The notes under the pieces are model-generated. The model had not been told where the DNA came from. It saw only the letters and a list, made by a program, of their open reading frames with translations, and made no database searches. From Hyphococcus sp. (GTDB taxonomy: Bacteria; Pseudomonadota; Alphaproteobacteria; Caulobacterales; Parvularculaceae), in assembly GCA_028284345.1 (NCBI GenBank), contig JANQRY010000003.1:310001-374000 (forward strand): a stretch of DNA of 64,000 nt, in the 5' to 3' direction. The translations under genes and the position numbers were made by a program. Positions within the stretch are counted from its first letter, which is position 1, and each line of letters begins with the position of its first letter. This document shows positions 1 to 64,000 of this stretch, piece after piece.

Positions 1-1313
1 TCGGCGCGCTTGATCAGCTTTTGCGCCGTGTCGTCTTCCGGTCCGTTCTCCGTCGACGCAATGCCGATCGACGCCGTGACGTCAAGCTCGTCGCGGGCGC
101 TGTTCACGACGAACTTCACTGTCGCAATTTCCTGACGCAGTCGTTCCGCCACCACGGCGGCGAAGCTGGCGTCCGTGTCGGGCATGGCGATCAGAAATTC
201 CTCCCCGCCGTAACGGCAGGCGAGATCGATGCCCCGCACCGACCGCGAAATGCGTTCGGCGAATTCCTGAATGACCTTGTCGCCCACATCATGGCCATGG
301 GCGTCGTTGATTTTCTTGAAATGGTCGATATCGAGAATCATCACCGCCAGCGGCCGTCCGGTCCAGTAGGCGCGGTCGAACATTGCCGTCAGATGGCTTG
401 CTAGATAGCGACGATTGTAAAGGCCGGTAAGCTGGTCCGTCACCGCCATTTCGAGGCTGGCCTGGAACGAGGAGCGCAACTGGTCGACATAATGCTTGCG
501 GCGCAGCTGGGTCGAGACCCGCGCAATCAGTTCGTTCTTGTCGACCGGCCGCGTCAGATAGTCATTGACGCCGATATCAAGCGCGCGCACGAGCTTGCGC
601 GTATCGCCCTGGCGGACGACGGCGAGGATCGGCGTCAGCCGTGTTTCGTCAAACGACCGGATGGACGAGCAAAGGCGCAGCGGGTCCATCGCTTCAAGGG
701 ACATATTGACCACGATAAGGTCGAAATCACCGGACCGCGCGCGGCCGAGCGCCACTTCCGGATCTGTCTCGTGGGCGACGGCGTATTCTTCGCCGAGCGC
801 CCGTTGCAGACGTTCAATCTGCTCCTCATTATCGTCGATCAGGAAGATCCGGCTTTCCTTCGCCGCCTTGTCGACATCGATGGTTTCGACAACGCCGAGA
901 CCCTTTCCGGTGGCATAGCGGGCCCGTAATTCGTCGGTCATCATTTTCAGACGCGTCAGGCTGCGCACGCGCGCAAACAGCGCCAGATCCTCGACCGGTT
1001 TGGTGAGGAAATCGTCCGCGCCCGCTTCAAGGCCGGCCACTCTGTCCGCCTGCTGATCAAGGGCGGTGACCATCACGATGGGGATATGCGTGGTTTCGGG
1101 ATCGGCCTTGATGCGCCGGCAGGCTTCAAACCCGTCCATGCCCGGCATCATGACGTCAAGCAGAATAATGTCGGGTTGTTCGGATGACGCCTTCTGAACC
1201 GCTTCTTCGCCGGAAAGAGCGCCCAGCACGTCAAAATACTCGGCGCGCAATTTCGCTTCGAGCAGTTTGACGTTCGGTTCAAGATCGTCGACGACTAGGA
1301 CGCGCGCCGTCAT
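1..1313 (-). CDS. pleD: PleD-type response regulator diguanylate cyclase (3' end outside window)
   Basis: Makes cyclic di-GMP from two GTP; in Caulobacter PleD drives the swarmer-to-stalked transition at the cell pole. The minus-strand reading frame starts at the ATG 1313-1311 and runs off the left edge after about 437 codons, close to the usual length of about 455, so only the C-terminal tip is missing. The N-terminus reads MTARVLVVDDLEPNVKLLEA, a CheY-like receiver with phospho-acceptor Asp in the LLDVMMPGMDG stretch. A second, degenerate receiver follows, then a GGDEF domain. The active-site loop is GGEEF (195-209), and an RGID motif just before it matches the RxxD product-inhibition site. 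It lies directly downstream of divK on the same strand, the Caulobacter arrangement. The call is secure; the symbol is by homology. Confidence 0.95.
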   Translation of the reverse strand, partial: MTARVLVVDDLEPNVKLLEAKLRAEYFDVLGALSGEEAVQKASSEQPDIILLDVMMPGMDGFEACRRIKADPETTHIPIVMVTALDQQADRVAGLEAGADDFLTKPVEDLALFARVRSLTRLKMMTDELRARYATGKGLGVVETIDVDKAAKESRIFLIDDNEEQIERLQRALGEEYAVAHETDPEVALGRARSGDFDLIVVNMSLEAMDPLRLCSSIRSFDETRLTPILAVVRQGDTRKLVRALDIGVNDYLTRPVDKNELIARVSTQLRRKHYVDQLRSSFQASLEMAVTDQLTGLYNRRYLASHLTAMFDRAYWTGRPLAVMILDIDHFKKINDAHGHDVGDKVIQEFAERISRSVRGIDLACRYGGEEFLIAMPDTDASFAAVVAERLRQEIATVKFVVNSARDELDVTASIGIASTENGPEDDTAQKLIKRA

Positions 1314-1356
1314 GCAGCCCCCTGACAGATGGGATTATCCAGTTCTGGTCAGGAGC

Positions 1357-1761
1357 CTAGTCCAAATATCTTTTCACTTTCTCAAGAAACGAACTGACGG
1401 AAATTGGTTTTGCAATATAGTCTTCACAACCGCCCTGACGAATGCGTTCTTCGTCGCCCTTCATCGCGAAGGCCGTGACGGCGATGATGGGGATGTCAAC
1501 CAATTCTTCATCATTCTTAATTTTTTGCGTGACTTCGAGGCCGGAAACCTCCGGGAGCTGAATATCCATCAGGATGAGATCCGGCCGTCGCTCCGTCGCC
1601 AGCTTCAGGGCCTCCGGCCCCGTGCGCGCCTCGATGGTGGTATAGCCATGAGCCTCAAGCAGATCATGAAAAAGCTTCATGTTCAGCTCGTTGTCTTCGA
1701 CAATCAGGACCGTTTTGGTCGCCGCCGGCGTTTCTGTTTTCACCATCGCGGACATTAACAT
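1357..1761 (-). CDS. divK: Single-domain response regulator DivK
   Basis: A stand-alone receiver that carries phosphate between the PleC/DivJ kinases and DivL-CckA, controlling CtrA activity and polarity in Caulobacter-like bacteria. The protein has only a receiver domain: [20 protein letters not shown], phospho-acceptor in [13 protein letters not shown], the conserved Thr in [10 protein letters not shown], and Lys in YIAKPIS. There is no output domain. The start is uncertain: ATGs at 1761, 1755 and 1746 are in frame, and none has a strong ribosome binding site. From 1746 the length (129 aa) fits the family best. It is upstream of pleD with a gap of about 43 nt, so probably co-transcribed. 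Two TTAA boxes six bases apart overlap the start (1755-1768), a degenerate CtrA-like pattern. Confidence 0.95.
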
Positions 1762-1901
1762 GCTTTAATACCTTTGCCGCGCGCACCGATTCGGGCGTTG
1801 CGTTGGTTACGTTTTGCATCAAAGGTCTTAATTGAATGTTTATCCTCTCAGGACGGCGCGCCGCGATTTCCGCATTTGCGCGCGCAATATCGCGCCGTCC
1901 G

Positions 1902-1916
1902 GTAACCTTTTGTTAA
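1902..1916. promoter_or_regulatory. Possible CtrA box upstream of dinB
   Basis: GTAA-N7-TTAA, one mismatch from the CtrA consensus TTAA-N7-TTAA, ends 3 bases before the dinB ATG. At this position it would overlap the ribosome binding site, so it would act as a repressor site if real. Such sites occur by chance fairly often; the support is weak. Confidence 0.3.
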
Positions 1917-1919
1917 GCC

Positions 1920-3194
1920 ATGGAGTTTGCGACCGCTTTTTGCACAGCCTGCGAATCACCCGCTGATTCGGGCGCCCGACGCTGCGCGTCCTGCGGCCGC
2001 GGCGACGTCGTCTCGCACCCCGAACTCCTGTCCCTGTCGATCGCCCATATCGACTGCGACGCCTTTTATGCGGCGATCGAAAAACGCGACGACCCGAGCC
2101 TCGCCGACAAGCCGGTCCTGATTGGCGGCGGCGTTCGCGGCGTCGTTTCGACCGCCTGTTATGTGGCCCGCACCTATGGCGTCAGATCGGCGATGCCCAT
2201 GTTCAAGGCGAAAGCGGCCTGCCCAGACGCCGTCGTCATCAAGCCGAACATGTCGAAATACGCCGCCGCCGGGCGCCAGATCCGCGACATGATGCGGGCG
2301 CTGACGCCCATGGTGGAACCGCTTTCGATCGATGAAGCATTTCTTGACCTGTCGGGCACCGAGCGCCTGCACGGCGCGCCGCCAGCCGTGATGCTCGCCC
2401 GTTTGCAGCGCCGGATCGAACGGGAAGCCGGCGTTACCGCCTCCGTCGGCCTGTCGCATAATAAGTTTCTGGCGAAAGTCGCCTCCGATCTCGACAAGCC
2501 GAAAGGGTTTTCCGTCATCGGGCGCGCGGAGACCATGGACTTTCTGGCCGCCTTGCCGGTGACCGCGATCTGGGGCGTCGGCAAGGCGATGGCGCGAAAG
2601 CTCGAAAGCGACGGGTTGAAGACCGTCGGCCAGCTTCAGAAGATGGAGACCAGCGAACTGGCGCGCCGCTATGGCGAGCTTGGGCTACGCCTTTCCCGCC
2701 TGTCGCAAGGCAAGGACGCGCGGCGCGTGAAGCCGGAACGGGATACGAAATCGGTCTCCTCCGAGACCACCTTCAACAGCGACATCACCGACCCGCAGCT
2801 TCTTGAAGACATATTGTGGGAGCTTTGCGAGAAAGTCTCGGCACGGATGAAGGCGAGCGGATTCGAGGGGCGCGTCATCACGCTGAAGCTTAAATCCCAC
2901 GATTTCAAAACGATCACCCGCCGCGCCACCCTCGACGCGCCGACCAATCTCGCCCGCATCGCATTCGCCGCGGCAAAACGCATGCTGCATGAGGCCGCGC
3001 CCGGGCGCGCCTGGCGTCTCATTGGCGTCGGTTTCTCAGGGCTGTCGGCAGAGGGGGCGAACCCGACCCGCGATCTCTTCGACACGGAAACGGAGCGCAT
3101 CGCCGCCCAGGAACACGCCATCGACGCCATCCGCCACCGCTTCGGCAAGGACGTCATCGGCGCCGGCCGGAGTTTCCGGAAACGAAAGCAGTAG
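1920..3194 (+). CDS. dinB: DNA polymerase IV with N-terminal zinc ribbon
   Basis: Y-family translesion polymerase that extends distorted or lesion-containing primer ends. At 424 aa it is longer than E. coli DinB because the first 40 residues form a CxxC...CxxC ribbon (CTAC, then CASC), a variant met in alphaproteobacterial DinB. The catalytic core begins with SIAHIDCDAFYAAIEKRDDP (metal-binding Asp), then YVARTYGVRSAMPMFKA, and LSIDEAFLDLS carrying the second catalytic Asp-Glu pair. A helix-hairpin-helix (IWGVGKAMARKL) and the little-finger domain follow. No canonical beta-clamp motif was checked at the C-terminus. The ATG at 1920 is the only start that includes the zinc ribbon. Just downstream lies a perfect long inverted repeat (3231-3315). 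Confidence 0.95.
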   Translation: MEFATAFCTACESPADSGARRCASCGRGDVVSHPELLSLSIAHIDCDAFYAAIEKRDDPSLADKPVLIGGGVRGVVSTACYVARTYGVRSAMPMFKAKAACPDAVVIKPNMSKYAAAGRQIRDMMRALTPMVEPLSIDEAFLDLSGTERLHGAPPAVMLARLQRRIEREAGVTASVGLSHNKFLAKVASDLDKPKGFSVIGRAETMDFLAALPVTAIWGVGKAMARKLESDGLKTVGQLQKMETSELARRYGELGLRLSRLSQGKDARRVKPERDTKSVSSETTFNSDITDPQLLEDILWELCEKVSARMKASGFEGRVITLKLKSHDFKTITRRATLDAPTNLARIAFAAAKRMLHEAAPGRAWRLIGVGFSGLSAEGANPTRDLFDTETERIAAQEHAIDAIRHRFGKDVIGAGRSFRKRKQ

Positions 3195-3230
3195 AATCTG
3201 TTGCTCAGTGAATGGGCCGGATTGCTTAAG

Positions 3231-3315
3231 CCGCTCATCCCGGCGAAGGCCGGGATCTCAAGAGGCATGTTCGGGACTCGCGGCTGGAGATCCCGGCCTT
3301 CGCCGGGATGAGCGG
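3231..3315. repeat. Dispersed palindromic repeat, copy A
   Basis: Perfect 29-bp inverted repeat (arms 3231-3259 and 3287-3315) around a 27-nt loop, starting CCGCTCATCCCGGCGAAGG. Copy B at 18245-18329 has identical arms and the same loop length. The flanks TAAG on the left and AAG plus a T-run on the right are also shared. It lies between dinB (+) and the convergent oligopeptidase gene (-), so its RNA hairpin followed by GGTTTTAT could end dinB transcription. It resembles REP-like or RPE-like palindromes of alphaproteobacteria; the family was not identified. Confidence 0.9.
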
Positions 3316-3359
3316 AAGGTTTTATTGAATCACCGGCGTCACTACAGACTCTAATTCAC

Positions 3360-5489
3360 TTATGCGCCGTGCTTGATCGGCGCCGCGTCCGCCTTGCCCA
3401 CGGCTTTTAGCGCAAACGCATAAAGATGCGCGCGCTCGTCTAGGCGTTCAAAACGCGCTGCGGACCCGGCGTGCCCGGCGTCCATATTGATGCGCAGGAC
3501 AAACGGACCGCCGCGCGCGTCGTCGCGCAACCGCGCGATCCACTTCGCCGGCTCCCAATAGGTGACGCGGAAATCCGTCAGTCCCGCCGTCGCCATGATC
3601 GGCGGATAATCCGTATCGCGAATATTGTCGTAGGGCGAATAGTTCGCGATCCAGCCATACTGTTCGGCGCTGGTAATGGGATTGCCCCATTCCTCCCACT
3701 CCGGCGGCGTCAGCGGCAGGTCAGCGTCGGAAATGGTCGTAATGACGTCAACAAACGGCACCGCGGCGATGACGCCGGCGAAGAGGTCAGGCCGCAGATT
3801 GACGGTCGCGCCGACGAGCAGGCCGCCGGCGCTGCCGCCATAGATCACGATCTTCTTCTTCGACGTATAATTTTTCTCAATCAGGGCTTCGGCGGCGGCG
3901 GCGAAATCCGTGAACGTATTCATCTTTTTGTCGAGCTTGCCGTCGAGATACCATTGCCGGCCCTTGGCGGCGCCGCCGCGCACATGGGCGAGCGCGTAAA
4001 TCACGCCGCGATCGACAAACGACAACGTATTGGTCGAAAAGCTATTGGGGATCGTCGCGCCGTATGAACCGTAGCCGTAAAGAAGCACGGGCGCGGACCC
4101 GTCGACCGGCGTCGATTTCAACCGAAGAACAACCACAGGAACCTTCGCGCCGTCCGCCGTCTCGGCGTCAATGCGCTCCACCGCATAGAGGGACGGATCG
4201 TGGCCGCTCGGCACTTCCTGCGTTTTCAGGAGCGTTCGCTCCCGCGACGACATATCGTAGTCGTAGGTCTGTTCCGGCGTTGACGGCGATTCATAAGCGA
4301 AGCGCATGGTCGACGTGTCGAACTCGTACCCGCCGTCGAGGCCGACGCTGTAGGCGGCTTCGTCGAAGGAAATCTCATGGGCGTCGCCGTCATAGGTCGA
4401 TACGACAATGCGCGGGCGGGCATCGGATCGCTCATAGCGGACGAAATAATCCTTGAACGGAATGAAGCCCACGATGGAACGACCCGGCTCGTGCGGAACC
4501 CAGTCGACCCAGCAATCCCGGCCCGGACTTGCAATCGGCGCCTTGACGATCTTGTAGTCGACGGCGCCGTCGGCGTTGGTGCGAATCATAAAGTCGTCGC
4601 CATGATGTTCGACGTAATACTCAACGCCGTTTTCGCGCGCAGCGACCAGCGCCGGCGCCGCCAGCGGATCGGCGGCCGGGACCGTGCGACATTCGCTCGT
4701 AATCTGGCTATGCGATTCAATGAGCACATAATCGCCGCTCTGGCTCTTGTCTACGCCGAGGAAAAAGCCCGCATCCTGTTCTTCATAGATGAGCGCATCG
4801 TTCGCCGCCTCATCGCCAAGGCGATGGTACTTCGCGCGTACGGGGCGTTGATTGTCGTCGCGCTCCACATAGAAAAAGCCGGATGAATCAGCGCTCCAGA
4901 CGGCGCCGGACGCATCCGCGCTGTCGATGGCGTCGGTCAGCTCCTCGCCGGTTTCAATATTGCGTACACGGATCGCATAATATTCCGAGCCGACGCGGTC
5001 GACGGCGTAGGCCGCATGGCGATGGTCCGGACTGTGCATGACGGACCCGATCGAGAAAAAGTCGGCGCCCTCGCTTTCCTTGTCCCCGTCCAGGATGATC
5101 TGTTCGTCGCCGCCGTCTCGGGGCGCACGCACAAAGACCGGATATTCGCCGCCCTCGCGAAACCGCGTCCAATATCGCCAGTCGCCGTCAGGGGTCGGGA
5201 CGGCGGCGTCGTCTTCCTTGATGCGCCCGCGCATCTCGGCAAACAGCGCATCCCGTAACCCGCCGAGATCGCCGGTTACGGCCTGATAGTACTCCTTTTC
5301 CGCCTCCAGCGCCGCCCGGATATCCGCATCGAGGGTCGACGGATCGCGAAGCACCTGTTGCCAGTTCTCGTCGCGCAACCAGGCGTAATGATCCGTTCGC
5401 GTCACGCCGTGTTGCGTATAGTCAACGGGCCGTTTTTCAACGGACGGCGGCGCAATCTTAGCGGCGGCGGCAAAGGGAGACGCTGTCAT
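3360..5489 (-). CDS. ptrB: Oligopeptidase B (S9A prolyl oligopeptidase family)
   Basis: Serine peptidase that cleaves short peptides after basic residues; family members are cytosolic or periplasmic. The 709-aa length matches the family. An N-terminal seven-bladed propeller (about residues 80-420) gates an alpha/beta-hydrolase domain. The catalytic triad is visible: Ser553 in YGGSAGG, Asp639 in AGLTDFRVTYWEP and His673 in DAGHAG. The LAHVRGGAAKGRQWY loop preceding the nucleophile is typical of oligopeptidase B rather than prolyl oligopeptidase. No signal peptide is seen. It stands alone, convergent with dinB, and its upstream region (5490-5738) is shared with the divergent msrA. The symbol is by family; substrate preference is inferred. 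Confidence 0.88.
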   Translation of the reverse strand: MTASPFAAAAKIAPPSVEKRPVDYTQHGVTRTDHYAWLRDENWQQVLRDPSTLDADIRAALEAEKEYYQAVTGDLGGLRDALFAEMRGRIKEDDAAVPTPDGDWRYWTRFREGGEYPVFVRAPRDGGDEQIILDGDKESEGADFFSIGSVMHSPDHRHAAYAVDRVGSEYYAIRVRNIETGEELTDAIDSADASGAVWSADSSGFFYVERDDNQRPVRAKYHRLGDEAANDALIYEEQDAGFFLGVDKSQSGDYVLIESHSQITSECRTVPAADPLAAPALVAARENGVEYYVEHHGDDFMIRTNADGAVDYKIVKAPIASPGRDCWVDWVPHEPGRSIVGFIPFKDYFVRYERSDARPRIVVSTYDGDAHEISFDEAAYSVGLDGGYEFDTSTMRFAYESPSTPEQTYDYDMSSRERTLLKTQEVPSGHDPSLYAVERIDAETADGAKVPVVVLRLKSTPVDGSAPVLLYGYGSYGATIPNSFSTNTLSFVDRGVIYALAHVRGGAAKGRQWYLDGKLDKKMNTFTDFAAAAEALIEKNYTSKKKIVIYGGSAGGLLVGATVNLRPDLFAGVIAAVPFVDVITTISDADLPLTPPEWEEWGNPITSAEQYGWIANYSPYDNIRDTDYPPIMATAGLTDFRVTYWEPAKWIARLRDDARGGPFVLRINMDAGHAGSAARFERLDERAHLYAFALKAVGKADAAPIKHGA

Positions 5490-5738
5490 CGTTTCCTGTT
5501 TCTGGCTTAGGAACCTGGCGGCGGTGGCGACCTAACCGATTTTCCTTGAGCTTGGCAACGGCGCAGCGCAAAGCGGACGGAGAAAAACGCCATGTCGTCA
5601 GCCCGGCTTCAAATCGGTGTTTCACTTCCTGTTGATCCCGCTTCCTTTCCATAGAATTGACGCCAATAATGCACGGAACGGGCGCCGCGTTGCGGCGCTT
5701 CATTTATTCGCAAGCGAACCGAGGCCCAAGAACGCCAA

Positions 5739-6353
5739 ATGAAATCCAGCATCTTTATCGCCGCCGCCCTGTTCATCGCCGTCTCGGCGACAGCCTGCGC
5801 GGAAGACGCGGCGGCGCCGGAAACTGAGCCCTCGCCGTCGTTACCTCATGAAACGGCAGTCTTTGCGGGCGGTTGCTTCTGGTGCGTCGAATCGGATCTC
5901 GAAAAGCTCGAAGGCGTCGGCGACGTCGTCTCAGGCTATGCGGGCGGCGATTTGCAGAACCCGACCTATCGCAACCACGAAGGCCACCTCGAGGTCGTCC
6001 GCGCGCCTTTCGACCCGTCGGTCATCTCGTTCCGGGAATTGACCGATTACTTTCTGCGCCACATCGATCCGTTCGACGATGGCGGCCAGTTCTGCGATCG
6101 CGGCTACGCCTACACGACGGCGATCTTCTATCAGGACGCGCAACAAAAGGCCGCGGCAGAAGCCGCCGTCGCCGCGGCGGAGGAAGAGCTCGGCCGGGAA
6201 ATCGTCACGCCCGTGCGCGCCCTCGACCGCTTCTGGCGCGCCGAGGACTATCATCAGGATTACTACAAGAACAATTCGGTGCGGTATAAGTTTTACCGCA
6301 CCGGCTGCGGCCGCGACCGACGCGTCAACGCCGTTTGGGGCGGCAAAGAGTAA
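5739..6353 (+). CDS. msrA: Exported peptide-methionine (S)-S-oxide reductase MsrA
   Basis: Repairs oxidised methionine in proteins. After a hydrophobic leader ending ATAC (Cys20), which suggests a lipoprotein or other signal peptide, the MsrA domain begins at HETAVFAGGCFWCVESDLEK. Cys46 of GCFWC is the catalytic cysteine. SGYAGGDLQNPTY, EVVRAPFDP, FDDGGQFCDRGYAYTTAIF and EDYHQDYYKNN are the conserved blocks. At 204 aa it is a single-domain MsrA without an MsrB fusion. The leader implies action in the cell envelope rather than the cytosol; the lipobox is imperfect, so lipidation is a guess. It has its own promoter region facing the oligopeptidase gene. Confidence 0.93.
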   Translation: MKSSIFIAAALFIAVSATACAEDAAAPETEPSPSLPHETAVFAGGCFWCVESDLEKLEGVGDVVSGYAGGDLQNPTYRNHEGHLEVVRAPFDPSVISFRELTDYFLRHIDPFDDGGQFCDRGYAYTTAIFYQDAQQKAAAEAAVAAAEEELGREIVTPVRALDRFWRAEDYHQDYYKNNSVRYKFYRTGCGRDRRVNAVWGGKE

Positions 6354-6436
6354 GGTTTACCTAAAATTGCCATGCGTCCATTACGCAGGCGTTCAGATGA
6401 AAGGCTGAGTCTCTTGCGCTTCTTGGAGCGCAGAGC

Positions 6437-6760
6437 ATGTCCCTGTTCGTCGTCTTTCTCGCCGCGCAAGCGCTGTCCGGCGCGCCCGCCGATTCCGCCG
6501 ACGATATGCGCCGCGAAATCATCGATGCGTCGATCGCCGCTTATCACGGAAATTGTCCGTGCCCGTACCACCGCGCCTCAAACGGAAGCCGGTGCGGCGG
6601 CCGCAGCGCCTGGTCGCGCGCCGGGGGCGACGATCCCTATTGCTTTGACCGCGACATCGCCGACGAAAACCTCGACGCGTTATATGAAATTGCGATTTCC
6701 CGCAGACCGCATCCGGCGCTATTGAACCGGCTGTATCCTGTCACGCCGTCCGCCGACTGA
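6437..6760 (+). CDS. Small exported Cys-rich protein
   Basis: A 107-aa protein with a short hydrophobic N-terminus (MSLFVVFLAAQALSGAPA) that reads as a cleavable signal, followed by a compact motif NCPCPYHRASNGSRCGGRSA and then GGDDPYCF. The same CPCPY...CGGRSA.SR.GG...CY pattern is known to me from many proteobacterial hypothetical proteins, with no assigned function. Four cysteines in the mature part suggest disulfides or metal binding in the periplasm. The ATG is preceded by GGAG at a good distance. It follows msrA by 83 nt on the same strand, so co-expression with a thiol/methionine redox gene is possible. Confidence 0.7.
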   Translation: MSLFVVFLAAQALSGAPADSADDMRREIIDASIAAYHGNCPCPYHRASNGSRCGGRSAWSRAGGDDPYCFDRDIADENLDALYEIAISRRPHPALLNRLYPVTPSAD

Positions 6761-6765
6761 CGCCG

Positions 6766-7065
6766 TCACTCTCCGCCGCTCGCGTCGACGTCCTCATGGA
6801 AGACCGAAACCGCGCCTTCGGGACCTAGCGTAAATACGAACTTAAAAAGCTCGCCGGCAACGAAAAACATCGCCTCGCGCAGCTTGTCGAGTTGCAGATA
6901 TGGCTTCACCTCGTCCGAGTTCAGGTCATATTTCGCCTGACGGACTTTCTCTATATAATGTCGATAATCCCATGGCGCGATCGTAGTCTCCGCCCCTTCC
7001 GCATCGGCGATCGCCTGCATTTCTGCGGCTTCTTCCCGCACCCGGGCGACGGCGGCTCGTTTCAA
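6766..7065 (-). pseudogene. Fragment of an M3-family oligopeptidase/dipeptidyl carboxypeptidase gene
   Basis: The translated stretch contains APWDYRHYIEKVRQAKYDLN and EVKPYLQLDKLREAMFFVAG. This is the highly conserved block just before the HEXXH region of Dcp/OpdA-type M3 metallopeptidases, which are about 680 aa. Only about 95 residues remain, and the zinc motif is absent. The frame has no ATG; upstream it reads into non-homologous sequence, and downstream it stops after about 30 residues of weakly recognisable sequence. The 5' side meets the FMN riboswitch of the ribD operon, so the rest of the gene was probably deleted. Alternatively it is a new short ORF built from the fragment; expression is unlikely. 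Confidence 0.75.
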
Positions 7066-7152
7066 GGCGTTGGCCGCGGGGACGGCTGAGGGCCTTGCCG
7101 TCCTGAATATTGAAGCCTATATTCACCCTCGCGCGGAGCGATCCGCGCTTGA

Positions 7153-7304
7153 ATCTTCGGGGCGGGGTGAAAGTCCCCACCGGCGGTAATGCGGAGGAAA
7201 CTCCGACGAGCCCGCGAGCGGCGGCTGATCCATGACGGAGACGCCAAAGCAGGATTCCGGTGAGAGCCCGGAGCCGACGGTTATAGTCCGGATGGTAGAA
7301 GGTT
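7153..7304 (+). promoter_or_regulatory. FMN riboswitch (RFN element) of the riboflavin operon
   Basis: The conserved RFN blocks are present in order: GGGGCGGGGTGAAAGTCCCC, ACCGGCGGTAAT, CCCGCGAGCGG, GATTCCGGTGAGAGCCCGGA, GCCGACGGTTATAGTCCGG and ATGGTAGAAGG. FMN binding should switch off the downstream ribD-ribE-ribB-ribH-folE transcript. About 80 nt of linker separate the aptamer from a terminator hairpin that abuts the ribD start codon. Confidence 0.97.
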
Positions 7305-7385
7305 CGAGGCAGACGACGTCGGGAAACCGTTTCGCGTAAAACTGCGCGTGCGACATACCCAAAGCGCCCGTTCTGTTTTGATGCG

Positions 7386-7428
7386 CCCCTTGGATCAAAC
7401 GAGACCGTTTTGGCCGAGGGGTTTTTTT
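7386..7428 (+). terminator. Riboswitch terminator overlapping the ribD ribosome binding site
   Basis: CCCCTTGG (7386-7393) pairs with CCGAGGGG (7414-7421), with an inner AAAC/GTTT helix, followed by seven T (7422-7428) and immediately by the ribD ATG. The 3' arm contains GAGGGG, seven bases before the ATG, which is also the only good Shine-Dalgarno sequence. The same hairpin could therefore block both transcription and translation when FMN is bound. Confidence 0.85.
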
Positions 7429-8565
7429 ATGGGCGACGCCCAACCCGCTGCAACGATCGAGCCCGCAAAGGCGCGCTACGCCATGCAGCGCGCCTGCGAT
7501 CTCGCGCGGCGCGGGGCGGGCCGCGTGGCGCCGAACCCCATGGTCGGCTGCGTGATCATGCGCGCGCCCGGCAAGATCGTCGGCCATGGCTGGCACGAAG
7601 GCCCCGGCCAGGACCATGCGGAAGTCATGGCGCTGAAGGAAGCCGGCGCCGCGGCCCGGGGCGCGACCGCCTTCGTAACCCTTGAGCCCTGCAACCACAC
7701 GGGCCGGACGGGCCCCTGCGCCGAGGCGCTGATCGAGGCCGGCGTTGCAGACGTCGTCTACGCCCTCGCCGACCCCAACCCGATTGCGGCGGGCGGCGCC
7801 AAGCGCCTGCGCGCCGCCGGCGTGAACGTGCGGGCTGACCTTTGCGAAGAAGAGGCCCGCGACCTCAACCGCGCCTGGCTGCATGCGCTGAAACACAAGC
7901 GTCCCTATGTTGTCGGCAAAACGGCCATGAGCCTTGACGGTCGCATCGCGACGGCGGCGGGCGAGAGCCAGTGGATCACCGCGCCGGCAAGCCGGACCGC
8001 CGGACACGGGCTGCGCCGCGACGCCGATGCCATCATTGTCGGCGCGGGCACGGTCGCCGCCGACGACCCGGCGCTCACCGCACGCCTCGACGGCGACATC
8101 CGTTATCCCTTGCGGGTCGTCCTCGATTCGACGGCGCGCACGTCCCCTGGCGCGAAGGTCTACGAACGCAACCGTTCGGCGAAAAGCGCCCTCCTCGCCA
8201 CGACGCGGCGCGCCTCTGCGGATCGCCTGGCGGGCTTTCGGGAAATGGGCGTTGAACCGCTTGCGCTGCCGGCGGACGATGCGGGACGGCCCGATCTTGA
8301 CGCCCTGCTCTCGGCGCTTTTTGAGCGCGACGTCCATTCGGCCATGGTCGAAGGGGGCGGCGAAGTGCTGGGCGCTTTCTTTGACGCCGATCTCATTGAC
8401 GAGCTTCACCTGTTCATCGCGCCGAAGATCATCGGCGGCGGCAAGCTTGCCTTTCGCGGCGACGGCGTCGCGGCCCTCGCCGACGCATCCCGCTTTGACT
8501 TTCAGCGGGTCAACATCGACGGCCCGGACCAGCACTGGATCGGCCGACGAAGGGAGACGGCGTAA
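7429..8565 (+). CDS. ribD: Bifunctional riboflavin deaminase/reductase RibD
   Basis: Carries out two cytosolic steps of riboflavin synthesis: deamination of the pyrimidine ring of diamino-hydroxy-ribosylaminopyrimidine phosphate, then NADPH reduction of the ribose side chain. The 378-aa protein has an N-terminal zinc deaminase domain (APNPMVGC; His63-Ala-Glu65 in HAEVMAL; zinc ligands Cys88 and Cys97 in EPCNHTGRTGPC). A C-terminal DHFR-like reductase domain follows (KTAMSLDGRIA, ESQWIT, VEGGGEVLGAF). The ATG at 7429 is chosen because the deaminase domain starts soon after it, and upstream in-frame ATGs would lie inside the terminator. Its TAA overlaps the ribE ATG (TAATG), so translation is coupled. 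Confidence 0.96.
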   Translation: MGDAQPAATIEPAKARYAMQRACDLARRGAGRVAPNPMVGCVIMRAPGKIVGHGWHEGPGQDHAEVMALKEAGAAARGATAFVTLEPCNHTGRTGPCAEALIEAGVADVVYALADPNPIAAGGAKRLRAAGVNVRADLCEEEARDLNRAWLHALKHKRPYVVGKTAMSLDGRIATAAGESQWITAPASRTAGHGLRRDADAIIVGAGTVAADDPALTARLDGDIRYPLRVVLDSTARTSPGAKVYERNRSAKSALLATTRRASADRLAGFREMGVEPLALPADDAGRPDLDALLSALFERDVHSAMVEGGGEVLGAFFDADLIDELHLFIAPKIIGGGKLAFRGDGVAALADASRFDFQRVNIDGPDQHWIGRRRETA

Positions 8566-9218
8566 TGTTCACCGGCCTTGTTGAAGAGATCGGAACGGTC
8601 AAATCGGTCGGCCCCCGGGGCGATCATTTTGACATCTGCGTCGCCGCCAAAACGGTGCTCGACGGCGCCGCCCTCGGCGATTCGATCGCCGTCAACGGCG
8701 TCTGCCTGACGGTGACGGCGTTCGACGGGGCGACATTCACGGTCGGCCTGGCGCCCGAAACCCTGAACCGCACCAATCTCGGCGACCTCAAGGAAAGCGC
8801 GCCCGTCAATCTCGAACGCTCAGTGACGCCGACGACGCGCATGGGCGGTCATTTCGTGCAAGGACACGTAGACGGGACCGGAACCATCACCGCCTTTCGC
8901 CCGGATCGCGACGCCTTGTGGCTCACTGTCGCAACCGACCCGGCGCTGATGCGCTATATCGTGACCAAAGGCTACATCGCCATCGACGGCGCCTCGCTGA
9001 CCGTCGTCGACACCGGGCCCGACTGGTTCAACGTCACGCTGATCGACTACACGCAAGGAAAGATCGCGCTGCCGCGCAAGGCCGTCGGCGACCGGGTCAA
9101 TCTCGAAGTCGACATCCTGGCGAAATATGTCGAACGCCTTGTCGCCGACAAAGGCGCGCAAGGGATCACCACCGAATTTCTGCAATCCACCGGATTTACA
9201 AAAGAAGGAGCGAACTGA
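8565..9218 (+). CDS. ribE: Riboflavin synthase alpha chain
   Basis: Dismutates two 6,7-dimethyl-8-ribityllumazine molecules to riboflavin and a pyrimidine, the last step of the pathway. The 217-aa protein contains the two lumazine-binding barrels of the family: the first begins MFTGLVEEIGTV with NGVCLTV, the second has MGGHFVQGHVDGTG and DGASLTV. It works as a homotrimer, in many bacteria with the lumazine synthase capsid made here by ribH. It overlaps ribD by one base and ribB by one base (TGATG), a tightly coupled operon. Some species call this gene ribC. Confidence 0.96.
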   Translation: MFTGLVEEIGTVKSVGPRGDHFDICVAAKTVLDGAALGDSIAVNGVCLTVTAFDGATFTVGLAPETLNRTNLGDLKESAPVNLERSVTPTTRMGGHFVQGHVDGTGTITAFRPDRDALWLTVATDPALMRYIVTKGYIAIDGASLTVVDTGPDWFNVTLIDYTQGKIALPRKAVGDRVNLEVDILAKYVERLVADKGAQGITTEFLQSTGFTKEGAN

Positions 9219-9874
9219 TGCCCATTGCATCTGTCCGTGAAGCTGTCGCGGCGTTCAAGACCGGCGAAATTGTCATCATCGTCGATGATGAGGACCGCGA
9301 GAATGAGGGCGACTTAACAATCGCCGCCGATTTCGTGACGCCGGAGAAAGTGAATTTCTTCGCCAAGGAGGGCCGCGGGCTGATCTGCGTCGCCCTGGCC
9401 CCGGCGCTGATCGACAAGTTCGGCCTACCCATGATGGTGCCCGATGAAGACAACGGGTCCGGCTTCGGCACGCGCTTTACCGTTTCGGTGGAAGCCGCGA
9501 CCGGCGTCACCACCGGCATTTCCGCCGCGGACCGGTCGCACACGATCCGGACGCTGATCGATCCGCAATCGACGCCGGACGATATCGTCGCCCCCGGCCA
9601 CATGTTCCCCTTGCGCGCCAAGGACGGCGGCGTCCTCGAACGGGATGGCCAGACCGAGGCCTGCGTCGATCTTGCGAAGCTCGCCGGGCTCACCCCCGCC
9701 GCGATGCTGTGCGAGGTCATGAACGACGACGGAACCATGGCCCGCCTGCCGGACCTTGAGGACTTCGCCGCCCGCCACGCGCTCAAAATCATCTCCGTGA
9801 AGGCGTTGCAGGACTATCGCCGGGCGACGGAGAGCGCCGGCGGCGTCGAACAACCGGCGCGCGCCGCCGTTTAG
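9218..9874 (+). CDS. ribB: 3,4-dihydroxy-2-butanone 4-phosphate synthase, stand-alone
   Basis: Converts ribulose 5-phosphate to the four-carbon unit used by lumazine synthase. The start is the ATG at 9218, overlapping the ribE stop. The 218-aa product begins MPIASVREAVAAFKTGEIVI and carries the acidic active-site loop DDEDRENEGDL, DRSHTIRTLID and PGHMFPLRAKDGGVLERDGQ. It ends soon after the DHBP domain, so the GTP cyclohydrolase II half that makes RibBA fusions in many alphaproteobacteria is missing. No separate ribA is in the window; folE (GTP cyclohydrolase I) is the only GTP cyclohydrolase in the operon. It is cytosolic. Confidence 0.95.
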   Translation: MPIASVREAVAAFKTGEIVIIVDDEDRENEGDLTIAADFVTPEKVNFFAKEGRGLICVALAPALIDKFGLPMMVPDEDNGSGFGTRFTVSVEAATGVTTGISAADRSHTIRTLIDPQSTPDDIVAPGHMFPLRAKDGGVLERDGQTEACVDLAKLAGLTPAAMLCEVMNDDGTMARLPDLEDFAARHALKIISVKALQDYRRATESAGGVEQPARAAV

Positions 9875-9884
9875 GAGCGAAGCA

Positions 9885-10358
9885 ATGAGCCGAACTTTTG
9901 AAGGACATTTAAACGCCGCGGGCCTGCGCATCGTCATTGTCGCCACGCGCTGGAACGACTTTATCGTCGAGCGTCTTGTCGACGGCGCAAAAGGCGCGCT
10001 GAAGCAGCATGGGCTGGACGAGGCGCGCATCGACCTCGCCATGGCGCCCGGCGCCTATGAGGTGCCGTTCGTTGCAAAGACGCTGGCCGCGGCGGGCCGC
10101 TATGACGGCGTCATCGCCCTTGGCTGCGTCATTCGCGGGGCGACGCCCCATTTTGACTATGTGGCCGGCGAAGCCGCGCGCGGCGTCGCTGCGGCGGCGC
10201 GGGAAACGGGGGTTCCGATTTCCTTCGGCGTCCTCACCGTCGACACCATCGAACAGGCCATTGAACGAGCCGGAACAAAAGCCGGCAACAAGGGCGCGGA
10301 AGCCGCCCTTGCCTGCCTTGAAACCATCAATTTGTGCAAATCCATCGAGGAGGCGTAA
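9885..10358 (+). CDS. ribH: 6,7-dimethyl-8-ribityllumazine synthase
   Basis: Condenses the RibB product with 5-amino-6-ribitylamino-uracil to lumazine, the substrate of riboflavin synthase. At 157 aa it is the usual length. Conserved blocks: IVIVATRWNDFIVERLVDGA (substrate-binding N-terminus), MAPGAYEVPFVAKTLA, IALGCVIRGATPHFDYVAGE with the catalytic His, and PISFGVLTVDTIEQA. Only 10 nt separate it from ribB, with GGAG before the ATG. Family members assemble as pentamers or 60-mers. Confidence 0.96.
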   Translation: MSRTFEGHLNAAGLRIVIVATRWNDFIVERLVDGAKGALKQHGLDEARIDLAMAPGAYEVPFVAKTLAAAGRYDGVIALGCVIRGATPHFDYVAGEAARGVAAAARETGVPISFGVLTVDTIEQAIERAGTKAGNKGAEAALACLETINLCKSIEEA

Positions 10359-10362
10359 ACCC

Positions 10363-10962
10363 GTGACCGCTGAGACCATTCAACTGAAAACACCGACACG
10401 CGTAAACCGTGACGACGCGGAAGACGCCGTCCGCACCCTGCTCTCCTATTTCGGCGAAAACCCGAACCGGGAGGGCCTTGTCGATACGCCGCGCCGCTTT
10501 GTCGACGCCTTTGAGGAATTTCTCGCCGGCTATGACGAAGACCCGGTGGCGATCCTCTCGCGCACCTTCGAGGAGGTCGAGGGCTATCAGGACATCGTGC
10601 TGATGCGGAACATTCGCTTTGAAAGCCATTGCGAACATCACATTCAGCCGATGATCGGCACGGCCCATGTGGCCTATCTGCCTGATGCTCGCGTGGTCGG
10701 CATCTCAAAGCTCGCCCGCGTGGTCGACGCCTTTGCGCGGCGCCTGCAGAGCCAGGAAACGCTCACCAACCAGATCGCCGGCGCCATCGAGGCGGCGCTG
10801 CAACCCCGCGGCGTCGCCGTGCTCCTCGAAGCTGAGCACCAATGCATTTCAACCCGCGGCATTCACAAAACCGATGTCGCCTGCGTCACCCGCGCCATGA
10901 CCGGCGAATTTCTGACCGATCCCAAAGCGGAGGAGCGTTTCCTGCGGCTGATTGGAAAATAA
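10363..10962 (+). CDS. folE: GTP cyclohydrolase I
   Basis: Makes dihydroneopterin triphosphate from GTP, the first step of folate (and queuosine precursor) synthesis. GTG start at 10363, four bases after the ribH stop, with GGAGG upstream inside the ribH end. The 199-aa product has the zinc and active-site residues Cys90, His92 and His93 in ESHCEHHIQPMIGT and Cys161 in AEHQCISTRGIHK, so it is type IA. As last gene of the riboswitch-controlled operon it would be co-repressed by FMN, although its product is not a riboflavin intermediate. A strong terminator follows. Confidence 0.95.
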   Translation: MTAETIQLKTPTRVNRDDAEDAVRTLLSYFGENPNREGLVDTPRRFVDAFEEFLAGYDEDPVAILSRTFEEVEGYQDIVLMRNIRFESHCEHHIQPMIGTAHVAYLPDARVVGISKLARVVDAFARRLQSQETLTNQIAGAIEAALQPRGVAVLLEAEHQCISTRGIHKTDVACVTRAMTGEFLTDPKAEERFLRLIGK

Positions 10963-10982
10963 GACGCAGACCACAGAGGAAT

Positions 10983-11015
10983 AAAAAAAGGGCGGCTCAC
11001 ATGAGCCGCCCTTTT
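10983..11015. terminator. Bidirectional terminator between folE and a convergent TonB receptor gene
   Basis: A perfect 10-bp stem GGGCGGCTCA/TGAGCCGCCC (10990-11011) with a 2-nt loop, flanked by seven A on the left and four T on the right. It can end the rib operon (+) and the receptor gene (-). Confidence 0.92.
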
Positions 11016-11037
11016 CAGTTTCGGAGGATGTTACCGA

Positions 11038-14000
11038 CTAGAACTCGTACCGAACGCCGAAACGGATTTCCCAGACCGATGCATTCACCACCGGCGAGAA
11101 GATATCCGCCGTCGATTGAATGCTGCCGCCGGTGAAGCTGTCGAAGATATACTGACCAGAATCAGTGATACCGGGGACGCCGGCAGCGTTGACCTGGCTC
11201 TCATCCAACGCAACCAGGTCCTCTTCGCCCGGGAAACCGGCCTGGTTGATCACGCCCCACTCGTCATTGAGGAGGTTGCCGATATTGTCGATGACGACAA
11301 ACATCTGCGTGCGATGGCCGTCAAAGAGGCCCGGCAGCTCCTGCTCGAAGCGCAGATCCCATTGCGAAAACCAGTCTGACTGGAAGGCGTTCCGCGGCGC
11401 GATGCCGCCCGCATACTGGTCAAGGCCCAGCGTATTGACGAGGTTGAAGAACGCCGCCTGATCGAAGCCCGGATTGAAGACCACATTGGGATCGTCCGGA
11501 CCGGTCGGCACGTAAAGCAGGTGCCGGCTGTCGAGCTCATCGCCGAAGACATCGCCCGCATCATCAAAGATGAAGCTGTAAGGCCGCGATTGGGAAATCT
11601 GGCCGAACAGACGCAGGCTTGTCTCGTACTCGCCGAAGAACGGAAAGGAGAGGCCGGCGCGCACGGTGAAGCGATGGGGCACTTCGTAGTTCGACGTCGC
11701 CAGCGGCGGATTGTTGGGATCGGACGTCGAGAAATTCACGAAGTTCGAGAACGCAACAGACGACGTCATCGGATTGCGGTCCTTCGCGTCTGTGAAGGCG
11801 TAGCCAAGACCCCAGTTCGCCCGCAGGCCGCTATCGAAGTCGTACTCCTTGTAGAGGGCGGCCGAAATGATTTTCTGGCTGCCGCCGTCGTTGTTGGTGA
11901 GGATGAAGTCGTTGGCGCGCGGCCGATCTGTCGCGATACAGGCCGGCGACGTAATGTCGGCGATACAGGCCGGATCGGCGCGATCGATCCGGTTGTATAT
12001 CGGACGCCCGTCCGGCGCCGTGCCGATTTGCGTCAGCGTCGCGTCAATGATGCCCGCCGCATTCCGGTCTTTGGTGTAGATGAAGTCAACGATCAGCGTC
12101 ATGTCATCCCAGAAATTATAGGTGGCGCCGATCGCAGCCTTCCATTGCGATGGAACTTTGAAATTCGGATCAATCGCGTTGACGCCGCCATTGGCCGCCG
12201 ACGCATTGGCGACTTCGTCGAACTGTTCTTCAAGAACGCCCCAGAACGGCGTGTTCTCGTTTCCAGGATCGCCGTTAACCCATGACAACGTATCAAAGTT
12301 CGCGACGTTCGGGCGATAGCTCTGGAACGTGCGCTGGCTGTCGTTCTGATAGGAGTTTGAAAGCCACACATTCGGGTTGCCGCCGGAGAAGATGCCGGCG
12401 CCGCCGCGAATGGTCAGATTGTCGGCGGCGTCATAGTTGAAGCCGAAACGCGGCTGAATGAGCGATTCGCCGTCAAACGTCGTCTGGTTGTTAAAGCCGT
12501 TCCGCACCTCAAAATTCGGGTTGAGAGTCGGAAGGTCATCAGACGAATACCAGTCGAAACGAACGCCGGCGTTGATCTGCAAATCGCCGAGATCGATGTC
12601 GTCCTGCACGTAGACCGAGTGTGTCGTGTAGGCGAATTCAGCGGCGCCGTCGGCCGGATTGTTGGTGCCGACCGCGTTGCCGTAGGATACGTCGTCAACG
12701 AAGGCGCCGGACTCGAAATTATCGATTTCGGCGTCGGGGTCGGCCTGCAGATCACTAAAGCTCGAGCCGTCAAACCGGAACTCGCCCTGGGTGTGCTGGA
12801 TGAAGAGGTTAAAGACGTCAATGGTTTCCCGCTCGTAGCCGAAGGTCAGGAAGTGGTTGTTGATCCGGTAGTCCGCCTTGAATTTCAGGTTGAACGTTTC
12901 CGTGGCAAGCTCATTCGCCTGACGGGAATCGTCGCCGCCGATATAGACAACGGCAGATTCATTCGTTGCCGGATTAAAAGTTTCAATCTGGACCTCGCCG
13001 AAGCTCGTCGTGTCGTTTGAAACCTGCCCGGTGTCATTGTCCGTATAGGAAATCCGCAGCTCGGTGGAGAAATTGTCCGTCCAGTCCGAGAAGAACTGTC
13101 CGGAATACGACCGCAGTTTCGTGCTGCGCAAATAGTAATGGTCGAACGACTCATACTCGTCCGGATCATCGTCGGACGCCGTCTGGCTGAAACCGTTGAT
13201 GTAGTTGTAGGTTAGCGCAAGACGATGATTATCGTTGATGTTGTAGTCGAGTTTCGCAAGGATTTTCTCGTCGTCCTCGCCGGCTGAGGGCGGCAGCGGC
13301 GTCGGCGTATAGCCATAAACGTCTTGCGCGATCTGGAAAATCCGGTCGAGCTGGGCCTGCGTGACCCCTTGCACGCCCGTCGCGCCGAGTTCCGCCGGAC
13401 CGCGGCCGAAAATCTCGGTCTCGTTGATTTTTTCGTAAGCCGCGAAGAAGAACAGCTTGTCCTTGATGATCGGGCCTGACAGCGTCGCGCCGAAGCGGAA
13501 GTCGCTGAAATCGCCCTTGTCGAAAGGGTCCCCTTCGATTGAGCCGCCACGCAGCGAATCCGACGTCCAGTCGAACCAGGCGCTGCCGTGGAATTCGTTT
13601 TCACCCGAGCGGGTCACCGCGTTGATGTTACAGCCCGTGAAGCCGCCATATTCGACGTCAAACGGCGCAAGCTCGACCGCAACCTGGTTGATGGCGTCGA
13701 ACGGGAACGGCAGGCGTTCCGTCGGATAGCCATTGGAATTAAGGCCGAAATTGTCATTCAAACGAATGCCGTCGACGGTCAGCGAGTTGAAGCGCGGGCT
13801 GGCGCCGGCGCACTGCAGGCCGTCGCCTTCGGATTCATCAATGAAAAGGCGCGGATCCTGACGGATGATTTCCTTGATGTCGCGATTGACCGCGGGCGAG
13901 CCTTGAATGTCGTCAAAATCAAAGGTCGCGTTCGGACCGATGGCCACTTCCGTCAGGGCCGAGCGCGTTGCAACGACAACGATTTCATCGGAGACGCCGC

Positions 14001-14361
14001 CGCTCGCCAGCGCAAAGTTCAGCGCCGTCGTGTCGCCAAGCGACAAGCGGACGTTCTCAACGGATTGACCTTGAAGGCCCGGCGCCGACGCGGTGATCGT
14101 ATAGTCGCCGGTGACCGACAGGTTTTGCACGCTAAAGCGACCCTGGCTGTCGGTTGTCACGCGGCGCGTCGACCCGGTGCTGACATCGACAATTGTCACC
14201 GAAGCGCCCGAAACCGGCGCGCCGGAACCATCCGTAACCACGCCGCGCACGTCGGCGGTCGTTTGCTGCGCTTCGGCGGGCGTCGGCATGAAGACGGTTG
14301 TAAAGGCGGTAGAAAGCGCGATCGCCGCCGCGCCAGCGGAGAGCGTATTCATCAGTTTCAT
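11038..14361 (-). CDS. Oar-like TonB-dependent outer-membrane receptor
   Basis: A 1107-aa outer-membrane protein with signal peptide (MKLMNTLSAGAAAIALSTAF, cleavage near AEAQ), a carboxypeptidase-regulatory-like beta-sandwich (about residues 30-115, GVVTDGSGAPVSGASVT), a TonB plug (about 125-260, with VDGIRLND and AVTRSGENEFHG) and a large barrel ending in Phe (GVRYEF). This architecture matches the Oar/OmpA-related TonB receptors of Myxococcus and Caulobacter-like bacteria; the substrate is unknown. An earlier in-frame ATG at 14403 would add 14 residues; the ATG at 14361 gives a normal signal peptide with GGGG upstream. No ligand-specific neighbour is present. Confidence 0.88.
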   Translation of the reverse strand: MKLMNTLSAGAAAIALSTAFTTVFMPTPAEAQQTTADVRGVVTDGSGAPVSGASVTIVDVSTGSTRRVTTDSQGRFSVQNLSVTGDYTITASAPGLQGQSVENVRLSLGDTTALNFALASGGVSDEIVVVATRSALTEVAIGPNATFDFDDIQGSPAVNRDIKEIIRQDPRLFIDESEGDGLQCAGASPRFNSLTVDGIRLNDNFGLNSNGYPTERLPFPFDAINQVAVELAPFDVEYGGFTGCNINAVTRSGENEFHGSAWFDWTSDSLRGGSIEGDPFDKGDFSDFRFGATLSGPIIKDKLFFFAAYEKINETEIFGRGPAELGATGVQGVTQAQLDRIFQIAQDVYGYTPTPLPPSAGEDDEKILAKLDYNINDNHRLALTYNYINGFSQTASDDDPDEYESFDHYYLRSTKLRSYSGQFFSDWTDNFSTELRISYTDNDTGQVSNDTTSFGEVQIETFNPATNESAVVYIGGDDSRQANELATETFNLKFKADYRINNHFLTFGYERETIDVFNLFIQHTQGEFRFDGSSFSDLQADPDAEIDNFESGAFVDDVSYGNAVGTNNPADGAAEFAYTTHSVYVQDDIDLGDLQINAGVRFDWYSSDDLPTLNPNFEVRNGFNNQTTFDGESLIQPRFGFNYDAADNLTIRGGAGIFSGGNPNVWLSNSYQNDSQRTFQSYRPNVANFDTLSWVNGDPGNENTPFWGVLEEQFDEVANASAANGGVNAIDPNFKVPSQWKAAIGATYNFWDDMTLIVDFIYTKDRNAAGIIDATLTQIGTAPDGRPIYNRIDRADPACIADITSPACIATDRPRANDFILTNNDGGSQKIISAALYKEYDFDSGLRANWGLGYAFTDAKDRNPMTSSVAFSNFVNFSTSDPNNPPLATSNYEVPHRFTVRAGLSFPFFGEYETSLRLFGQISQSRPYSFIFDDAGDVFGDELDSRHLLYVPTGPDDPNVVFNPGFDQAAFFNLVNTLGLDQYAGGIAPRNAFQSDWFSQWDLRFEQELPGLFDGHRTQMFVVIDNIGNLLNDEWGVINQAGFPGEEDLVALDESQVNAAGVPGITDSGQYIFDSFTGGSIQSTADIFSPVVNASVWEIRFGVRYEF

Positions 14362-14668
14362 TTTCACGAACCCCAAGGTTTTTAAAAGGAATTGCCGCGC
14401 CATGTACGCGACCCCAAGATCATGACGGGCGATAGAAACTGTAGATGACGCGGTCGTGACAGTCGCTGCTGATTAGCAGTTGGCGAGCCGTTCCTGTTAT
14501 ATTGTTCGCATACGGTCGATTGGGGAGAATTTTATACGAAATCAGAACGCATTAGCGGTTAGCGCGCGCACACAGAACGCATTCCGGAAACGCGCTGACG
14601 GCGTTTGTGACAAACGCGTAAAACCGTAATTCGAAGCGCTGTTGCAACGCGGCAACATTCGCGAGGCG

Positions 14669-16414
14669 CTACATCCGCTCCGGCGCCGGCAAACCGAGGA
14701 GGTCGAACACCTGATCAAGCTGCGCCGCCACCAATTCAGCCAGCGCAATGCGCGACGCGCGCGCGGTTTCATCGGCCTCGTCGGCAATGCGGCAGGCCGC
14801 ATAAAACTTTGAAAAGACTTGCGCGAGACCAAAGGCGTGGTCGCACAGGATATGCGGCAAGCGCTTTTCATAAGCGTCGCGATGGGCGTCGGCGAACCCG
14901 GCGAGCGCCAGCGCCAGATCCCGCTCTTCCGCAACGCCGATGACGATCGGGCCCGCTTCCCCGGCCCCCGCCACCGCCGCTTTTGCCAGCACCGAGCGGA
15001 TGCGTGCGCGCGCATAGAGAAGATAAGGGCCAGTCTTGCCCTCAAAGGACGTGAACCGGTCGAGGTCGAAGATGTAGTCGCTGGTGCGCGGATTGGAGAG
15101 ATCGGCGAACTTTAACGCGGCGATCCCGACCTTTTGCGCAATATCGTTTGTTTCCGCTTCGCCATACCCTTCGGCCAAACCGTTTTCGACAAGGCGTTCG
15201 CGCGCCTTCTCCGTCACCATGTCGATAAAGTCGCGCAACTTGAGGGTGCCGCCTTCGCGGGTCTTGAACGGCTTGCCGTCCTTGCCGTTCATGGTGCCGA
15301 ACCAGAGATGTTCGAGCTTGTCTTCGTCGAAATACCCGGCGCGGTCGACGGCGCGGAAAACCTGCTCAAAATGGAGCCGTTGCCGGGCGTCGACCACGTA
15401 GAGCATGCGGTCCGGTCCGATTGCGCGCGTCCGGTCGACAATGGTCGCCACGTCGGTTGCGTGATAGCCGACCGCGCCGCGGCTGTTGCGGAAGATGATC
15501 GGCGGCATTTCCTTTTTGTCGCTGTCGCGGGCGACGCGGATAATGTCGGCGCCGTCGGACGTTTCGAGCAGCCCCCGCGCGCGCAAATCCTCCGCAATCT
15601 CCGGAATAAGCGGATCGGCGTCTGCTTCGCCGTTCCAAAGATCGAAATCGACCCCGAGATCGGCGTAGTCGACTTTCATGGCCGCCACGGAGAGATCCAC
15701 GAAATGGCGCCAAAGGGCGCGGTAGCCCGGCCGGCCGTCCTGCAGCGCCTTCGTCGCTTCACGGGCAAGCTCCGCCCGCGCCTCGTCCTCTTTGCAGGCC
15801 GCCGACGCCGCCGGATACATGGCTTCGAGATCGCCGAGCGTGATCGGCGGCGCGTCGGGGAACGGCCCTTTGTTCGCCGCATCAAAATACGGCAGGTCCG
15901 GCTGTCGCAATTCCAGTTCGGAAATGAGCTGGCCCATTTGTAGGCCCCAGTCGCCGAGATGGGCGTCGCCGATCACTGTATCGCCGGCGGCGCGAGCGAT
16001 ACGCTTCAGGCTCTCGCCGATGATTGCCGCGCGCAGATGGCCCACATGCAGCGGCTTGGCGACATTGGGGCCGCCATAATCGATGACGATTTTTTCCGGC
16101 GCCGGCCGCGCCCATGGTCCGGCCTCGCCGAGCCGCGCGGCGAGCCAGTCGTCGCGCAGCGCCAGATTGATAAATCCCGGCCCGGCAATCGCGACATCGG
16201 CGAAAATATCCGCCGCATCCAGCTTGTCGATGACGCTCTGCGCCAGCGCGCGCGGGTTCTGCTTCGCGGCCTTCGCCGCTGCGAGGGCGCCGTTGCACTG
16301 AAACTGCGCCAGGTCCGGACGATCGGCGCGCGCGGCGCGGCCATAGGCGGCGTCCAGCCCGGCGGCTGCAAACGCCCCGCCCAGGACCGCGCTCAAATCG
16401 TCAAGCAGCGTCAT
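14669..16414 (-). CDS. argS: Arginyl-tRNA synthetase
   Basis: Charges tRNA-Arg in the cytosol. The 581-aa class I synthetase has the N-terminal Add-1 domain, the HIGH-box variant HVGHLRAAIIGESLKRIARA following DYGGPNVAKPLHVGH, and a KMSKS-loop region (NGKDGKPFKTREGG) that is degenerate as in most ArgRS. A C-terminal anticodon-binding DALR domain includes KTGPYLLYARARIRSVLAK. The start ATG overlaps the stop of the upstream lipoprotein gene (ATGA at 16411-16414), so the two are translationally coupled. Confidence 0.97.
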   Translation of the reverse strand: MTLLDDLSAVLGGAFAAAGLDAAYGRAARADRPDLAQFQCNGALAAAKAAKQNPRALAQSVIDKLDAADIFADVAIAGPGFINLALRDDWLAARLGEAGPWARPAPEKIVIDYGGPNVAKPLHVGHLRAAIIGESLKRIARAAGDTVIGDAHLGDWGLQMGQLISELELRQPDLPYFDAANKGPFPDAPPITLGDLEAMYPAASAACKEDEARAELAREATKALQDGRPGYRALWRHFVDLSVAAMKVDYADLGVDFDLWNGEADADPLIPEIAEDLRARGLLETSDGADIIRVARDSDKKEMPPIIFRNSRGAVGYHATDVATIVDRTRAIGPDRMLYVVDARQRLHFEQVFRAVDRAGYFDEDKLEHLWFGTMNGKDGKPFKTREGGTLKLRDFIDMVTEKARERLVENGLAEGYGEAETNDIAQKVGIAALKFADLSNPRTSDYIFDLDRFTSFEGKTGPYLLYARARIRSVLAKAAVAGAGEAGPIVIGVAEERDLALALAGFADAHRDAYEKRLPHILCDHAFGLAQVFSKFYAACRIADEADETARASRIALAELVAAQLDQVFDLLGLPAPERM

Positions 16415-16965
16415 TGCAATCTGGGAAACTTCAGGCTCTTGCCGGACCGATTGAAAATCGCCTGTTCCGGCGTGAGGGAGAAACCGACGATGATTTCGAA
16501 GTTGGTGCCGGAGGTGTTTTCGCCGGCCCTCGGAATGGTGATCCGGTCGATCTCGTCTTCAAAGACGATGACGCGCCGCTGGTCGGTGAAGTCGACCGGC
16601 GCCGGGAATTCCTCCTTGGCGATAACCTCAAGGTCGCGGCGGACCACAGCGACAAAATAGTTGAACGCCCGCGGGCCGTTGGCGCCCTTCGGACCCTTGC
16701 CGAAGGCCATGGTCAGATCGACCTCGACCTCGATCGGGTCCGCCTCCGCATAACGGCAGGAGATCAGCGCGTTGGTGATTTCGCCGGAATAGGCGACGTT
16801 GTCGACAGTTTCCTCGCCGTCAAACTGAACGAACCGGGCCGCGTCCGCCAGAACAACGATATTCGGGCATGGCGCCGGGTTCCTCTGGTTCGCTTCTTTA
16901 TTGCCGGCGCAGGCCGAGGCGGCGACGAGTGCGGCGAAAAGCGCGCCGGCTAACCCTTTGTTCAT
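16411..16965 (-). CDS. Predicted lipoprotein of unknown function, coupled to argS
   Basis: A 184-aa protein with a lipoprotein-type leader, MNKGLAGALFAALVAASAC, where Cys19 would be lipidated. The mature part has conserved-looking blocks AEADPIEVEVDLTMAFGKGP and a beta-rich C-terminal half (VIVFEDEIDRITIP). I do not recognise a characterised family. Similar short lipoproteins are found next to cell-envelope and housekeeping genes in Caulobacterales-like genomes, but I cannot name one. Its 3' end overlaps argS by four bases, so it drives argS translation from its own promoter upstream of 16965. Confidence 0.75.
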   Translation of the reverse strand: MNKGLAGALFAALVAASACAGNKEANQRNPAPCPNIVVLADAARFVQFDGEETVDNVAYSGEITNALISCRYAEADPIEVEVDLTMAFGKGPKGANGPRAFNYFVAVVRRDLEVIAKEEFPAPVDFTDQRRVIVFEDEIDRITIPRAGENTSGTNFEIIVGFSLTPEQAIFNRSGKSLKFPRLQ

Positions 16966-17142
16966 GAAATGAAACCCTTATATTTTAACACGAAAAGGCC
17001 GCGGGAACGCCCGGCTCAGGCCTTGGCGACGCCTTCTTGATTGCGCAAGACCGTCTAGCGATTTGCGCAGGCCGGCGCAACGCCGCGGGCCGGGCCAATC
17101 CTGAAAGCACTGGCCGAAAGGAACCGCCCGGAAGGAACGGGA

Positions 17143-18093
17143 ATGACGACGACCCTCAAGACCCCGCTTCGGGTCCGGCTGGCCTCACCGCGGGGCTTTT
17201 GCGCCGGGGTCGAGCGGGCCATCCGGACGGTTGAGGACGCCCTTGCGCGCTTTGGGGCGCCGGTCTTCGTGCGCCATGAAATCGTCCATAATCACCATGT
17301 GGTCGACCGTCTTGCGGCCATGGGCGCGGTGTTCGTGGAAAATGTCGACGACGTGGAGCCCGGCCGCCCGGTGATCATATCGGCCCATGGGGCGCCGGCC
17401 GCCGTCCTTGAGGACGCCGGCGCGCGCGGACTGCAAGCGATCGACGCCACCTGCCCGCTGGTTCACAAGGTGCACGCCCAGACGCGTCGTCACGCGGACC
17501 GCGGCGTCCACGTCTATCTCGTCGGTCACAAAGGTCATCCGGAAGTTGTCGGGACCATGGGCCAGGCGCCCGCCGGGGCGGTGACGTTGGTCGAAACGCC
17601 GGGCGACGTCGACCTGTTGCCGGCGCGCGACGGACCAAAGGCCTATGTCACACAGACGACGCTGTCGGTCGAAGACGCCGGCGACATGATTGCAGCGCTG
17701 AAGAAACGGTTTCCCGACATCATCGCGCCGAACAAGCAGGACATCTGCTACGCGACAACGAACCGACAGGACGCCGTCAAAGCCGTCGCGCCCGACGTCG
17801 ATCTTTTCCTCGTTTTCGGATCGGAGACGTCGTCGAACTCCCAACGACTGGTGGAAACAGCCCTGCGCGCCGGCGCGGGCGACGCGGCGCTGATCGAAGA
17901 CGCCGCGGCGTTCGACTTCGAAACCCTCGCCGAGGTTTCAACCCTTGGCGTCTCGGCCGGCGCCTCTGCGCCGGAAGAACTGGTCGAGGCGTTCCTGAAA
18001 GACCTCGCCGTGCGGCGAACCATCGTCGTGGAAACGGTCGAGACCGCGCGGGAAGACGTCGTTTTCAACAGCCCGTTGAAACTGGCGGGGTAA
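17143..18093 (+). CDS. ispH: 4-hydroxy-3-methylbut-2-enyl diphosphate reductase
   Basis: Last enzyme of the MEP isoprenoid pathway, reducing HMBPP to IPP and DMAPP with a [4Fe-4S] cluster. The 316-aa product shows the three cluster cysteines in their motifs: GFCAGVERAI (Cys20), ATCPLVHKVH and DICYATTNRQ. Substrate-binding residues appear in HEIVHNHHVV, GHKGHPEVVGTMGQ and SETSSNSQRL. AAGGAACGGGA precedes the ATG. The pathway partner dxr lies near the right end of the window. A palindromic repeat (copy B) follows within about 150 nt. Confidence 0.96.
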   Translation: MTTTLKTPLRVRLASPRGFCAGVERAIRTVEDALARFGAPVFVRHEIVHNHHVVDRLAAMGAVFVENVDDVEPGRPVIISAHGAPAAVLEDAGARGLQAIDATCPLVHKVHAQTRRHADRGVHVYLVGHKGHPEVVGTMGQAPAGAVTLVETPGDVDLLPARDGPKAYVTQTTLSVEDAGDMIAALKKRFPDIIAPNKQDICYATTNRQDAVKAVAPDVDLFLVFGSETSSNSQRLVETALRAGAGDAALIEDAAAFDFETLAEVSTLGVSAGASAPEELVEAFLKDLAVRRTIVVETVETAREDVVFNSPLKLAG

Positions 18094-18244
18094 CGCTCTG
18101 GGTTCACTCTTAAGGGCTGTGATTGTCTGCCTTCCTCCAACAATTCAGAAAACGCGGACATGGCATTATCGCTGGATTGCCGAAATGAATCCGGCAATGT
18201 CACGCTTGAGACAGTTGCACATTGGATGGAATAACTTGTCTAAG

Positions 18245-18329
18245 CCGCTCATCCCGGCGAAGGCCGGGATCTCGGGCCGCAAGCAATAAGCGGGCCTCCT
18301 GAGATCCCGGCCTTCGCCGGGATGAGCGG
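18245..18329. repeat. Dispersed palindromic repeat, copy B
   Basis: Arms 18245-18273 and 18301-18329 are identical to those of copy A (3231-3315), with a 27-nt loop of different sequence. Read on the opposite strand, the loop matches the copy A loop at 15 of 27 positions (AGGAGGC and GCGGC conserved), while the outer flanks TAAG and AAG match in the same orientation. It lies between ispH and rnhA, both on the plus strand; the hairpin followed by GTTTTTG may terminate ispH. The rest of the 326-nt gap (18094-18419) shows no gene. Confidence 0.9.
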
Positions 18330-18419
18330 AAGTTTTTGAACCGTATAAACCGCAACTGACTTTAAACCCGCGGATCAGCGATGATCTGAGTTTCCAGTCA
18401 CCGACAGCAGAGACCCATC

Positions 18420-18839
18420 ATGATCGAAATTTATACTGACGGCGCCTGCTCGGGCAATCCGGGCCCCGGCGGATGGGGCGTTCTCATCATGGACAATGGC
18501 GATGAACGCGAACTCTTCGGCGGGGAAGCGGAAACCACCAACAACCGGATGGAGATGCAGGCGGTGATCGAAGCCTTAAAGGCGACAACGGGACCAATTA
18601 TTCTTTATACGGATAGCCAATATGTAAAGAACGGCGTGACGTCATGGATTCATGGCTGGAAGCGCAATGGCTGGAAAACCGCCAGCAGAAAACCCGTTAA
18701 GAACAAAGACCTCTGGGTTGAGATCGACGCGCTCGCGGCGGACCGTGAGATCGACTGGCGCTGGGTCAAGGGCCATGCGGGCCATGACGGCAACGAGCGG
18801 GCGGACGCACTAGCCCGCCGCGGCGCTGAGACGTTTTAA
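18420..18839 (+). CDS. rnhA: Ribonuclease HI
   Basis: Cleaves RNA in RNA-DNA hybrids, removing R-loops and primers. At 139 aa it is a minimal RNase HI. All catalytic acids are present: Asp7 ([15 protein letters not shown]), Glu45 (NNRMEMQAV), Asp65 (LYTDSQYV) and Asp129 (NERADALAR). The basic protrusion [19 protein letters not shown] that binds the hybrid is also visible. The gene converges on the peroxiredoxin gene; the two stop codons share the TTAA at 18836-18839. Confidence 0.96.
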
Positions 18840-19318
18840 AGCTGGCCGAGCATATGGTCCGCAGAGGAGACGTCGAAGGCGCCCGGCGCCTCAACATTCA
18901 GTTCCTGCACGACGCCGTTCTCCAGGATCGCTGAAAACCGCTGAGAGCGCTCGCCCATGCCGAAACCGGATCCGTCCATGGCAAGGCCGAGCGCGCGGGT
19001 AAACTCGCCATTGCCGTCGGCCAGCATCTCCACCTTGTCGCCGGCGTTCTGGGCCTTGCCCCATGCGTCCATGACAAAGGCGTCATTCACCGACATGCAG
19101 ACGATCTTGTCGACGCCTTTGGCGCTGAACTCGCCGGCCTTTTCGACAAATCCCGGCAAATGCTTGGCGGAACAGGTCGGCGTGAAGGCGCCCGGCACGG
19201 CGAACAGCGCAACCTTGCCCGAACCGAGCACGTCCTGCGTTTCGGCCTTTTGCGGACCGTCGGCGGTCGCCATCATTACGGTCGCGTTCGGGATATTGTC
19301 GCCCTTGGCAATAGTCAT
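18836..19318 (-). CDS. Peroxiredoxin of the Prx5/redoxin type
   Basis: Thiol peroxidase that reduces H2O2 and alkyl hydroperoxides, usually with glutathione/glutaredoxin or thioredoxin. The 160-aa single domain has the peroxidatic Cys49 in [17 protein letters not shown] and the conserved Arg in [12 protein letters not shown]. The pattern [12 protein letters not shown] together with [13 protein letters not shown] defines the Prx5 group. There is no glutaredoxin fusion and no second conserved resolving Cys apart from the one in KIVCMSVND. Divergent from yqgE with a 126-nt intergenic region. Confidence 0.92.
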
Positions 19319-19444
19319 TTGCGTTTCTCCTATAGATTTCGTCGGCGGTCATAACGCGGCGGCCCGCTGAGGTCCAGAATGCGGGCCCCGGACGCCCGCC
19401 CGGACGCGTTTGCGTCAATCATGGGAGCGGCTTAAGATCGCCGC

Positions 19445-20059
19445 ATGACGAGCGACAAGGAACCACAACAGGATTTCCTCGCCGGGCAATTGCTGATCGC
19501 AATGCCGAATATGGGCGATCCGAGATTTGAACGATCCGTCATCCTGATCTGCGCCCACGACACCGATCACGCCATGGGCGTCATCGTCAACAAGCGCCTC
19601 GATGATGTGGAGTTCGACGACCTGCTGACGCAACTGGATATCGAGCCGGCCGAAAATGCTCAATATACGGATGTATTTTTCGGCGGCCCGGTGCAAACGG
19701 AGCGCGGCCTTGTCCTGCACACGTCAGACTATGAAATAGACAAGACGCTGACGCTGCCCGGCGGGCTGGCGCTGACGGCGACGCGCGACATCCTTATCGA
19801 TATCGGCGGGCGCGAACCGAAACGAACAGCGCCGGCGCGATATCTCCTGGCGATCGGTCACGCCGGCTGGGGCGCCGGTCAACTGGAACAGGAAATCGCC
19901 ATGAACGCGTGGCTCCACTGCGACGCAGACGACGATCTGATTTTCAACGGCAGTCACGACGACGCCTGGAACGGCGCGCTGGCAAAGCTCGGCGTCACCA
20001 GCGCCATGCTGTCGCGGGAATGGGCGTCGGTCCGGGATTCCGGCCAGCCGCTGAATTAG
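19445..20059 (+). CDS. YqgE/AlgH family protein
   Basis: A 204-aa member of the UPF0301 family (AlgH in Pseudomonas, YqgE in E. coli). Diagnostic blocks: FLAGQLLIAMPNMGDPRFER, VILICAHDTDHAMGVIVNK, FFGGPVQTERGLVLH, and GHAGWGAGQLEQEIAMNAWL. The biochemical role is not established; AlgH is linked to alginate regulation in Pseudomonas. It is cytosolic with no signal peptide. The start at 19445 is supported by the position of the conserved FLAGQLLIAMP block about 10 residues in. Confidence 0.92.
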   Translation: MTSDKEPQQDFLAGQLLIAMPNMGDPRFERSVILICAHDTDHAMGVIVNKRLDDVEFDDLLTQLDIEPAENAQYTDVFFGGPVQTERGLVLHTSDYEIDKTLTLPGGLALTATRDILIDIGGREPKRTAPARYLLAIGHAGWGAGQLEQEIAMNAWLHCDADDDLIFNGSHDDAWNGALAKLGVTSAMLSREWASVRDSGQPLN

Positions 20060-20075
20060 ACGTTCGGGAAGCCGC

Positions 20076-22184
20076 CTATCGCGCGCCGGGGCGCGCCCAG
20101 GGCCGCCAGCGCATCGGCTTTGCATCATTGGCGGCTTGCGCGGCTAGGTCCGGCGTCAGTTCGATCGCATCTTCCGGCGCGGCCGCGGATTTCGCGTCCG
20201 CCGGCTGCGCAATCGCCTTCTTCTTGTCGCGGGACGCATCGCCGTTCTTATCATCGCCCTCAGTCGGCGGCGCGGCGGGACGGCCAAACGCAAAGCCCTG
20301 GCCGTAAGTACAGCCCAGAGACGCCGCGGTCTTTGCCGCCGCATCGCTTTCAACGCCTTCAATGATCACCTTCAGGCCAAGATCGCGGCCCATCGCCGCC
20401 AAGGCGCCGACAATCTTTGCGCCGTCGCCCTCCCCCTCAAGATCCTCGGCGAAGGATTTGTCGATCTTGATGAAATCAAAATCATATTTGCGCACGTTGG
20501 AAAGACAGGAAAAGCCGGCGCCGAAATCGTCAAAGGCGAGCGCCGCGCCCAAATTCTTCAGCTTACGGAACACCGGCGTTGCCGCGTCCGCATTGCCGAT
20601 CGCTTCGCCTTCGGTCAGCTCAAGGACGAGCGCGCCTTTGGGTAGCCCGTATTTTTTCATTACCGACGCGACGGCGTCGGCGAAAGCCGGATCACGCATC
20701 TGTGTCCACGACACGTTCATGGCGACAAAAGCCGACGCGTCCGCGCGTTTGTTTTTGCGTTCCTGCGCCAGAAACGCCGCCGCCTGACGCAGCATCGATT
20801 GCGCAAACGCGCCGGACTTGCCCGCATAGGCGGCGGCGCGGATCAGTTGCGCCGTGTCGCCGTCCTTGCCGTCGAGACGCGCCAGGGCCTCATAGCCGAC
20901 GGTTTTCTTGTCCTTGAGCGAAACGATCGGCTGAAAAGCGGCGACAATCTTGTCGACATCGAAATCTGCGGGCGCGGGCGCCGCCCTTGCGTCCGCTTTC
21001 GGCCGCGCGCCCGCGCCGTCGCCGAATTTCGCATCGGCGTGTTCGATAAACGCCACGATGCGTTCCAGCACGCCCTCTTCCTCCGCTGCGGCCCGGGCGC
21101 CGCGTATGCGCACCGTGCGGTCGTTAAAGAGCTTCAGCATGACGTCAAACGGCCCGTCCTCGGCTGCAAACACCTCGGTCTCAAGCGTTTTCAGATCGTC
21201 CTTGTGAATGAACTGGCGCAAGGCGTCCGGCGTGAACGGCGCGTTCGAGTCCGCGCCGAGCAAGGCGGGAAGCGACTCCGTCTGGTCGACGAGTTCCGGG
21301 CTCCAGTCCCAGATGCCGACCCCTGCGTAATCAAGAACCCGGCCGAGTTGACTGTCGATAACGACTTCCGTGCGTTCGCGCGACGCTTTCGGGGCGGACG
21401 ACGCCATGCGCGCCTGCTGATCCGGCGCGGCGAACGACTGACGCATAGTGGGCGCGGTCATCGATCGCGCCGGGGCGAACCCTTCGGTCAGCGCCACAAG
21501 GCTCGCGCCGAGGACGCCCAAGGTAAAGATGCCATGGGCGGCGAGCGAGGCTGCGCCCTCCACGGGGCCAAGGGGGCCGATCAGCGGCGCAATGATGGCG
21601 AGGGCGACGCCGGGCAGGATCAACCGCGCGCCCGTATCGCCGCGCACGGCCTGGGTCAGCGCCAGGACAACGGCGAAACCGCCGACGCCGATCGCGGCCC
21701 AACGCATTATCCCCGAGACGTCGATGCGGTCGATGAAATTGATGAAGCCGAGGCCGCCGAGCACAAGCGCGCCCGTAAACATCACCCCGCCGAGCAGTGG
21801 ATTGTATTTCGCCGCATTGATCGAGGCGGATAGGAAGACAACGCCCGAGGCGGCGAACAATCCAAGAATGAGAACCGCGCCTTCCGCCGGCAGCGACGGC
21901 AGGAGACCGAGCCAGGAAAATTCGAGCGCCGCGGCCATCGCAACCATGAGCAGCGCGCAAACAGCGAGGCCGCTGCGCCGGATCGCCGCGTAGCCGGCGA
22001 GAAACGCCGCGCCCACGATCAGCGCGCCGGCAATCGCCCCGCGCCCGAGATCGAGCGCCGCATCGCCGGTCATTACGCCGATTTCGGAAATCCCCGCCGC
22101 CAGTATACTCAGCATCGCACCCACCGCCTTTCGGCGACACATACGCCGGGCGCGCCCAAAACCCCGCATGCCCGATTGCGCCAT
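20076..22184 (-). CDS. Membrane-anchored EAL-domain c-di-GMP phosphodiesterase
   Basis: A 702-aa protein. Residues about 25-240 hold a series of hydrophobic segments (six or seven predicted helices). A PAS-like sensory region follows at about 275-385 (VLDYAGVGIWDWSPELVDQT), then an EAL domain at about 410-650. EAL motifs are VGYEALARLDG, MNVSW, LELTEGEAI, DDFGAGFSCLSNVRKYDFDF, KIDKSF and IIEGVES, so metal and substrate ligands look intact and hydrolysis of c-di-GMP to pGpG is expected. There is no GGDEF domain. With PleD at the left edge it is the second c-di-GMP enzyme here. The true start may be the ATG at residue 24. Confidence 0.88.
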   Translation of the reverse strand: MAQSGMRGFGRARRMCRRKAVGAMLSILAAGISEIGVMTGDAALDLGRGAIAGALIVGAAFLAGYAAIRRSGLAVCALLMVAMAAALEFSWLGLLPSLPAEGAVLILGLFAASGVVFLSASINAAKYNPLLGGVMFTGALVLGGLGFINFIDRIDVSGIMRWAAIGVGGFAVVLALTQAVRGDTGARLILPGVALAIIAPLIGPLGPVEGAASLAAHGIFTLGVLGASLVALTEGFAPARSMTAPTMRQSFAAPDQQARMASSAPKASRERTEVVIDSQLGRVLDYAGVGIWDWSPELVDQTESLPALLGADSNAPFTPDALRQFIHKDDLKTLETEVFAAEDGPFDVMLKLFNDRTVRIRGARAAAEEEGVLERIVAFIEHADAKFGDGAGARPKADARAAPAPADFDVDKIVAAFQPIVSLKDKKTVGYEALARLDGKDGDTAQLIRAAAYAGKSGAFAQSMLRQAAAFLAQERKNKRADASAFVAMNVSWTQMRDPAFADAVASVMKKYGLPKGALVLELTEGEAIGNADAATPVFRKLKNLGAALAFDDFGAGFSCLSNVRKYDFDFIKIDKSFAEDLEGEGDGAKIVGALAAMGRDLGLKVIIEGVESDAAAKTAASLGCTYGQGFAFGRPAAPPTEGDDKNGDASRDKKKAIAQPADAKSAAAPEDAIELTPDLAAQAANDAKPMRWRPWARPGAR

Positions 22185-22334
22185 TGCCGCGGATTAACCG
22201 CCGGCGATGTTAAGCGTGTCGCACCTGCCCCACAGGTCGTCTCTGATCTTATCTTCACGCGGAGAGGGTCGATCCGCAAGGGCTTGACCTTGGGGCTTGT
22301 GCAATTTTTCAGCCGAACGCCCTTTAAAGACCGA

Positions 22335-22934
22335 TCAGGCTTGGGGCCGCGCGGCCCAATCCCCGGCGGTTACGGCGTAAATATCGTGGTCGCGCCAGAC
22401 GCCGTTAATCCTGAGATAGCCCCGGGCGCGCCCTTCCCGCTCAAAGCCGAGACCGCCCAGAAGCCGCGCGGAGGCTTCGTTTCCGGGCTGGCACGCCGCC
22501 TCAACACGGTTAAGGCCGATGACGTCAAACGCATGGCGGACGGTCTCATGAACAATGATCCCGCCGTAGCCGCGGCGCAAAAAGCCCTCCCCGACCCAAT
22601 AGCCGATGACGCCGGAACGCGACGCGCCAAAGCGGATGTTGGAAAGCGTCACCCCGCCGATCAGCGCCTCGCCGTCCAGCCGACAGGCGAACAGCGACAG
22701 GCCGGTCGCGGCGCGGCGCTGGCGCTCCCACAGGCGCAGCCGGCGGCGAAACGCCGACAGGGTTACGTCTTTCGCCGTCCAGTCGTCTTCCCATTTGGTG
22801 AGATGCCCGCGGCTGTCGTCGCGCAGCGCCGCCCAGTCCTCAAAATCGCGCAGCTGCGGCGCCCGCAACAAGAGAGGATCGCGTACAAGGACCGGGTCGA
22901 AAGCCGCCGATCCTGCGGGCCGCAACTGGAACAT
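22335..22934 (-). CDS. GNAT acetyltransferase of the RimJ/RimL type
   Basis: A 199-aa single GNAT domain. Typical blocks are PLLLRAPQLRDFEDWAALR at the N-terminus, GYWVGEGFLRRGYGG with the acetyl-CoA-binding R-R-G-Y-G turn, and GLNRVEAACQPGNEASARLL, ending with GFEREGRARGYLRINGVWRD. This pattern belongs to ribosomal-protein-alanine N-acetyltransferases, although RimJ relatives modify many targets, so the substrate is open. It lies upstream of the EAL gene on the same strand with 150 nt between, and is divergent from hemA. Confidence 0.88.
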   Translation of the reverse strand: MFQLRPAGSAAFDPVLVRDPLLLRAPQLRDFEDWAALRDDSRGHLTKWEDDWTAKDVTLSAFRRRLRLWERQRRAATGLSLFACRLDGEALIGGVTLSNIRFGASRSGVIGYWVGEGFLRRGYGGIIVHETVRHAFDVIGLNRVEAACQPGNEASARLLGGLGFEREGRARGYLRINGVWRDHDIYAVTAGDWAARPQA

Positions 22935-23032
22935 TTCCGGGCGTTTCCATTTTTAACGCATCACTGAACCAACGCTTGATGCAGCGCGCCGACGGCGCTG
23001 TCAAAACGGCCAATCGGTACACGATATAAATT

Positions 23033-23047
23033 TGAGAATGATTATCA
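23033..23047. promoter_or_regulatory. Fur box upstream of hemA
   Basis: TGAGAATGATTATCA is a 7-1-7 inverted repeat with one mismatch and follows the Fur consensus TGATAATNATTATCA. It lies about 150 nt upstream of the hemA start in the intergenic region between the GNAT gene (-) and hemA (+). Iron-dependent control of haem synthesis, or of either flanking gene, is inferred from position. Confidence 0.8.
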
Positions 23048-23196
23048 ATTACAAGTTCAGCGGCGGCGCATTCGCCGCGTGGACAAATCGACGTTTAGAG
23101 GCGAAAACCCCTTTCGAATCGTCGCGCGGGCCCTAACTTCAAAAAAGCGGAACGTCATGTGCATCCGCGGTTACGAGAGCAACCGCGCCGGAGAGA

Positions 23197-24414
23197 ATGT
23201 TGGACTACGAACAGTTTTTTAAAGATCGTCTCGACGCGTTGCGCGAGGAAGGCAATTATCGCGTCTTCGCGCATATCGGGCGGCGCGCCGGCGCGTTTCC
23301 GCAGGCGAGGAACTACGCCGGCGAGGGGCCGGAAGATATTACCGTTTGGTGCTCCAACGATTATCTCGGCATGGGACAGCACCCGCTCGTCACCGGCGCC
23401 ATGAAGCAGGCGATCGACGAATGCGGCGCCGGCGCCGGCGGCACGCGCAACATTTCCGGCACCAATCATTACCATGTGAAGCTGGAGCGCGAACTGGCCG
23501 ACCTTCACCAGAAAGAGGCGGCGCTGCTCTTTACCTCCGGCTACGTCTCAAACTGGGCGACGCTGGGCGCGCTGGCGTCGAAAATTCCCGGCTGCATCGT
23601 TTATTCCGACGCGCTGAACCACGCTTCCATGATCGAAGGCATCCGCCAGTCAAAAGCGGAACGGCGCATCTTCAAGCACAATGATCCGGAAGATCTGGAA
23701 CGCCTTATCGCCGCCGACGACCCGGCGGCGCCGAAACTGATCGCTTTTGAATCCGTCTATTCCATGGACGGCGACATCGCGCCCATCGCCGCCTTCTGCG
23801 ACATCGCCGACAAGTACGGCGCCATGACCTATCTCGACGAAGTTCATGCGGTCGGCCTTTACGGGCCCCGCGGCGGCGGCATTGCGGAGCGCGAGGGTCT
23901 TTGCGATCGCCTGACCGTCATCGAAGGCACGCTCGGCAAAGCCTTCGGCGTCATGGGCGGCTATATCGCGGCGTCCGCGGCGCTGGTCGATTTCATCCGC
24001 AGCTTCGCTAGCGGTTTCATTTTCACGACTGCGTTGCCGCCTTCGGTTGCGGCCGGCGCGCTCGCATCCATCAGACATCTGAAGACAAGCGACGCCGAAC
24101 GCCTCGCGCAGCGCGACCGCGTCGCCGCCGTGCGCGCCAAACTCGCAGCCATCGGCATCCCGACGCTCGACAATCCGAGCCACATCGTGCCGGTGATGGT
24201 CAAAGATCCGGTCAAGTGCAAATGGATCTCCGACTGGCTGATCGCCAATCACGGCATTTACGTGCAGCCGATCAACTATCCGACCGTGCCGAAAGGAACC
24301 GAGCGCCTGCGCATCACGCCGTCGCCGGTCCATTCCGATGCGGACATCGAACACCTCGTCTCGGCATTGTCGGAAATCTGGTCCCAATGCGCGCTCGCGC
24401 GCGCGGTCGCCTAA
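23197..24414 (+). CDS. hemA: 5-aminolevulinate synthase
   Basis: PLP enzyme condensing glycine and succinyl-CoA to 5-aminolevulinate, the committed step of the Shemin (C4) tetrapyrrole pathway found in alphaproteobacteria. The 405-aa length is standard. Lys248 in [16 protein letters not shown] binds [33 protein letters not shown] and [15 protein letters not shown] are further signatures. The start at 23197 (ATG, GAGAGA upstream) gives the conserved [20 protein letters not shown]-terminus. It is monocistronic behind a Fur box, and is the last core gene before the island; a tRNA-Trp fragment begins eight bases after its stop. Confidence 0.96.
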
Positions 24415-24421
24415 GCGACCC

Positions 24422-24501
24422 GGCAGGGGCGGAGGGGTGCGGTCGAACCGTTTGCAAAGCAAACGCAGTCGACCGAACGAACCCGCGGCCCTCGGTTTTG
24501 G
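24422..24501 (-). repeat. tRNA-Trp 3'-half fragment interrupted by a hairpin insert (putative island att site)
   Basis: Bases 24422-24436 equal the tRNA-Trp 3' acceptor/T-stem end (51401-51415 on the same strand), and 24479-24501 match 51420-51442 in 22 of 23 bases, from T-loop to anticodon. The two copies are direct repeats about 27 kb apart. Between the matching blocks, 24437-24478 is a 42-nt insert containing stems CGGTCGA/TCGACCG and CGTTTGC/GCAAACG around AAA. This is what a tRNA-targeting integration leaves at the distal end; the insert is unexplained. Confidence 0.8.
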
Positions 24502-24512
24502 CGGCGCGTCAG

Positions 24513-25364
24513 CTATTCCAATGTAAACCGCAGAAAAGCCGTACTGATGAGTCGCCCGTTTGATTGCTCGCCGGAGACGGATAACGTTCGCGTCCTGCGT
24601 CCAGTCTGCAGCATGTCAGGCGTAAAGCGTACATCCTCGGCTTGGCCGCCCTTCAAAAATTCCATTGAGACGCTCGCCAGATTATAGCGATCCGTTGTCC
24701 CGATATGCGCTTCGCCAGCGCGTATCGACGCGGAAATAAGGACGCCGCCGTGAAGAGACGGCGGATCCGGCGCGCCAATGAGCCATGGTTCAAACCGGAG
24801 AATACTCTCCGTTTCGGCATGCTGCATTTTCACGGATTCAGCAAAACTTCGACAGGAACGCCAACCGCCTGTCTCAGGGGCTAGCGGATCCATCTCCCGG
24901 TCCGAGGTTACGTTCGCAAACGCGCCTAAAAGGAATGTCGCGTGGCCGAAAATAAACTCGCCACCCTCCTCATTAGAAGTCGCGCTCAACTCGATATAAA
25001 CTAGCGCGCCGCGGCGCATCTTGATTTTCGCTTTGGCTTGAACAGGCCCGTACGGCACAGGCCTGGTGAACGTCGCGCTGAAACTTAGCGTCGCCATCGG
25101 GTACAGCGCGCCCGCTTCGCTCCACACGGCCACGCCCGCAACCTGGTCGAGAACCGCCACAACCGCGCCGACATCGAGGCGCTTAGAGTTTTCGGACCGC
25201 AGTTGAGAAGAGGGTTTAATCGTTATGACCGCCACGCCGTCGCGATATTCGCAAACCGGCTCAAACAGCGACATGAAGGCTATATCGCGTAGCCTGTTCG
25301 ACGCGGCGATCGCTGGATCCTCGTTTGCAGCGACCTGTCTGTTACCCTCATTTTCCGTTGTCAT
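24513..25364 (-). CDS. Double-hotdog acyl-CoA thioesterase family protein
   Basis: A 283-aa protein with two tandem hotdog units. The first is about residues 45-150 (LDVGAVVAVLDQVAGVAVW, resembling the PaaI/YbgC helix with its acidic residue, then ATLSFSATFTRPVPYGPVQA). The second is about 190-283 (PSLHGGVLISASIRAG, then TLSVSGEQSNGRLISTAFLR). It probably hydrolyses an acyl-CoA intermediate or end product of the island pathway. It is last gene in a tetR-thioesterase-thioesterase series on the minus strand. The left repeat of the island starts right after its stop. The start ATG has no obvious Shine-Dalgarno sequence. Confidence 0.7.
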   Translation of the reverse strand: MTTENEGNRQVAANEDPAIAASNRLRDIAFMSLFEPVCEYRDGVAVITIKPSSQLRSENSKRLDVGAVVAVLDQVAGVAVWSEAGALYPMATLSFSATFTRPVPYGPVQAKAKIKMRRGALVYIELSATSNEEGGEFIFGHATFLLGAFANVTSDREMDPLAPETGGWRSCRSFAESVKMQHAETESILRFEPWLIGAPDPPSLHGGVLISASIRAGEAHIGTTDRYNLASVSMEFLKGGQAEDVRFTPDMLQTGRRTRTLSVSGEQSNGRLISTAFLRFTLE

Positions 25365-25418
25365 ATATTGGCGCTGCGCAGTATCTCGGTCTACGAATTG
25401 AGGTGCGTAAAGTCGGTT

Positions 25419-25952
25419 CTACGACGTTACTTTGGTCGAAAAGTTCTTTTTATAGACTGCAGATGCAAAAGCGTTGGTTTCTCCGCCAGAAATGACTTTT
25501 CCTTGAACAAACATCATGGAACGAGACTTTTTCTCAACCTTTACCCTACTCTCTATCCAGTCCCCTTCCCGAGCGGGACACACAAAGTTTGCGGTAATGG
25601 AGATAGTCGGCCCTCCCAGATCAAGTCCGGATGCAGCAGCGCCAACATAACCCAACGCCGTGTCCAAAAATGCGAGCAAAGTTCCTCCGTGACAAATTCC
25701 TTGCGCATTGCAATGGCGCTTTTCAATCTTCATTCCTAATCGAATTGGTTCATCAGGATCCTTCGTCGCCTTTCCCTGAATGGGTCCCAACATCGAAGAA
25801 AAAGGATCCTCATGCAGAATCTCAGTCCACTGCTCTATTGAGAGCGAGGCTCGTCTATGAGCATGATTTTCCATCATCGCGTTACCCATAATCCAGCGCA
25901 ACTTGAGGCCTTGATCGATCTGTTCAGACCGAACCCTTTCTCCGAGAAGCAT
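25419..25952 (-). CDS. PaaI-family hotdog thioesterase
   Basis: A 177-aa product with one hotdog domain. The active-site block NAQGICHGGTLLAFLDTALG corresponds to the PaaI pattern with HGG and a downstream acidic residue, and TISITANFVCPAREGDWIES is the following strand pair. PaaI-like enzymes hydrolyse (hydroxy)phenylacetyl- or medium-chain acyl-CoAs and often rescue CoA from dead-end thioesters in degradative clusters. The start is uncertain: ATGs at 25952, 25889, 25877 and 25874 are in frame, and the domain begins only at about residue 65. It lies between tetR and the second thioesterase on the same strand. Confidence 0.78.
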   Translation of the reverse strand: MLLGERVRSEQIDQGLKLRWIMGNAMMENHAHRRASLSIEQWTEILHEDPFSSMLGPIQGKATKDPDEPIRLGMKIEKRHCNAQGICHGGTLLAFLDTALGYVGAAASGLDLGGPTISITANFVCPAREGDWIESRVKVEKKSRSMMFVQGKVISGGETNAFASAVYKKNFSTKVTS

Positions 25953-25999
25953 CGTTGCCAGAAGGGTCGGTCTGCGAATTTCTTTTCATGCTATGGAAT

Positions 26000-26638
26000 T
26001 CAAGGTTTCGTACCGGAAGCGCCGCCTATGCCGTTCAAAAGAATATGACTGAAGGTATCGAAAATCTCTTCCTTGGTTAGTTCCGGTTTACCATCAACCC
26101 ATCTCGAGACCCAATTGAACATTCCGAAAATGGCGTATGACGCCAGGCTGGGATCAGGCACGTCCAAAGACCCGTCTTTCAAACCGAGCACGAGGAATTT
26201 CTGCACTTCGCGATTCATTGAGCGGCGCATCTGCCAAAACCTAGCCCTTCCGGCTTCGGACAAAACACGCGAATCAGAAAGAACAAGACTGATACCGTAG
26301 TCGCTGACAACAACATTCAAATAAAGCCACAAAAACTTTTCAAGCATTTGCCGTGCATTCATGTCTGAAAAGTCGACCTTGTCTACAGCGGACTGAAATT
26401 CAGAATACGCCAGTTCGACGCTTTCGAGCAGAAGCGCCTCCTTACACTCAAATCGGCTGTAAAGTGTCGGCTTGGTGACATTAAGAGCCAGGGCCACATC
26501 GTCCATCGACGTATTCTGATAGCCCTGGGTTCGAAATAGTTGAGAAGCTTTATCTAGAATCGCTTCGCGGCTGAGGCTGCCTCTTTTGTATTGCGTTATA
26601 GCAACGGTTTTGTTTGACCCATCACTCACGGCGTTCAT
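26000..26638 (-). CDS. TetR-family transcriptional regulator
   Basis: A 212-aa repressor-type protein. The N-terminal helix-turn-helix is SREAILDKASQLFRTQGYQN followed by TSMDDVALALNVTKPTLYSR, a textbook TetR signature. The C-terminal two thirds is a TetR_C-like ligand domain (IFGMFNWVSRWVDG near the end), as in regulators of fatty acid or acyl-CoA metabolism. AAGGATGCA precedes the ATG. A copy of the island palindrome with one mismatch (26687-26698) lies about 50 nt upstream, suggesting autoregulation. It is the best candidate for the factor that binds TACT-N4-AGTA; the ligand would then be an acyl-CoA of the pathway (inference). Confidence 0.88.
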   Translation of the reverse strand: MNAVSDGSNKTVAITQYKRGSLSREAILDKASQLFRTQGYQNTSMDDVALALNVTKPTLYSRFECKEALLLESVELAYSEFQSAVDKVDFSDMNARQMLEKFLWLYLNVVVSDYGISLVLSDSRVLSEAGRARFWQMRRSMNREVQKFLVLGLKDGSLDVPDPSLASYAIFGMFNWVSRWVDGKPELTKEEIFDTFSHILLNGIGGASGTKP

Positions 26639-26686
26639 TGCATCCTTTTTGCTGCCAGTCAGGCTAATTCTCGCGATTGCGACACT

Positions 26687-26698
26687 AACTATATAGTA
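26687..26698. promoter_or_regulatory. Island palindrome (one mismatch) upstream of tetR
   Basis: AACTATATAGTA matches TACT-N4-AGTA at seven of eight positions and is followed by TT, extending the similarity to the copy upstream of the nitronate monooxygenase operon (ATACTATA core on the other strand). Confidence 0.55.
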
Positions 26699-26788
26699 TT
26701 GCTCGTCTCCGCCAAATATGCGCCGTCAAGACGCGTGAAATAACGACATATCAATCATATTGACGCTGACGCCCATCGCCTGAATCCA

Positions 26789-27883
26789 CTATGCGTCCAA
26801 TCCCCATGTCGCAAGTCGCGCGTTGTTGTCACTCAAAGAATTGATGCGGCCCGGCGTCCGGGAAAATCGCGGCGCAGGCGCCGGATGCAACACGCCGTCA
26901 ATGGTCTGATATACGCCCCGCGCCGCCATATGCGGATGATCCGGCGCCTCCTGAAGGCTTAGCACGGGCGCAAAACACGCGTCGGTGCCCTCCAACAATT
27001 CGCACCACTCGCTTTGCGAGCGTTGTGCGAAAACCTCTTCGAGGATTTTCACCTTTTCCGGCCAGGTCGACGCGTCAAATTGTTTGTGTAAAAGATCCCC
27101 TTCAACGCCAATCAATTTCAGCATTTCGGCGAAGAAATGCGGCTCAATCGGGCCTACAGAGATTTCCTTGTCGTCCGCACAAATATAGCAGCGGTAAAAT
27201 GGGGCGGCGCCGCCCAGGACGCTTTTTTCGCGGTCGAGCGAAATGCGGTCGAGTTGTCCAGCGAAAAACGACATCATCGACGCGGCGCCGTCTACGATCG
27301 CTGCATCGATGACCTGCCCCTTGCCGGACACAGATCGCTCCAAAAGCGCTGACACTACGCCCAAGGCAAGGAATAGAGAGCCGCCGCCAAAATCACCAAC
27401 GAGATTTAGCGGGGGCGAAGCAGGATCGTCTTTCTTTCCGATTGCGGCCAAAGCGCCCGTTAGCGCAATATAGTTGATGTCATGTCCTGCGGATTTGGCG
27501 AGCGGCCCATCTTGACCCCAGCCTGTCATTCTACCGTAAATCAAGCGCGGATTTAGCTCATGCGCCGCTTCCGGCCCCAGCCCTAAGCGTTCCATCACGC
27601 CAGGCCTGAACCCTTCGATAAGGACATCAGCGCGGCCGATGGCTTTAAGCGCCGTTTGTCGCCCCTCATCGGACCGGATGTCTAGAACCAACTTTGCCTT
27701 GTTCCGATCGGACACTGGGTTGGGCCAACCATTGCCTCCTTCGCGATCAATAAGCAGCACATCCGCGCCCAAATCCCCCAATAGTTGCGCGCAATATGGT
27801 CCCGGCCCCAGACCGCCAAATTCCACAACACGAATTCCGTCCAACGGTCCATAGCGTTCGGATTTTTCATTGGCGTCCATCAT
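26789..27883 (-). CDS. Alpha-methylacyl-CoA racemase (CaiB/BaiF family III)
   Basis: Interconverts (2R)- and (2S)-2-methylacyl-CoA so that alpha-methyl-branched chains can enter beta-oxidation. The 364-aa length matches AMACR/MCR. The catalytic His134 is in SAGHDINYIALTGAL and Asp164 in VGDFGGGS, corresponding to His126/Asp156 of the mycobacterial racemase; the CoA-binding start GPGPYCAQLLGDLGADVLLI is clear. Other class III CoA-transferases lack the GHDINY pattern, which favours racemase over transferase. It is last gene of the eight-gene operon, its ATG overlapping the stop of the upstream crotonase gene. Its presence is the strongest hint at a methyl-branched substrate. Confidence 0.85.
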   Translation of the reverse strand: MMDANEKSERYGPLDGIRVVEFGGLGPGPYCAQLLGDLGADVLLIDREGGNGWPNPVSDRNKAKLVLDIRSDEGRQTALKAIGRADVLIEGFRPGVMERLGLGPEAAHELNPRLIYGRMTGWGQDGPLAKSAGHDINYIALTGALAAIGKKDDPASPPLNLVGDFGGGSLFLALGVVSALLERSVSGKGQVIDAAIVDGAASMMSFFAGQLDRISLDREKSVLGGAAPFYRCYICADDKEISVGPIEPHFFAEMLKLIGVEGDLLHKQFDASTWPEKVKILEEVFAQRSQSEWCELLEGTDACFAPVLSLQEAPDHPHMAARGVYQTIDGVLHPAPAPRFSRTPGRINSLSDNNARLATWGLDA

Positions 27884-28659
27884 GCAAAATCCGGTTTTCG
27901 TCGCTCCAGAAATGCGTTCACCCCTTCCATCGCGTTAGGCTCAACGGCGCAATGAGCGATCGCCTCCGCCTCGCGTTCCAATTGGGCTTCCAATTCCCGA
28001 CTTGTCGATTGAAGGAGCAAACGCTTAGCGCGCGCCAGGGCCGGGATCGACATCCTGGCAATCTTGCTAGCGGCTTTCTGCGTCTCCTCGTATAGTTGTT
28101 CATCCGGCGATGTTCGCGTGATTAATCCACACGCTTCAGCCTCATCGGCGCTAAACGTTCGGCCTAGATAAATCATTTCCTGCGCGCGGCGTAAGCCGAC
28201 AAGCCTCGGCAACAGGAAAGACACGCCCGCGTCGGGAGACAAGCCAATGCCGGGATAAGCGACGGAGAAATTCGCCGACTGCGCCGCAATGACGACGTCC
28301 CCGACCAGCGCCAAACCAAGTCCCGCACCGGCCGCAGGACCATTCACAGCAGTCACGATCGGCTTGGACAAACCAGCCAGGCGTGCGACCGCCATGTGTA
28401 AGGAGCCGGTCATCTCCCGAACAAAACGTGGGAGATTATCGGACGCGCTCGCAAAGGCGTTAATGTCGCCGCCGACGCAGAAGAATCGACCGACCCCGCT
28501 GAGAAGCACGCATCGCACGTCTTCAGTCGTTTCCATGGTGTGAACGGCGTCGAGCAACTGATCACAAAAGACCTGATCAATGGTATTGCCGTCGTCGCCC
28601 CGATCAAGGGTGATGCGACCAATAGAATCAGAGATTTCAACGGAAAAACGGGCGGTCAT
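27880..28659 (-). CDS. PaaG-like enoyl-CoA isomerase/hydratase (crotonase family)
   Basis: A 259-aa crotonase-fold protein. The oxyanion-hole region is AVNGPAAGAGLGLALVGDVV and the second active-site region is SVAYPGIGLSPDAGVSFLLP. Neither hydratase glutamate is present (Gly at both positions), while the Asp in SPDAG matches the catalytic acid of PaaG and Delta3,Delta2-enoyl-CoA isomerases. Double-bond shifting, as needed for unsaturated chains, is therefore more likely than hydration. It overlaps the SDR gene upstream (ATGA at 28656-28659) and the racemase downstream, so all three are translationally coupled. Confidence 0.82.
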   Translation of the reverse strand: MTARFSVEISDSIGRITLDRGDDGNTIDQVFCDQLLDAVHTMETTEDVRCVLLSGVGRFFCVGGDINAFASASDNLPRFVREMTGSLHMAVARLAGLSKPIVTAVNGPAAGAGLGLALVGDVVIAAQSANFSVAYPGIGLSPDAGVSFLLPRLVGLRRAQEMIYLGRTFSADEAEACGLITRTSPDEQLYEETQKAASKIARMSIPALARAKRLLLQSTSRELEAQLEREAEAIAHCAVEPNAMEGVNAFLERRKPDFA

Positions 28660-29417
28660 TTCGGCGCCATCCTGATTGCGCCATCAAGGCGGATTGTCTC
28701 CCCGTTCAACATGGGGTTGCCAATAACCGCTTCGACCATCTGCGCGTATTCCTCTGGTTTTCCGAGTCTGCTTGGAAACGGTACTTGCATGCCAAGCGAC
28801 TGTTTCGCCGGTTCAGGCAGCCCTTCCAGCATTGGCGTCAGAAAGATTCCTGGCGCAATTGTCATGACACGGATACTTAGCGAGGAGAGGTCCCTCGCCA
28901 TGGGAAGCGTCATGCCGACAACGCCGCCTTTAGAAGAGGAATAGGCGGCCTGGCCAATTTGCCCGTCGAAAGCGGCGACGCTCGCCGTATTGATAATGAC
29001 GCCGCGTTCTTCTTCATCAATTTCAAGCGCGGAAAGACGAGCCGCAAATTTGGAGGCGACATTGAAGGTGCCGACGAGATTGACCTCTATGACCTTGCGG
29101 TAAACGGCAAGGTCGTGCGGTTCGCCTTCTCTTCCTACGGTCTTACTCGGCGTACCGATTCCCGCGCAATTAACAAGGATCCGCGCCGGTCCATTATTTT
29201 TCTCCGCTTCCTCAAGAGACGCTACAACGCCTTCGTCGCTTGTCACATCCGTCCTAAAGTAGCTGGCGTTAATCGACGAGGCGAATTCCAATCCCGACTT
29301 ATCGTTGACGTCAAATATGGCGACCTTTGCGCCATTTCTGACGAGCATCTCAGCCGCGGCGGCGCCAAGGCCGGAGGCGCCGCCAGTGACCACTGCGGGC
29401 GTTTCTTTTAAATTCAT
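28656..29417 (-). CDS. HSD10-like 3-hydroxyacyl-CoA dehydrogenase (SDR)
   Basis: A 253-aa classical short-chain dehydrogenase with TGGASGLGAAAAEML for NAD binding, an NCAGI motif, catalytic Ser in NTASVAAFDG and Tyr-Lys in YSSSKGG. The C-terminal block APGIFLTPMLEGLPEPAKQS, followed by PFPSRLGKPEEYA, is diagnostic of type 10 17-beta-hydroxysteroid/2-methyl-3-hydroxybutyryl-CoA dehydrogenases. These oxidise straight and 2-methyl-branched 3-hydroxyacyl-CoAs, which fits the neighbouring racemase. The ATG at 29417 is preferred over a GTG six bases earlier. It overlaps the next gene and follows the FadJ-like gene by about 20 nt. Confidence 0.87.
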   Translation of the reverse strand: MNLKETPAVVTGGASGLGAAAAEMLVRNGAKVAIFDVNDKSGLEFASSINASYFRTDVTSDEGVVASLEEAEKNNGPARILVNCAGIGTPSKTVGREGEPHDLAVYRKVIEVNLVGTFNVASKFAARLSALEIDEEERGVIINTASVAAFDGQIGQAAYSSSKGGVVGMTLPMARDLSSLSIRVMTIAPGIFLTPMLEGLPEPAKQSLGMQVPFPSRLGKPEEYAQMVEAVIGNPMLNGETIRLDGAIRMAPK

Positions 29418-29438
29418 CAGCACTCGCCTTATCTAAAT

Positions 29439-31577
29439 TTATGCCGCATTACGGCTCGGTTTTTTGTAATAAGTCCGGCCAGTTTCAGCCATCTCCCGCA
29501 GCCCTTCTGGCGGCGCAAAGCGCACGCCATATTCTTCAACAAACGCATCGCAGTCCGCCACAAACTGCGCAGGACCACAGGCGTCAATGTAACTGAGCGG
29601 TCCCCCGGTCCAGGGAGCGAAGCCCCATCCCAATATCGCGCCGACATCCGCTGCACGCGGATCGTTAATAACGCCTTCGTCGAAACAGCGCGCTGCTTCG
29701 AGAGCCTGCCGATGCAGCAATCGTTTTTTGATTTCACCAACGACACGGACCGGCTCAGTCGCAGTCGCTGGCAGTAGACTTGTCAGACCCGCCCATAGGC
29801 GCTTCGGACCGTCATCCGGATAGTCATAGAAACCGGCGTCCGCCTTGCGGCCCGTCCGTCCGCGCTTCACCAACTCAGCCATTACCGCTTCATATGGCCG
29901 TTCGTCATAGTCGGCGCCCAAAGCCGTCTTGGTTTGATCAAATATTCTGACAATAAGATCGAGCGCAACATCATCTGCGATTTCCAATGGCCCGCGCGGC
30001 ATGCCGGTCATGCGCCCGACATTTTCAATCAGTGGCGCGGGCAAGCCCTCAACAAGCATTTCCGCGCCTTCATAGATATAGGTGCCGAAACAACGGCTCG
30101 TATAGAAGCCGCGACTGTCGTTGACGACGATTGGCGTTTTCCCGATCGCAACCGAATAGGCGACGGCGCGCGCGACCGCCTCATCACTGGTCTTCTCGCC
30201 GCGGATGATTTCGACAAGCTCCATCCTATCGACCGGTGAAAAGAAATGGATGCCGATGAAATTTTCCGGCCGCGAAGACGCCTCGGCCAGCCCCGTAATG
30301 GGAAGCGTCGAAGTATTTGACCCAAGTAGCGTATCTTCCGGAAGTCGCTGTTCAATCTGGCGGATCACGTTGTGCTTCAGGTCAATGTTTTCAAACACCG
30401 CCTCTACAACGATGTCCGCGCCATCAAGAGCGTCATAGCTTGACGTCGTTGAAATACGATCCAGAAGCGCTGCGCCGTCCTCCTGGCTCATGCGCCCTTT
30501 CTTCACCGCCTTTTCGACGAGCCCGCGTGAATAGTCTTTGCCCTTCTCGGCGGTCGACTCGTCAACATCGATCAAGACCGTATCCATTTTGCGGGCGGCC
30601 TGCGCATATGCGATGCCCGCGCCCATCATCCCGGCGCCGATAATGGCCGCGCGTTTTGGGGGATCGGCCTTCTTGGCCCAATCGCCGCCTCTACTCAGCG
30701 CCTGCTTCGACAGGAACAGAGAGCGGACCATATCTCTCGCCTGCGGCGTCGCGCATGAATTGATGAAATACCGTTCCTCAACTTTCAGGCCCTTGTCTAT
30801 AGCAAGGGGAAACCCTTCAAACACGCATTTGAGAATATTCTCCGCCGCCGGATAATTTCCATAGGTTTCTTTACGGAGCATCGCATTGCCGGCAACGAAC
30901 AGCTGCATGCCCTTTGGCGAAAAAGGCAAGCCTCCCGGCGCCTTGAACCCGCGCTCGTCCCAACGCGCAACGGGATTCCCGTTTTCCTTGAGCCATTTGC
31001 GCGCCGCTTCGATGGTCTCGCCAGCCGGCGCCAGCTCATCTATCAGACCTATTTCTTGCGCCTTGCGCGCATCGACAGGCCGACCTTTCAAAAGCATTGG
31101 AAGCGCTTCCGCCATACCGACCAGCCGCGGCAAGCGCTGCGTCCCTCCCCCGCCCGGCAGCAAGCCCACATTCACCTCGGGCAGTCCAAGCTTAACGGAC
31201 TTTGCATCCGCCGCCACGCGATAGTGACACGCCAAAGCGAATTCGAGTCCCCCGCCGAGCGCCAGCCCCTCTATGGCGATGGCGATCGGCTTGCCGACCG
31301 TTTCCAATTTTCGGTACAGCGCGGCGAGCGGAATGTCGTTGATCCGCGTTCCTGCATATTCAGCAAGATCCCCGAGATCAGCGCCCGCACAGAAATTGCC
31401 AGCCTTTCCTGAGCAAACGATCACGCCTTTGATTTTCTCACTGCTGGCGATCATGTCGATGACCCGCGCCAACTCTCTAATCGCGCCGTCGGTCAGCGTG
31501 TTCATGGACCGACCAGGAACATCAAATGTCAGGAGGGCAATGCCCTCGCCATCAATGTCAATTTTAAAATTTTCCAC
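29439..31577 (-). CDS. FadJ/FadB-type bifunctional enoyl-CoA hydratase/3-hydroxyacyl-CoA dehydrogenase
   Basis: A 712-aa multifunctional beta-oxidation enzyme. The N-terminal crotonase domain (1-190) has both hydratase glutamates in GGGLEFALACHYR and GLPEVNVGLLPGGGG. The central NAD-binding domain (about 305-490) begins RAAIIGAGMMGAGIAYAQAA and contains GIHFFSPVDRMELVEIIRG with the catalytic His. Two helical dimerisation repeats follow (510-712). The start is a GTG at 31577 with GGGGATTGGAG upstream. It sits between the thiolase and HSD10-like genes; having both a FadJ dehydrogenase and two SDR dehydrogenases suggests successive cycles on structurally different intermediates. Confidence 0.93.
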   Translation of the reverse strand: MENFKIDIDGEGIALLTFDVPGRSMNTLTDGAIRELARVIDMIASSEKIKGVIVCSGKAGNFCAGADLGDLAEYAGTRINDIPLAALYRKLETVGKPIAIAIEGLALGGGLEFALACHYRVAADAKSVKLGLPEVNVGLLPGGGGTQRLPRLVGMAEALPMLLKGRPVDARKAQEIGLIDELAPAGETIEAARKWLKENGNPVARWDERGFKAPGGLPFSPKGMQLFVAGNAMLRKETYGNYPAAENILKCVFEGFPLAIDKGLKVEERYFINSCATPQARDMVRSLFLSKQALSRGGDWAKKADPPKRAAIIGAGMMGAGIAYAQAARKMDTVLIDVDESTAEKGKDYSRGLVEKAVKKGRMSQEDGAALLDRISTTSSYDALDGADIVVEAVFENIDLKHNVIRQIEQRLPEDTLLGSNTSTLPITGLAEASSRPENFIGIHFFSPVDRMELVEIIRGEKTSDEAVARAVAYSVAIGKTPIVVNDSRGFYTSRCFGTYIYEGAEMLVEGLPAPLIENVGRMTGMPRGPLEIADDVALDLIVRIFDQTKTALGADYDERPYEAVMAELVKRGRTGRKADAGFYDYPDDGPKRLWAGLTSLLPATATEPVRVVGEIKKRLLHRQALEAARCFDEGVINDPRAADVGAILGWGFAPWTGGPLSYIDACGPAQFVADCDAFVEEYGVRFAPPEGLREMAETGRTYYKKPSRNAA

Positions 31578-31589
31578 GGCTCCAATCCC

Positions 31590-32795
31590 CTAAACGCGCT
31601 CGATAACCGTCGCCGCGGCCTGTCCCGCGCCGGCGCATAGTGTGACAAGCGCCGTGCTTTCTCCGCGGCGCTCCAACTCGTCCAGAACGGTCCCCAAAAT
31701 CATCGCACCGGTCGCGCCCAACGGATGTCCCATCGCGATCGCGCCGCCATTCACATTGATTTTTTCATGCGGGATATCGAGCGCGTTCATCATGCGAAGC
31801 ACGACGGCGGCGAACGCTTCGTTCAACTCATAAAGATCAATATCCTCGGGCTTCATACCGAGCCGGCTAAGCAGCTTCGTCGAGACGTCCGCCGGCCCCG
31901 TGAGCATGATGCACGGCTCCGAACCGATCGACGCGCCGCCGAGCACTTTCGCCCTTGGCGTAAGCCCGAGCGCATCGCCGACCTCACGCGAACCGATCAG
32001 GACGCCCGCCGCGCCATCAACGATCCCTGAGGCGTTACCGGCGTGATGAACGTGGTTGACGAACTCAACCTCCGGATAGCGTTGGATGGCGACCGCATCA
32101 AAAGCCATCTCCCCCATATCCGCAAATGAGGGCTTCAGCGCGGCCAACCCGTCCAGAGAAGCGTCGGGCCGCATATGCTCGTCACGATCAAGCGCAATAT
32201 CGCCAGCCTGATCACGCACGGGCACAATAGACTTAGTAAAAAACTCGCCTTCCCAGGCCGTCGCCGCGCGTCGCTGGCTCTCGACCGCATAGCTATCGAC
32301 ATCTTCCCTGCTATAGCCGTCAATCGTCGCAATCAGGTCGGCGCCGATACCTTGTGGCGTGAAGTAATTCTTTAGTGCAGAGCTGGGATCGATTGGCCAG
32401 GCGCCGCCATCGGAATTGATCGGCAGTCTGGACATACACTCAACCCCGCCGCCAATCGCCAATCGCGCCTCTCCCGCCATGACCTTGGCTGCCGCCATAT
32501 TGCAAGCGTCAAGACCTGACGCGCAAAATCGATTGACCTGAATGCCCGACGTCGTCTGAGCATAGTCCGCCATAAGCACGGCGGTTCTCGCGATATCCGC
32601 ACCCTGATCGGCGACTGGCGAAACGCATCCATAGATCACGTCGTCAACATAATTCGTGTCAAGATCGTTGCGGTCTCGGATCGCCTCCAGAACCTGCGTC
32701 CCAAGCGAGAGCGGCGTAATTCCGGACAATGATCCATCAGGGCGCCCTTTTCCGCGCGGCGTCCGCACGGCGTCATAAATAAATGCTTCAGGCAT
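31590..32795 (-). CDS. Acetyl-CoA acyltransferase (thiolase)
   Basis: Degradative thiolase that cleaves 3-ketoacyl-CoA to acetyl- or propionyl-CoA and a shortened acyl-CoA. The 401-aa product has nucleophile Cys91 in QVNRFCASGLDACNMAAAKV, the His of GGAIAMGHPLGATGA and the second Cys in LCAGAGQAAATVIE. The ATG at 32795 is chosen (MPEAFIYDAVRTPRGKGRPD), with GAAGGGGCG about nine bases before it; the frame continues upstream but without family similarity. It sits 12 nt upstream of the FadJ-like gene. The lack of SCP2-thiolase features argues against a sterol-specific thiolase. Confidence 0.92.
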   Translation of the reverse strand: MPEAFIYDAVRTPRGKGRPDGSLSGITPLSLGTQVLEAIRDRNDLDTNYVDDVIYGCVSPVADQGADIARTAVLMADYAQTTSGIQVNRFCASGLDACNMAAAKVMAGEARLAIGGGVECMSRLPINSDGGAWPIDPSSALKNYFTPQGIGADLIATIDGYSREDVDSYAVESQRRAATAWEGEFFTKSIVPVRDQAGDIALDRDEHMRPDASLDGLAALKPSFADMGEMAFDAVAIQRYPEVEFVNHVHHAGNASGIVDGAAGVLIGSREVGDALGLTPRAKVLGGASIGSEPCIMLTGPADVSTKLLSRLGMKPEDIDLYELNEAFAAVVLRMMNALDIPHEKINVNGGAIAMGHPLGATGAMILGTVLDELERRGESTALVTLCAGAGQAAATVIERV

Positions 32796-32821
32796 TAGCC
32801 ATCGCCCCTTCTTTGCTTCGC

Positions 32822-33595
32822 TTAGCCCCGCTGACCGCCGCTGCCCACTTTCGTACGGGCTTCGAGCATGCGTTTCGAAATTTCCGGATTCCAATGAACG
32901 TCGCGGTACTGGACATGGCCGTAAACATAAGCCGCAAGGGGATCCATCGCAGAACTGCGACGCACCATCTCTGTGCAACGAACCACGGTTTCGACAGAAG
33001 TCGAGGCGATCTCACTCGCCATTTTCTGCGCTGAAGCAAGTAGCTCACCCGCAGGGGCAATCTCGTCGACGAGTCCTATTCGCAGCGCCTCATTGACGTC
33101 GATTCGACGCCCTGTCAGCACAAGCATTTTCGCATAACTCGGCGGAATTAGGCGCATCAACGGATCGACAAAGGGCGTTAAACCGAATTTAATTTGAGGA
33201 AAACCGAACTTTGCGTTGGGCGCCGCCACGCGCATATCGCAGAACGCTGCGATGTCGCACCCGCCGCCGAGCGTGGCTCCGGCCACAGCAGCAATCGTGG
33301 GCTTGGGGTACTCTAAAAGCTCCAGATAGCCGTAGTAGGTTGCATCATACCAACGAAGGCGGTCCGCCTCAGTTTTCCAGTTCATTGTGTCTAGATCGAG
33401 CCCCGCCGAAAAATAGTCCTCTGTACCGGTAATTACGACGGCGGCCACGCGATCGTCCCGTCGCCAAGGAGTCAGTGTTTCAACCAAGTCCTCAAACAAC
33501 TCAGTACTCAAAGCATTTCTTTTCTCAGGACGATCAAGGTAGACTGTCGCCACTCCGTTTTCAATTTCCGAGCGCATCGTCCCGTGCTTAGCCAT
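32822..33595 (-). CDS. Crotonase-family protein with Asp/Gln active site
   Basis: A 257-aa crotonase fold: DRPEKRNALSTELFEDLVE, the oxyanion-hole strand YFSAGLDLDTMN, YPKPTIAAVAGATLGGGCDI and KFGFPQIKFGLTP. At the two positions that are Glu in enoyl-CoA hydratase it has Asp (GGGCD) and Gln (FPQ), so ordinary hydration is doubtful. A hydratase/lyase, isomerase or C-C hydrolase role is possible. The crotonase at 38096-38902 shares the same pair. Start ATG 33595 (GGAG eight bases upstream) is preferred to a TTG at 33628. It is third gene of the large operon. Confidence 0.8.
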   Translation of the reverse strand: MAKHGTMRSEIENGVATVYLDRPEKRNALSTELFEDLVETLTPWRRDDRVAAVVITGTEDYFSAGLDLDTMNWKTEADRLRWYDATYYGYLELLEYPKPTIAAVAGATLGGGCDIAAFCDMRVAAPNAKFGFPQIKFGLTPFVDPLMRLIPPSYAKMLVLTGRRIDVNEALRIGLVDEIAPAGELLASAQKMASEIASTSVETVVRCTEMVRRSSAMDPLAAYVYGHVQYRDVHWNPEISKRMLEARTKVGSGGQRG

Positions 33596-33673
33596 AACTT
33601 CATCTCCATAGGTACGAATTGACAACAACTTACCCTCCCTCCCCCAAACGGGAGGAAGGAAACTCTCAAAAAA

Positions 33674-34828
33674 TCATAAAGACCTTGCAATCAGCATACG
33701 CATTACTTCATTAGCGCCGCCGTAAATTCGATGAATCCGGGCATCGCGATAAAGTCTTGCAATGGGATATTCGAGCATATAGCCGTAGCCGCCGAACATC
33801 TGCAGACACCCGTCTATGATGCTAGTGGCGCGCTCCGACACCCAATACTTAGCCATAGAAGCAGCCGTTGCGTCGAGCTCGCCCCCCAGCAACAGTTTTG
33901 TGCAATGACCGCAAAACACGCTCGCAATTGTCGCCTCGGTCTTGTACTCGGCTAATTTAAATTGCGTATTCTGAAAATCCGCCAGGGTCCGCCCGAACAT
34001 CTTGCGCTCTTTTACATAAGCAATTGTCTCAGCAAGAGCGCGCTCAATCATGCTTATGGCTTGCCAGGCGATAACAAGGCGCTCTTGCGGCAGTTTCGCC
34101 ATCAGCTGCGGCAGCCCTTTTCCCTCTGCGCCGCCGAGCAAATTTTCATCAGGCGCAAAAACATCCTCGAAGAACAACTCGGACGTATCCTGACCTTCCT
34201 GGCCGAGCTTCTCCAGATTGCGACCACGCTCAAATCCCTCGCAGCCATCCGTCTCAACAATAAAAAGAGAAAGCCCCCTCGAACCCGCTTCCGGATTCGT
34301 TTTGGCTGCCACTAAGACGAGGTCGGCAAGCTGACCGTTCGAAATGAACGTCTTCTGACCGTTCAGCCGATATCCGCCATCTACCTTTTTGGCGGTACAA
34401 CGCATGGATTGAAGATCGGAACCGGCGCCGGGCTCGGTCATCGCGATCGCGCTCACGAGCTCGCCCGAGCACAAGCGAGGCAGCCAGCGGCGCTTTTGTT
34501 CCTCTGTCGCGAACGCCGTGAAGTAGGGAAGAACGACCGCATTGTGCAAGCTGATCGCGAGGGCGTCAGCGCCGCGATGAGCCACCTCTCTAATGATCAC
34601 GACTTCATGGCGAAAATCGCCGCCGCCGCCGCCATACGCCTGAGGGACTGATACGCCGAGCAACCCGGCTCTACCCGCCTCGCTCCAGACCTCGCGGTCA
34701 ACCATCTTGTTTTCACGCCAGCGCTCTATCGCTTCCGGACTGGCATGTGCATCGAGAAAGCCAGCAACGCTTCTCTCGAATAATTCAACCTCGTCAACAG
34801 ACATAAAATCTTCACGATGCAACGTCAC
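33674..34828 (-). CDS. Acyl-CoA dehydrogenase (LCAD/IVD-like)
   Basis: FAD enzyme that introduces the alpha,beta double bond. The 384-aa protein has IAMTEPGAGSDLQSMRCTAK and LNGQKTFISNGQLADLVLVA (FAD-binding). Its C-terminal segment is IYGGANEVMRMLIARSL, where medium-chain enzymes carry the catalytic Glu (YEG) but this has Gly. As in long-chain and isovaleryl-CoA dehydrogenases, the base is more likely Glu267 in ALAETIAYVKERKMFG. The GTG at 34828, with GGGGGAG eight bases upstream, is the best start; an ATG at 34804 is the alternative. It is second in the operon, 14 nt after the nitronate monooxygenase gene, and the only acyl-CoA dehydrogenase in the island. Confidence 0.92.
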   Translation of the reverse strand: MTLHREDFMSVDEVELFERSVAGFLDAHASPEAIERWRENKMVDREVWSEAGRAGLLGVSVPQAYGGGGGDFRHEVVIIREVAHRGADALAISLHNAVVLPYFTAFATEEQKRRWLPRLCSGELVSAIAMTEPGAGSDLQSMRCTAKKVDGGYRLNGQKTFISNGQLADLVLVAAKTNPEAGSRGLSLFIVETDGCEGFERGRNLEKLGQEGQDTSELFFEDVFAPDENLLGGAEGKGLPQLMAKLPQERLVIAWQAISMIERALAETIAYVKERKMFGRTLADFQNTQFKLAEYKTEATIASVFCGHCTKLLLGGELDATAASMAKYWVSERATSIIDGCLQMFGGYGYMLEYPIARLYRDARIHRIYGGANEVMRMLIARSL

Positions 34829-34842
34829 GCCGTTTGCTCCCC

Positions 34843-35916
<1,074 letters not shown>

Positions 35917-36010
35917 TTATAACTATAAGTATTACATAGGGTTTTCGACTTTTCGGAACCTTTTTCATTGCCGGTACGGCTACGCATTGACGCGTCGACC
36001 GTCATAATTA

Positions 36011-36022
36011 TACTAATAAGTA
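36011..36022. promoter_or_regulatory. Island palindrome (perfect) upstream of the feruloyl-CoA synthase-like gene
   Basis: TACTAATAAGTA, about 160 nt upstream of the ligase start. Its reverse complement, TACTTATTAGTA, is exactly the copy found at 47312-47323 before the second ligase gene. Confidence 0.6.
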
Positions 36023-36182
36023 AAATAGATGGCCGCTACGGCCTTAAAAATGCGGCGTTATCGAAGGCGCCGGCCAGGCCCATGGGAACCTGAAACTGAC
36101 AGGGGACGATCCAGAATCCGCTAATCCGGATATCGAGGGCGCCTTAACGCTGATGACCGTTGCGCAAGGAAAAAGGGCTAGG

Positions 36183-38003
36183 ATGACAGAGTTTGTTAAA
36201 ACAATGACGCCGAGCGTTTCAGTTTTCGAACGGCGCGACGGCGCCATCGAAGTGCAATCTAATCTTACCCTAAAGCCGACCGAACAATCTCTGCCCCACA
36301 TATTCGACAAAACGGCGAACCGCTATCCGGATCGTTTGTTCGTGCGAGATAAACTCACTTCAGACGGGTCCTGGCGGTCGATAACCTATCTGGAGGCGCG
36401 ACGCGCCGCAAATGGACTTGCTCAATGGCTAATAGATAAAGGGTTGAGCTTCGGCGATAGCGTCGCCTACCTTTCCGCCCCGTCAATTGAACATGCGATC
36501 GCCGCCATTGGCGTTCAACGCTCAGGCGCTGCGATCGCGCCGATCAGCGTTGCTTACTCGTTGCTATCAAACGATTTCGCGAAATTGAAAAGCTGTATCA
36601 ACAGTTCTGGGGCGCGCTATGCAATTGTCGACGACGCATCGTTATACGCTAAAGCAATAGCCGCGCTGGCGCCGCTTGGCGTTCAGTTCATTGGCGTGCA
36701 CGGCGAGGTTCCCGGGATCGACGTAATTCCATTCTCAGAAATTATATCCACCGAACCTACGGCCGAGGTGAAACAGCGGATGGAGCAAATTACGCCGGAA
36801 ACGACCGCGCGCATCATGTACACATCGGGTTCGACCGGATCACCCAAGGCGGTTCCTCAGCCGCAGGCCAATCTGACACTCGCAGTCGCCCAATGCGAAA
36901 CCATAAACATTCTTGATTTCGGCGATGAAGCGGTGCAATTCTTGGAAGCCATGCCGTTCAGTCACATTATGGCTGGCAACTACAATTTCAATAACATGAT
37001 CCGGTGCGGCGGAACGATTAGCATCGATGATGGAAAGCCGACGCCGCAACTTTTTGGCAAGACGATCGAAAATTTAAGAGGCCTATCGCCTCATTGCTTT
37101 CTTACCGTCCCGATTGGCTTTGAAATGCTTTGCGACGCCCTTGAGGAGGACGATACGTTAGCTGAAGGTTTTTTTCGCAAACTTCGATGGGTCGGCTTTG
37201 GCGGCGCTGTATTAAGAGAAGAAGTGAAGAATCGCCTACTCGCGCTTTCTCGAAAATATCGGGGGGAAGACGTTCCGATTTTCGCGTTTTATGGCGCTAC
37301 GGAGTATATGCTTGGCGCCATGAAATACTGGCACGGCGGGCGCACTGATGTAATTGGCCTTCCTTTGCCCGGCGGAGACCTTTTGCTGAAACCGAATGGG
37401 GAGTCATATGAACTTTGGATCAAGTCTCCAGCGCTAATGCCGCGTTCCGGCTATTTGCAAAACCCGGAAAGCAGCAAAAAACTGTTCGACGCAGAAGGCT
37501 ATTTCAACACTGGCGACGCGGTTGCATTCGCCGATCCGCGCGATCCGGAACAAGGATTAGAATTCGTCGGTCGCATCGCCGATGATTTCAAATTATCTTC
37601 AGGGACATTTGTCTCCGTGAAGTCCTTGCGAGAAGATCTCCTGGCGGCTTGCGAGCCGCTCGTAAGCGAGGTTGTCTTCTGCGGCCTCAACCAGAAATGG
37701 GTCGCGTGTCTTTTATGGCCAAAGCCAGTTGACCGCGCCGTGGACGACGAATTGCGCTCAAAGATAGAAAATCGGATCGACGCCTTTAACAAAAAACAAA
37801 CGGGCTCTTCTCGACGAATCGGTACTGCAATTGTGTCGTCGACGCCGCTCTCTTTCGACCAGAATGAAGTGACAGACAAAGGCAATGTAAGCGCCAACGC
37901 AGTACGCGCCAGGCGCGCAGCCGATATAGAAACGCTCTTTGAAAACCCTAACGGCGAAGGCGTTCTGCATTTTCCGGAAGTGACCGGCGTTCGGATAAAG
38001 TAA
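36183..38003 (+). CDS. Feruloyl-CoA synthase-like AMP-dependent acid-CoA ligase
   Basis: A 606-aa ANL-superfamily ligase that would activate a carboxylic acid to its CoA thioester with ATP. P-loop-like motif IMYTSGSTGSPKAVPQPQAN, FYGATEYMLGAM, and YFNTGDAVAFAD. The C-terminal hinge reads FVGRIADDFKLSSGTFVSVK in place of the usual GRxKD motif, a hallmark of the feruloyl-CoA synthase subgroup. Start ATG 36183 with AGGGCTAGG just upstream. It is transcribed alone from the divergent control region. The subgroup suggests a phenylpropanoid or other aryl/alkenoic acid, but members of this group act on many acids, so the substrate is open. Confidence 0.87.
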   Translation: MTEFVKTMTPSVSVFERRDGAIEVQSNLTLKPTEQSLPHIFDKTANRYPDRLFVRDKLTSDGSWRSITYLEARRAANGLAQWLIDKGLSFGDSVAYLSAPSIEHAIAAIGVQRSGAAIAPISVAYSLLSNDFAKLKSCINSSGARYAIVDDASLYAKAIAALAPLGVQFIGVHGEVPGIDVIPFSEIISTEPTAEVKQRMEQITPETTARIMYTSGSTGSPKAVPQPQANLTLAVAQCETINILDFGDEAVQFLEAMPFSHIMAGNYNFNNMIRCGGTISIDDGKPTPQLFGKTIENLRGLSPHCFLTVPIGFEMLCDALEEDDTLAEGFFRKLRWVGFGGAVLREEVKNRLLALSRKYRGEDVPIFAFYGATEYMLGAMKYWHGGRTDVIGLPLPGGDLLLKPNGESYELWIKSPALMPRSGYLQNPESSKKLFDAEGYFNTGDAVAFADPRDPEQGLEFVGRIADDFKLSSGTFVSVKSLREDLLAACEPLVSEVVFCGLNQKWVACLLWPKPVDRAVDDELRSKIENRIDAFNKKQTGSSRRIGTAIVSSTPLSFDQNEVTDKGNVSANAVRARRAADIETLFENPNGEGVLHFPEVTGVRIK

Positions 38004-38095
38004 GCGCCGGACGCCATAAAACGACTACCGACGAATTTTTAAATCCATGAAAGAGTACACGCTCCCGGGGCCATTGGAGATGGCCGGCTGGCGTA

Positions 38096-38902
38096 TCACT
38101 TTATCGATTTAAGGCGTTCAACGGCTGGGCTATCGCCTGCTTTTAAACGCGCATATCCGCGACCGAGGCGGTCTTTGAATATGCCGCGTTGCGTTAAATC
38201 ATGAGTAACCGACAGCTCATATTCAAGCGCGTCCAAATGATTCATATTCGATGCGCGCAGCGCGACCCCTTTCAATACAACAGCGAGTTCAGCGCCCATT
38301 TCGGCAATTTGTTTGGCGAACGTCAGCGCCGTCTTTCTCAGAGACCCAGCCTTTGCCAATTCATCGACCAAACCAACCCGAAGCGCTTCATTGGCGTCGA
38401 TAGGGTCGCCGGTGAAGAGCATGCGCCGCGCCCGTTGTTCTCCCACTCGCGATTGCAAGGCATGATAAAAGCCATTCATCGCATACTTAACCTGGGTCGA
38501 TCCAAATGAGGCGTTTTCGGATGCGATCGTAATATCGCACATATTCGCGACGTCCATGCCATACCCTGGGGCAAAGCCCGCAACCGCGGCAATGGTTGGT
38601 TTTGGGTAGTCATATATTGTCCGCATGAGCTTCAACGCCAAATCGACAAATTCTTGCCGGTCATCAGGCGAAATCCCATCAAGTATATCAAGCCGCCAGC
38701 CCGCACAGAAATAGTCTTCATTGCCGATAATAAGAATACACGCGATATCGTCATCGTCAGCCCAGTGATCCAAGACCGCAATGATTTCGCGATGCAACTC
38801 CCAGCCCAGGGCATTGCGTTTTTCAGCGTGGTCAAGCTGCAATATGCCTACGCCGTCTTCAACGGCGGCTATTATATATTCATAAGGTCTGTCATTTGGC
38901 AT
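38096..38902 (-). CDS. Second crotonase-family protein with Asp/Gln active site
   Basis: A 268-aa crotonase-fold protein. DHAEKRNALGWELHREIIAV, YFCAGWRLDILDGI, YDYPKPTIAAVAGFAPGYGM and NASFGSTQVKYAMNGFYHAL are the recognisable blocks. Aligned with enoyl-CoA hydratase, Glu144 is Asp (GYGMD) and Glu164 is Gln (STQ), the same substitution pair as in the crotonase at 32822-33595, to which it is also similar elsewhere (EDYF, YPKPTIAAVAG, DANEALRVGLVDE). The two look like paralogues with related but non-hydratase chemistry. The ATG at 38902 is preferred to a TTG at 38911. It is convergent with the ligase gene and separated from the downstream TonB receptor gene by a terminator. Confidence 0.8.
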   Translation of the reverse strand: MPNDRPYEYIIAAVEDGVGILQLDHAEKRNALGWELHREIIAVLDHWADDDDIACILIIGNEDYFCAGWRLDILDGISPDDRQEFVDLALKLMRTIYDYPKPTIAAVAGFAPGYGMDVANMCDITIASENASFGSTQVKYAMNGFYHALQSRVGEQRARRMLFTGDPIDANEALRVGLVDELAKAGSLRKTALTFAKQIAEMGAELAVVLKGVALRASNMNHLDALEYELSVTHDLTQRGIFKDRLGRGYARLKAGDSPAVERLKSIK

Positions 38903-39003
38903 GTTGTACAATCGCCTTCTCTTCGGACTAACTGCGGCCTAAGAGATAATATTGCCGCTTGCAGAGAATGCTTACTCATCAAGCGGCGTTTAGCAGCATT
39001 CGC

Positions 39004-39043
39004 AAAAAAACGGGCGGAATGCGTTTGAACGCAGTCCGCCCGT
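39004..39043 (-). terminator. Terminator of the island TonB receptor gene
   Basis: Stem ACGGGCGGA-ATGCG/CGCAG-TCCGCCCGT (39010-39043) with a TTTGAA loop. On the minus strand it is followed by seven T. It lies about 100 nt beyond the receptor stop codon and upstream of the crotonase gene. Confidence 0.88.
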
Positions 39044-39140
39044 CTTTTCTAAACAGATCGCCGCGGCGCTTTTGAAATGTCTGCGCCGAAAACGTCCGGT
39101 CGGCGTTGATCACTCTTCTCGATCAACGAAGCGCGTTTGG

Positions 39141-41450
39141 TCAGTAGTCGTATGACAGCCTCACGCCAAACATTCTTGGCATACCGACGGTGCGCACCAG
39201 CGCCTCTTGCCTGCGAACGATTGATGATGAGTACACCTTATCCGTAAGATTTCGTCCCCAGATCGCGACCCGCAGCTTATCATTGGGCAACGAGACTCCA
39301 ATTTGCGCATCAACCAGCAGATAGTTGTCAACTCGGAGAACCGGGTCATCGATAAAGTCTGAAAAGGTCTCGCTTCGATAGTTCAGGTGCACGCCGGCGA
39401 ACGCGTCAATCGTTTGTGTCAGCGCCCAATTGTAATTCACGCCGCCATTGAGCTGCCATTTTGGAATGTCCGGGAATGTCGTCCCACCGAACTCTTCGGA
39501 AGCGCCGAAGACGGTTGTGCCGGTGTAACTTCCATCCACCTCCGTATCGACGAACAGGCCCGAAAACTTGAACAACAGGCCCTCCATAGGCTGATAGTCG
39601 ATCTCAAGCTCTGCGCCCTGCACATGAGATTCCGGAATGCTCACAAGGCCCGTCAGCGCGCCAAAGACAGGCACAACCACCGTGCCCAGCAATTGTTTGT
39701 CTTTATAATCATAATAGAAGGCGGCGGCATTCACATGCAGTTGGGGCGTTACATCAACCTTTGCGCCAATCTCGTACGACGTCAGTTCTTCCTGCGGGAC
39801 CGGCTCATATTGCGAAGCGAACGCCGCCGAAATATTGGAAAACGAGCCCGCCTTGTACCCGCGGCTCACTGATGCGTAGAGGAGCGACCCGTCCGTTGGC
39901 GTAAAGCTCAAGCCCCCACGCCATGATACGTTGTCCTCATCCAACTCGCCAGTCGCCAGTACGGCTTCAAACATGCCGCTCCCGGGGGGAACCTCAGCGA
40001 ATGTAGCACATTCGCCGGCCGCCGGCGGCGTCGCGCCCAAAATGGCCGAAACCGTGTTCGAATAGGAAAGCGTGCCCGCCGCCACGGCGCAGCCCGAAAA
40101 ATCCGTTTTGGTTTCCGTATACCGAAGACCGCCAAAAACAGTGAGTTGGTCCGTGATATCGTATTCAAGGTTGCCAAAAATCGCCCAAGTAGAGTTATCT
40201 TGATCGGCGATTTCCGGCACCAAATCAATTGGTGGGCTGAATATAATGCCATTGCGGCCTTCAGGAAGGAAGAAAGTGACGAGCTCGCTCGACTCATCCT
40301 TCTGATAATTGCCGCCTACAACATAATTAATCCTGTCGCCGATTTCGCCCCCGGCGCGAACTTCCTGGAAGAAACTTTGGACTTCACCGGTGACGGTAAG
40401 ATTGGTGACGTTTACCGCAGCGCCGTCTGCGTCATAACCGCGATCAATGCCGGCTTCCGTAAAAGCCGTGATTGAAGTCAAAGTCACCTCGGGGCTGACT
40501 TCATAATCAGCCCGAAGAGACGCCTGGTATGTCCAGTCGTCTCTCTGTAAGTCAGCGCCCGTTCCGAATTCAGTACTCCAGTCAGCAGACCGCGCATCAT
40601 TCAAATCGGCCAATGGCGCAGCGAGAAACGCCGCTGATTGCGGCTGCGGGATGGCATTCTTTGCGATCAATTGCGGCGCAATCGTATCTGACTTATCGAT
40701 GGTCCCGCTTAATGTAAGTTGAAGCGATAGCCTGTCGGTCGGATTTGCATCCAGGCTCAAACGGCCTTTGAAAACACTTTTTCCGCCGTTTTCCCGCGTC
40801 GAGGTAATGGAATTCTGCCAATCGTCCATTCGCTCGTAACCGACGGCGAGACGGGCGTTCAAACCATCGGTCAGCGCGCCGCTGATATGTCCGTTGGTCA
40901 CAACCTCATTGAAACGGCCATAGCTAAAATCGGCGCCCGCTTCGAACTCTTCGCTGGGGCGCGCGCCGACAAAGTTGACCGCGCCGCCAGTCGCGTTGGA
41001 ACCAAAAAACGTACCCTGAGGACCCTTCAGCACCTCAACGCGATCAAGGTCCAATGTGGCTCCAAGCGTCGTTGCGGCAAAGGGAAGCGGGACTTCATTC
41101 GCGTAAAGCGACACCGCCGGGCGCGCCGCGATCGCCGTATCGAGATAGCCGACACCGCGCAAATAATAGACGGGCGTGCCGAAATAGGTGTTTGACGCGA
41201 CAAATCCCGGAACCACCCGGGCCAAATCAGCGATGTCCGTTACACCCAGTTGCTCCAATTCATCACCGGCGATCGCCGCAATCGAAATCGGGACATCATC
41301 GACCGATTGCTCGCGTTTCTGCGCAGTGACGACGATTGTATCGCGGGCCGACGTTCTGCTAGCCTCTCCCGCCTCGTCTTGAGCAAACGCAACGTTGCCC
41401 GTTGACGCCAGTAGCGCCATTGCAGTTGTACTGGTGAGTATTCTTCTCAT
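39141..41450 (-). CDS. TonB-dependent receptor of the catabolic island
   Basis: Outer-membrane active transporter, 769 aa, with signal peptide MRRILTSTTAMALLASTGN (cleavage near AFAQ). The TonB-box/plug start is RDTIVVTAQKREQSVDDVPI, the plug has DLARVVPGFVASNTYFGTPV and VEVLKGPQGTFFGSNATGGA, and a 22-strand barrel ends GVRLSYDY. This VTAQKR...VEVLRGPQGT type is the one expanded in sphingomonads and Caulobacterales for plant- and lipid-derived compounds. GGGAGGGACAAAGA precedes the ATG. It stands alone between a 474-nt leader with one near-palindrome and a terminator. It probably imports the island substrate (inference from context). Confidence 0.93.
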   Translation of the reverse strand: MRRILTSTTAMALLASTGNVAFAQDEAGEASRTSARDTIVVTAQKREQSVDDVPISIAAIAGDELEQLGVTDIADLARVVPGFVASNTYFGTPVYYLRGVGYLDTAIAARPAVSLYANEVPLPFAATTLGATLDLDRVEVLKGPQGTFFGSNATGGAVNFVGARPSEEFEAGADFSYGRFNEVVTNGHISGALTDGLNARLAVGYERMDDWQNSITSTRENGGKSVFKGRLSLDANPTDRLSLQLTLSGTIDKSDTIAPQLIAKNAIPQPQSAAFLAAPLADLNDARSADWSTEFGTGADLQRDDWTYQASLRADYEVSPEVTLTSITAFTEAGIDRGYDADGAAVNVTNLTVTGEVQSFFQEVRAGGEIGDRINYVVGGNYQKDESSELVTFFLPEGRNGIIFSPPIDLVPEIADQDNSTWAIFGNLEYDITDQLTVFGGLRYTETKTDFSGCAVAAGTLSYSNTVSAILGATPPAAGECATFAEVPPGSGMFEAVLATGELDEDNVSWRGGLSFTPTDGSLLYASVSRGYKAGSFSNISAAFASQYEPVPQEELTSYEIGAKVDVTPQLHVNAAAFYYDYKDKQLLGTVVVPVFGALTGLVSIPESHVQGAELEIDYQPMEGLLFKFSGLFVDTEVDGSYTGTTVFGASEEFGGTTFPDIPKWQLNGGVNYNWALTQTIDAFAGVHLNYRSETFSDFIDDPVLRVDNYLLVDAQIGVSLPNDKLRVAIWGRNLTDKVYSSSIVRRQEALVRTVGMPRMFGVRLSYDY

Positions 41451-41924
41451 TCTTTGTCCCTCCCTGGTGCTGGATCGCCGATCACGACAGCCAGCGTCAT
41501 TTTTTTGAGTTGACCAATCACGCTTTCCGTCTGGTCTTGTCTAATCGCATGCTCTGACCGCCGCTGAAGCCTAGGCCGCCAGCAAATCAGGTTAACCACT
41601 TTACTCGCTGGTATCATATCCATAGCGTCAAATAACAAACTTGTCCATTTTTTTACGTGACGTCATATTTTTGGCAGGCTTTGCCATACCCTACCAAGCG
41701 GCGGAAAAAACGCTGCCGGTTTATCTGTCTTTGCCCCGTGTTTTCGTAAAAATAGGCTGGAATCAGCATGTTGGAGGCGGGTTCGTCGCCATGGACGGCC
41801 CTGTGTCATTTTAGATACTGGTCGGTAATTTATTTGCCCGCGCCTGTCGTCGCCCATCGGCCTTTCAATCTGGCCGCCGGTCAGGCCTTGCCGCGGGAGC
41901 TTGGTCTTGAGGGAGCGAATAACG
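41451..41924. promoter_or_regulatory. Intergenic region upstream of the TonB receptor gene
   Basis: The 474 nt between the receptor start and the KAS stop hold TACTCGCTGGTA (41602-41613, one mismatch to TACT-N4-AGTA) and an 8-bp palindrome TGACGTCA (41658-41665). Short open frames exist but show no family similarity. The right part, next to the KAS stop, has no recognisable feature. Confidence 0.45.
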
Positions 41925-43190
41925 TTATGCCGTCGGCCCTGCACTGACGACGAGCGAAGCATTTTGCCCGCCAAATCCAAATGCATTGGCCTGAACCCAC
42001 TCGAGGGGCTTGCGTCGTGGTTCGTCCATTACAATGTCAAACTCAATATCCGGTTCGGGTCTGACAAGACCGCCAGTGTGAATCACCTTGTTATGCTTCA
42101 TCCCTTCCAGGGCCACGGCGAGGCTGAGCGCGCCAGCAGCCCCAGTCGGATGACCGAGCAGCCCCTTGATCGACATGACCGAAACGTCCTTGGCGTGATC
42201 ACCGTAGCAGGCGCTGATCGCTCTGATTTCGGAAACGTCGCCTTTCGGTGTTCCTGTGCCGTGCGCGGCTAACGCGTCGATCTCGCCAGGCGCAACAGAC
42301 GCTTCGTTGATGGCTTGCTCCATCACCAGGCATTCCCACTCTCCGCTCGGATCCGGCGCAGAAGGGTGATATGCGTCGGCGGCGCTGCCCCATCCTTGGA
42401 CCCAGGCCAAGACATTCGCCTGTCTCGCCCGGGCCCGCTCGGCACTTTCCAGTATAAAGACGCCAGCGCCTTCGCCGAACACCATACCCTGGCGGTCAAC
42501 GTCGAATGGCATGCAGGCTTTTCTTGGATCTTCTTCGGTGTTGTCACCCATACCATAGGCGTAGCGTGCGAAGGCCGAGGCTGGAACAAAGTCTTTATCG
42601 TCGGACCCAGTCGACAATCCGCCTTCCGTCCCGCCCACTATCGCTGCGTCAACCATGCCTGAAGCAATGAGCCGCGCGCCGAGTCCTACTGCGTCAAGCG
42701 ACGAGGCGCATGCGTTGCTGAGGGTGAAACAGGGGCCATGAAGTTTGTAGTTCATCGCAATCTGAGAGGCGGCCATATTCGGCCAAACTTTAATCATCAG
42801 CTTGCGGGATACAGCGTCGCGACCTCCGCGGTCCGCCATAAACTGGGCGTATTCCATTGTCTGGGTCCCATTCTTCGATGTTCCCAGCACAACAGCTGTT
42901 CGCAACGGATCAAAATCCGTTTGCCCCGAGTTTTCAACCGCGTGAAACGCCGCCACCAGAGAATTATGCGCAAATGGATCAGTGCCGGCAAAAACATGAT
43001 CATCTAAATATTTTTCGGCATTCACATCTGTCACCGGCGCCCACCATTCGAAGCGGTCCGGATCATCCATGGTCCAGGGAACCTGCTTGACTGCGATGTC
43101 GTTATTTTCCAGGCGGCGGAACAGTTCTTCAGCCGTGTGGCCGAGTGCGGACACAACGCCCATACCGGTAATGGCAACGTTTAGGCCCAA
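41925..43190 (-). CDS. Beta-ketoacyl-ACP synthase II-like enzyme (FabF family)
   Basis: A 421-aa condensing enzyme with the complete Cys-His-His triad: Cys161 in TLSNACASSLDAVGLGARLI, His in AAHGTGTPKGDVSE and His in KGLLGHPTGAAGALSLA. The TTG start at 43190 is chosen because AAGGAG lies seven bases before it and VAITGMGVVSALGH then begins the protein as in FabF; an ATG at 43289 would add 33 non-homologous residues. No acyl carrier protein, malonyl transferase or ketoreductase gene of the FAS type accompanies it, so it may condense or cleave an island intermediate, or be a remnant of a synthesis cluster. It is divergent from the PaaX-type regulator. Confidence 0.88.
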   Translation of the reverse strand: MGLNVAITGMGVVSALGHTAEELFRRLENNDIAVKQVPWTMDDPDRFEWWAPVTDVNAEKYLDDHVFAGTDPFAHNSLVAAFHAVENSGQTDFDPLRTAVVLGTSKNGTQTMEYAQFMADRGGRDAVSRKLMIKVWPNMAASQIAMNYKLHGPCFTLSNACASSLDAVGLGARLIASGMVDAAIVGGTEGGLSTGSDDKDFVPASAFARYAYGMGDNTEEDPRKACMPFDVDRQGMVFGEGAGVFILESAERARARQANVLAWVQGWGSAADAYHPSAPDPSGEWECLVMEQAINEASVAPGEIDALAAHGTGTPKGDVSEIRAISACYGDHAKDVSVMSIKGLLGHPTGAAGALSLAVALEGMKHNKVIHTGGLVRPEPDIEFDIVMDEPRRKPLEWVQANAFGFGGQNASLVVSAGPTA

Positions 43191-43577
43191 GCCATGTCTC
43201 CTTTTTGCTCGCGCCCCGAAAACCCAAGCACGCGGTTTACTTCGCTGACGGCCAAATTCCGCCGCGCCGAGCGAAGGCGCGCTGCGCATTTAGCGTATGG
43301 ATATCGTTATACGATTTTTTTGCGTTTCGCAATATTTTTGGCATATAAATATCGCGCGGCGCGACCAAACCACCTGCATTGACCGGCGCATACATTGTGC
43401 ATAATTACGGTGACAGTCTGTTCGCAGCGCGCAATCCAGTCGGGGGCTGTGATCCGACGCGGCCTTATCACCAACCCGCACGCCAAAATTAGCAACCCTG
43501 TCCGAAGCACACCGCCAAAAGATGAGGAGCCTTTTGCAACAAACAATCCACCGGTCCCGGGCAACGACGAGTATTTT
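43191..43577. promoter_or_regulatory. Divergent KAS/PaaX intergenic region with inverted repeat
   Basis: Contains CGTAT-N10-ATACG (43294-43313), with GATATC in the spacer, followed by an AT-rich stretch with seven T. It lies about 105 nt upstream of the KAS TTG and 265 nt upstream of the paaX-like ATG. It could be the operator of the PaaX-type protein. A frame upstream of 43578 stays open to 43395 and could extend the regulator, but shows no PaaX similarity. Confidence 0.4.
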
Positions 43578-44381
43578 ATGCTCATCCAGTTAAATGGCAG
43601 CGGGTACGGATTGTTGATGGTGACTTTGGGCGAGTTCATCTGGCGCGGCGCGCAACCGGTCGCAGTCTCCACGATCATTACCGCGTTAAAATCGCTGAAC
43701 GTTTCAGAAAACGCCGCGCGCAAGGCGATTCATCGCGCTAGAAAGGCCGACCTGATCGCAACTGAGCGTCGAGGAAGAGAATCGTTTTGTCGGCTGACCA
43801 GTGCGGCGAATACGTTATTTGAGGAAGGCTCCAACCGCGTATTCGGACTTTTCGACAATGTCGAAGAATGGTCCGGCGAATGGCTGATACTCTCTGTGTC
43901 GGTTCCCGAGTCTCAGCGCGCCCTTCGTCACAAGCTTCAAACGCGCCTGCAATGGAATGGGTTTGGATCTCCCTCACCCGGCATTTGGATTTCGCCGCAC
44001 CCCAACAGACCCCTCGACAAAGTCTTACAGGAAATCGGGAATGTCTCCCATGAAATGTCCTTCATTGGCAGTTTCGGACCGGTCGGGGACGAACGCGCGA
44101 TGGTTCACGCAGCCTGGGATGTCGATGAGATCGCGCAGTGTTACAAAGACTTTCTCAAACAAGCTAAATCGTTGCGGCCTGTCGGAGAAGAAGAAGTCTT
44201 TCGTGATTTCATCAAGTTAATTCACGCATGGCGAAAATTTCCGTTCATCGATCCGGTTTTGCCGGCGCAGCTTTTACCGCAACCATGGATTGGGCGCACT
44301 GCAGCCCAATTTGTAAAAGAGCGGCGCGCAAGCTGGAAGCCGCAGGCGAAGAATTATTGGACGGCCATTCAATCCGGCTAG
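43578..44381 (+). CDS. PaaX-family transcriptional regulator
   Basis: A 267-aa regulator with the three PaaX parts: an N-terminal winged helix (GYGLLMVTLGEFIWRG, then SENAARKAIHRARKADLIAT, matching the PaaX recognition region), a central WSGEWLILSVSVPESQRALR Cas2-like domain with WISPHPNRPLDKV, and the C-terminal PaaX_C region FIKLIHAWRKFPFIDPVLPA followed by QLLPQPWIG. PaaX represses phenylacetate degradation and binds phenylacetyl-CoA in E. coli; relatives in other clusters sense other acyl-CoAs. The start is not certain. It faces the KAS gene across a shared control region. Confidence 0.85.
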   Translation: MLIQLNGSGYGLLMVTLGEFIWRGAQPVAVSTIITALKSLNVSENAARKAIHRARKADLIATERRGRESFCRLTSAANTLFEEGSNRVFGLFDNVEEWSGEWLILSVSVPESQRALRHKLQTRLQWNGFGSPSPGIWISPHPNRPLDKVLQEIGNVSHEMSFIGSFGPVGDERAMVHAAWDVDEIAQCYKDFLKQAKSLRPVGEEEVFRDFIKLIHAWRKFPFIDPVLPAQLLPQPWIGRTAAQFVKERRASWKPQAKNYWTAIQSG

Positions 44382-44491
44382 CGACTGACAACAAGCTCGC
44401 GCAATGTCGAGCTCATCGGATGCGCTTACATGAACGGCCGGTGCGTCCGCATAAGCGCAAAATGAGCGCCATCGCCATCAGTGGAGAATGG

Positions 44492-45352
44492 TCAGCTACG
44501 CAGCGTTGCGGACAACGAGTCCGCGGTAGTTGTTGGGTAGTCCGCACCCGAAGAAAAATCGCCGACCAGGCGCCATGCGGACAGCACCCCTTCTGGGGTT
44601 AAATCGTCGAACCGAACCCCTGCGCTTCTCTCCCACCGCATCTTGCAGGCTCTGCCGCCGCCAACCTCAACGACAGCGCCGGTTTCGGTGGCGCGCGGAT
44701 GCACCAACGCCAGAGCGACGGGCGAAACGGCTTCCACAGTGAGCGCTGCTTTTAACGCCGGCGTGAAAACGTCCGCCGTCATTTCCGTCAGCGCCATTGG
44801 CGCGATCGCATTAACCCGAATATTATACCGGGCGCCTTCGAGCGCCAGCGTCTTCGCGAGACCAATGACACCCGCTTTTGCCGTTGCATAATTTGCTTGT
44901 CCGAAATTACCGTGCAAGCCCGCGCCGGAGGTGGTGAAAAGAATATTGCCCGAAGCCTGCTGACGCATCGGCTCCCAGACGGCCTTCGCGCAAGAAAAAG
45001 ATCCGCCGATATGCACGGACAACACTTCGTCCCAATCTTCCGTCGTCATTTTTGCAAACGAGCTGTCTCTGACAATGCCGGCATTGACAATTAAACTGTC
45101 AATTTTGCCGTATGCCCGGAGCGCCGCTTCGATGATTTTTGCGCCATCCCTTGCGTCGGCCTGGACCGGATTGGCCGCGCCGCCCAAGCGGGCGATCTCT
45201 TCGGCGACCTCGAGGACCGCATGACTGCGACCAGCCAGCGTCACCTTCGCACCGGCTTTCGCTAAATCCAGGGCGTACTGGCGCCCCAGCCCTTGCCCGG
45301 CGCCGACTACGATCGCGCAGAACCCGGAAAAATCAGATGTTGGCGCGGTCAT
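44492..45352 (-). CDS. SDR 3-hydroxyacyl-CoA dehydrogenase-like protein (MFE-2 type)
   Basis: A 286-aa short-chain dehydrogenase. NAD-binding VVGAGQGLGRQYALDLAKAG, NAGIVRDSSFAKMTTEDWDE, catalytic Ser in FTTSGAGLHGNFGQ and Tyr-Lys in YATAKAGVIGLA. The sequence NAGIVRDSSF...NFGQANY and the later ALVHPRATETGAVVEVGGG resemble the (3R)-hydroxyacyl-CoA dehydrogenase part of peroxisomal multifunctional enzyme type 2. The opposite stereochemistry to FadJ would provide a second oxidation route. The ATG at 45352 follows AGGGAGGG; an upstream in-frame start at 45418 is less likely. Probably downstream of the ligase gene on the same strand. Confidence 0.82.
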   Translation of the reverse strand: MTAPTSDFSGFCAIVVGAGQGLGRQYALDLAKAGAKVTLAGRSHAVLEVAEEIARLGGAANPVQADARDGAKIIEAALRAYGKIDSLIVNAGIVRDSSFAKMTTEDWDEVLSVHIGGSFSCAKAVWEPMRQQASGNILFTTSGAGLHGNFGQANYATAKAGVIGLAKTLALEGARYNIRVNAIAPMALTEMTADVFTPALKAALTVEAVSPVALALVHPRATETGAVVEVGGGRACKMRWERSAGVRFDDLTPEGVLSAWRLVGDFSSGADYPTTTADSLSATLRS

Positions 45353-45395
45353 CGATACCCTCCCTTTTCGCTCCCAATTTCGGCATACATTGGGT

Positions 45396-45443
45396 TTCGG
45401 AGCGACGGATCGTTTCACTCATGGGGTAAACCGCCGCTCCGAA
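45396..45443. promoter_or_regulatory. Inverted repeat between the second ligase and SDR genes
   Basis: TTCGGAGCG (45396-45404) and CGCTCCGAA (45435-45443) form a perfect 9-bp inverted repeat 30 nt apart, extended by ACGG/CCGC. It lies 40-90 nt upstream of the SDR start and about 90 nt beyond the ligase stop. There is no T-run, so an operator is more likely than a terminator. Confidence 0.4.
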
Positions 45444-45530
45444 GTCAGGTTGATCACTGTACTGCATAAACTACGCCTAAAGCCGAAAGGCGAGCGACGT
45501 TGCGCCGGCTACGATAGAGCGCGGCTCTTA

Positions 45531-47222
45531 TTAAGACCCATAGGTTTCACCGAGGCATGCAAAGCGGTCTTTTAATTCGTATTTCTTAATCTTGCCGGCA
45601 GGCGTCCTGGGCATTTCGTCAAGGACTTCGACAAATTCAGGCCAGAATTGTTTAGCCATGCCAGCTTCGGCGAGGCGCTCTTGCACATCGCCTAGCGTGA
45701 TATTCGCATCATCCGTAACAAGGACAGCACAGCCGCGCTCGCCCATCCGCGGATCGGGAACGCCAATCACCGCAACATCCGATACCTGCTCCATTTTCAA
45801 AATTTCATTCTCAATTTCAATAACAGGAATGTTCTGGCCGCCGCGTATAATGATATCCTTGGTTCTGCCAGAGATACGAATTCCGCCATCCGGCGTTCTG
45901 TAACCCTGGTCTCCCGTGTCGAACCATCCATCGGGCGTCTTCATTTCCTCGGTCAGGTCCGACTGTTTGTAATAGCCGGCAAAAATGTTTGGCCCTTTCA
46001 CATGAAGGCCGCCAGCATCGCCGTTCTTAACAAGAACGCCATTGTCATCCGCTATGCGCACATCCATCCAGTCGACCGGCATACCGTCGCTGGCCGCCAG
46101 CACTTCCACCGGCGCCCCCGCCTGGTGGATGGAGCAGATGCCCACCTCAGTGCATCCCCACAACGAAATCAAACCAACTTGAAATTCGTCTTTGAAATCG
46201 CGAGCGACCTGGGGAGGAATTGTCGCCCCGCCACAAGCGAAAGCTCGGAGCGAAGCGGTTGACCTTTTGCGCCTTTTGCTCGCTTCCACCAGATCCGTCG
46301 CGAAGGGCGTGGCGCTCAAAGTCCAGGTAACGCCCTCGGACTCAATAAGATCCAGCATCTGGTCCGGATCCCAAACATCCTGGTACACCAGCTTTTGCCC
46401 GGTAGAGAGCGGCAACATCGTACCCCAATAAAAGCCCGTCAGATGCCCGACCGTCGAAGCCATGAACGCCACGTCTTCAGACGTCAGTTCGATCGCTTCG
46501 GGGAGCGCGCGCCCGGTGGACCAGATCGTATTATACGTGTGCATTGCCGCTTTTGGGCTTCCTGTGGTGCCGGAGGTGAACAGCAAGGCTGCAACATCAT
46601 CCGCTCCAGGCGTTCGCCGCTCAAGTTCGTCCAGCAATCCGGGCTCTTTTTCCCATTCCGGTTTCAAAAAATCGTTTTCCAGATCGAGGCACTGCGCGCT
46701 TTTTCCGCCAACCACACACAGATGCTCCAGCGTCTCGACATCTTTCAAAACGTTCCGCCCAAGAGTGGCGTGATCAAACCCCTTAAAGGAATCCGGCACA
46801 AAGAGCATTTTGCTTCGGGCATGCCGGACCATAAAAGAGACTTCCCGCTCGCGATAGATCGGCGGGATCGGGCTCACGACTGCGCCCGCTCGCATGCATG
46901 CAAACGCAATCAGAGAAAAGCGCCAACTGTTTTGAAGTTGCACAGAAATGACGTCATTTCGCTTAATCCCCTTGGCTACGAATGCGCAGGCAACCCGATC
47001 CACCAGGCGCCGTAACGCGCTATAGGAAATTTTCGATAGGCTGCTTTGTCCATGTGTAGCTGTCACCACCGCCGTCTTCTCGGGTGCTTTCTCTGACCAC
47101 GCCAGAAACCCGTCCAAAGCGGTGACGTCTCGCCACCAACCGTTCCGGCGATAGAGTTTTGCATCGTCTGCGGAGTGAGTGGCGCGCCAGACATCCACGC
47201 CAAATGGACTTTTTGCAACCAA
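45531..47222 (-). CDS. AMP-dependent acyl-CoA synthetase (cyclohexanecarboxylate-CoA ligase-like)
   Basis: An ANL-superfamily ligase of about 563 aa. ALLFTSGTTGSPKAAMHTYN is the ATP-binding loop, SLWGCTEVGICSIHQ the A5 motif, GWFDTGDQGYRTPDGGIRIS and GRTKDIIIRGGQNI the hinge, and PAGKIKKYELKDRF carries the catalytic Lys. N-terminal GWWRDVTALDGFLAWSEKAP is typical of the AliA/2,3-dihydroxybenzoate-like subgroup that activates cyclic or branched acids. The start is uncertain: a TTG at 47222 has GGGAGG ten bases upstream; a TTG at 47246 would add eight residues. A perfect TACT-N4-AGTA site lies about 90 nt upstream. It is downstream of lysR on the same strand. Confidence 0.87.
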   Translation of the reverse strand: MVAKSPFGVDVWRATHSADDAKLYRRNGWWRDVTALDGFLAWSEKAPEKTAVVTATHGQSSLSKISYSALRRLVDRVACAFVAKGIKRNDVISVQLQNSWRFSLIAFACMRAGAVVSPIPPIYREREVSFMVRHARSKMLFVPDSFKGFDHATLGRNVLKDVETLEHLCVVGGKSAQCLDLENDFLKPEWEKEPGLLDELERRTPGADDVAALLFTSGTTGSPKAAMHTYNTIWSTGRALPEAIELTSEDVAFMASTVGHLTGFYWGTMLPLSTGQKLVYQDVWDPDQMLDLIESEGVTWTLSATPFATDLVEASKRRKRSTASLRAFACGGATIPPQVARDFKDEFQVGLISLWGCTEVGICSIHQAGAPVEVLAASDGMPVDWMDVRIADDNGVLVKNGDAGGLHVKGPNIFAGYYKQSDLTEEMKTPDGWFDTGDQGYRTPDGGIRISGRTKDIIIRGGQNIPVIEIENEILKMEQVSDVAVIGVPDPRMGERGCAVLVTDDANITLGDVQERLAEAGMAKQFWPEFVEVLDEMPRTPAGKIKKYELKDRFACLGETYGS

Positions 47223-47311
47223 CGCCAGGCGGCCTCCCTGCCGCAATGATTATTTATCCGCCAGTCGGCTACTGCAATCGCAGCGCAAATCTTGAAGGCG
47301 GAGCCCTATAA

Positions 47312-47323
47312 TACTTATTAGTA
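47312..47323. promoter_or_regulatory. Island palindrome (perfect) upstream of the second ligase gene
   Basis: TACTTATTAGTA within ATACTTATTAGTAT, a 14-bp near-perfect palindrome, 90 nt upstream of the ligase start and between lysR and the ligase gene. It is the exact reverse complement of the core at 36011-36022. Confidence 0.65.
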
Positions 47324-47417
47324 TCTTGCTGATATCAGAGATTGCCCTGAAGCGCAATCCGGTTCCCCGTTTTCGCCGCTTTTCATCAAAACAAGCCGCT
47401 TATTTGCCGCCTAAAGG

Positions 47418-48320
47418 TCAGCCTTCAAACGACCCGCAATCCCTTAAGGCTCTAACCAATGAACGCACCGCGCGCGAGGGTTCGCCCCCCTTTGTCGAAG
47501 CGATGATAATTTGATGCCGATCAAAAAAATCCAGATCCAGAATGGAAAACCGTCGGCGAAAGGATTTCGCTGCTGCGTATTTTGTGCTGACAACGCCGAT
47601 TGAATTTGTTCCCGCAACGAGGTCTGCAATGATTGGGAAGTACTCAATGACGTGAACATTATAGGCGTTGCCTCCCTCCGTTTCTGAAAAGGCGCCGCGC
47701 AACTTCTCGGCATATATTCCAACCCGATCAGGTGAAATAATCTGATAACTCCTCAGATCGTCAACCGTCGCCTTGGCGGACGCCAAAGGGTGCTTTTTTC
47801 GGACAAAGAAGTGCGCGCCGACGACGCCAAGCGGTATTTCGTTCAATCCGGAAAAGGGCGCAACATCACATTTAGGCGCCACCAGAACGTCCAAATCGCC
47901 GCAGCGCAAACCACCGATGCTTTGCTCGAGCGTTGAGGCGTAAAGTTGAATGTATATATCGCGGTTTTGAACGAGGAGCTTTCTAAGCGCTTGATTTAGC
48001 AACCCCTGCAGCGAAGCAGGACTGACGCCCAGGCGGATGGAATGCTGCGCCGTATTTCGGTAAGCGGATGCTTCAGCGGATAGCTTGCCAAGATCTAAGA
48101 CGATGCGCCTTGCTCGGTTCAAAAATATGCGCCCTCTATCCGTCGCGACCATATCCCGCGCGCTTCGATCAAAAATGGCGTAACCCAGCTCTTTCTCTAG
48201 ATTTGCGACGCTTTTCGTGACCGCCGACTGGCTGATGTTGAGCGCCTCCGCAGCGACTGTGAAGGACCCGAAGCGATCGACGGCGACGACGCGCTGTAAG
48301 TTCGTGGAATTGATCATCAT
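47418..48320 (-). CDS. LysR-family transcriptional regulator
   Basis: A 300-aa regulator with an N-terminal winged helix (QRVVAVDRFGSFTVAAEALN, then ISQSAVTKSVANLEKELGYA) and a C-terminal periplasmic-binding-protein-like effector domain (HSIRLGVSPASLQGLLNQAL, GLRCGDLDVLVAP). LysR proteins usually activate a neighbouring gene in response to a pathway metabolite. Here the nearest same-strand target is the acyl-CoA ligase gene downstream, and the divergent target is the NTF2-like pair. ATGATG at 48320 follows TTGGA. No LysR box could be assigned with confidence in the upstream region. Confidence 0.9.
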   Translation of the reverse strand: MMINSTNLQRVVAVDRFGSFTVAAEALNISQSAVTKSVANLEKELGYAIFDRSARDMVATDRGRIFLNRARRIVLDLGKLSAEASAYRNTAQHSIRLGVSPASLQGLLNQALRKLLVQNRDIYIQLYASTLEQSIGGLRCGDLDVLVAPKCDVAPFSGLNEIPLGVVGAHFFVRKKHPLASAKATVDDLRSYQIISPDRVGIYAEKLRGAFSETEGGNAYNVHVIEYFPIIADLVAGTNSIGVVSTKYAAAKSFRRRFSILDLDFFDRHQIIIASTKGGEPSRAVRSLVRALRDCGSFEG

Positions 48321-48722
48321 TCCAATATAGAATGAGAAAGAACCATTTGGAATTTGAATCTTGCGGCGGCAGGGAGGATATCAACGTAAACGACCGATAC
48401 TCGGAGGATTACATTATGGCGCGCGCGCCAACCGCGCAGGCATTTGTGGCCGGCGTTGAAGTGATTTCCTTTGTTCAACCGCATGCCGAACCGCCTGACG
48501 ACGCGATGCCGCCTCGACAACCAGGCCAAAGGTGTTTTGCCGCGATGGAACGACGGGCGGCTCCGTCGTTCCAACAACGAAGTTGCGTTTATCGCGAACG
48601 AAATGCGGGGCTGGTTCGAGCGGGCCTCCCCTCTGCTGACCGATTTGCGTATCATCTGGCGATAGCCGCCAATACTGTAAAAGCCGGCGTTTCGCCGAGA
48701 TCAATCTACCGGGAGTCGAAAG
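48321..48722. other. Gap between lysR and the NTF2-like genes; possible small ORF
   Basis: This 402-nt stretch has one candidate translation start with a good ribosome binding site (GGAGG, ATG at 48416) giving a 107-aa frame to 48739 (MARAPTAQAFVAGVEVISFV) that would overlap the next gene by 17 nt. I recognise no family, and alternative frames are equally open, so it may be a decayed gene. The sequence next to lysR should hold the lysR promoter. Confidence 0.3.
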
Positions 48723-49211
48723 ATGTCAGGTTACGATGAATTTCTAAACGACTTCACCGATCAATGGGATCATGCATGGAACTCGCACGACCATAATCTG
48801 ATTATGTCGTTGTTCGCAGAAGATTTTGTTTTCGACGATCAAACATTTTGGCCGAATACAATATCAACACGAGAAGAGATGAAGTCATACTTGGAGAAAG
48901 TCTTTTCCGTCATGCATGACGTTCAGTTTGAAGAACTGGGGCGGTTCTTTGACCCTTCAGCTTGTCGCGGCATTTTTCTGTTCATGCAATCTGGGAGTCC
49001 CCCCCCTAGCGCTCCGCAGGAAAATAAATTCAGAACACACGGATGCGATATATTTCTAGGCTTCAAAGACGGGAAGCTGTCAAACTATCTTGCGAGCTAC
49101 GAGATCACTGAAATGATGCGTCAGATGAAAATGTTGCCGCCTCGAAATGGAAAGATTGGAGGGGCTTATTTGCTTTCGCTTCAAAAGGACCGTGTTGGGA
49201 CGAGGGCATAG
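48723..49211 (+). CDS. NTF2-like/SnoaL-type protein 1
   Basis: A 162-aa protein of the NTF2 fold, recognisable from the N-terminal helix FTDQWDHAWNSHDHNLIMSL, then FAEDFVFDDQTF and EMKSYLEKVFSVMHDVQFEE. Members are ketosteroid isomerase-like enzymes, polyketide cyclases or small-molecule binding proteins; the acidic residues in the cavity suit proton transfer on a carbonyl compound. GGGAG lies seven bases before the ATG. It is followed after 32 nt by a second NTF2-like gene, so a heterodimer or paralogous pair is possible. The role in the pathway is unknown; base composition is among the most AT-rich of the window. Confidence 0.75.
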   Translation: MSGYDEFLNDFTDQWDHAWNSHDHNLIMSLFAEDFVFDDQTFWPNTISTREEMKSYLEKVFSVMHDVQFEELGRFFDPSACRGIFLFMQSGSPPPSAPQENKFRTHGCDIFLGFKDGKLSNYLASYEITEMMRQMKMLPPRNGKIGGAYLLSLQKDRVGTRA

Positions 49212-49243
49212 GTTTGCAGGCCCCCGGCGCATTGGAGAAAAAC

Positions 49244-49642
49244 ATGCCGAGGTCTGAAAATCTGCAAAAGTGGATGGACGTTTTTCCAAGCCACAAGCCG
49301 GAACATTTGGCGCCGCTCCTGGACGATGGCGCGGTTTTTCACTCCCCCGTAGTTCATACGCCGCAAGAAGGTAAGCCCAAAGTCATTTCCTATCTCGCAA
49401 CCGCGGGCGAGATATTAGAGAAGGCGAATTTTCAGTATGTGCGAGAGATCGATAATGGCGAGAACGCCATGCTCGAATTCACATGCGTGCTGAATGGGAT
49501 CATTATAAACGGCGTTGACATCATTCATTGGAATGAGGAAGGGAAGATCGCCGACTTCAAAGTAATGGTTCGCCCTTTAAAAGGGATCCAGGCAATCCAT
49601 GCGGCAATGAAAGCTGCATTTGAGGAGCAGGCCGCGCACTGA
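49244..49642 (+). CDS. NTF2-like/SnoaL-type protein 2
   Basis: A 132-aa single NTF2-like domain: MPRSENLQKWMDVFPSHKPE, LAPLLDDGAVFHSPVV, EKANFQYVREIDNGENAMLE and GVDIIHWNEEGKIADFKVMV, with the C-terminal RPLKGIQAIHAAM. The ATG at 49244 has GGAG six bases upstream; the frame is open from 49214, where it abuts the previous gene. Relatives with the FHSPV...W.E.GKI..FKVMVRPLK pattern are widespread hypothetical proteins near steroid, terpene and fatty-acid catabolism genes. It converges on the DECR-like reductase gene, with only two bases between the stops. Confidence 0.82.
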   Translation: MPRSENLQKWMDVFPSHKPEHLAPLLDDGAVFHSPVVHTPQEGKPKVISYLATAGEILEKANFQYVREIDNGENAMLEFTCVLNGIIINGVDIIHWNEEGKIADFKVMVRPLKGIQAIHAAMKAAFEEQAAH

Positions 49643-49644
49643 CA

Positions 49645-50550
49645 TTACTCTGTCGTCTGGTCAGCTTTGTCCTTTTGATTTTGACGCTCAATAGATTGTC
49701 GAGCTTGCGCCCATTGATCGTCCGTCCAGGCGCTGAGATCTGAAAAGTTTCCTCCTGTCGCATTAAATAAGGCGCCATCAATTGCGATTGTCTGTCCGTT
49801 TACATACTCGGCGCCAGGCGCCATCAGAAAAATGGCGAGATTTACAAGCTCGTGCATCTCGCCTGCGCGTCCCATTGGGTTGCCTCGCCCAGTACTCATA
49901 AGCTTTTGTCCCTCTTTATCCGGCGCCAGACGATTAGACATGCCTTCTGTTGGGAATGGCCCAGGCGCTATGGCATTGTGGCGGACGCCATATCGACCCC
50001 ATTCAACCGCCAAGGATTGGCTCATTGCGTTCACGGCCGCCTTTGACATTGCGGATGGGACCACAAAGGGTCCTCCATTCCAGACCCACGTTGCAAGGAT
50101 CGAAAGCACGTTCCCAGGTTCGCCATCATTTATCCAACGTTTTCCAACATTATGAGTCATATAAAACGTTCCTCGAAATACGATGTTTGAAATCGCATCG
50201 AAACCTCGAATGGAAAGATCTTCAGTGCGCGATATAAAATTGCCGGCTGCGTTATTCACTAGACCGCTAAGCGGGCCATAGTCACCCCAGATTCGCTCAA
50301 CCATTTGATCGATTACGTCAGGGTCCCTAATATCGCAAACGTGGGGAACGACGGTTCCGCCATGCTGTCTGACAAGTTCATTTGCCGTGTCCTCACAGAT
50401 CTGTCTTCGACGACCACAGATATGAACTTCGGCGCCCATTTTCAGAAAGCCTTCGGACATTTCCTTACCAAGGCCAGAGCCCCCGCCCGTTATCAAAATA
50501 CGTTGACCGCTCATCAATCCATCGCGGTACATGAGTTTCGAAATATCCAC
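49645..50550 (-). CDS. 2,4-dienoyl-CoA reductase-like SDR
   Basis: A 301-aa SDR. TGGGSGLGKEMSEGFLKMGA binds NADP(H) (CGRRRQ with Arg residues after beta2), NNAAGNFISRTEDLS follows, and the active region is WVWNGGPFVVPSAMSKAAVN. The Tyr of the usual YxxxK is replaced by Ser, as in mitochondrial-type 2,4-dienoyl-CoA reductases, which share the VVPSA..K pattern. It probably reduces a dienoyl- or enoyl-CoA, letting unsaturated chains enter beta-oxidation. A GTG at 50550 with AAAGGGA eight bases upstream is preferred over an ATG at 50610. A perfect 16-bp palindrome with the island core lies about 215 nt upstream. Confidence 0.84.
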   Translation of the reverse strand: MDISKLMYRDGLMSGQRILITGGGSGLGKEMSEGFLKMGAEVHICGRRRQICEDTANELVRQHGGTVVPHVCDIRDPDVIDQMVERIWGDYGPLSGLVNNAAGNFISRTEDLSIRGFDAISNIVFRGTFYMTHNVGKRWINDGEPGNVLSILATWVWNGGPFVVPSAMSKAAVNAMSQSLAVEWGRYGVRHNAIAPGPFPTEGMSNRLAPDKEGQKLMSTGRGNPMGRAGEMHELVNLAIFLMAPGAEYVNGQTIAIDGALFNATGGNFSDLSAWTDDQWAQARQSIERQNQKDKADQTTE

Positions 50551-51399
50551 GTCTGATCCCTTTGTGTTTTTGCTAAGCAATAAAAAGCGGCGGGCTACGC
50601 GCGCCCGCATGAAGGTTAGGTTTCACTCTATCTTCCGCGTGTTTCGTCGAAAGTCTGATTGGTCGGGAACGCGCTGGGCGGTCGATACTCAATTTCGGCG
50701 TTTTGGGTTTCCGGGCGAATGTATTTCGAGGCGAACATCTCAACCCGCGCTCCGTTACGCACTACTCATCAGTAGTTTAATGTCGTGTATTCGGCAGGCC
50801 CTTTTGGGTCAAGTTCGGGATTTCGCCGCCTATCAGGACAACAATGTAGATTTTTGGCCTAACGCATCGGTTGCTTTCTCGTTTGCCGACGGGCTTTTCG
50901 ATTGAGATTTTACCTATCGCTCCCGAGCAGAGGAGGACTATGTAAACCCCAATTCATCAGGTCGGGTCTTAGATCCCGGGTTAGCTTCGTCAGCCTTTTA
51001 ATCACGGCTAAATGGATCGGCGTGAAATCGATCCGGAAAGGCGTGCGTCACGAAATCCGCGGCGCTGACGCCCCCATCCTCCAAGAGCACGCTGATCCCA
51101 TTCAGGCAGCCCTCCGCCTCTCGGCGTTCAGCGGTGATTGCATCGATCGTCCGTTCGGCAAACTCTGCGCGGGTCGCCGCGATGCGTACACTGGATTTTT
51201 AGTGGGCGTAGAGTGCTGATCGCAGAAAGCGGCAAGCCGCCCGCGCTATAGCAACGCGCGCAGCCAAGGCGAACCTTCCAAAAACTGACAAAAAGGCGTG
51301 CGGCCAGGGAAAATTCTGACCCTATAGAGGCCCTATTTGGCGCAGCAAATAATTCGGATTTTTGGCGTTATCGTAAGCCACTGTATTTGCTTCTAAAAA
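50551..51399. other. Gene-poor right end of the island with a coding remnant
   Basis: Apart from the palindrome at 50763-50774 no intact gene is evident in these 849 nt. On the minus strand 50998-51198 is an open stretch without start codon whose translation (TRAEFAERTIDAITAERREA, ending HAFPDRFHADPFSRD) looks like the C-terminal part of a real protein of unknown family. Its N-terminus is cut by a stop at 51199-51201. The last 150 nt before the tRNA are AT-rich and contain no recognisable gene, and no integrase is seen. Confidence 0.45.
50763..50774. promoter_or_regulatory. Island palindrome (perfect) upstream of the DECR-like gene
   Basis: TACTCATCAGTA lies inside the perfect inverted repeat ACTACT-N4-AGTAGT (50761-50776). 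It is the copy nearest the tRNA-Trp boundary and about 215 nt upstream of the reductase GTG. Confidence 0.6.
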
Positions 51400-51475
51400 T
51401 GGCAGGGGCGGAGGGACTCGAACCCCCGGCCCTCGGTTTTGGAGACCGATGCTCTACCAACTGAGCTACACCCCT
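51400..51475 (-). tRNA. tRNA-Trp (anticodon CCA)
   Basis: A complete cloverleaf reads on the minus strand: acceptor AGGGGTG/CGCCCCT, D-arm GCTCAGTTGGTAGAGC, anticodon stem TCGGT/ACCGA with loop CTCCAAA (anticodon CCA at 51442-51440), a T-arm with GTTCGAGTC, discriminator G and an encoded CCA. It lies just upstream of the island boundary, and the 3' half is duplicated at 24422-24501. It is downstream of lpxB with 61 nt between, on the same strand. Confidence 0.97.
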
Positions 51476-51536
51476 AGGCCGTCATCGAGGATTAGGGCCC
51501 GGCGCCGGTTCCCGCAAGGGGCGCGGCGCCGGAAAA

Positions 51537-52691
51537 TCAATCCTTAACCCAGCCGAGGACAGCCCGCGCCGCCGTTTCCGCGGCGGGCGGGCCGCCGGTT
51601 CCGAGTTTTGCGAGGGCGGCGGGAAAGGCGTCGCGCTGGCGCGCGCGCGCATCGGCGTCGGTGAGCAGGCGCCCGAGCGCCTTCGCCAGCGCCGGCGGCT
51701 CGCATTTTTCCTGGATGAATTCCGGAATGATCTCCGCCCCTGCGGCGATGTTGATCAGCGAGGCCCATTTCGACGTCACGACGCTCCGCCCCCAGGCGGC
51801 GCTGACCGGATCGAACCGATAGGCGACGACCATGGGCGCCCCGCAAATCGCGAGTTCCGTCGACAGCGTGCCCGACGCCACCAGGCCGGCGTCGGCGGCG
51901 TCAAAGGCGGCGGTTTTTTCCGCTGCCGCGATCAACAGCGGCGCGGCGTCCCAGCCGTCAAACGCCGCAGCAATGTCGGCCTCGCGCCCCGGCGCAACGG
52001 GGATTGCAATTTTCAGCGCCAGCAGATCAGTGCGAACAATGTCGATCGCCTTGCGAAACCGCTCAGTAAGCTGACGGATTTCCGCGCGCCGGCTGCCCGG
52101 CGCAAGCAGCACAAGCGGGCCGTCGCCAATCCGGTATTTGTCGCGGAAACCGGCGCCGCCGCCGCGCCCGCGCATCATCTCCTGAAAGCCGGAATGGCCG
52201 GCGCAGACGGTCCCGACCCCATGTTTTTCAAACCACGGCGTTTCGAACTCGAACAAAGTGATCACGCCGTCGAACAGCCGCGCCAGCGTTTCGGCGCGTT
52301 TGGGGCGCGAGGCCCAGACCTGCGGCGCCACATATTTGATCAGCGCCGTTTGCGGCGAGGCTTTTCGGATGCGCGTTGCGGCGATTTTTGAAAACGCCCA
52401 ACTGTCGATCAGCACGGCGGCGTCGACATTTTCCCGCGCGGCGTGATCGGCAAGCGCGCGCGCCCCGTTCAGCGCTGCAGGCAGCGCCTTTAACGCGTCG
52501 ACGGGCCCCATCACGGAAAAGGCGCCAATATCGAACAGGCTGGCGAGACCTTGCGACGCCATGACGGGCCCGCCGCAGCCGGAAAACGCAACGCCAGGCG
52601 CGCGCGCCGAGAGCGCCGCCATCAACGCGCCGCCCAGCGCGTCCCCTGACGGCTCGACGGCGCAGATCATGACCTTCAGCGGCCGCGTCAT
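51537..52691 (-). CDS. lpxB: Lipid-A-disaccharide synthase
   Basis: GT19 glycosyltransferase joining UDP-2,3-diacylglucosamine and lipid X to the beta-1,6 disaccharide of lipid A at the inner membrane. The 384-aa product has VEPSGDALGGALMAAL (family signature near the N-terminus), VAPQVWASRPKRAETLAR and LVLLAPGSRRAEIRQL, then ASGTLSTELAICGAPMVVAY. Its ATG overlaps the lpxI stop (52688-52691). It is last gene of the envelope cluster. Confidence 0.96.
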   Translation of the reverse strand: MTRPLKVMICAVEPSGDALGGALMAALSARAPGVAFSGCGGPVMASQGLASLFDIGAFSVMGPVDALKALPAALNGARALADHAARENVDAAVLIDSWAFSKIAATRIRKASPQTALIKYVAPQVWASRPKRAETLARLFDGVITLFEFETPWFEKHGVGTVCAGHSGFQEMMRGRGGGAGFRDKYRIGDGPLVLLAPGSRRAEIRQLTERFRKAIDIVRTDLLALKIAIPVAPGREADIAAAFDGWDAAPLLIAAAEKTAAFDAADAGLVASGTLSTELAICGAPMVVAYRFDPVSAAWGRSVVTSKWASLINIAAGAEIIPEFIQEKCEPPALAKALGRLLTDADARARQRDAFPAALAKLGTGGPPAAETAARAVLGWVKD

Positions 52692-53536
52692 TGCGGATTG
52701 AGGTCCGCCTCGGAAAATCCGTAGAGAAACAATCCGGCCTCATCGGCGAGCGCTATCGCCTCATCGCGATTCATGACGAGGGCGAGGCCGGCCTCAACGG
52801 CGACGCCGCGCAATCCGGCGGCCTGCGCGCGGCGGACGGTTTCGGGCCCGACCACCGGCAAATCAACGCGCAGTTCCTGGCCGGGTTTCGGTCTTTTGAC
52901 GAGGACGCCCTCTCGCTTGCGCTCCGGCGCGCGGGGCAGCGCCGCGCAGCGCGACAGCATCGCATCCGTCCCTTCCGCCGCCTCGACGGCGAGCACATGC
53001 CCCGAGGCGACCACCGCCGCCTGCCCGACGTCAAAAGGTCCGATGGCGTTGATCAGCGCCGCCGCCTTGGCGATATCGGCGACATCGTCCGTGGACGGCG
53101 CGTGCGCGCCAAGCGGTCCTTGCGGCGCCGTCAACCCTCTCACCGCCTCGTCGGCGCCAACGACGAGAAAGTTTTCCGCTTCAAGCGTTTCAACGAGCAC
53201 ATCGAGAATGGCGCCGTCGCCGCGGGCCGCCGCCGCAATGATTTTCGGCAGCAGCGCCGCGCCGCGCCAGTCGACTTTCAAGGCCGCAAAATCAGGACGG
53301 CGCACAACGCCGGCGAAACAGACGGCGTCGCAATCGGCCTCGCGCAACAGACGGAGGATCTTGCCCGCCTCGCCGAGACCGCACTCATCGCCCAGCTTCG
53401 AATTTATGGGCGCATCGGCGGAGCCGGCGATGCGGATCAAATGATAGGGCTCGCCCAGCGCCTCCCGCTCGGCGACGACGCGCATCGGCAGAGCCCCGCC
53501 GCCGGCGATCAAACCGAGTTTTCGCCAGCGCGCCAT
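52688..53536 (-). CDS. lpxI: UDP-2,3-diacylglucosamine pyrophosphatase LpxI
   Basis: Hydrolyses UDP-2,3-diacylglucosamine to lipid X and UMP, the step done by LpxH in enterobacteria; alphaproteobacteria such as Caulobacter use LpxI. The 282-aa protein begins LGLIAGGGALPMRVVAE (LpxI N-domain) and has the C-domain signatures GPFDVGQAAVVASGHVLAVE and KRPKPGQELRVDLPVVGPET. The acidic pair near the C-terminal AAGLRGVAVEAGLALV belongs to the metal site. It lies between lpxA and lpxB with a gap of only 7 nt to lpxA, and the position confirms the assignment. Confidence 0.94.
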   Translation of the reverse strand: MARWRKLGLIAGGGALPMRVVAEREALGEPYHLIRIAGSADAPINSKLGDECGLGEAGKILRLLREADCDAVCFAGVVRRPDFAALKVDWRGAALLPKIIAAAARGDGAILDVLVETLEAENFLVVGADEAVRGLTAPQGPLGAHAPSTDDVADIAKAAALINAIGPFDVGQAAVVASGHVLAVEAAEGTDAMLSRCAALPRAPERKREGVLVKRPKPGQELRVDLPVVGPETVRRAQAAGLRGVAVEAGLALVMNRDEAIALADEAGLFLYGFSEADLNPQ

Positions 53537-53543
53537 CGACCCT

Positions 53544-54332
53544 CTATCGCGCCGGCGTCATGAGCGAGCGCGCCGCGCCATTGTCGATAAAGTCAGTAAT
53601 CAGGGCGACTTCGGGGCTGCCCGCGAAACGCGTCCGCACCGTCTCCAACCGATCGCGAAACGTGCCGTCCTCGCCGTCGAACAACAGGCGATAGGCCTGG
53701 CGCAACGCGCGAATGTTCTCCCGCGGCATGTTGCGGCGTTTCATGCCGATGACGTTGAGACCGCCGAGCCGCGCATGATTGCCGAAAGCGGACGCATACG
53801 GAATGATATCGCAGGCGACGGCCGCGCAGCCGCCGACAAAGGCGTAAGCGCCGACGCGACAATGCTGGTGAATGGCGCAGAGCCCGCCCAGAAACGCGTT
53901 GTTTCCCACTTTGACATGGCCGCCAAGCGTCGCATTGTTAGCGAAGATGACGTCGTCGCCCACCTGACAGTCATGACCCACATGGGCTGCGGTCATAAAA
54001 AAGCCGCGGTCGCCAATCCGGGTGACGCCGCCGCCGGCCGGCGTGCCGGGGTTCATCGTCACATGTTCGCGGATAATAACGTCGGCGCCGATTTCGAGCC
54101 GCGTCTCTTCGCCATCATACTGCATATGCTGCGGCGGCCCGCCGAGAACCGCAAAAGCGTGCACGATCGCCCGGGGCCCAATCGTCGTGTTCCCCTCAAC
54201 GACCACATGGCTTTTCAGAACAACGCCCGGATGCAGACGCGCCCGCGCGCCGACGACGCAGAACGGACCGATAACCGCCCCTTCGCCGATCTCGGCGCCG
54301 TCCTCAATGATCGCTGTTGGATGAATGTTCAT
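53544..54332 (-). CDS. lpxA: UDP-N-acetylglucosamine O-acyltransferase
   Basis: First enzyme of lipid A synthesis, transferring an R-3-hydroxyacyl chain from ACP to the 3-OH of UDP-GlcNAc. The 262-aa trimeric left-handed beta-helix shows continuous hexapeptide repeats (IGEGAVIGPFCVVGARARLH) and the catalytic His120 in AAHVGHDCQVG, equal to E. coli His125. The C-terminal helical domain starts NVIGMKRRNMPRENIRALRQ. It is 15 nt downstream of fabZ. Confidence 0.97.
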   Translation of the reverse strand: MNIHPTAIIEDGAEIGEGAVIGPFCVVGARARLHPGVVLKSHVVVEGNTTIGPRAIVHAFAVLGGPPQHMQYDGEETRLEIGADVIIREHVTMNPGTPAGGGVTRIGDRGFFMTAAHVGHDCQVGDDVIFANNATLGGHVKVGNNAFLGGLCAIHQHCRVGAYAFVGGCAAVACDIIPYASAFGNHARLGGLNVIGMKRRNMPRENIRALRQAYRLLFDGEDGTFRDRLETVRTRFAGSPEVALITDFIDNGAARSLMTPAR

Positions 54333-54347
54333 TGCGCCCCGACGCGG

Positions 54348-54827
54348 TTAGATGCCCTGCGCCAGCATTGCAGAGAATTGCGCGTCGGCGACGCGCTTTC
54401 CATCCACCTCCGCTTCCGACGCAAACCGCCATACGGGCGGTCGGCGATGTTCGGTGCGCACATGAATGCGCAACTGATCGCCCGGCACGACCGGCTTGCG
54501 GAAGCGGGCGCGATCGACGCCCATGAAAAGGACGATCTTGCCCTCCACGTCGAGGCCTTCCGTATAGGATGTAAAGGCCGCCGCCGCCTGCGCCATCGCC
54601 TCGATAATCAGGACGCCGGGCATCACCGGCTTCTGCGGAAAGTGCCCCTGAAAAATCTGGTCCGAATAGGAGACGTTCTTGACGCCGACGGCGCTGTCGC
54701 CCGGCTTGATGTCAACGAGGCGGTCAATCATCAGGATCGGATAACGATGCGGCAGGAGCTGCATCAACTCATCGACTTCGAGGACCGATTTGCCCGGTTC
54801 GAGCGGCGGTTTGTTTTTTTCCGTCAT
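54348..54827 (-). CDS. fabZ: 3-hydroxyacyl-ACP dehydratase FabZ
   Basis: Dehydrates 3-hydroxyacyl-ACP in fatty acid elongation, competing with LpxA/LpxD for the same substrate. The 159-aa hotdog protein has the catalytic His27 in [13 protein letters not shown] and Glu in [15 protein letters not shown]. The ATG at 54827 is chosen because it overlaps the lpxD stop as ATGA; a start at 54917 would read through lpxD. Classic lpxD-fabZ-lpxA order. Confidence 0.96.
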
Positions 54828-55837
54828 TTCTCGTGCGCTTTCCTTTTCGACTGGCGCGCCAACCAGGCGGCGGCCCGAAGCCAAACCCGTTGCGGCATCG
54901 CCGGCGTGCCGCCCCAACTTTCACCGGCCGGCACGTCCCGCACCAGCCCCGCCTGGGCGGCGACGCGCGCGGCGTCGCCAATCGCCACATGGTCGGCGAC
55001 GCCGGCCTGACCGCCCATCATCACGCCGTTCCCCGCGCGGCTGCTGCCGGCGAAACCGACCTGACCAGCAATAAAACAATTTCGGCCGATCTGCACGTTG
55101 TGACCAATATGGACGAGATTGTCGATTTTCGCGCCGGCGCCGATCACCGTATCGCCGAGAGCGCCGCGGTCAATCGTCGTATTGGCGCCGATTTCCACAT
55201 CATCGCCGACGATCACACGGCCGAGCTGCGGCAGGCGGACGACGCCGTCCGGTCCCTCAACGAAGCCGAAGCCGTCTTCGCCAAGGCGCGCGCCGGCGAG
55301 AAGCCGGACCCGATCGCCCAAAATCGAAAAATGGACGGACGCCGCCGCGCCGATGATGCAGTCGGCGCCGATTTTGACGCCGGGACCGATGACGACATTG
55401 GCCCCGAGAACGCAGCGCTCGCCGATCTCGGCCCCTGCCCCGATCACGGCCGTCGGATGCAGCTCCGCGCCGGCCCCGATGACGGGGTCAGGCCCCGTAT
55501 CAAGCCGCGGCGCATGGAGGCGTCCGGCAATCGCCGCATAGACAAGTTTCGCCGCCGCGGTCTCAATTACCGGACCGCCGCCGGCGATCGCATCGACGAG
55601 GTCGGGCGCGGCAATCGCAAGGCCGAATTCCCGACCCGCCGTTTGCGCAGCGACATCTTTGCGCGCGCACAGGACAACGGCGTCGGCGAGGTCCGCGGCG
55701 TCCGGCTGCGCCACATGCGCCACAGCGCCCGCGCCGCGCCCGACGAGCCGGGCGCCAGCATCATTTTCACGCGCCAGCGAAAGCGCGTCCTTGACAGAAA
55801 GGGCCGATCCCGTTTGATAAAAGCGCCCGTCGGGCAT
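54824..55837 (-). CDS. lpxD: UDP-3-O-(3-hydroxyacyl)glucosamine N-acyltransferase
   Basis: Adds the second R-3-hydroxyacyl chain at the 2-amino group. The 337-aa protein has an N-terminal uridine-binding domain (residues 1-105, [10 protein letters not shown] at its end), a hexapeptide beta-helix ([20 protein letters not shown]) and the catalytic His246 in [14 protein letters not shown]. The C-terminal extension is rich in Ala and Arg. Coupled to fabZ by an ATGA overlap. Confidence 0.96.
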
Positions 55838-55880
55838 GCACTTGCGCCTTCTCGCTGACGCCGGCCGCGGAAACGAAAAT

Positions 55881-55905
55881 AGCCGGCGCGAACGCCGCGC
55901 CGGCT
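55881..55905. terminator. GC-rich hairpin between skp and lpxD
   Basis: A perfect 10-bp stem AGCCGGCGCG/CGCGCCGGCT with a 5-nt loop, followed on the minus strand by ATTTTCG. The short T-run makes it a weak terminator or an RNA-processing/attenuation site between bamA-skp and the lpxD operon part. Confidence 0.5.
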
Positions 55906-55944
55906 TAATGTCTCGTCATATCGTCAAGATCTTGCGTCCGGCTA

Positions 55945-56583
55945 TTATTTTTTCGCGGCCTCAGCCTGCGCCTTCGCCGCCTCTTGCAGTTGTTTTTCAA
56001 TTTCCGCAAGGGAGACCTTTTGCACTTCGACTGTATCCATTTTTTTGTCGAGGGCGGCGATAACTTCTTGCGTCACGTCGGTTTCAACAGCCGCATAAAG
56101 AACGGCAGATTTGTCCAACATCACGGTGGCGCCGCGTTTATCAATGATGTCTTTCAGGATCGGATCAACCTCCTGAAGAATTTTCCCTTGCGCATTTTGA
56201 AGCGCAATGCGGAAAGCCTGCTCTACGATCTGCTGACGCTGTGGCAATCCATATTGCGCGCGCGCCTGTAGTTCCTGACCGGTTTTCTGACGCACTTCTT
56301 CGGACATCAATTCAGAATTCTTCTGAAAATTCTCAATGTCTTTCTGAAGTTTCGACGCCTCGGCCTCAAGCTCCGCAGCGACGCTCTTGCGCACGTCCTC
56401 GGCCTGCCCCGGAATGGTCTTTCCGGCTTTTGATTGAGCGACAACGCGTTCCAAGCTGACGGTCAGAATAATTGGCGCTTCAGCGGCATTTTGCGCCTCG
56501 ACCGCCGTAAAAGCCGCCTGGCCGGCGAGCGCGGAAAGGCCCAGAAGCCCCGCGCCTGCGATTGCAAAAATACTCTTTCTCAT
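55945..56583 (-). CDS. Periplasmic chaperone Skp/OmpH family
   Basis: Holds unfolded outer-membrane proteins on their way to the BAM complex. The 212-aa product has a signal peptide (MRKSIFAIAGAGLLGLSALA, cleavage near TAVEAQ) and a long charged alpha-helical region (about residues 60-130, VRKSVAAELEAEASKLQKDI and following) that forms the coiled-coil tentacles. The C-terminus is VSLAEIEKQLQEAAKAQAEA. Position directly after bamA is conserved. The Ala/Glu/Lys-rich C-terminus may be flexible. Confidence 0.9.
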   Translation of the reverse strand: MRKSIFAIAGAGLLGLSALAGQAAFTAVEAQNAAEAPIILTVSLERVVAQSKAGKTIPGQAEDVRKSVAAELEAEASKLQKDIENFQKNSELMSEEVRQKTGQELQARAQYGLPQRQQIVEQAFRIALQNAQGKILQEVDPILKDIIDKRGATVMLDKSAVLYAAVETDVTQEVIAALDKKMDTVEVQKVSLAEIEKQLQEAAKAQAEAAKK

Positions 56584-56649
56584 GGGTACACCTCTTACCT
56601 TGGTTGTCCTGTTCGCCCCCGACCGTTCCCTTTGCCGGCCCCACGCGCC

Positions 56650-59340
56650 TTAAAAGTTCGTGCCGGCGCTGAAGCGGAAGCCCTCGGTCCTGTCATACTC
56701 TTCTTTGCGGATAATCTCAGCAAAATCAAACCGCACCGGCCCGAAGGGTGAATCCCAGCTGACCGAGACGCCGGCGGTGACGCGGAAGGCGAGATCGTCC
56801 TGTACGGGCGCGAGATCGCCGATGCCGTCGCCATCGGTATCGATGAACAGCGTCGGATCGTTATTCAAGATCTTCGTCGAATCATCGACCAGGCCGACCA
56901 CGCCAAAGTCGCTGAACAAGGCCGCGCGGATGCCGTATTCATCCGGCAATGGGAGGGGAATGAGAATCTCCGCCGAGCCGATGGCGTAAGCTTTCGCGCC
57001 AATCGCCTGCCCGGCAAGGGACCCTTCGCGCTCGGTCGGCAACTGACCGGTGATATTTCCCATGGCGTCCCTGATGGGGCCGCCCGACGTCAAAAAGCGC
57101 GGGCCGACGCCGGCGACCTCGAAGCCGCGGAATGAAGATGCGCCTTCGAAGAAGCGATCGGAAAGGCGCACATCGTCGCCGCCATAGCCCTCAATATAGC
57201 CGGCGCGCCCTTTTAACGCGCCGACGAGGCCAAACAGAAGCGGGTTGTAAACCGCACCGGTCATTTCGCCCTGATAGTAGTTCACGTCGCCGCCGAGGCC
57301 GGCGAACCGGACGGAGCCGCCAACCCGCCAGCCGCGGGTCGGCCGGATCGGATCGTTGCGCGTGTCGAAACTCAGCGACAATCCAATCAGTGACGTCAGG
57401 AAATCGCCCCGCGACTGACATGTGGGCGTCAACGCGAGCTGCAGGAAATCGCACTGCTCCGCCGTTACGGAAATTCGCTGGACGCCGTTTTCGTCAAGAT
57501 CGGGCTCAAAAACAGGGTTGCCGGCGTCGTCGAGGACAATCGCGCCGTTGTCATCCAGCATCGGCCGGGTTGCAGGTTCGGCGGTAAACATGGCGCCCGG
57601 CAGCAGGATGTCCGCCGGATTTTCGCCGCCGGCGATTGTCAGCGCGCTTTCAATGTCTACGGTGACGTCATCCTTGCTCAACAAATATGAAATGCCGCCG
57701 CGGCCATATTCGGAAATGAAGAAGCCGGTGTTCAGTCCGAAACCGATCCGGTTGCGGACGAAGCCCGCTTCCCGGAAATTGGTGCGCTGGTTAAACGCCG
57801 AGAAGCCCGCATTCAGGTTCCGGCCGAGGAAATAGGGCTGGTTGAACTGCAAATCGACGAGCCGCGTACGCGAGCTTGCCTGTACGCGGAAGGTGAGCGC
57901 CTGACCGCGCCCCATCAGGTTTCTTTCCTGAATGGAGAAATCGATAATGAAATTATCCGTCGAGGAAACGCCGACGCCGATGGAGAAAGACCCGGTCGAT
58001 TGCTCTTCGACATTGACGTCGAGTTCCGTGCGATCCGGCGCCGATCCGGGCTTCTCTTCGATTTCCACTTCCTTGAAGAAGCCGAGCGACCGGATGCGCG
58101 CGCGGGAGCGATCCACCAGAACACGGTTAAAGGGATCGCCCTCGGCGATGCGGATCTCCCGCCGGATCACCTTGTCCAGGGTGCGCGTGTTGCCCTTGAT
58201 ATTGACGCGCTCCACGTAAACGCGCGGGCCTTCATTGACCTGGAACGTAATGTCGATTGTCTTGGTGTCTTCAAACCGCTGAAGCTGCGGATTGACATCG
58301 ACGAACGCGTAGCCCGTCGCGCCCGTCGCAAAAGTGATCGACTCGGTCGCCTTTTCGAGCTTTTCGGAATTGAACGTTTCTCCCTGCTTGATAGGCACAA
58401 ACCGTTCGAGCGTTTCCCCGTCGAGTTTCGCCAGCGTCGTTTTCACGCGCACTTCACCGACGGTGTATTTGGGCCCTTCGTCCACGGTGAAAGTGATGAA
58501 GAAATTCTTCCGGTCCGGGGTCAGCTCCGCAACGGCGGAAACGACCTGAAAATCCGCATAGCCTTCCTTGCCATAATGCTGGCGCAGGAGTTCGCGCTCA
58601 TATTCGAGCCTGTCCGGATCGTAGTTGTCGTTTGACCCGAAAAACCGCCACCAGCGGCTCTCCTTGGTCAGAACAACGCCGCGCAACTGGCTGTCGGTGA
58701 AGACCTGATTGCCGACAAAATTGACCTTCGCGATGCCAGTCTTCGGTCCTTCGTCGACTTCGAAAATCACGTCGATGCGGTTCTGATCGAGCGGCGTCAC
58801 CTTCGGCGTCACCTGCGCTGCAAATCGTCCCTTGGCGCGATAAAGCTCAATGATCCGCTGCGTATCGGCCTGTACTTTCGCCCGCGTGTAAATCGCGCGC
58901 GGCGTGAGCTGCACCTCCTCGGTGATCTTGTCGTCTTTGACCCGCTTGTTGCCTTCGTAAATGACGCGGTTGACGATTGGGTTTTCCTTGACGGTGATCA
59001 GCAGAACGCCGTTGGGCTGCATTTCCAGCGAGACGTCGGAAAACAGGCCGGTGTTGAACAGCGTCTTCAACGAAAGGTCGAGCAGTTCCGGGTCGGCGGG
59101 CATGCCCGCTTGCAGCGGCAGGTAGGAGCCGACCGTTTCCGGCTCGATGCGCTGATTGCCAGTGACGGAGACCCCCTGAATGATCGGGGCCGCCTGCGAA
59201 TGAACCTCAACGCCCTGGGAAAAAGGCTGTTCCGCGGCGGGCGGCGACTGCGCGATCGCCGCGCCAACCGTCGCCGCGATTGCGGCGGCGGCGGTAACGA
59301 TAACGCGGCGGAGTGTCCCCCCGGACAATAAGAAACTCAT
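56650..59340 (-). CDS. bamA: Outer-membrane protein assembly factor BamA
   Basis: Omp85 protein that inserts beta-barrel proteins into the outer membrane. The 896-aa product has a signal peptide (to about IAQS), five POTRA domains (about 50-480; GVSVTGNQRIEPETVGSYLP starts the first, YVERVNIKGNTRTLDKVIRR the fifth) and a 16-strand barrel with the conserved LSFDTRNDPIRPTRGW strand. The C-terminus is FRFSAGTNF with terminal Phe. It is upstream of skp and downstream of rseP. Confidence 0.97.
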   Translation of the reverse strand: MSFLLSGGTLRRVIVTAAAAIAATVGAAIAQSPPAAEQPFSQGVEVHSQAAPIIQGVSVTGNQRIEPETVGSYLPLQAGMPADPELLDLSLKTLFNTGLFSDVSLEMQPNGVLLITVKENPIVNRVIYEGNKRVKDDKITEEVQLTPRAIYTRAKVQADTQRIIELYRAKGRFAAQVTPKVTPLDQNRIDVIFEVDEGPKTGIAKVNFVGNQVFTDSQLRGVVLTKESRWWRFFGSNDNYDPDRLEYERELLRQHYGKEGYADFQVVSAVAELTPDRKNFFITFTVDEGPKYTVGEVRVKTTLAKLDGETLERFVPIKQGETFNSEKLEKATESITFATGATGYAFVDVNPQLQRFEDTKTIDITFQVNEGPRVYVERVNIKGNTRTLDKVIRREIRIAEGDPFNRVLVDRSRARIRSLGFFKEVEIEEKPGSAPDRTELDVNVEEQSTGSFSIGVGVSSTDNFIIDFSIQERNLMGRGQALTFRVQASSRTRLVDLQFNQPYFLGRNLNAGFSAFNQRTNFREAGFVRNRIGFGLNTGFFISEYGRGGISYLLSKDDVTVDIESALTIAGGENPADILLPGAMFTAEPATRPMLDDNGAIVLDDAGNPVFEPDLDENGVQRISVTAEQCDFLQLALTPTCQSRGDFLTSLIGLSLSFDTRNDPIRPTRGWRVGGSVRFAGLGGDVNYYQGEMTGAVYNPLLFGLVGALKGRAGYIEGYGGDDVRLSDRFFEGASSFRGFEVAGVGPRFLTSGGPIRDAMGNITGQLPTEREGSLAGQAIGAKAYAIGSAEILIPLPLPDEYGIRAALFSDFGVVGLVDDSTKILNNDPTLFIDTDGDGIGDLAPVQDDLAFRVTAGVSVSWDSPFGPVRFDFAEIIRKEEYDRTEGFRFSAGTNF

Positions 59341-59349
59341 TCGGACGCC

Positions 59350-60621
59350 CTAGCTGATTGATGAGATCAGATTATTGATGTCGTTCCACGTGACGAAAAT
59401 CATGAGCGACGCCAACAGGACGATGCCCACTCTGAAACCAAACGCCTGCGCCCGCGGCCCCAACGGCTTCCCGGCGACCGCCTCGTAGGCGTAATACACA
59501 AGATGCCCGCCGTCGAGAACCGGAACCGGCAAAAGATTGAGGAAGCCGATAGAAATCGAGACCACCGCCGCCAGCGACACGAAGTCGAAAAGGCTCATTT
59601 TCAGCTTCGTCCACAGACCCGGCGGCTCGCTATAAGACGACTCGTCGAACCCCGACATGGCCGATTGTCCGGCGTATTGCGCCATTTTGATGGGCCCGCC
59701 GAGCTGGCTGGGATCTTCCTGGCCGGTGATGATCTTGCCGAGAAACCGAACGGTTACTGACAAAACTCGCCATAATTCGTGAAGGCCTTGCTGCACTGCA
59801 GCGCCGAACCCGTATTTTTTGAACGTGTAAGCGTTGACGTCCGGGCTGATGCCCAGTTGCCAGACCTCGATCTCATTGCCGTAGCGGTCCTCGGACTCGA
59901 CCCGGCGCGGGGCGGTCGCAATGCGAACGGTTTCATCGCCGCGCAGGAGTTCAAAATCCAGCTCGCCCCCGCCGCTCAAAAGAACGATGTCGTAAACCGG
60001 ATTAAAGGACTCAAGCGCGCGCCCGTTGATCGAGACGATACGGTCGCCGGGCTCAAAACCCGCTTCCGCCGCCGCGGAACTTTCCGCCACGTGTCCAATG
60101 ACCGCATCAAGGTCATAGCGCCCGACCGTCATGAAGACGAATGTGAAAATCGCAACGGCGAGAATGAAATTGAAAATCGGCCCGGCGGCGACGATCAGCG
60201 CGCGGGCCCAGACCGGCTTGAAATGAAAACAGACGGCGCGCTCTTCCGCCGTCATGTGCGAGGCGACTTCCTCTTCATGGCCGGGCCTTGGAAACTGCGT
60301 CGTCACGGGATGGCCGTCTTCGTGGCGCTGCGCGGCTTCGGCCGGCGCCTGAGAGGCTGCGTTTACGTCGCCGAAAAACTTCACATATCCGCCGAGGGGC
60401 AACATCGCGATGCGCCACTCGGTGCCTTTGCGGTCGATCCATTTGAGGAGGGTCTTGCCGAAGCCAATGGAAAAGACGTCGACTTTGACGCCGAGCAAAC
60501 GGGCGACGGAAAAATGTCCGTACTCGTGAATGAAGACGATGATCGACAGGAGGATCAGGAAGGCGACGATGGAAAGCGGGAGAATCAAAATCGATTCAAG
60601 CGACAAGCCGGCAATATTCAT
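59350..60621 (-). CDS. rseP: RIP metalloprotease RseP (site-2 protease)
   Basis: Inner-membrane zinc protease that cleaves anti-sigma factors and signal peptide remnants within the membrane. The 423-aa product has the HEXXH motif at residues 32-36 (FIHEYGHFSVARLLGVKVDV), a PDZ domain (about 185-255, VAESSAAAEAGFEPGDRIVS) and the second zinc motif NLLPVPVLDGGHLVYY. One PDZ is clear. It sits ten bases upstream of bamA, the usual position, tying stress signalling to BAM. Confidence 0.95.
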   Translation of the reverse strand: MNIAGLSLESILILPLSIVAFLILLSIIVFIHEYGHFSVARLLGVKVDVFSIGFGKTLLKWIDRKGTEWRIAMLPLGGYVKFFGDVNAASQAPAEAAQRHEDGHPVTTQFPRPGHEEEVASHMTAEERAVCFHFKPVWARALIVAAGPIFNFILAVAIFTFVFMTVGRYDLDAVIGHVAESSAAAEAGFEPGDRIVSINGRALESFNPVYDIVLLSGGGELDFELLRGDETVRIATAPRRVESEDRYGNEIEVWQLGISPDVNAYTFKKYGFGAAVQQGLHELWRVLSVTVRFLGKIITGQEDPSQLGGPIKMAQYAGQSAMSGFDESSYSEPPGLWTKLKMSLFDFVSLAAVVSISIGFLNLLPVPVLDGGHLVYYAYEAVAGKPLGPRAQAFGFRVGIVLLASLMIFVTWNDINNLISSIS

Positions 60622-60639
60622 TACGATCGTTCCGCCCTG

Positions 60640-61881
60640 CTACGCCGCCGCGCGCGCCGCTGCACATTCTTCCGCGCGCCGCCTCGCCTCCGCATCGGCG
60701 GCGACGGCGTCTTCGAGCGCCGTCAGCCTGGCGGGAGCGTTCACCCTTGAGACCTCTTCGAGTACCTGCTCGGAAATTGCGGCGATATCAAGAAATTTGA
60801 CCTGACCGTTCAGAAACGCCGCAACGGCGATCTCATTGGCGGCGTTGAGGCTGGCCGGCATGACGCCGCCGGCGGCGATCGCCTCGCGCGCCAGCCGGAG
60901 CGCGGGAAACCGTTTCAAATCAGGGGCTTCGAATGTGAGCTTCGCGACTTCGGCAAAGTCGAGTTTGGCCGAGGGGCTGGGCGTGCGGTCAGGCCAGGCG
61001 AGGGTCGTGGCGATGGGCGTCCTCATGTCCGGCGTCCCGAGCTGGGCGAGCACGGACCCGTCCGCATATTCAACCATGGAGTGAATCACCGACTGGGGAT
61101 GCACGAGAATGTCGATCTTTTCATGGGGCGTCGGAAAGATATGCGCCGCCTCGATCAGTTCGAGACCCTTGTTCATGAGCGTTGCGGAATCGACGGAGAT
61201 CTTGGCGCCCATGGACCAGTTGGGATGGGCGACGGCCTGCGCCGGCGTCGCGACGGCCATCTCCTCGCGCGTCCAGGTGCGGAACGGACCGCCAGACGCG
61301 GTCAAGATCAACCGGGATATTCTGTGCGGCCGCTCGAAGTCGTAAACCTGAAAAATCGCATTGTGTTCGGAATCGACCGGCAACAACCGGCCGCCCGCCT
61401 TTTCAATCGCCGCGGTGACGACGTCCCCGGCGCAAACGAGGCATTCCTTGTTGGCGAGCGCAATGTCGGCGCCGCGCAGCGCCGCCTTCAATGTGGGCTT
61501 CAACCCGGCCGCGCCGACAATAGCCGCCATGACCCAGTCCGCGTCCCGCTCCGCCGCATCCTCAATCGCTTCCGGCCCGGCGCCGGTTTCGATCCCGGTT
61601 CCCGCGAGCGCGGATTTCAAGTCTTCGCCAAGGGACGCATCGCCGATGGCGACAAATTGCGGGCGAAATGTCTTTGCCTGTTCGACCAGCGTTTCGAGAT
61701 TGCGATTGGCGGTGAGCGCGACGATGTCCACATCGGCTTCGCCCGCGCCGCGCGCAAACTCAATCAGATCGAGCGTGTTGACGCCGATCGACCCGGTCGA
61801 GCCGAGGATCGTTACCGTGCGTTTCGTCAAGTTGGCGTTCCCTGCCGCCGGCGCGCCGGCGCCGGCCTTTGTCTGTCCCAT
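60640..61881 (-). CDS. dxr: 1-deoxy-D-xylulose 5-phosphate reductoisomerase
   Basis: Second and committed MEP-pathway enzyme, NADPH-dependent, target of fosmidomycin. The 413-aa product has [20 protein letters not shown] (NADPH), [25 protein letters not shown] and [12 protein letters not shown] (substrate and metal), and PTWSMGAK replaced by [20 protein letters not shown], the standard motif. The first 18 residues ([18 protein letters not shown]) are non-conserved, so the start may lie downstream. The partner ispH is at 17143-18093. Confidence 0.95.
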
Positions 61882-61890
61882 GCCCGCCCC

Positions 61891-62730
61891 TTACAGTTTT
61901 TCGAACACATTATAGAGCAAATAGACGCTCGTCATGGCGACCGTGGCGAAAATCATCCCGTCGAGGCGATCCAAAACACCGCCATGGCCGGGAATAAACC
62001 CCGAAATGTCCTTGACGCCAAAGCGCCTCTTGAAGGCCGATTCGGCGAGATCGCCGGCCACGGACGCCGCCCCGAGAAGACCCCCCGCGAGCAGGAACGC
62101 CGCCGCCGCCCCGGCTCCGAACAGGGCGTAGGCCGCTGCGGCGCCCACCAGCGCGCCGCCGGCGACGCCGCCGCCAATGCCGGCCCAGGTCTTTGACGGC
62201 GACAGCGCATGAGAGATTTTCGGCCCCCCGATCAGCTTGCCGAAAATGAAGGCGCCGGTGTCCGCCGCCCAGACCGTCGCGAAGATGAGGACCGTCAGCG
62301 CCTGGCCGTAGGCCGGATCAAAGCGCAGCCAGATCAGCGCCGCCGACGGGGCGATGATGTAGGGCGCGGCGACGGCCGGCCAGAGCGTAAAGCCGCCAAT
62401 GGGAAGGAGGCTGGCCGCGCCGGCAAGCGCCGCGGCGGCAAGCGCCCATTCATAAGATCCGACGCTGGCGAGAATGAGCGTCGCCGCGGCGCCGACGCTC
62501 AGCGCGTAAAACCGCCAGGAATAGGCCCGCCCCTCGACCATGCGCGTCCACTCAAACACCATGAGCATCGCCACGAACGCGACCATCGCCGTAAAGACGC
62601 GCCCGCCCGCAACAACGCCGGCGATCGCCACGGGGATCATGCAAATGGCGGAGATAATCCGTAAGCGGAGGGCGCGGCGAACTTCGGCGCTGCCTTCCGC
62701 CGTTGAGTTTTCAATCGCGGGGGCCGGCAT
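61891..62730 (-). CDS. cdsA: Phosphatidate cytidylyltransferase
   Basis: Makes CDP-diacylglycerol, precursor of all glycerophospholipids, in the inner membrane. The 279-aa product is polytopic, with about eight hydrophobic segments. It carries LSPSKTWAGIGGGVAGGALV and the family signature GDLAESAFKRRFGVKDISGF followed by PGHGGVLDRLDGM. Its start overlaps the uppS stop (TGATG), so the two are translationally coupled. Confidence 0.95.
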   Translation of the reverse strand: MPAPAIENSTAEGSAEVRRALRLRIISAICMIPVAIAGVVAGGRVFTAMVAFVAMLMVFEWTRMVEGRAYSWRFYALSVGAAATLILASVGSYEWALAAAALAGAASLLPIGGFTLWPAVAAPYIIAPSAALIWLRFDPAYGQALTVLIFATVWAADTGAFIFGKLIGGPKISHALSPSKTWAGIGGGVAGGALVGAAAAYALFGAGAAAAFLLAGGLLGAASVAGDLAESAFKRRFGVKDISGFIPGHGGVLDRLDGMIFATVAMTSVYLLYNVFEKL

Positions 62731-63485
62731 CAGGCGTCGCCGACGCCGCCATAGCGCCGTTCGCGCGCCTTATATTCTGCGATTGCGTCGGCAAATGCGT
62801 CAGCGTCGAAATCCGGCCACAGCACGTCCGCGAAGACGTATTCAGCATAGGCCGCCTGCCAGTTGAGAAAATTCGACGTGCGCCGTTCGCCGCTGGTGCG
62901 AATAACGAGATCGGGATCGGGAGCGCCCGCCGTGTCGAGAAAACGACTGAAGGTCGCCTCGTCGATGTCGTCGGCCTCGATGTCGCCGCGCTTGACTGCA
63001 TCCGCCGCCGCGCGCACGGCCCGGACGAGTTCGTCGCGCCCGCCATAGTTAAACGCAATCTGCAACGTGTATGTCGTGTTGTTTTCAGTTTCCCGCTCGG
63101 CGCGGCGCACCAGCGTTTTCAAATCCGCGGTGAGATTGTCCTTGTCGCCAATGACCCGCACCCTGACGCCTTCTTTCCTCAGGCGCGGCAGGTCGTCGAC
63201 GATGAACTGTTTGAGGAGCCCCATCAGATCGCGTACTTCGCCCGCCGGGCGGCGCCAGTTTTCCGTCGAGAAGGAATAAAGGGTCAGATATTCGACGCCG
63301 AGATCGCGGGCCGCTTCGACGGCGCGGCGCGCCGCCGCGACGCCTTCGCGATGGCCGGCCGTGCGTTCAAGGCCGCGGGCCTTCGCCCATCGGCCATTGC
63401 CGTCCATGATGATCGCCACATGGCGCGGGGCCGCGCCGCCGCCGCTTGCGGGCGCAATATGCGCGGATTTTTCTGCAGCCTTCAT
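62730..63485 (-). CDS. uppS: Undecaprenyl diphosphate synthase
   Basis: Cis-prenyltransferase that elongates FPP with eight IPP units to the C55 carrier lipid of peptidoglycan and O-antigen synthesis. The 251-aa product has the catalytic Asp in [52 protein letters not shown] and the C-terminal [20 protein letters not shown]. The first 20 residues are variable. It lies between frr and cdsA, as in most proteobacteria. Confidence 0.96.
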
Positions 63486-63538
63486 TATCGCATCATACTA
63501 CACGCAGGCCCGGCGCCGGCGATTAATCACGGCGGGCG

Positions 63539-64000
63539 TCAAACCTGCATGATCTCCTCTTCCTTGGCGGCGAGCGCTTCATCGACCTTTTTCACATATT
63601 CGTCGGTGAGTTTCTGCACTTCGTCATGGAGGCGTTTTTGTTCGTCTTCCCCGCCCTCAGCCGTTTTCGCCTGGGTCATGCCGTCATGGCGCACATTGCG
63701 GACCGCCACGCGAGCCTGTTCGGCGTATTTCGCTGCGACTTTGGCGAGTTCGGCGCGCCGCTCTTCCGTCAGCGGCGGGATCGGTATGCGGATATTCTGC
63801 CCGTCGACCACCGGATTGATGCCAAGGCCGGATTCGCGAATCGCTTTTTCCGTCGCCGCGATGAGCCCCTTGTCCCAGATCTGAATCGAGATCATGCGCG
63901 GCTCGGGGATGGAGATCGTGCCCACCTGGTTCATGGGCATTTTCGAGCCGTAGGCGTCGACGTCGATCGGCTCGACGAGGCTCGCCGTCGCCCGCCCCGT
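63539..64000 (-). CDS. frr: Ribosome recycling factor (5' end outside window)
   Basis: Splits post-termination ribosomes with EF-G. The visible 153 codons cover the C-terminal five sixths of the usual 185 aa. Blocks: [60 protein letters not shown] and the final helix [20 protein letters not shown]. The frame is open through position 64000, so the start lies outside the window. First visible gene of the minus-strand envelope cluster. Confidence 0.96.

Follow-up and report, generated by a model that had tools for sequence, protein, structure and literature searches.

The 26-kb acid-degradation island of this Hyphococcus genome carries the short palindrome TACT-N4-AGTA ahead of several of its transcription units, and it encodes a TetR-type, a PaaX-like, and a LysR-like regulator. 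This raises the question of which protein reads the palindrome, and to what effect. From an analysis of the surrounding 64,000 nucleotides (the window), of the rest of the genome, and of related loci elsewhere, we conclude that the palindrome is very likely the operator of the island's own autoregulated TetR repressor, which controls about six transcription units and is probably released by an acyl-CoA.

The window holds five perfect copies, all inside 15 kb, against a mean of 0.04 under dinucleotide shuffling and 0.07 under a second-order Markov model, and none of 100 dinucleotide shuffles reached five. A sequence-only reading of the same DNA had thus rightly put the chance expectation below one. 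It had also correctly placed four perfect copies (35838, 36011, 47312, and 50763) and recognized the cores at 36011 and 47312 as each other's exact reverse complement, but, seeing no further intact copy by eye, it overlooked a fifth at 41429, within the coding sequence of the TonB receptor gene. Both of the one-mismatch copies that it named, 26687 and 41602, are real, although the set was incomplete: there is a further intergenic one at 41816, and copies at 11150, 24542, 42443, and 49553 lie in genes. When all palindromes with 4-base arms and spacings of 0–10 were scanned in the window, TACT-N4-AGTA ranked second by Poisson tail and had the largest observed/expected ratio among the best 25 palindromes listed. 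Other enriched palindromes in the window, five of which were mapped to their positions, are not taken for rival operators. TGACGTCA has 12 copies, of which 8 fall outside the island and 3 in island genes, the copy at 41658 being the sole one in the TonB upstream region; GACG-N1 and TCGA palindromes have their island copies in genes.

The exact search over the whole genome, as the sequence-only reading had proposed, returned exactly five perfect copies in 3,413,434 bases, every one of them in the island. Places with at most one mismatch number 95, leaving 90 with one mismatch, and the window holds 7 of these where an even spread would give ~1.7. Since the pattern read backwards occurs 18 times in the genome, and 27 genus relatives have 0–5 perfect copies each, the copy total is ordinary and it is the clustering that is unusual; the probability of 2e-9 was computed post hoc, once the cluster had been noticed.

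The candidate operators, none of which is assigned a strand, can be matched to genes as follows. tetR (26000–26638, minus strand) is preceded by the one-mismatch copy at 26687–26698, which overlaps the minus-strand -10 element TATAGT. Two thioesterase genes lie directly downstream on the same strand (24513–25952), and gaps of 47 and 54 bp suggest that they probably form one unit with tetR. Upstream of tetR, as the sequence-only reading had it, copy 26687 nonetheless lies downstream of the eight-gene acyl-CoA oxidation operon (26789–35832, minus strand), whose own copy is the perfect one at 35838–35849. This operon encodes, in order of transcription, an NMO-like protein, an acyl-CoA dehydrogenase, a hydratase, a thiolase, a FadJ-like protein, an SDR, a second hydratase, and a CaiB-type CoA-transferase. 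The perfect copy at 36011–36022 sits on the -10 element of CoA ligase 1 (AMP-binding; 36153–38003, plus strand), with the layout TTGACG-16-TATACT, and between it and 35838 a two-mismatch copy at 35920–35931 may be a weak third site.

The TonB-dependent receptor gene (39141–41450) and a downstream enoyl-CoA hydratase gene probably form one minus-strand unit (38096–41450); no site within two mismatches lies between the two genes. Here the perfect copy, TACTGGTGAGTA at 41429–41440, occupies codons 4–8 of the receptor gene, with one-mismatch copies upstream at 41602–41613 and, farther upstream, at 41816–41827. CoA ligase 2 probably forms a unit with a downstream SDR (44492–47246, minus strand), and the perfect copy at 47312–47323 lies ahead of it. 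Finally, the perfect copy at 50763–50774 is ~150 bp ahead of a 2,4-dienoyl-CoA-reductase-like (DECR-like) SDR gene (49645–50610, minus strand). The two clearest promoters are those at 36011 and tetR, where the operator overlaps the -10 element. The promoter scan found no consensus promoter at 47312, at 50763, or at the TonB gene, and a single one in the wrong direction at 35838. The tetR site scored 7.2 with a position weight matrix, inside the random range, and the core of this matrix is imposed because it was built from sites picked by pattern. Judged by sequence, the palindrome at the regulator's own promoter (26687) and at those of its targets (the five perfect copies) points to autoregulation.

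A second island offers material for comparison. Among the contigs of named genomes, one closer relative of the TetR was found, in UBA5336, with 46% identity. In line with the conservation expected by the sequence-only reading, perfect copies precede both tetR and a CoA-ligase operon in UBA5336, and three intergenic copies have one mismatch, one of them separating tetR from SnoaL and two lying between SDR genes. The ligase promoters of the window and of UBA5336 (182200) have a common layout of -35, TATACT, and operator, with the operator on the -10 TATACT. Outside its island, UBA5336 carries three more perfect copies, of which two are coding, and its TonB homologue (170884–168650) has no nearby site within one mismatch. 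A site within 400 bp upstream of the DECR-like gene was present at both of 2 loci with the TetR and at 0 of 28 loci without it, these 30 being the best matches among 105 genomes that had one. No closer relative of the TetR was found at E 1e-20 among 27 genomes of the genus and 32 of the family, and matches were confined to its own genome among 385 of the class (E 1e-35) and to UBA5336 itself among 150 relatives of the latter (E 1e-42). A search of 398 genomes of the phylum (E 1e-38) returned the TetR itself and one distant homologue, and 398 genomes of the order yielded the UBA5336 TetR, with distant homologues coming from a further 10 genomes (15 rows, a second G771 copy being omitted). Of 23 plasmid matches, 20 were read; H30, H31, and H36, with scores equal to rows already read, were omitted.

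For 33 more distant TetR homologues, the upstream 400 bp were searched: 10 have a perfect copy, 18 in all have one with no more than a single mismatch, and the remaining 15 lack such a site; TACT...AGTA at other spacings gave at most 1 perfect copy. On the TetR tree, 17 of 20 members of one supported clade have a site, versus 1 of 13 outside it; the clade was chosen after site scoring and includes close relatives (four from Azospirillum). One hundred shuffles of the 20 clade promoters produced no perfect copy. Acyl-CoA or CoA-ligase genes occur in 15 of 17 annotated homologue neighbourhoods. Nine records were taken from the 20 on the criterion of a site in the promoter. In the clade promoters, the first copy often has a weaker companion at a distance of exactly 19 bp. 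Such a 19-bp partner with at most two mismatches is absent at every site of the window and UBA5336; near-partners at other spacings occur at 182200 (18 bp, two mismatches) and 50763 (15 bp). We would give roughly even odds to the broader proposal that a TetR subfamily not yet described guards clusters for acyl-CoA catabolism across Alphaproteobacteria and Acinetobacter, with TACT-N4-AGTA (more broadly, TACTC-RY-GAGTA) as its conserved operator. The operator would commonly occur as a 19-bp tandem pair at the regulator's divergent promoter, suggestive of two adjacent dimers, and as dispersed single palindromes in the window and UBA5336 islands.

Bacillus FadR, AibR, and Thermus PfmR are acyl-CoA-responsive repressors of the TetR family, with targets in lipid or acyl-CoA catabolism. 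The product of the island's tetR carries a TetR_N helix-turn-helix (PF00440; 51.7 bits against a cut-off of 24) and PF17932, and its AlphaFold2 model, built on a two-sequence alignment (pLDDT 80.5), adopts the all-helical TetR fold. The best solved match to this model is PfmR (TM 0.74/0.83), and the top matches include AibR, solved with isovaleryl-CoA, and Bacillus FadR, solved with stearoyl-CoA; all three share the fold with the island TetR at 18–27% identity. Against the NCBIfam equivalog for Bacillus FadR (NF053878) the protein scores far under the cut-off (31.1 versus 200 bits).

The same comparisons bear on the possibility that the TetR binds the palindrome but activates transcription, or that it senses a ligand other than acyl-CoA, such as a nucleotide as in DarR. 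DarR–ligand complexes are also among the best fold matches, the NCBIfam model of the activator FasR matches weakly (40.6 versus 330 bits, far under the cut-off), and the missing consensus promoters at several sites would suit an activator. However, the site lies on the -10 element at 36011, tetR, and UBA5336 182200, which fits repression, and the acyl-CoA catabolic neighbourhoods of the homologues speak against another ligand, so that we consider this possibility unlikely. Far less probable still is binding by the PaaX-like (43395–44381, plus strand) or LysR-like protein (47418–48320, minus strand), although the island encodes both proteins and has the 47312 copy just downstream of lysR. The regions upstream of paaX and lysR lack a site within two mismatches, whereas tetR has one, and the distant homologues with sites had been selected by TetR alone. 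Moreover, UBA5336 has sites, yet neither protein is matched at E 1e-8 in the 20.6-kb UBA5336 locus, or above 40% identity in the 76 kb of that contig read; the TetR is therefore the shared regulator. That the copies are chance products of AT-rich -10-like DNA in the promoters of one low-G+C island, as two copies coinciding with -10 elements and the TACT within TATACT might suggest, deserves hardly any credence given the shuffling results for window and clade promoters, the lack of copies elsewhere in a genome full of promoters, and the reappearance of the palindrome in UBA5336 and upstream of TetR homologues.

Circuits of the kind proposed for the island TetR are already known; the TACT-N4-AGTA operator is apparently undescribed. 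As described in PMC9973270, AtuR and RdmA of Pseudomonas (acyclic terpene and DSF catabolism) are TetR repressors adjoining a catabolic acyl-CoA cluster, with inverted repeats at a divergent promoter and an operator, AGCAAGCGCTTGG plus complement, that differs from the island word. EdcR of Caenibius tardaugens (estradiol catabolism) is, as described in PMC8700777, a TetR repressor controlling an island that combines beta-oxidation genes with a TonB receptor, and has a palindrome over the -10; its proposed operator, TnnCnnTACnAnTnGTAnnGnnA, differs in arm spacing, and its C-terminal Pfam domain, PF16859, differs from that of the island TetR. The portion of PMC5343134 available names the beta-proteobacterial TetR regulators LiuQ and FadP without a motif. 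Our literature search on the core found only the predicted LysX box of Desulfovibrio, GTGGTACTNNNNAGTACCAC, linked to a COG1378 regulator and lysine genes in PMC545781, which includes the core within a longer palindrome and to which we see no relation; subscription papers were mostly outside its scope, leaving absence unproven. Exact or degenerate 12-mers returned only papers with unrelated titles.

The clustering within the island, the placement at promoters, and the conservation together with the TetR are properties of the DNA itself, from which we infer TetR binding, repression, and an acyl-CoA inducer. In the proposed circuit, a TetR dimer would bind TACT-N4-AGTA, overlapping the -10 at the two clearest promoters, and so shut off tetR along with its two thioesterase genes, the eight-gene operon for beta-oxidation, the TonB receptor gene, the genes of both CoA ligases, and that of the DECR-like reductase. 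Substrate would be imported and then made into an acyl-CoA by a ligase, and the acyl-CoA would most likely release the repressor from DNA, turning on uptake, activation, and oxidation at the same time. Switching on by an acyl-CoA is plausible from family and gene content. Clues to the substrate were sought in solved structures: the ligases had no match at 1e-20, the hydratases matched generic hydratases only, and the nearest relative of 33674–34828 is a long-chain acyl-CoA dehydrogenase. The idea of a single TetR regulon is supported by the island-only sites, by UBA5336, and by the homologues, but this regulon is smaller than the island, because no site within two mismatches lies ahead of the KAS-like gene, paaX, lysR, or the first SnoaL gene.

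The assignment is firm enough to be put to use: it tells which units of the island belong together, and predicts that uptake, activation, and oxidation answer to one common signal. It also supplies a word with which to search for the regulons of proteins labelled in databases only as 'TetR/AcrR family transcriptional regulator'. If the broader proposal is true, the dispersed single sites would have expanded a switch at one promoter into a regulon spanning the island. The two forms, 19-bp tandem and dispersed single, make operator evolution testable within one subfamily.

The palindrome TACT-N4-AGTA, the proposed operator of the island's TetR-family repressor, occurs perfectly five times in the window (35838, 36011, 41429, 47312 and 50763), whereas 100 shuffled windows averaged 0.04 copies and never held more than 1. 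The sequence-only reading had listed four perfect copies; these are indeed present, but the list was incomplete, as it missed the fifth at 41429, which lies inside the TonB receptor gene (39141-41450, minus strand) at codons 4-8. With up to one mismatch there are 12 places versus a shuffled mean of 2.43, and three of the seven one-mismatch copies (26687, 41602 and 41816) fall between genes. The genome, 3,413,434 bases long, has no perfect copy beyond the window's five; across its 27 relatives in the genus the count is 0-5 per genome (68 in total). The genome total is therefore ordinary, whereas the clustering is not, since all five copies share a 14,937-bp span; the chance of this for five random genome copies is ~2e-9, calculated once the cluster had already been seen.

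The island extends from two thioesterases (24513) to the DECR-like SDR (50610) and contains three regulator genes, encoding the TetR (PF00440, PF17932; 26000-26638, minus strand), a PaaX-like protein (43395-44381, plus) and a LysR-like protein (47418-48320, minus). Sites are found at 26687 in the promoter of tetR, between the eight-gene acyl-CoA oxidation operon (26789-35832, minus) and ligase 1 (36153-38003, plus; 35838 and 36011), at the TonB receptor gene (41429, 41602 and 41816), upstream of ligase 2 with its SDR (44492-47246, minus; 47312), and upstream of the DECR-like gene (49645-50610, minus; 50763). None with up to two mismatches precedes the KAS-like gene, paaX, lysR or the first SnoaL gene. 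The operator overlaps the -10 element both at 36011 (TTGACG-16-TATACT) and at tetR (TTGGCG-16-TATAGT). A promoter scan found no consensus promoter at 47312, 50763 or the TonB gene, and at 35838 a single promoter oriented the other way. The pairs 35838-36011 and 41429-41602 are equally spaced at 173 bp, possibly through chance or looping. Beta-ketoacyl-synthase-like genes are usually of the biosynthetic kind; the one here (41925-43289), which lacks an upstream operator, sits inside a catabolic island beside the PaaX-like regulator.

The window also holds other repeats. Near-identical, intergenic-looking inverted repeats (TCCCGGCGAAGGCCGGG ... TCCCGGCCTTCGCCGGG) at 3238-3310 and 18252-18325, 15 kb apart, look like a repetitive extragenic element, and TGACGTCA, for which a second-order Markov model predicts ~1.8 copies, has 12 (e.g., 41658, 46949 and 35469), inside genes as well as outside them.

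Named genome contigs yielded one relative of the TetR (46% identity), in Hyphomonadaceae bacterium UBA5336. Within 76 kb of its contig, eight further island proteins are matched at >40% (42-77%), including ligase 1 (62%), the acyl-CoA dehydrogenase (66%), two hydratases (68 and 69%), SnoaL (75%), the DECR-like SDR (77%) and the TonB receptor (42%). For the PaaX- and LysR-like proteins, a search of the 20.6-kb UBA5336 locus at E 1e-8 gave nothing, and no match in the 76 kb exceeds 40% identity to either. The UBA5336 tetR has a perfect site 94 bp ahead of its start, and another covers the -10 element (TTGACC-17-TATACT) of the operon that encodes the 62% ligase, arranged as at 36011. Copies with one mismatch occur at 157101 between tetR and SnoaL, at 158654 and 158814 between the two SDR genes and, distant from the island matches, at 134218; none with up to one mismatch lies near the TonB homologue. 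Elsewhere that genome has three further perfect copies, of which two are coding. The same UBA5336 stretch encodes another, more distant TetR between the ligase and a hydratase (L060; G664:C28:185140-185733), with no site of up to one mismatch upstream. Among 30 DECR-like loci (the best from the 105 genomes that have a match), a copy with up to one mismatch within 400 bp upstream was found in 2/2 genomes with the TetR versus 0/28 without it.

We also scanned the 400 bp ahead of 33 more TetR homologues, of which GTDB genomes supplied 13 and plasmids 20 (of 23 hits); this gave a perfect copy in 10 and one with up to one mismatch in 18. With the spacing fixed at 4, TACT...AGTA has the most perfect copies of all 256 half-sites, the next having 5 and being G+C-rich; at one mismatch several G+C-rich half-sites equal its count. 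Other spacings (0-10) give at most one perfect copy each in the 33 promoters. On the tree, site-less promoters are grouped (6 changes versus a shuffled mean of 12.0; 0/500 shuffles as low), and the site is present in 17/20 of one supported clade (98/95), chosen after the sites were scored, versus 1/13 outside. One hundred shuffles of these 20 promoters gave no perfect copies and a mean of 0.66 promoters with a copy of up to one mismatch. In nine whole plasmid records selected for having a site (7.8 Mb), 8 of 14 perfect copies sit at the tetR homologue, and in four records the copy there is the sole one. Because the window and UBA5336 TetRs fall outside the clade, the operator appears, on sequence grounds, to be common to two TetR branches. 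In 10/20 clade promoters a second copy (up to two mismatches) is found at a distance of exactly 19 bp, all other distances of 12-40 bp together giving two cases. The sites of the window and of UBA5336 all lack a 19-bp partner. This suggests that dimers bind in pairs in the clade and singly in the two islands.

A PWM built from the 18 distant-homologue sites ranks 36011 (22.4), 47312 (18.3), 41429 (16.2), 50763 (14.6) and 41602 (14.1) highest in the window, with only the first three scoring above 14.7, the top value in 15 random windows. By score, 35838 (12.8), 41816 (11.9) and 26687 (7.2) lie inside the random range, as do 56577 (13.0) and 11150 (12.8, in a gene), which we take as background.

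Circuits of this type are already known. In the literature searched, which includes few subscription papers, the spelled core occurs only in the LysX box (PMC545781), which appears unrelated; the operator of AtuR (PMC9973270) and the one proposed for EdcR (PMC8700777) differ from TACT-N4-AGTA. The predicted TetR model (pLDDT 80.5) has PfmR as its nearest fold, with DarR, AibR and FadR in the best 50, and acyl-CoA or CoA-ligase genes occur in 15 of the 17 homologue neighbourhoods that are annotated among 20 records. In our judgement, the TetR very probably binds the palindrome, is likely to act there as a repressor, and more likely than not has an acyl-CoA as its inducer. Since a search of 27 genomes of the genus and 32 of the family (E 1e-20) did not turn up the TetR, and the only family member among the 105 genomes with a DECR match is the organism's own, the island was probably acquired.
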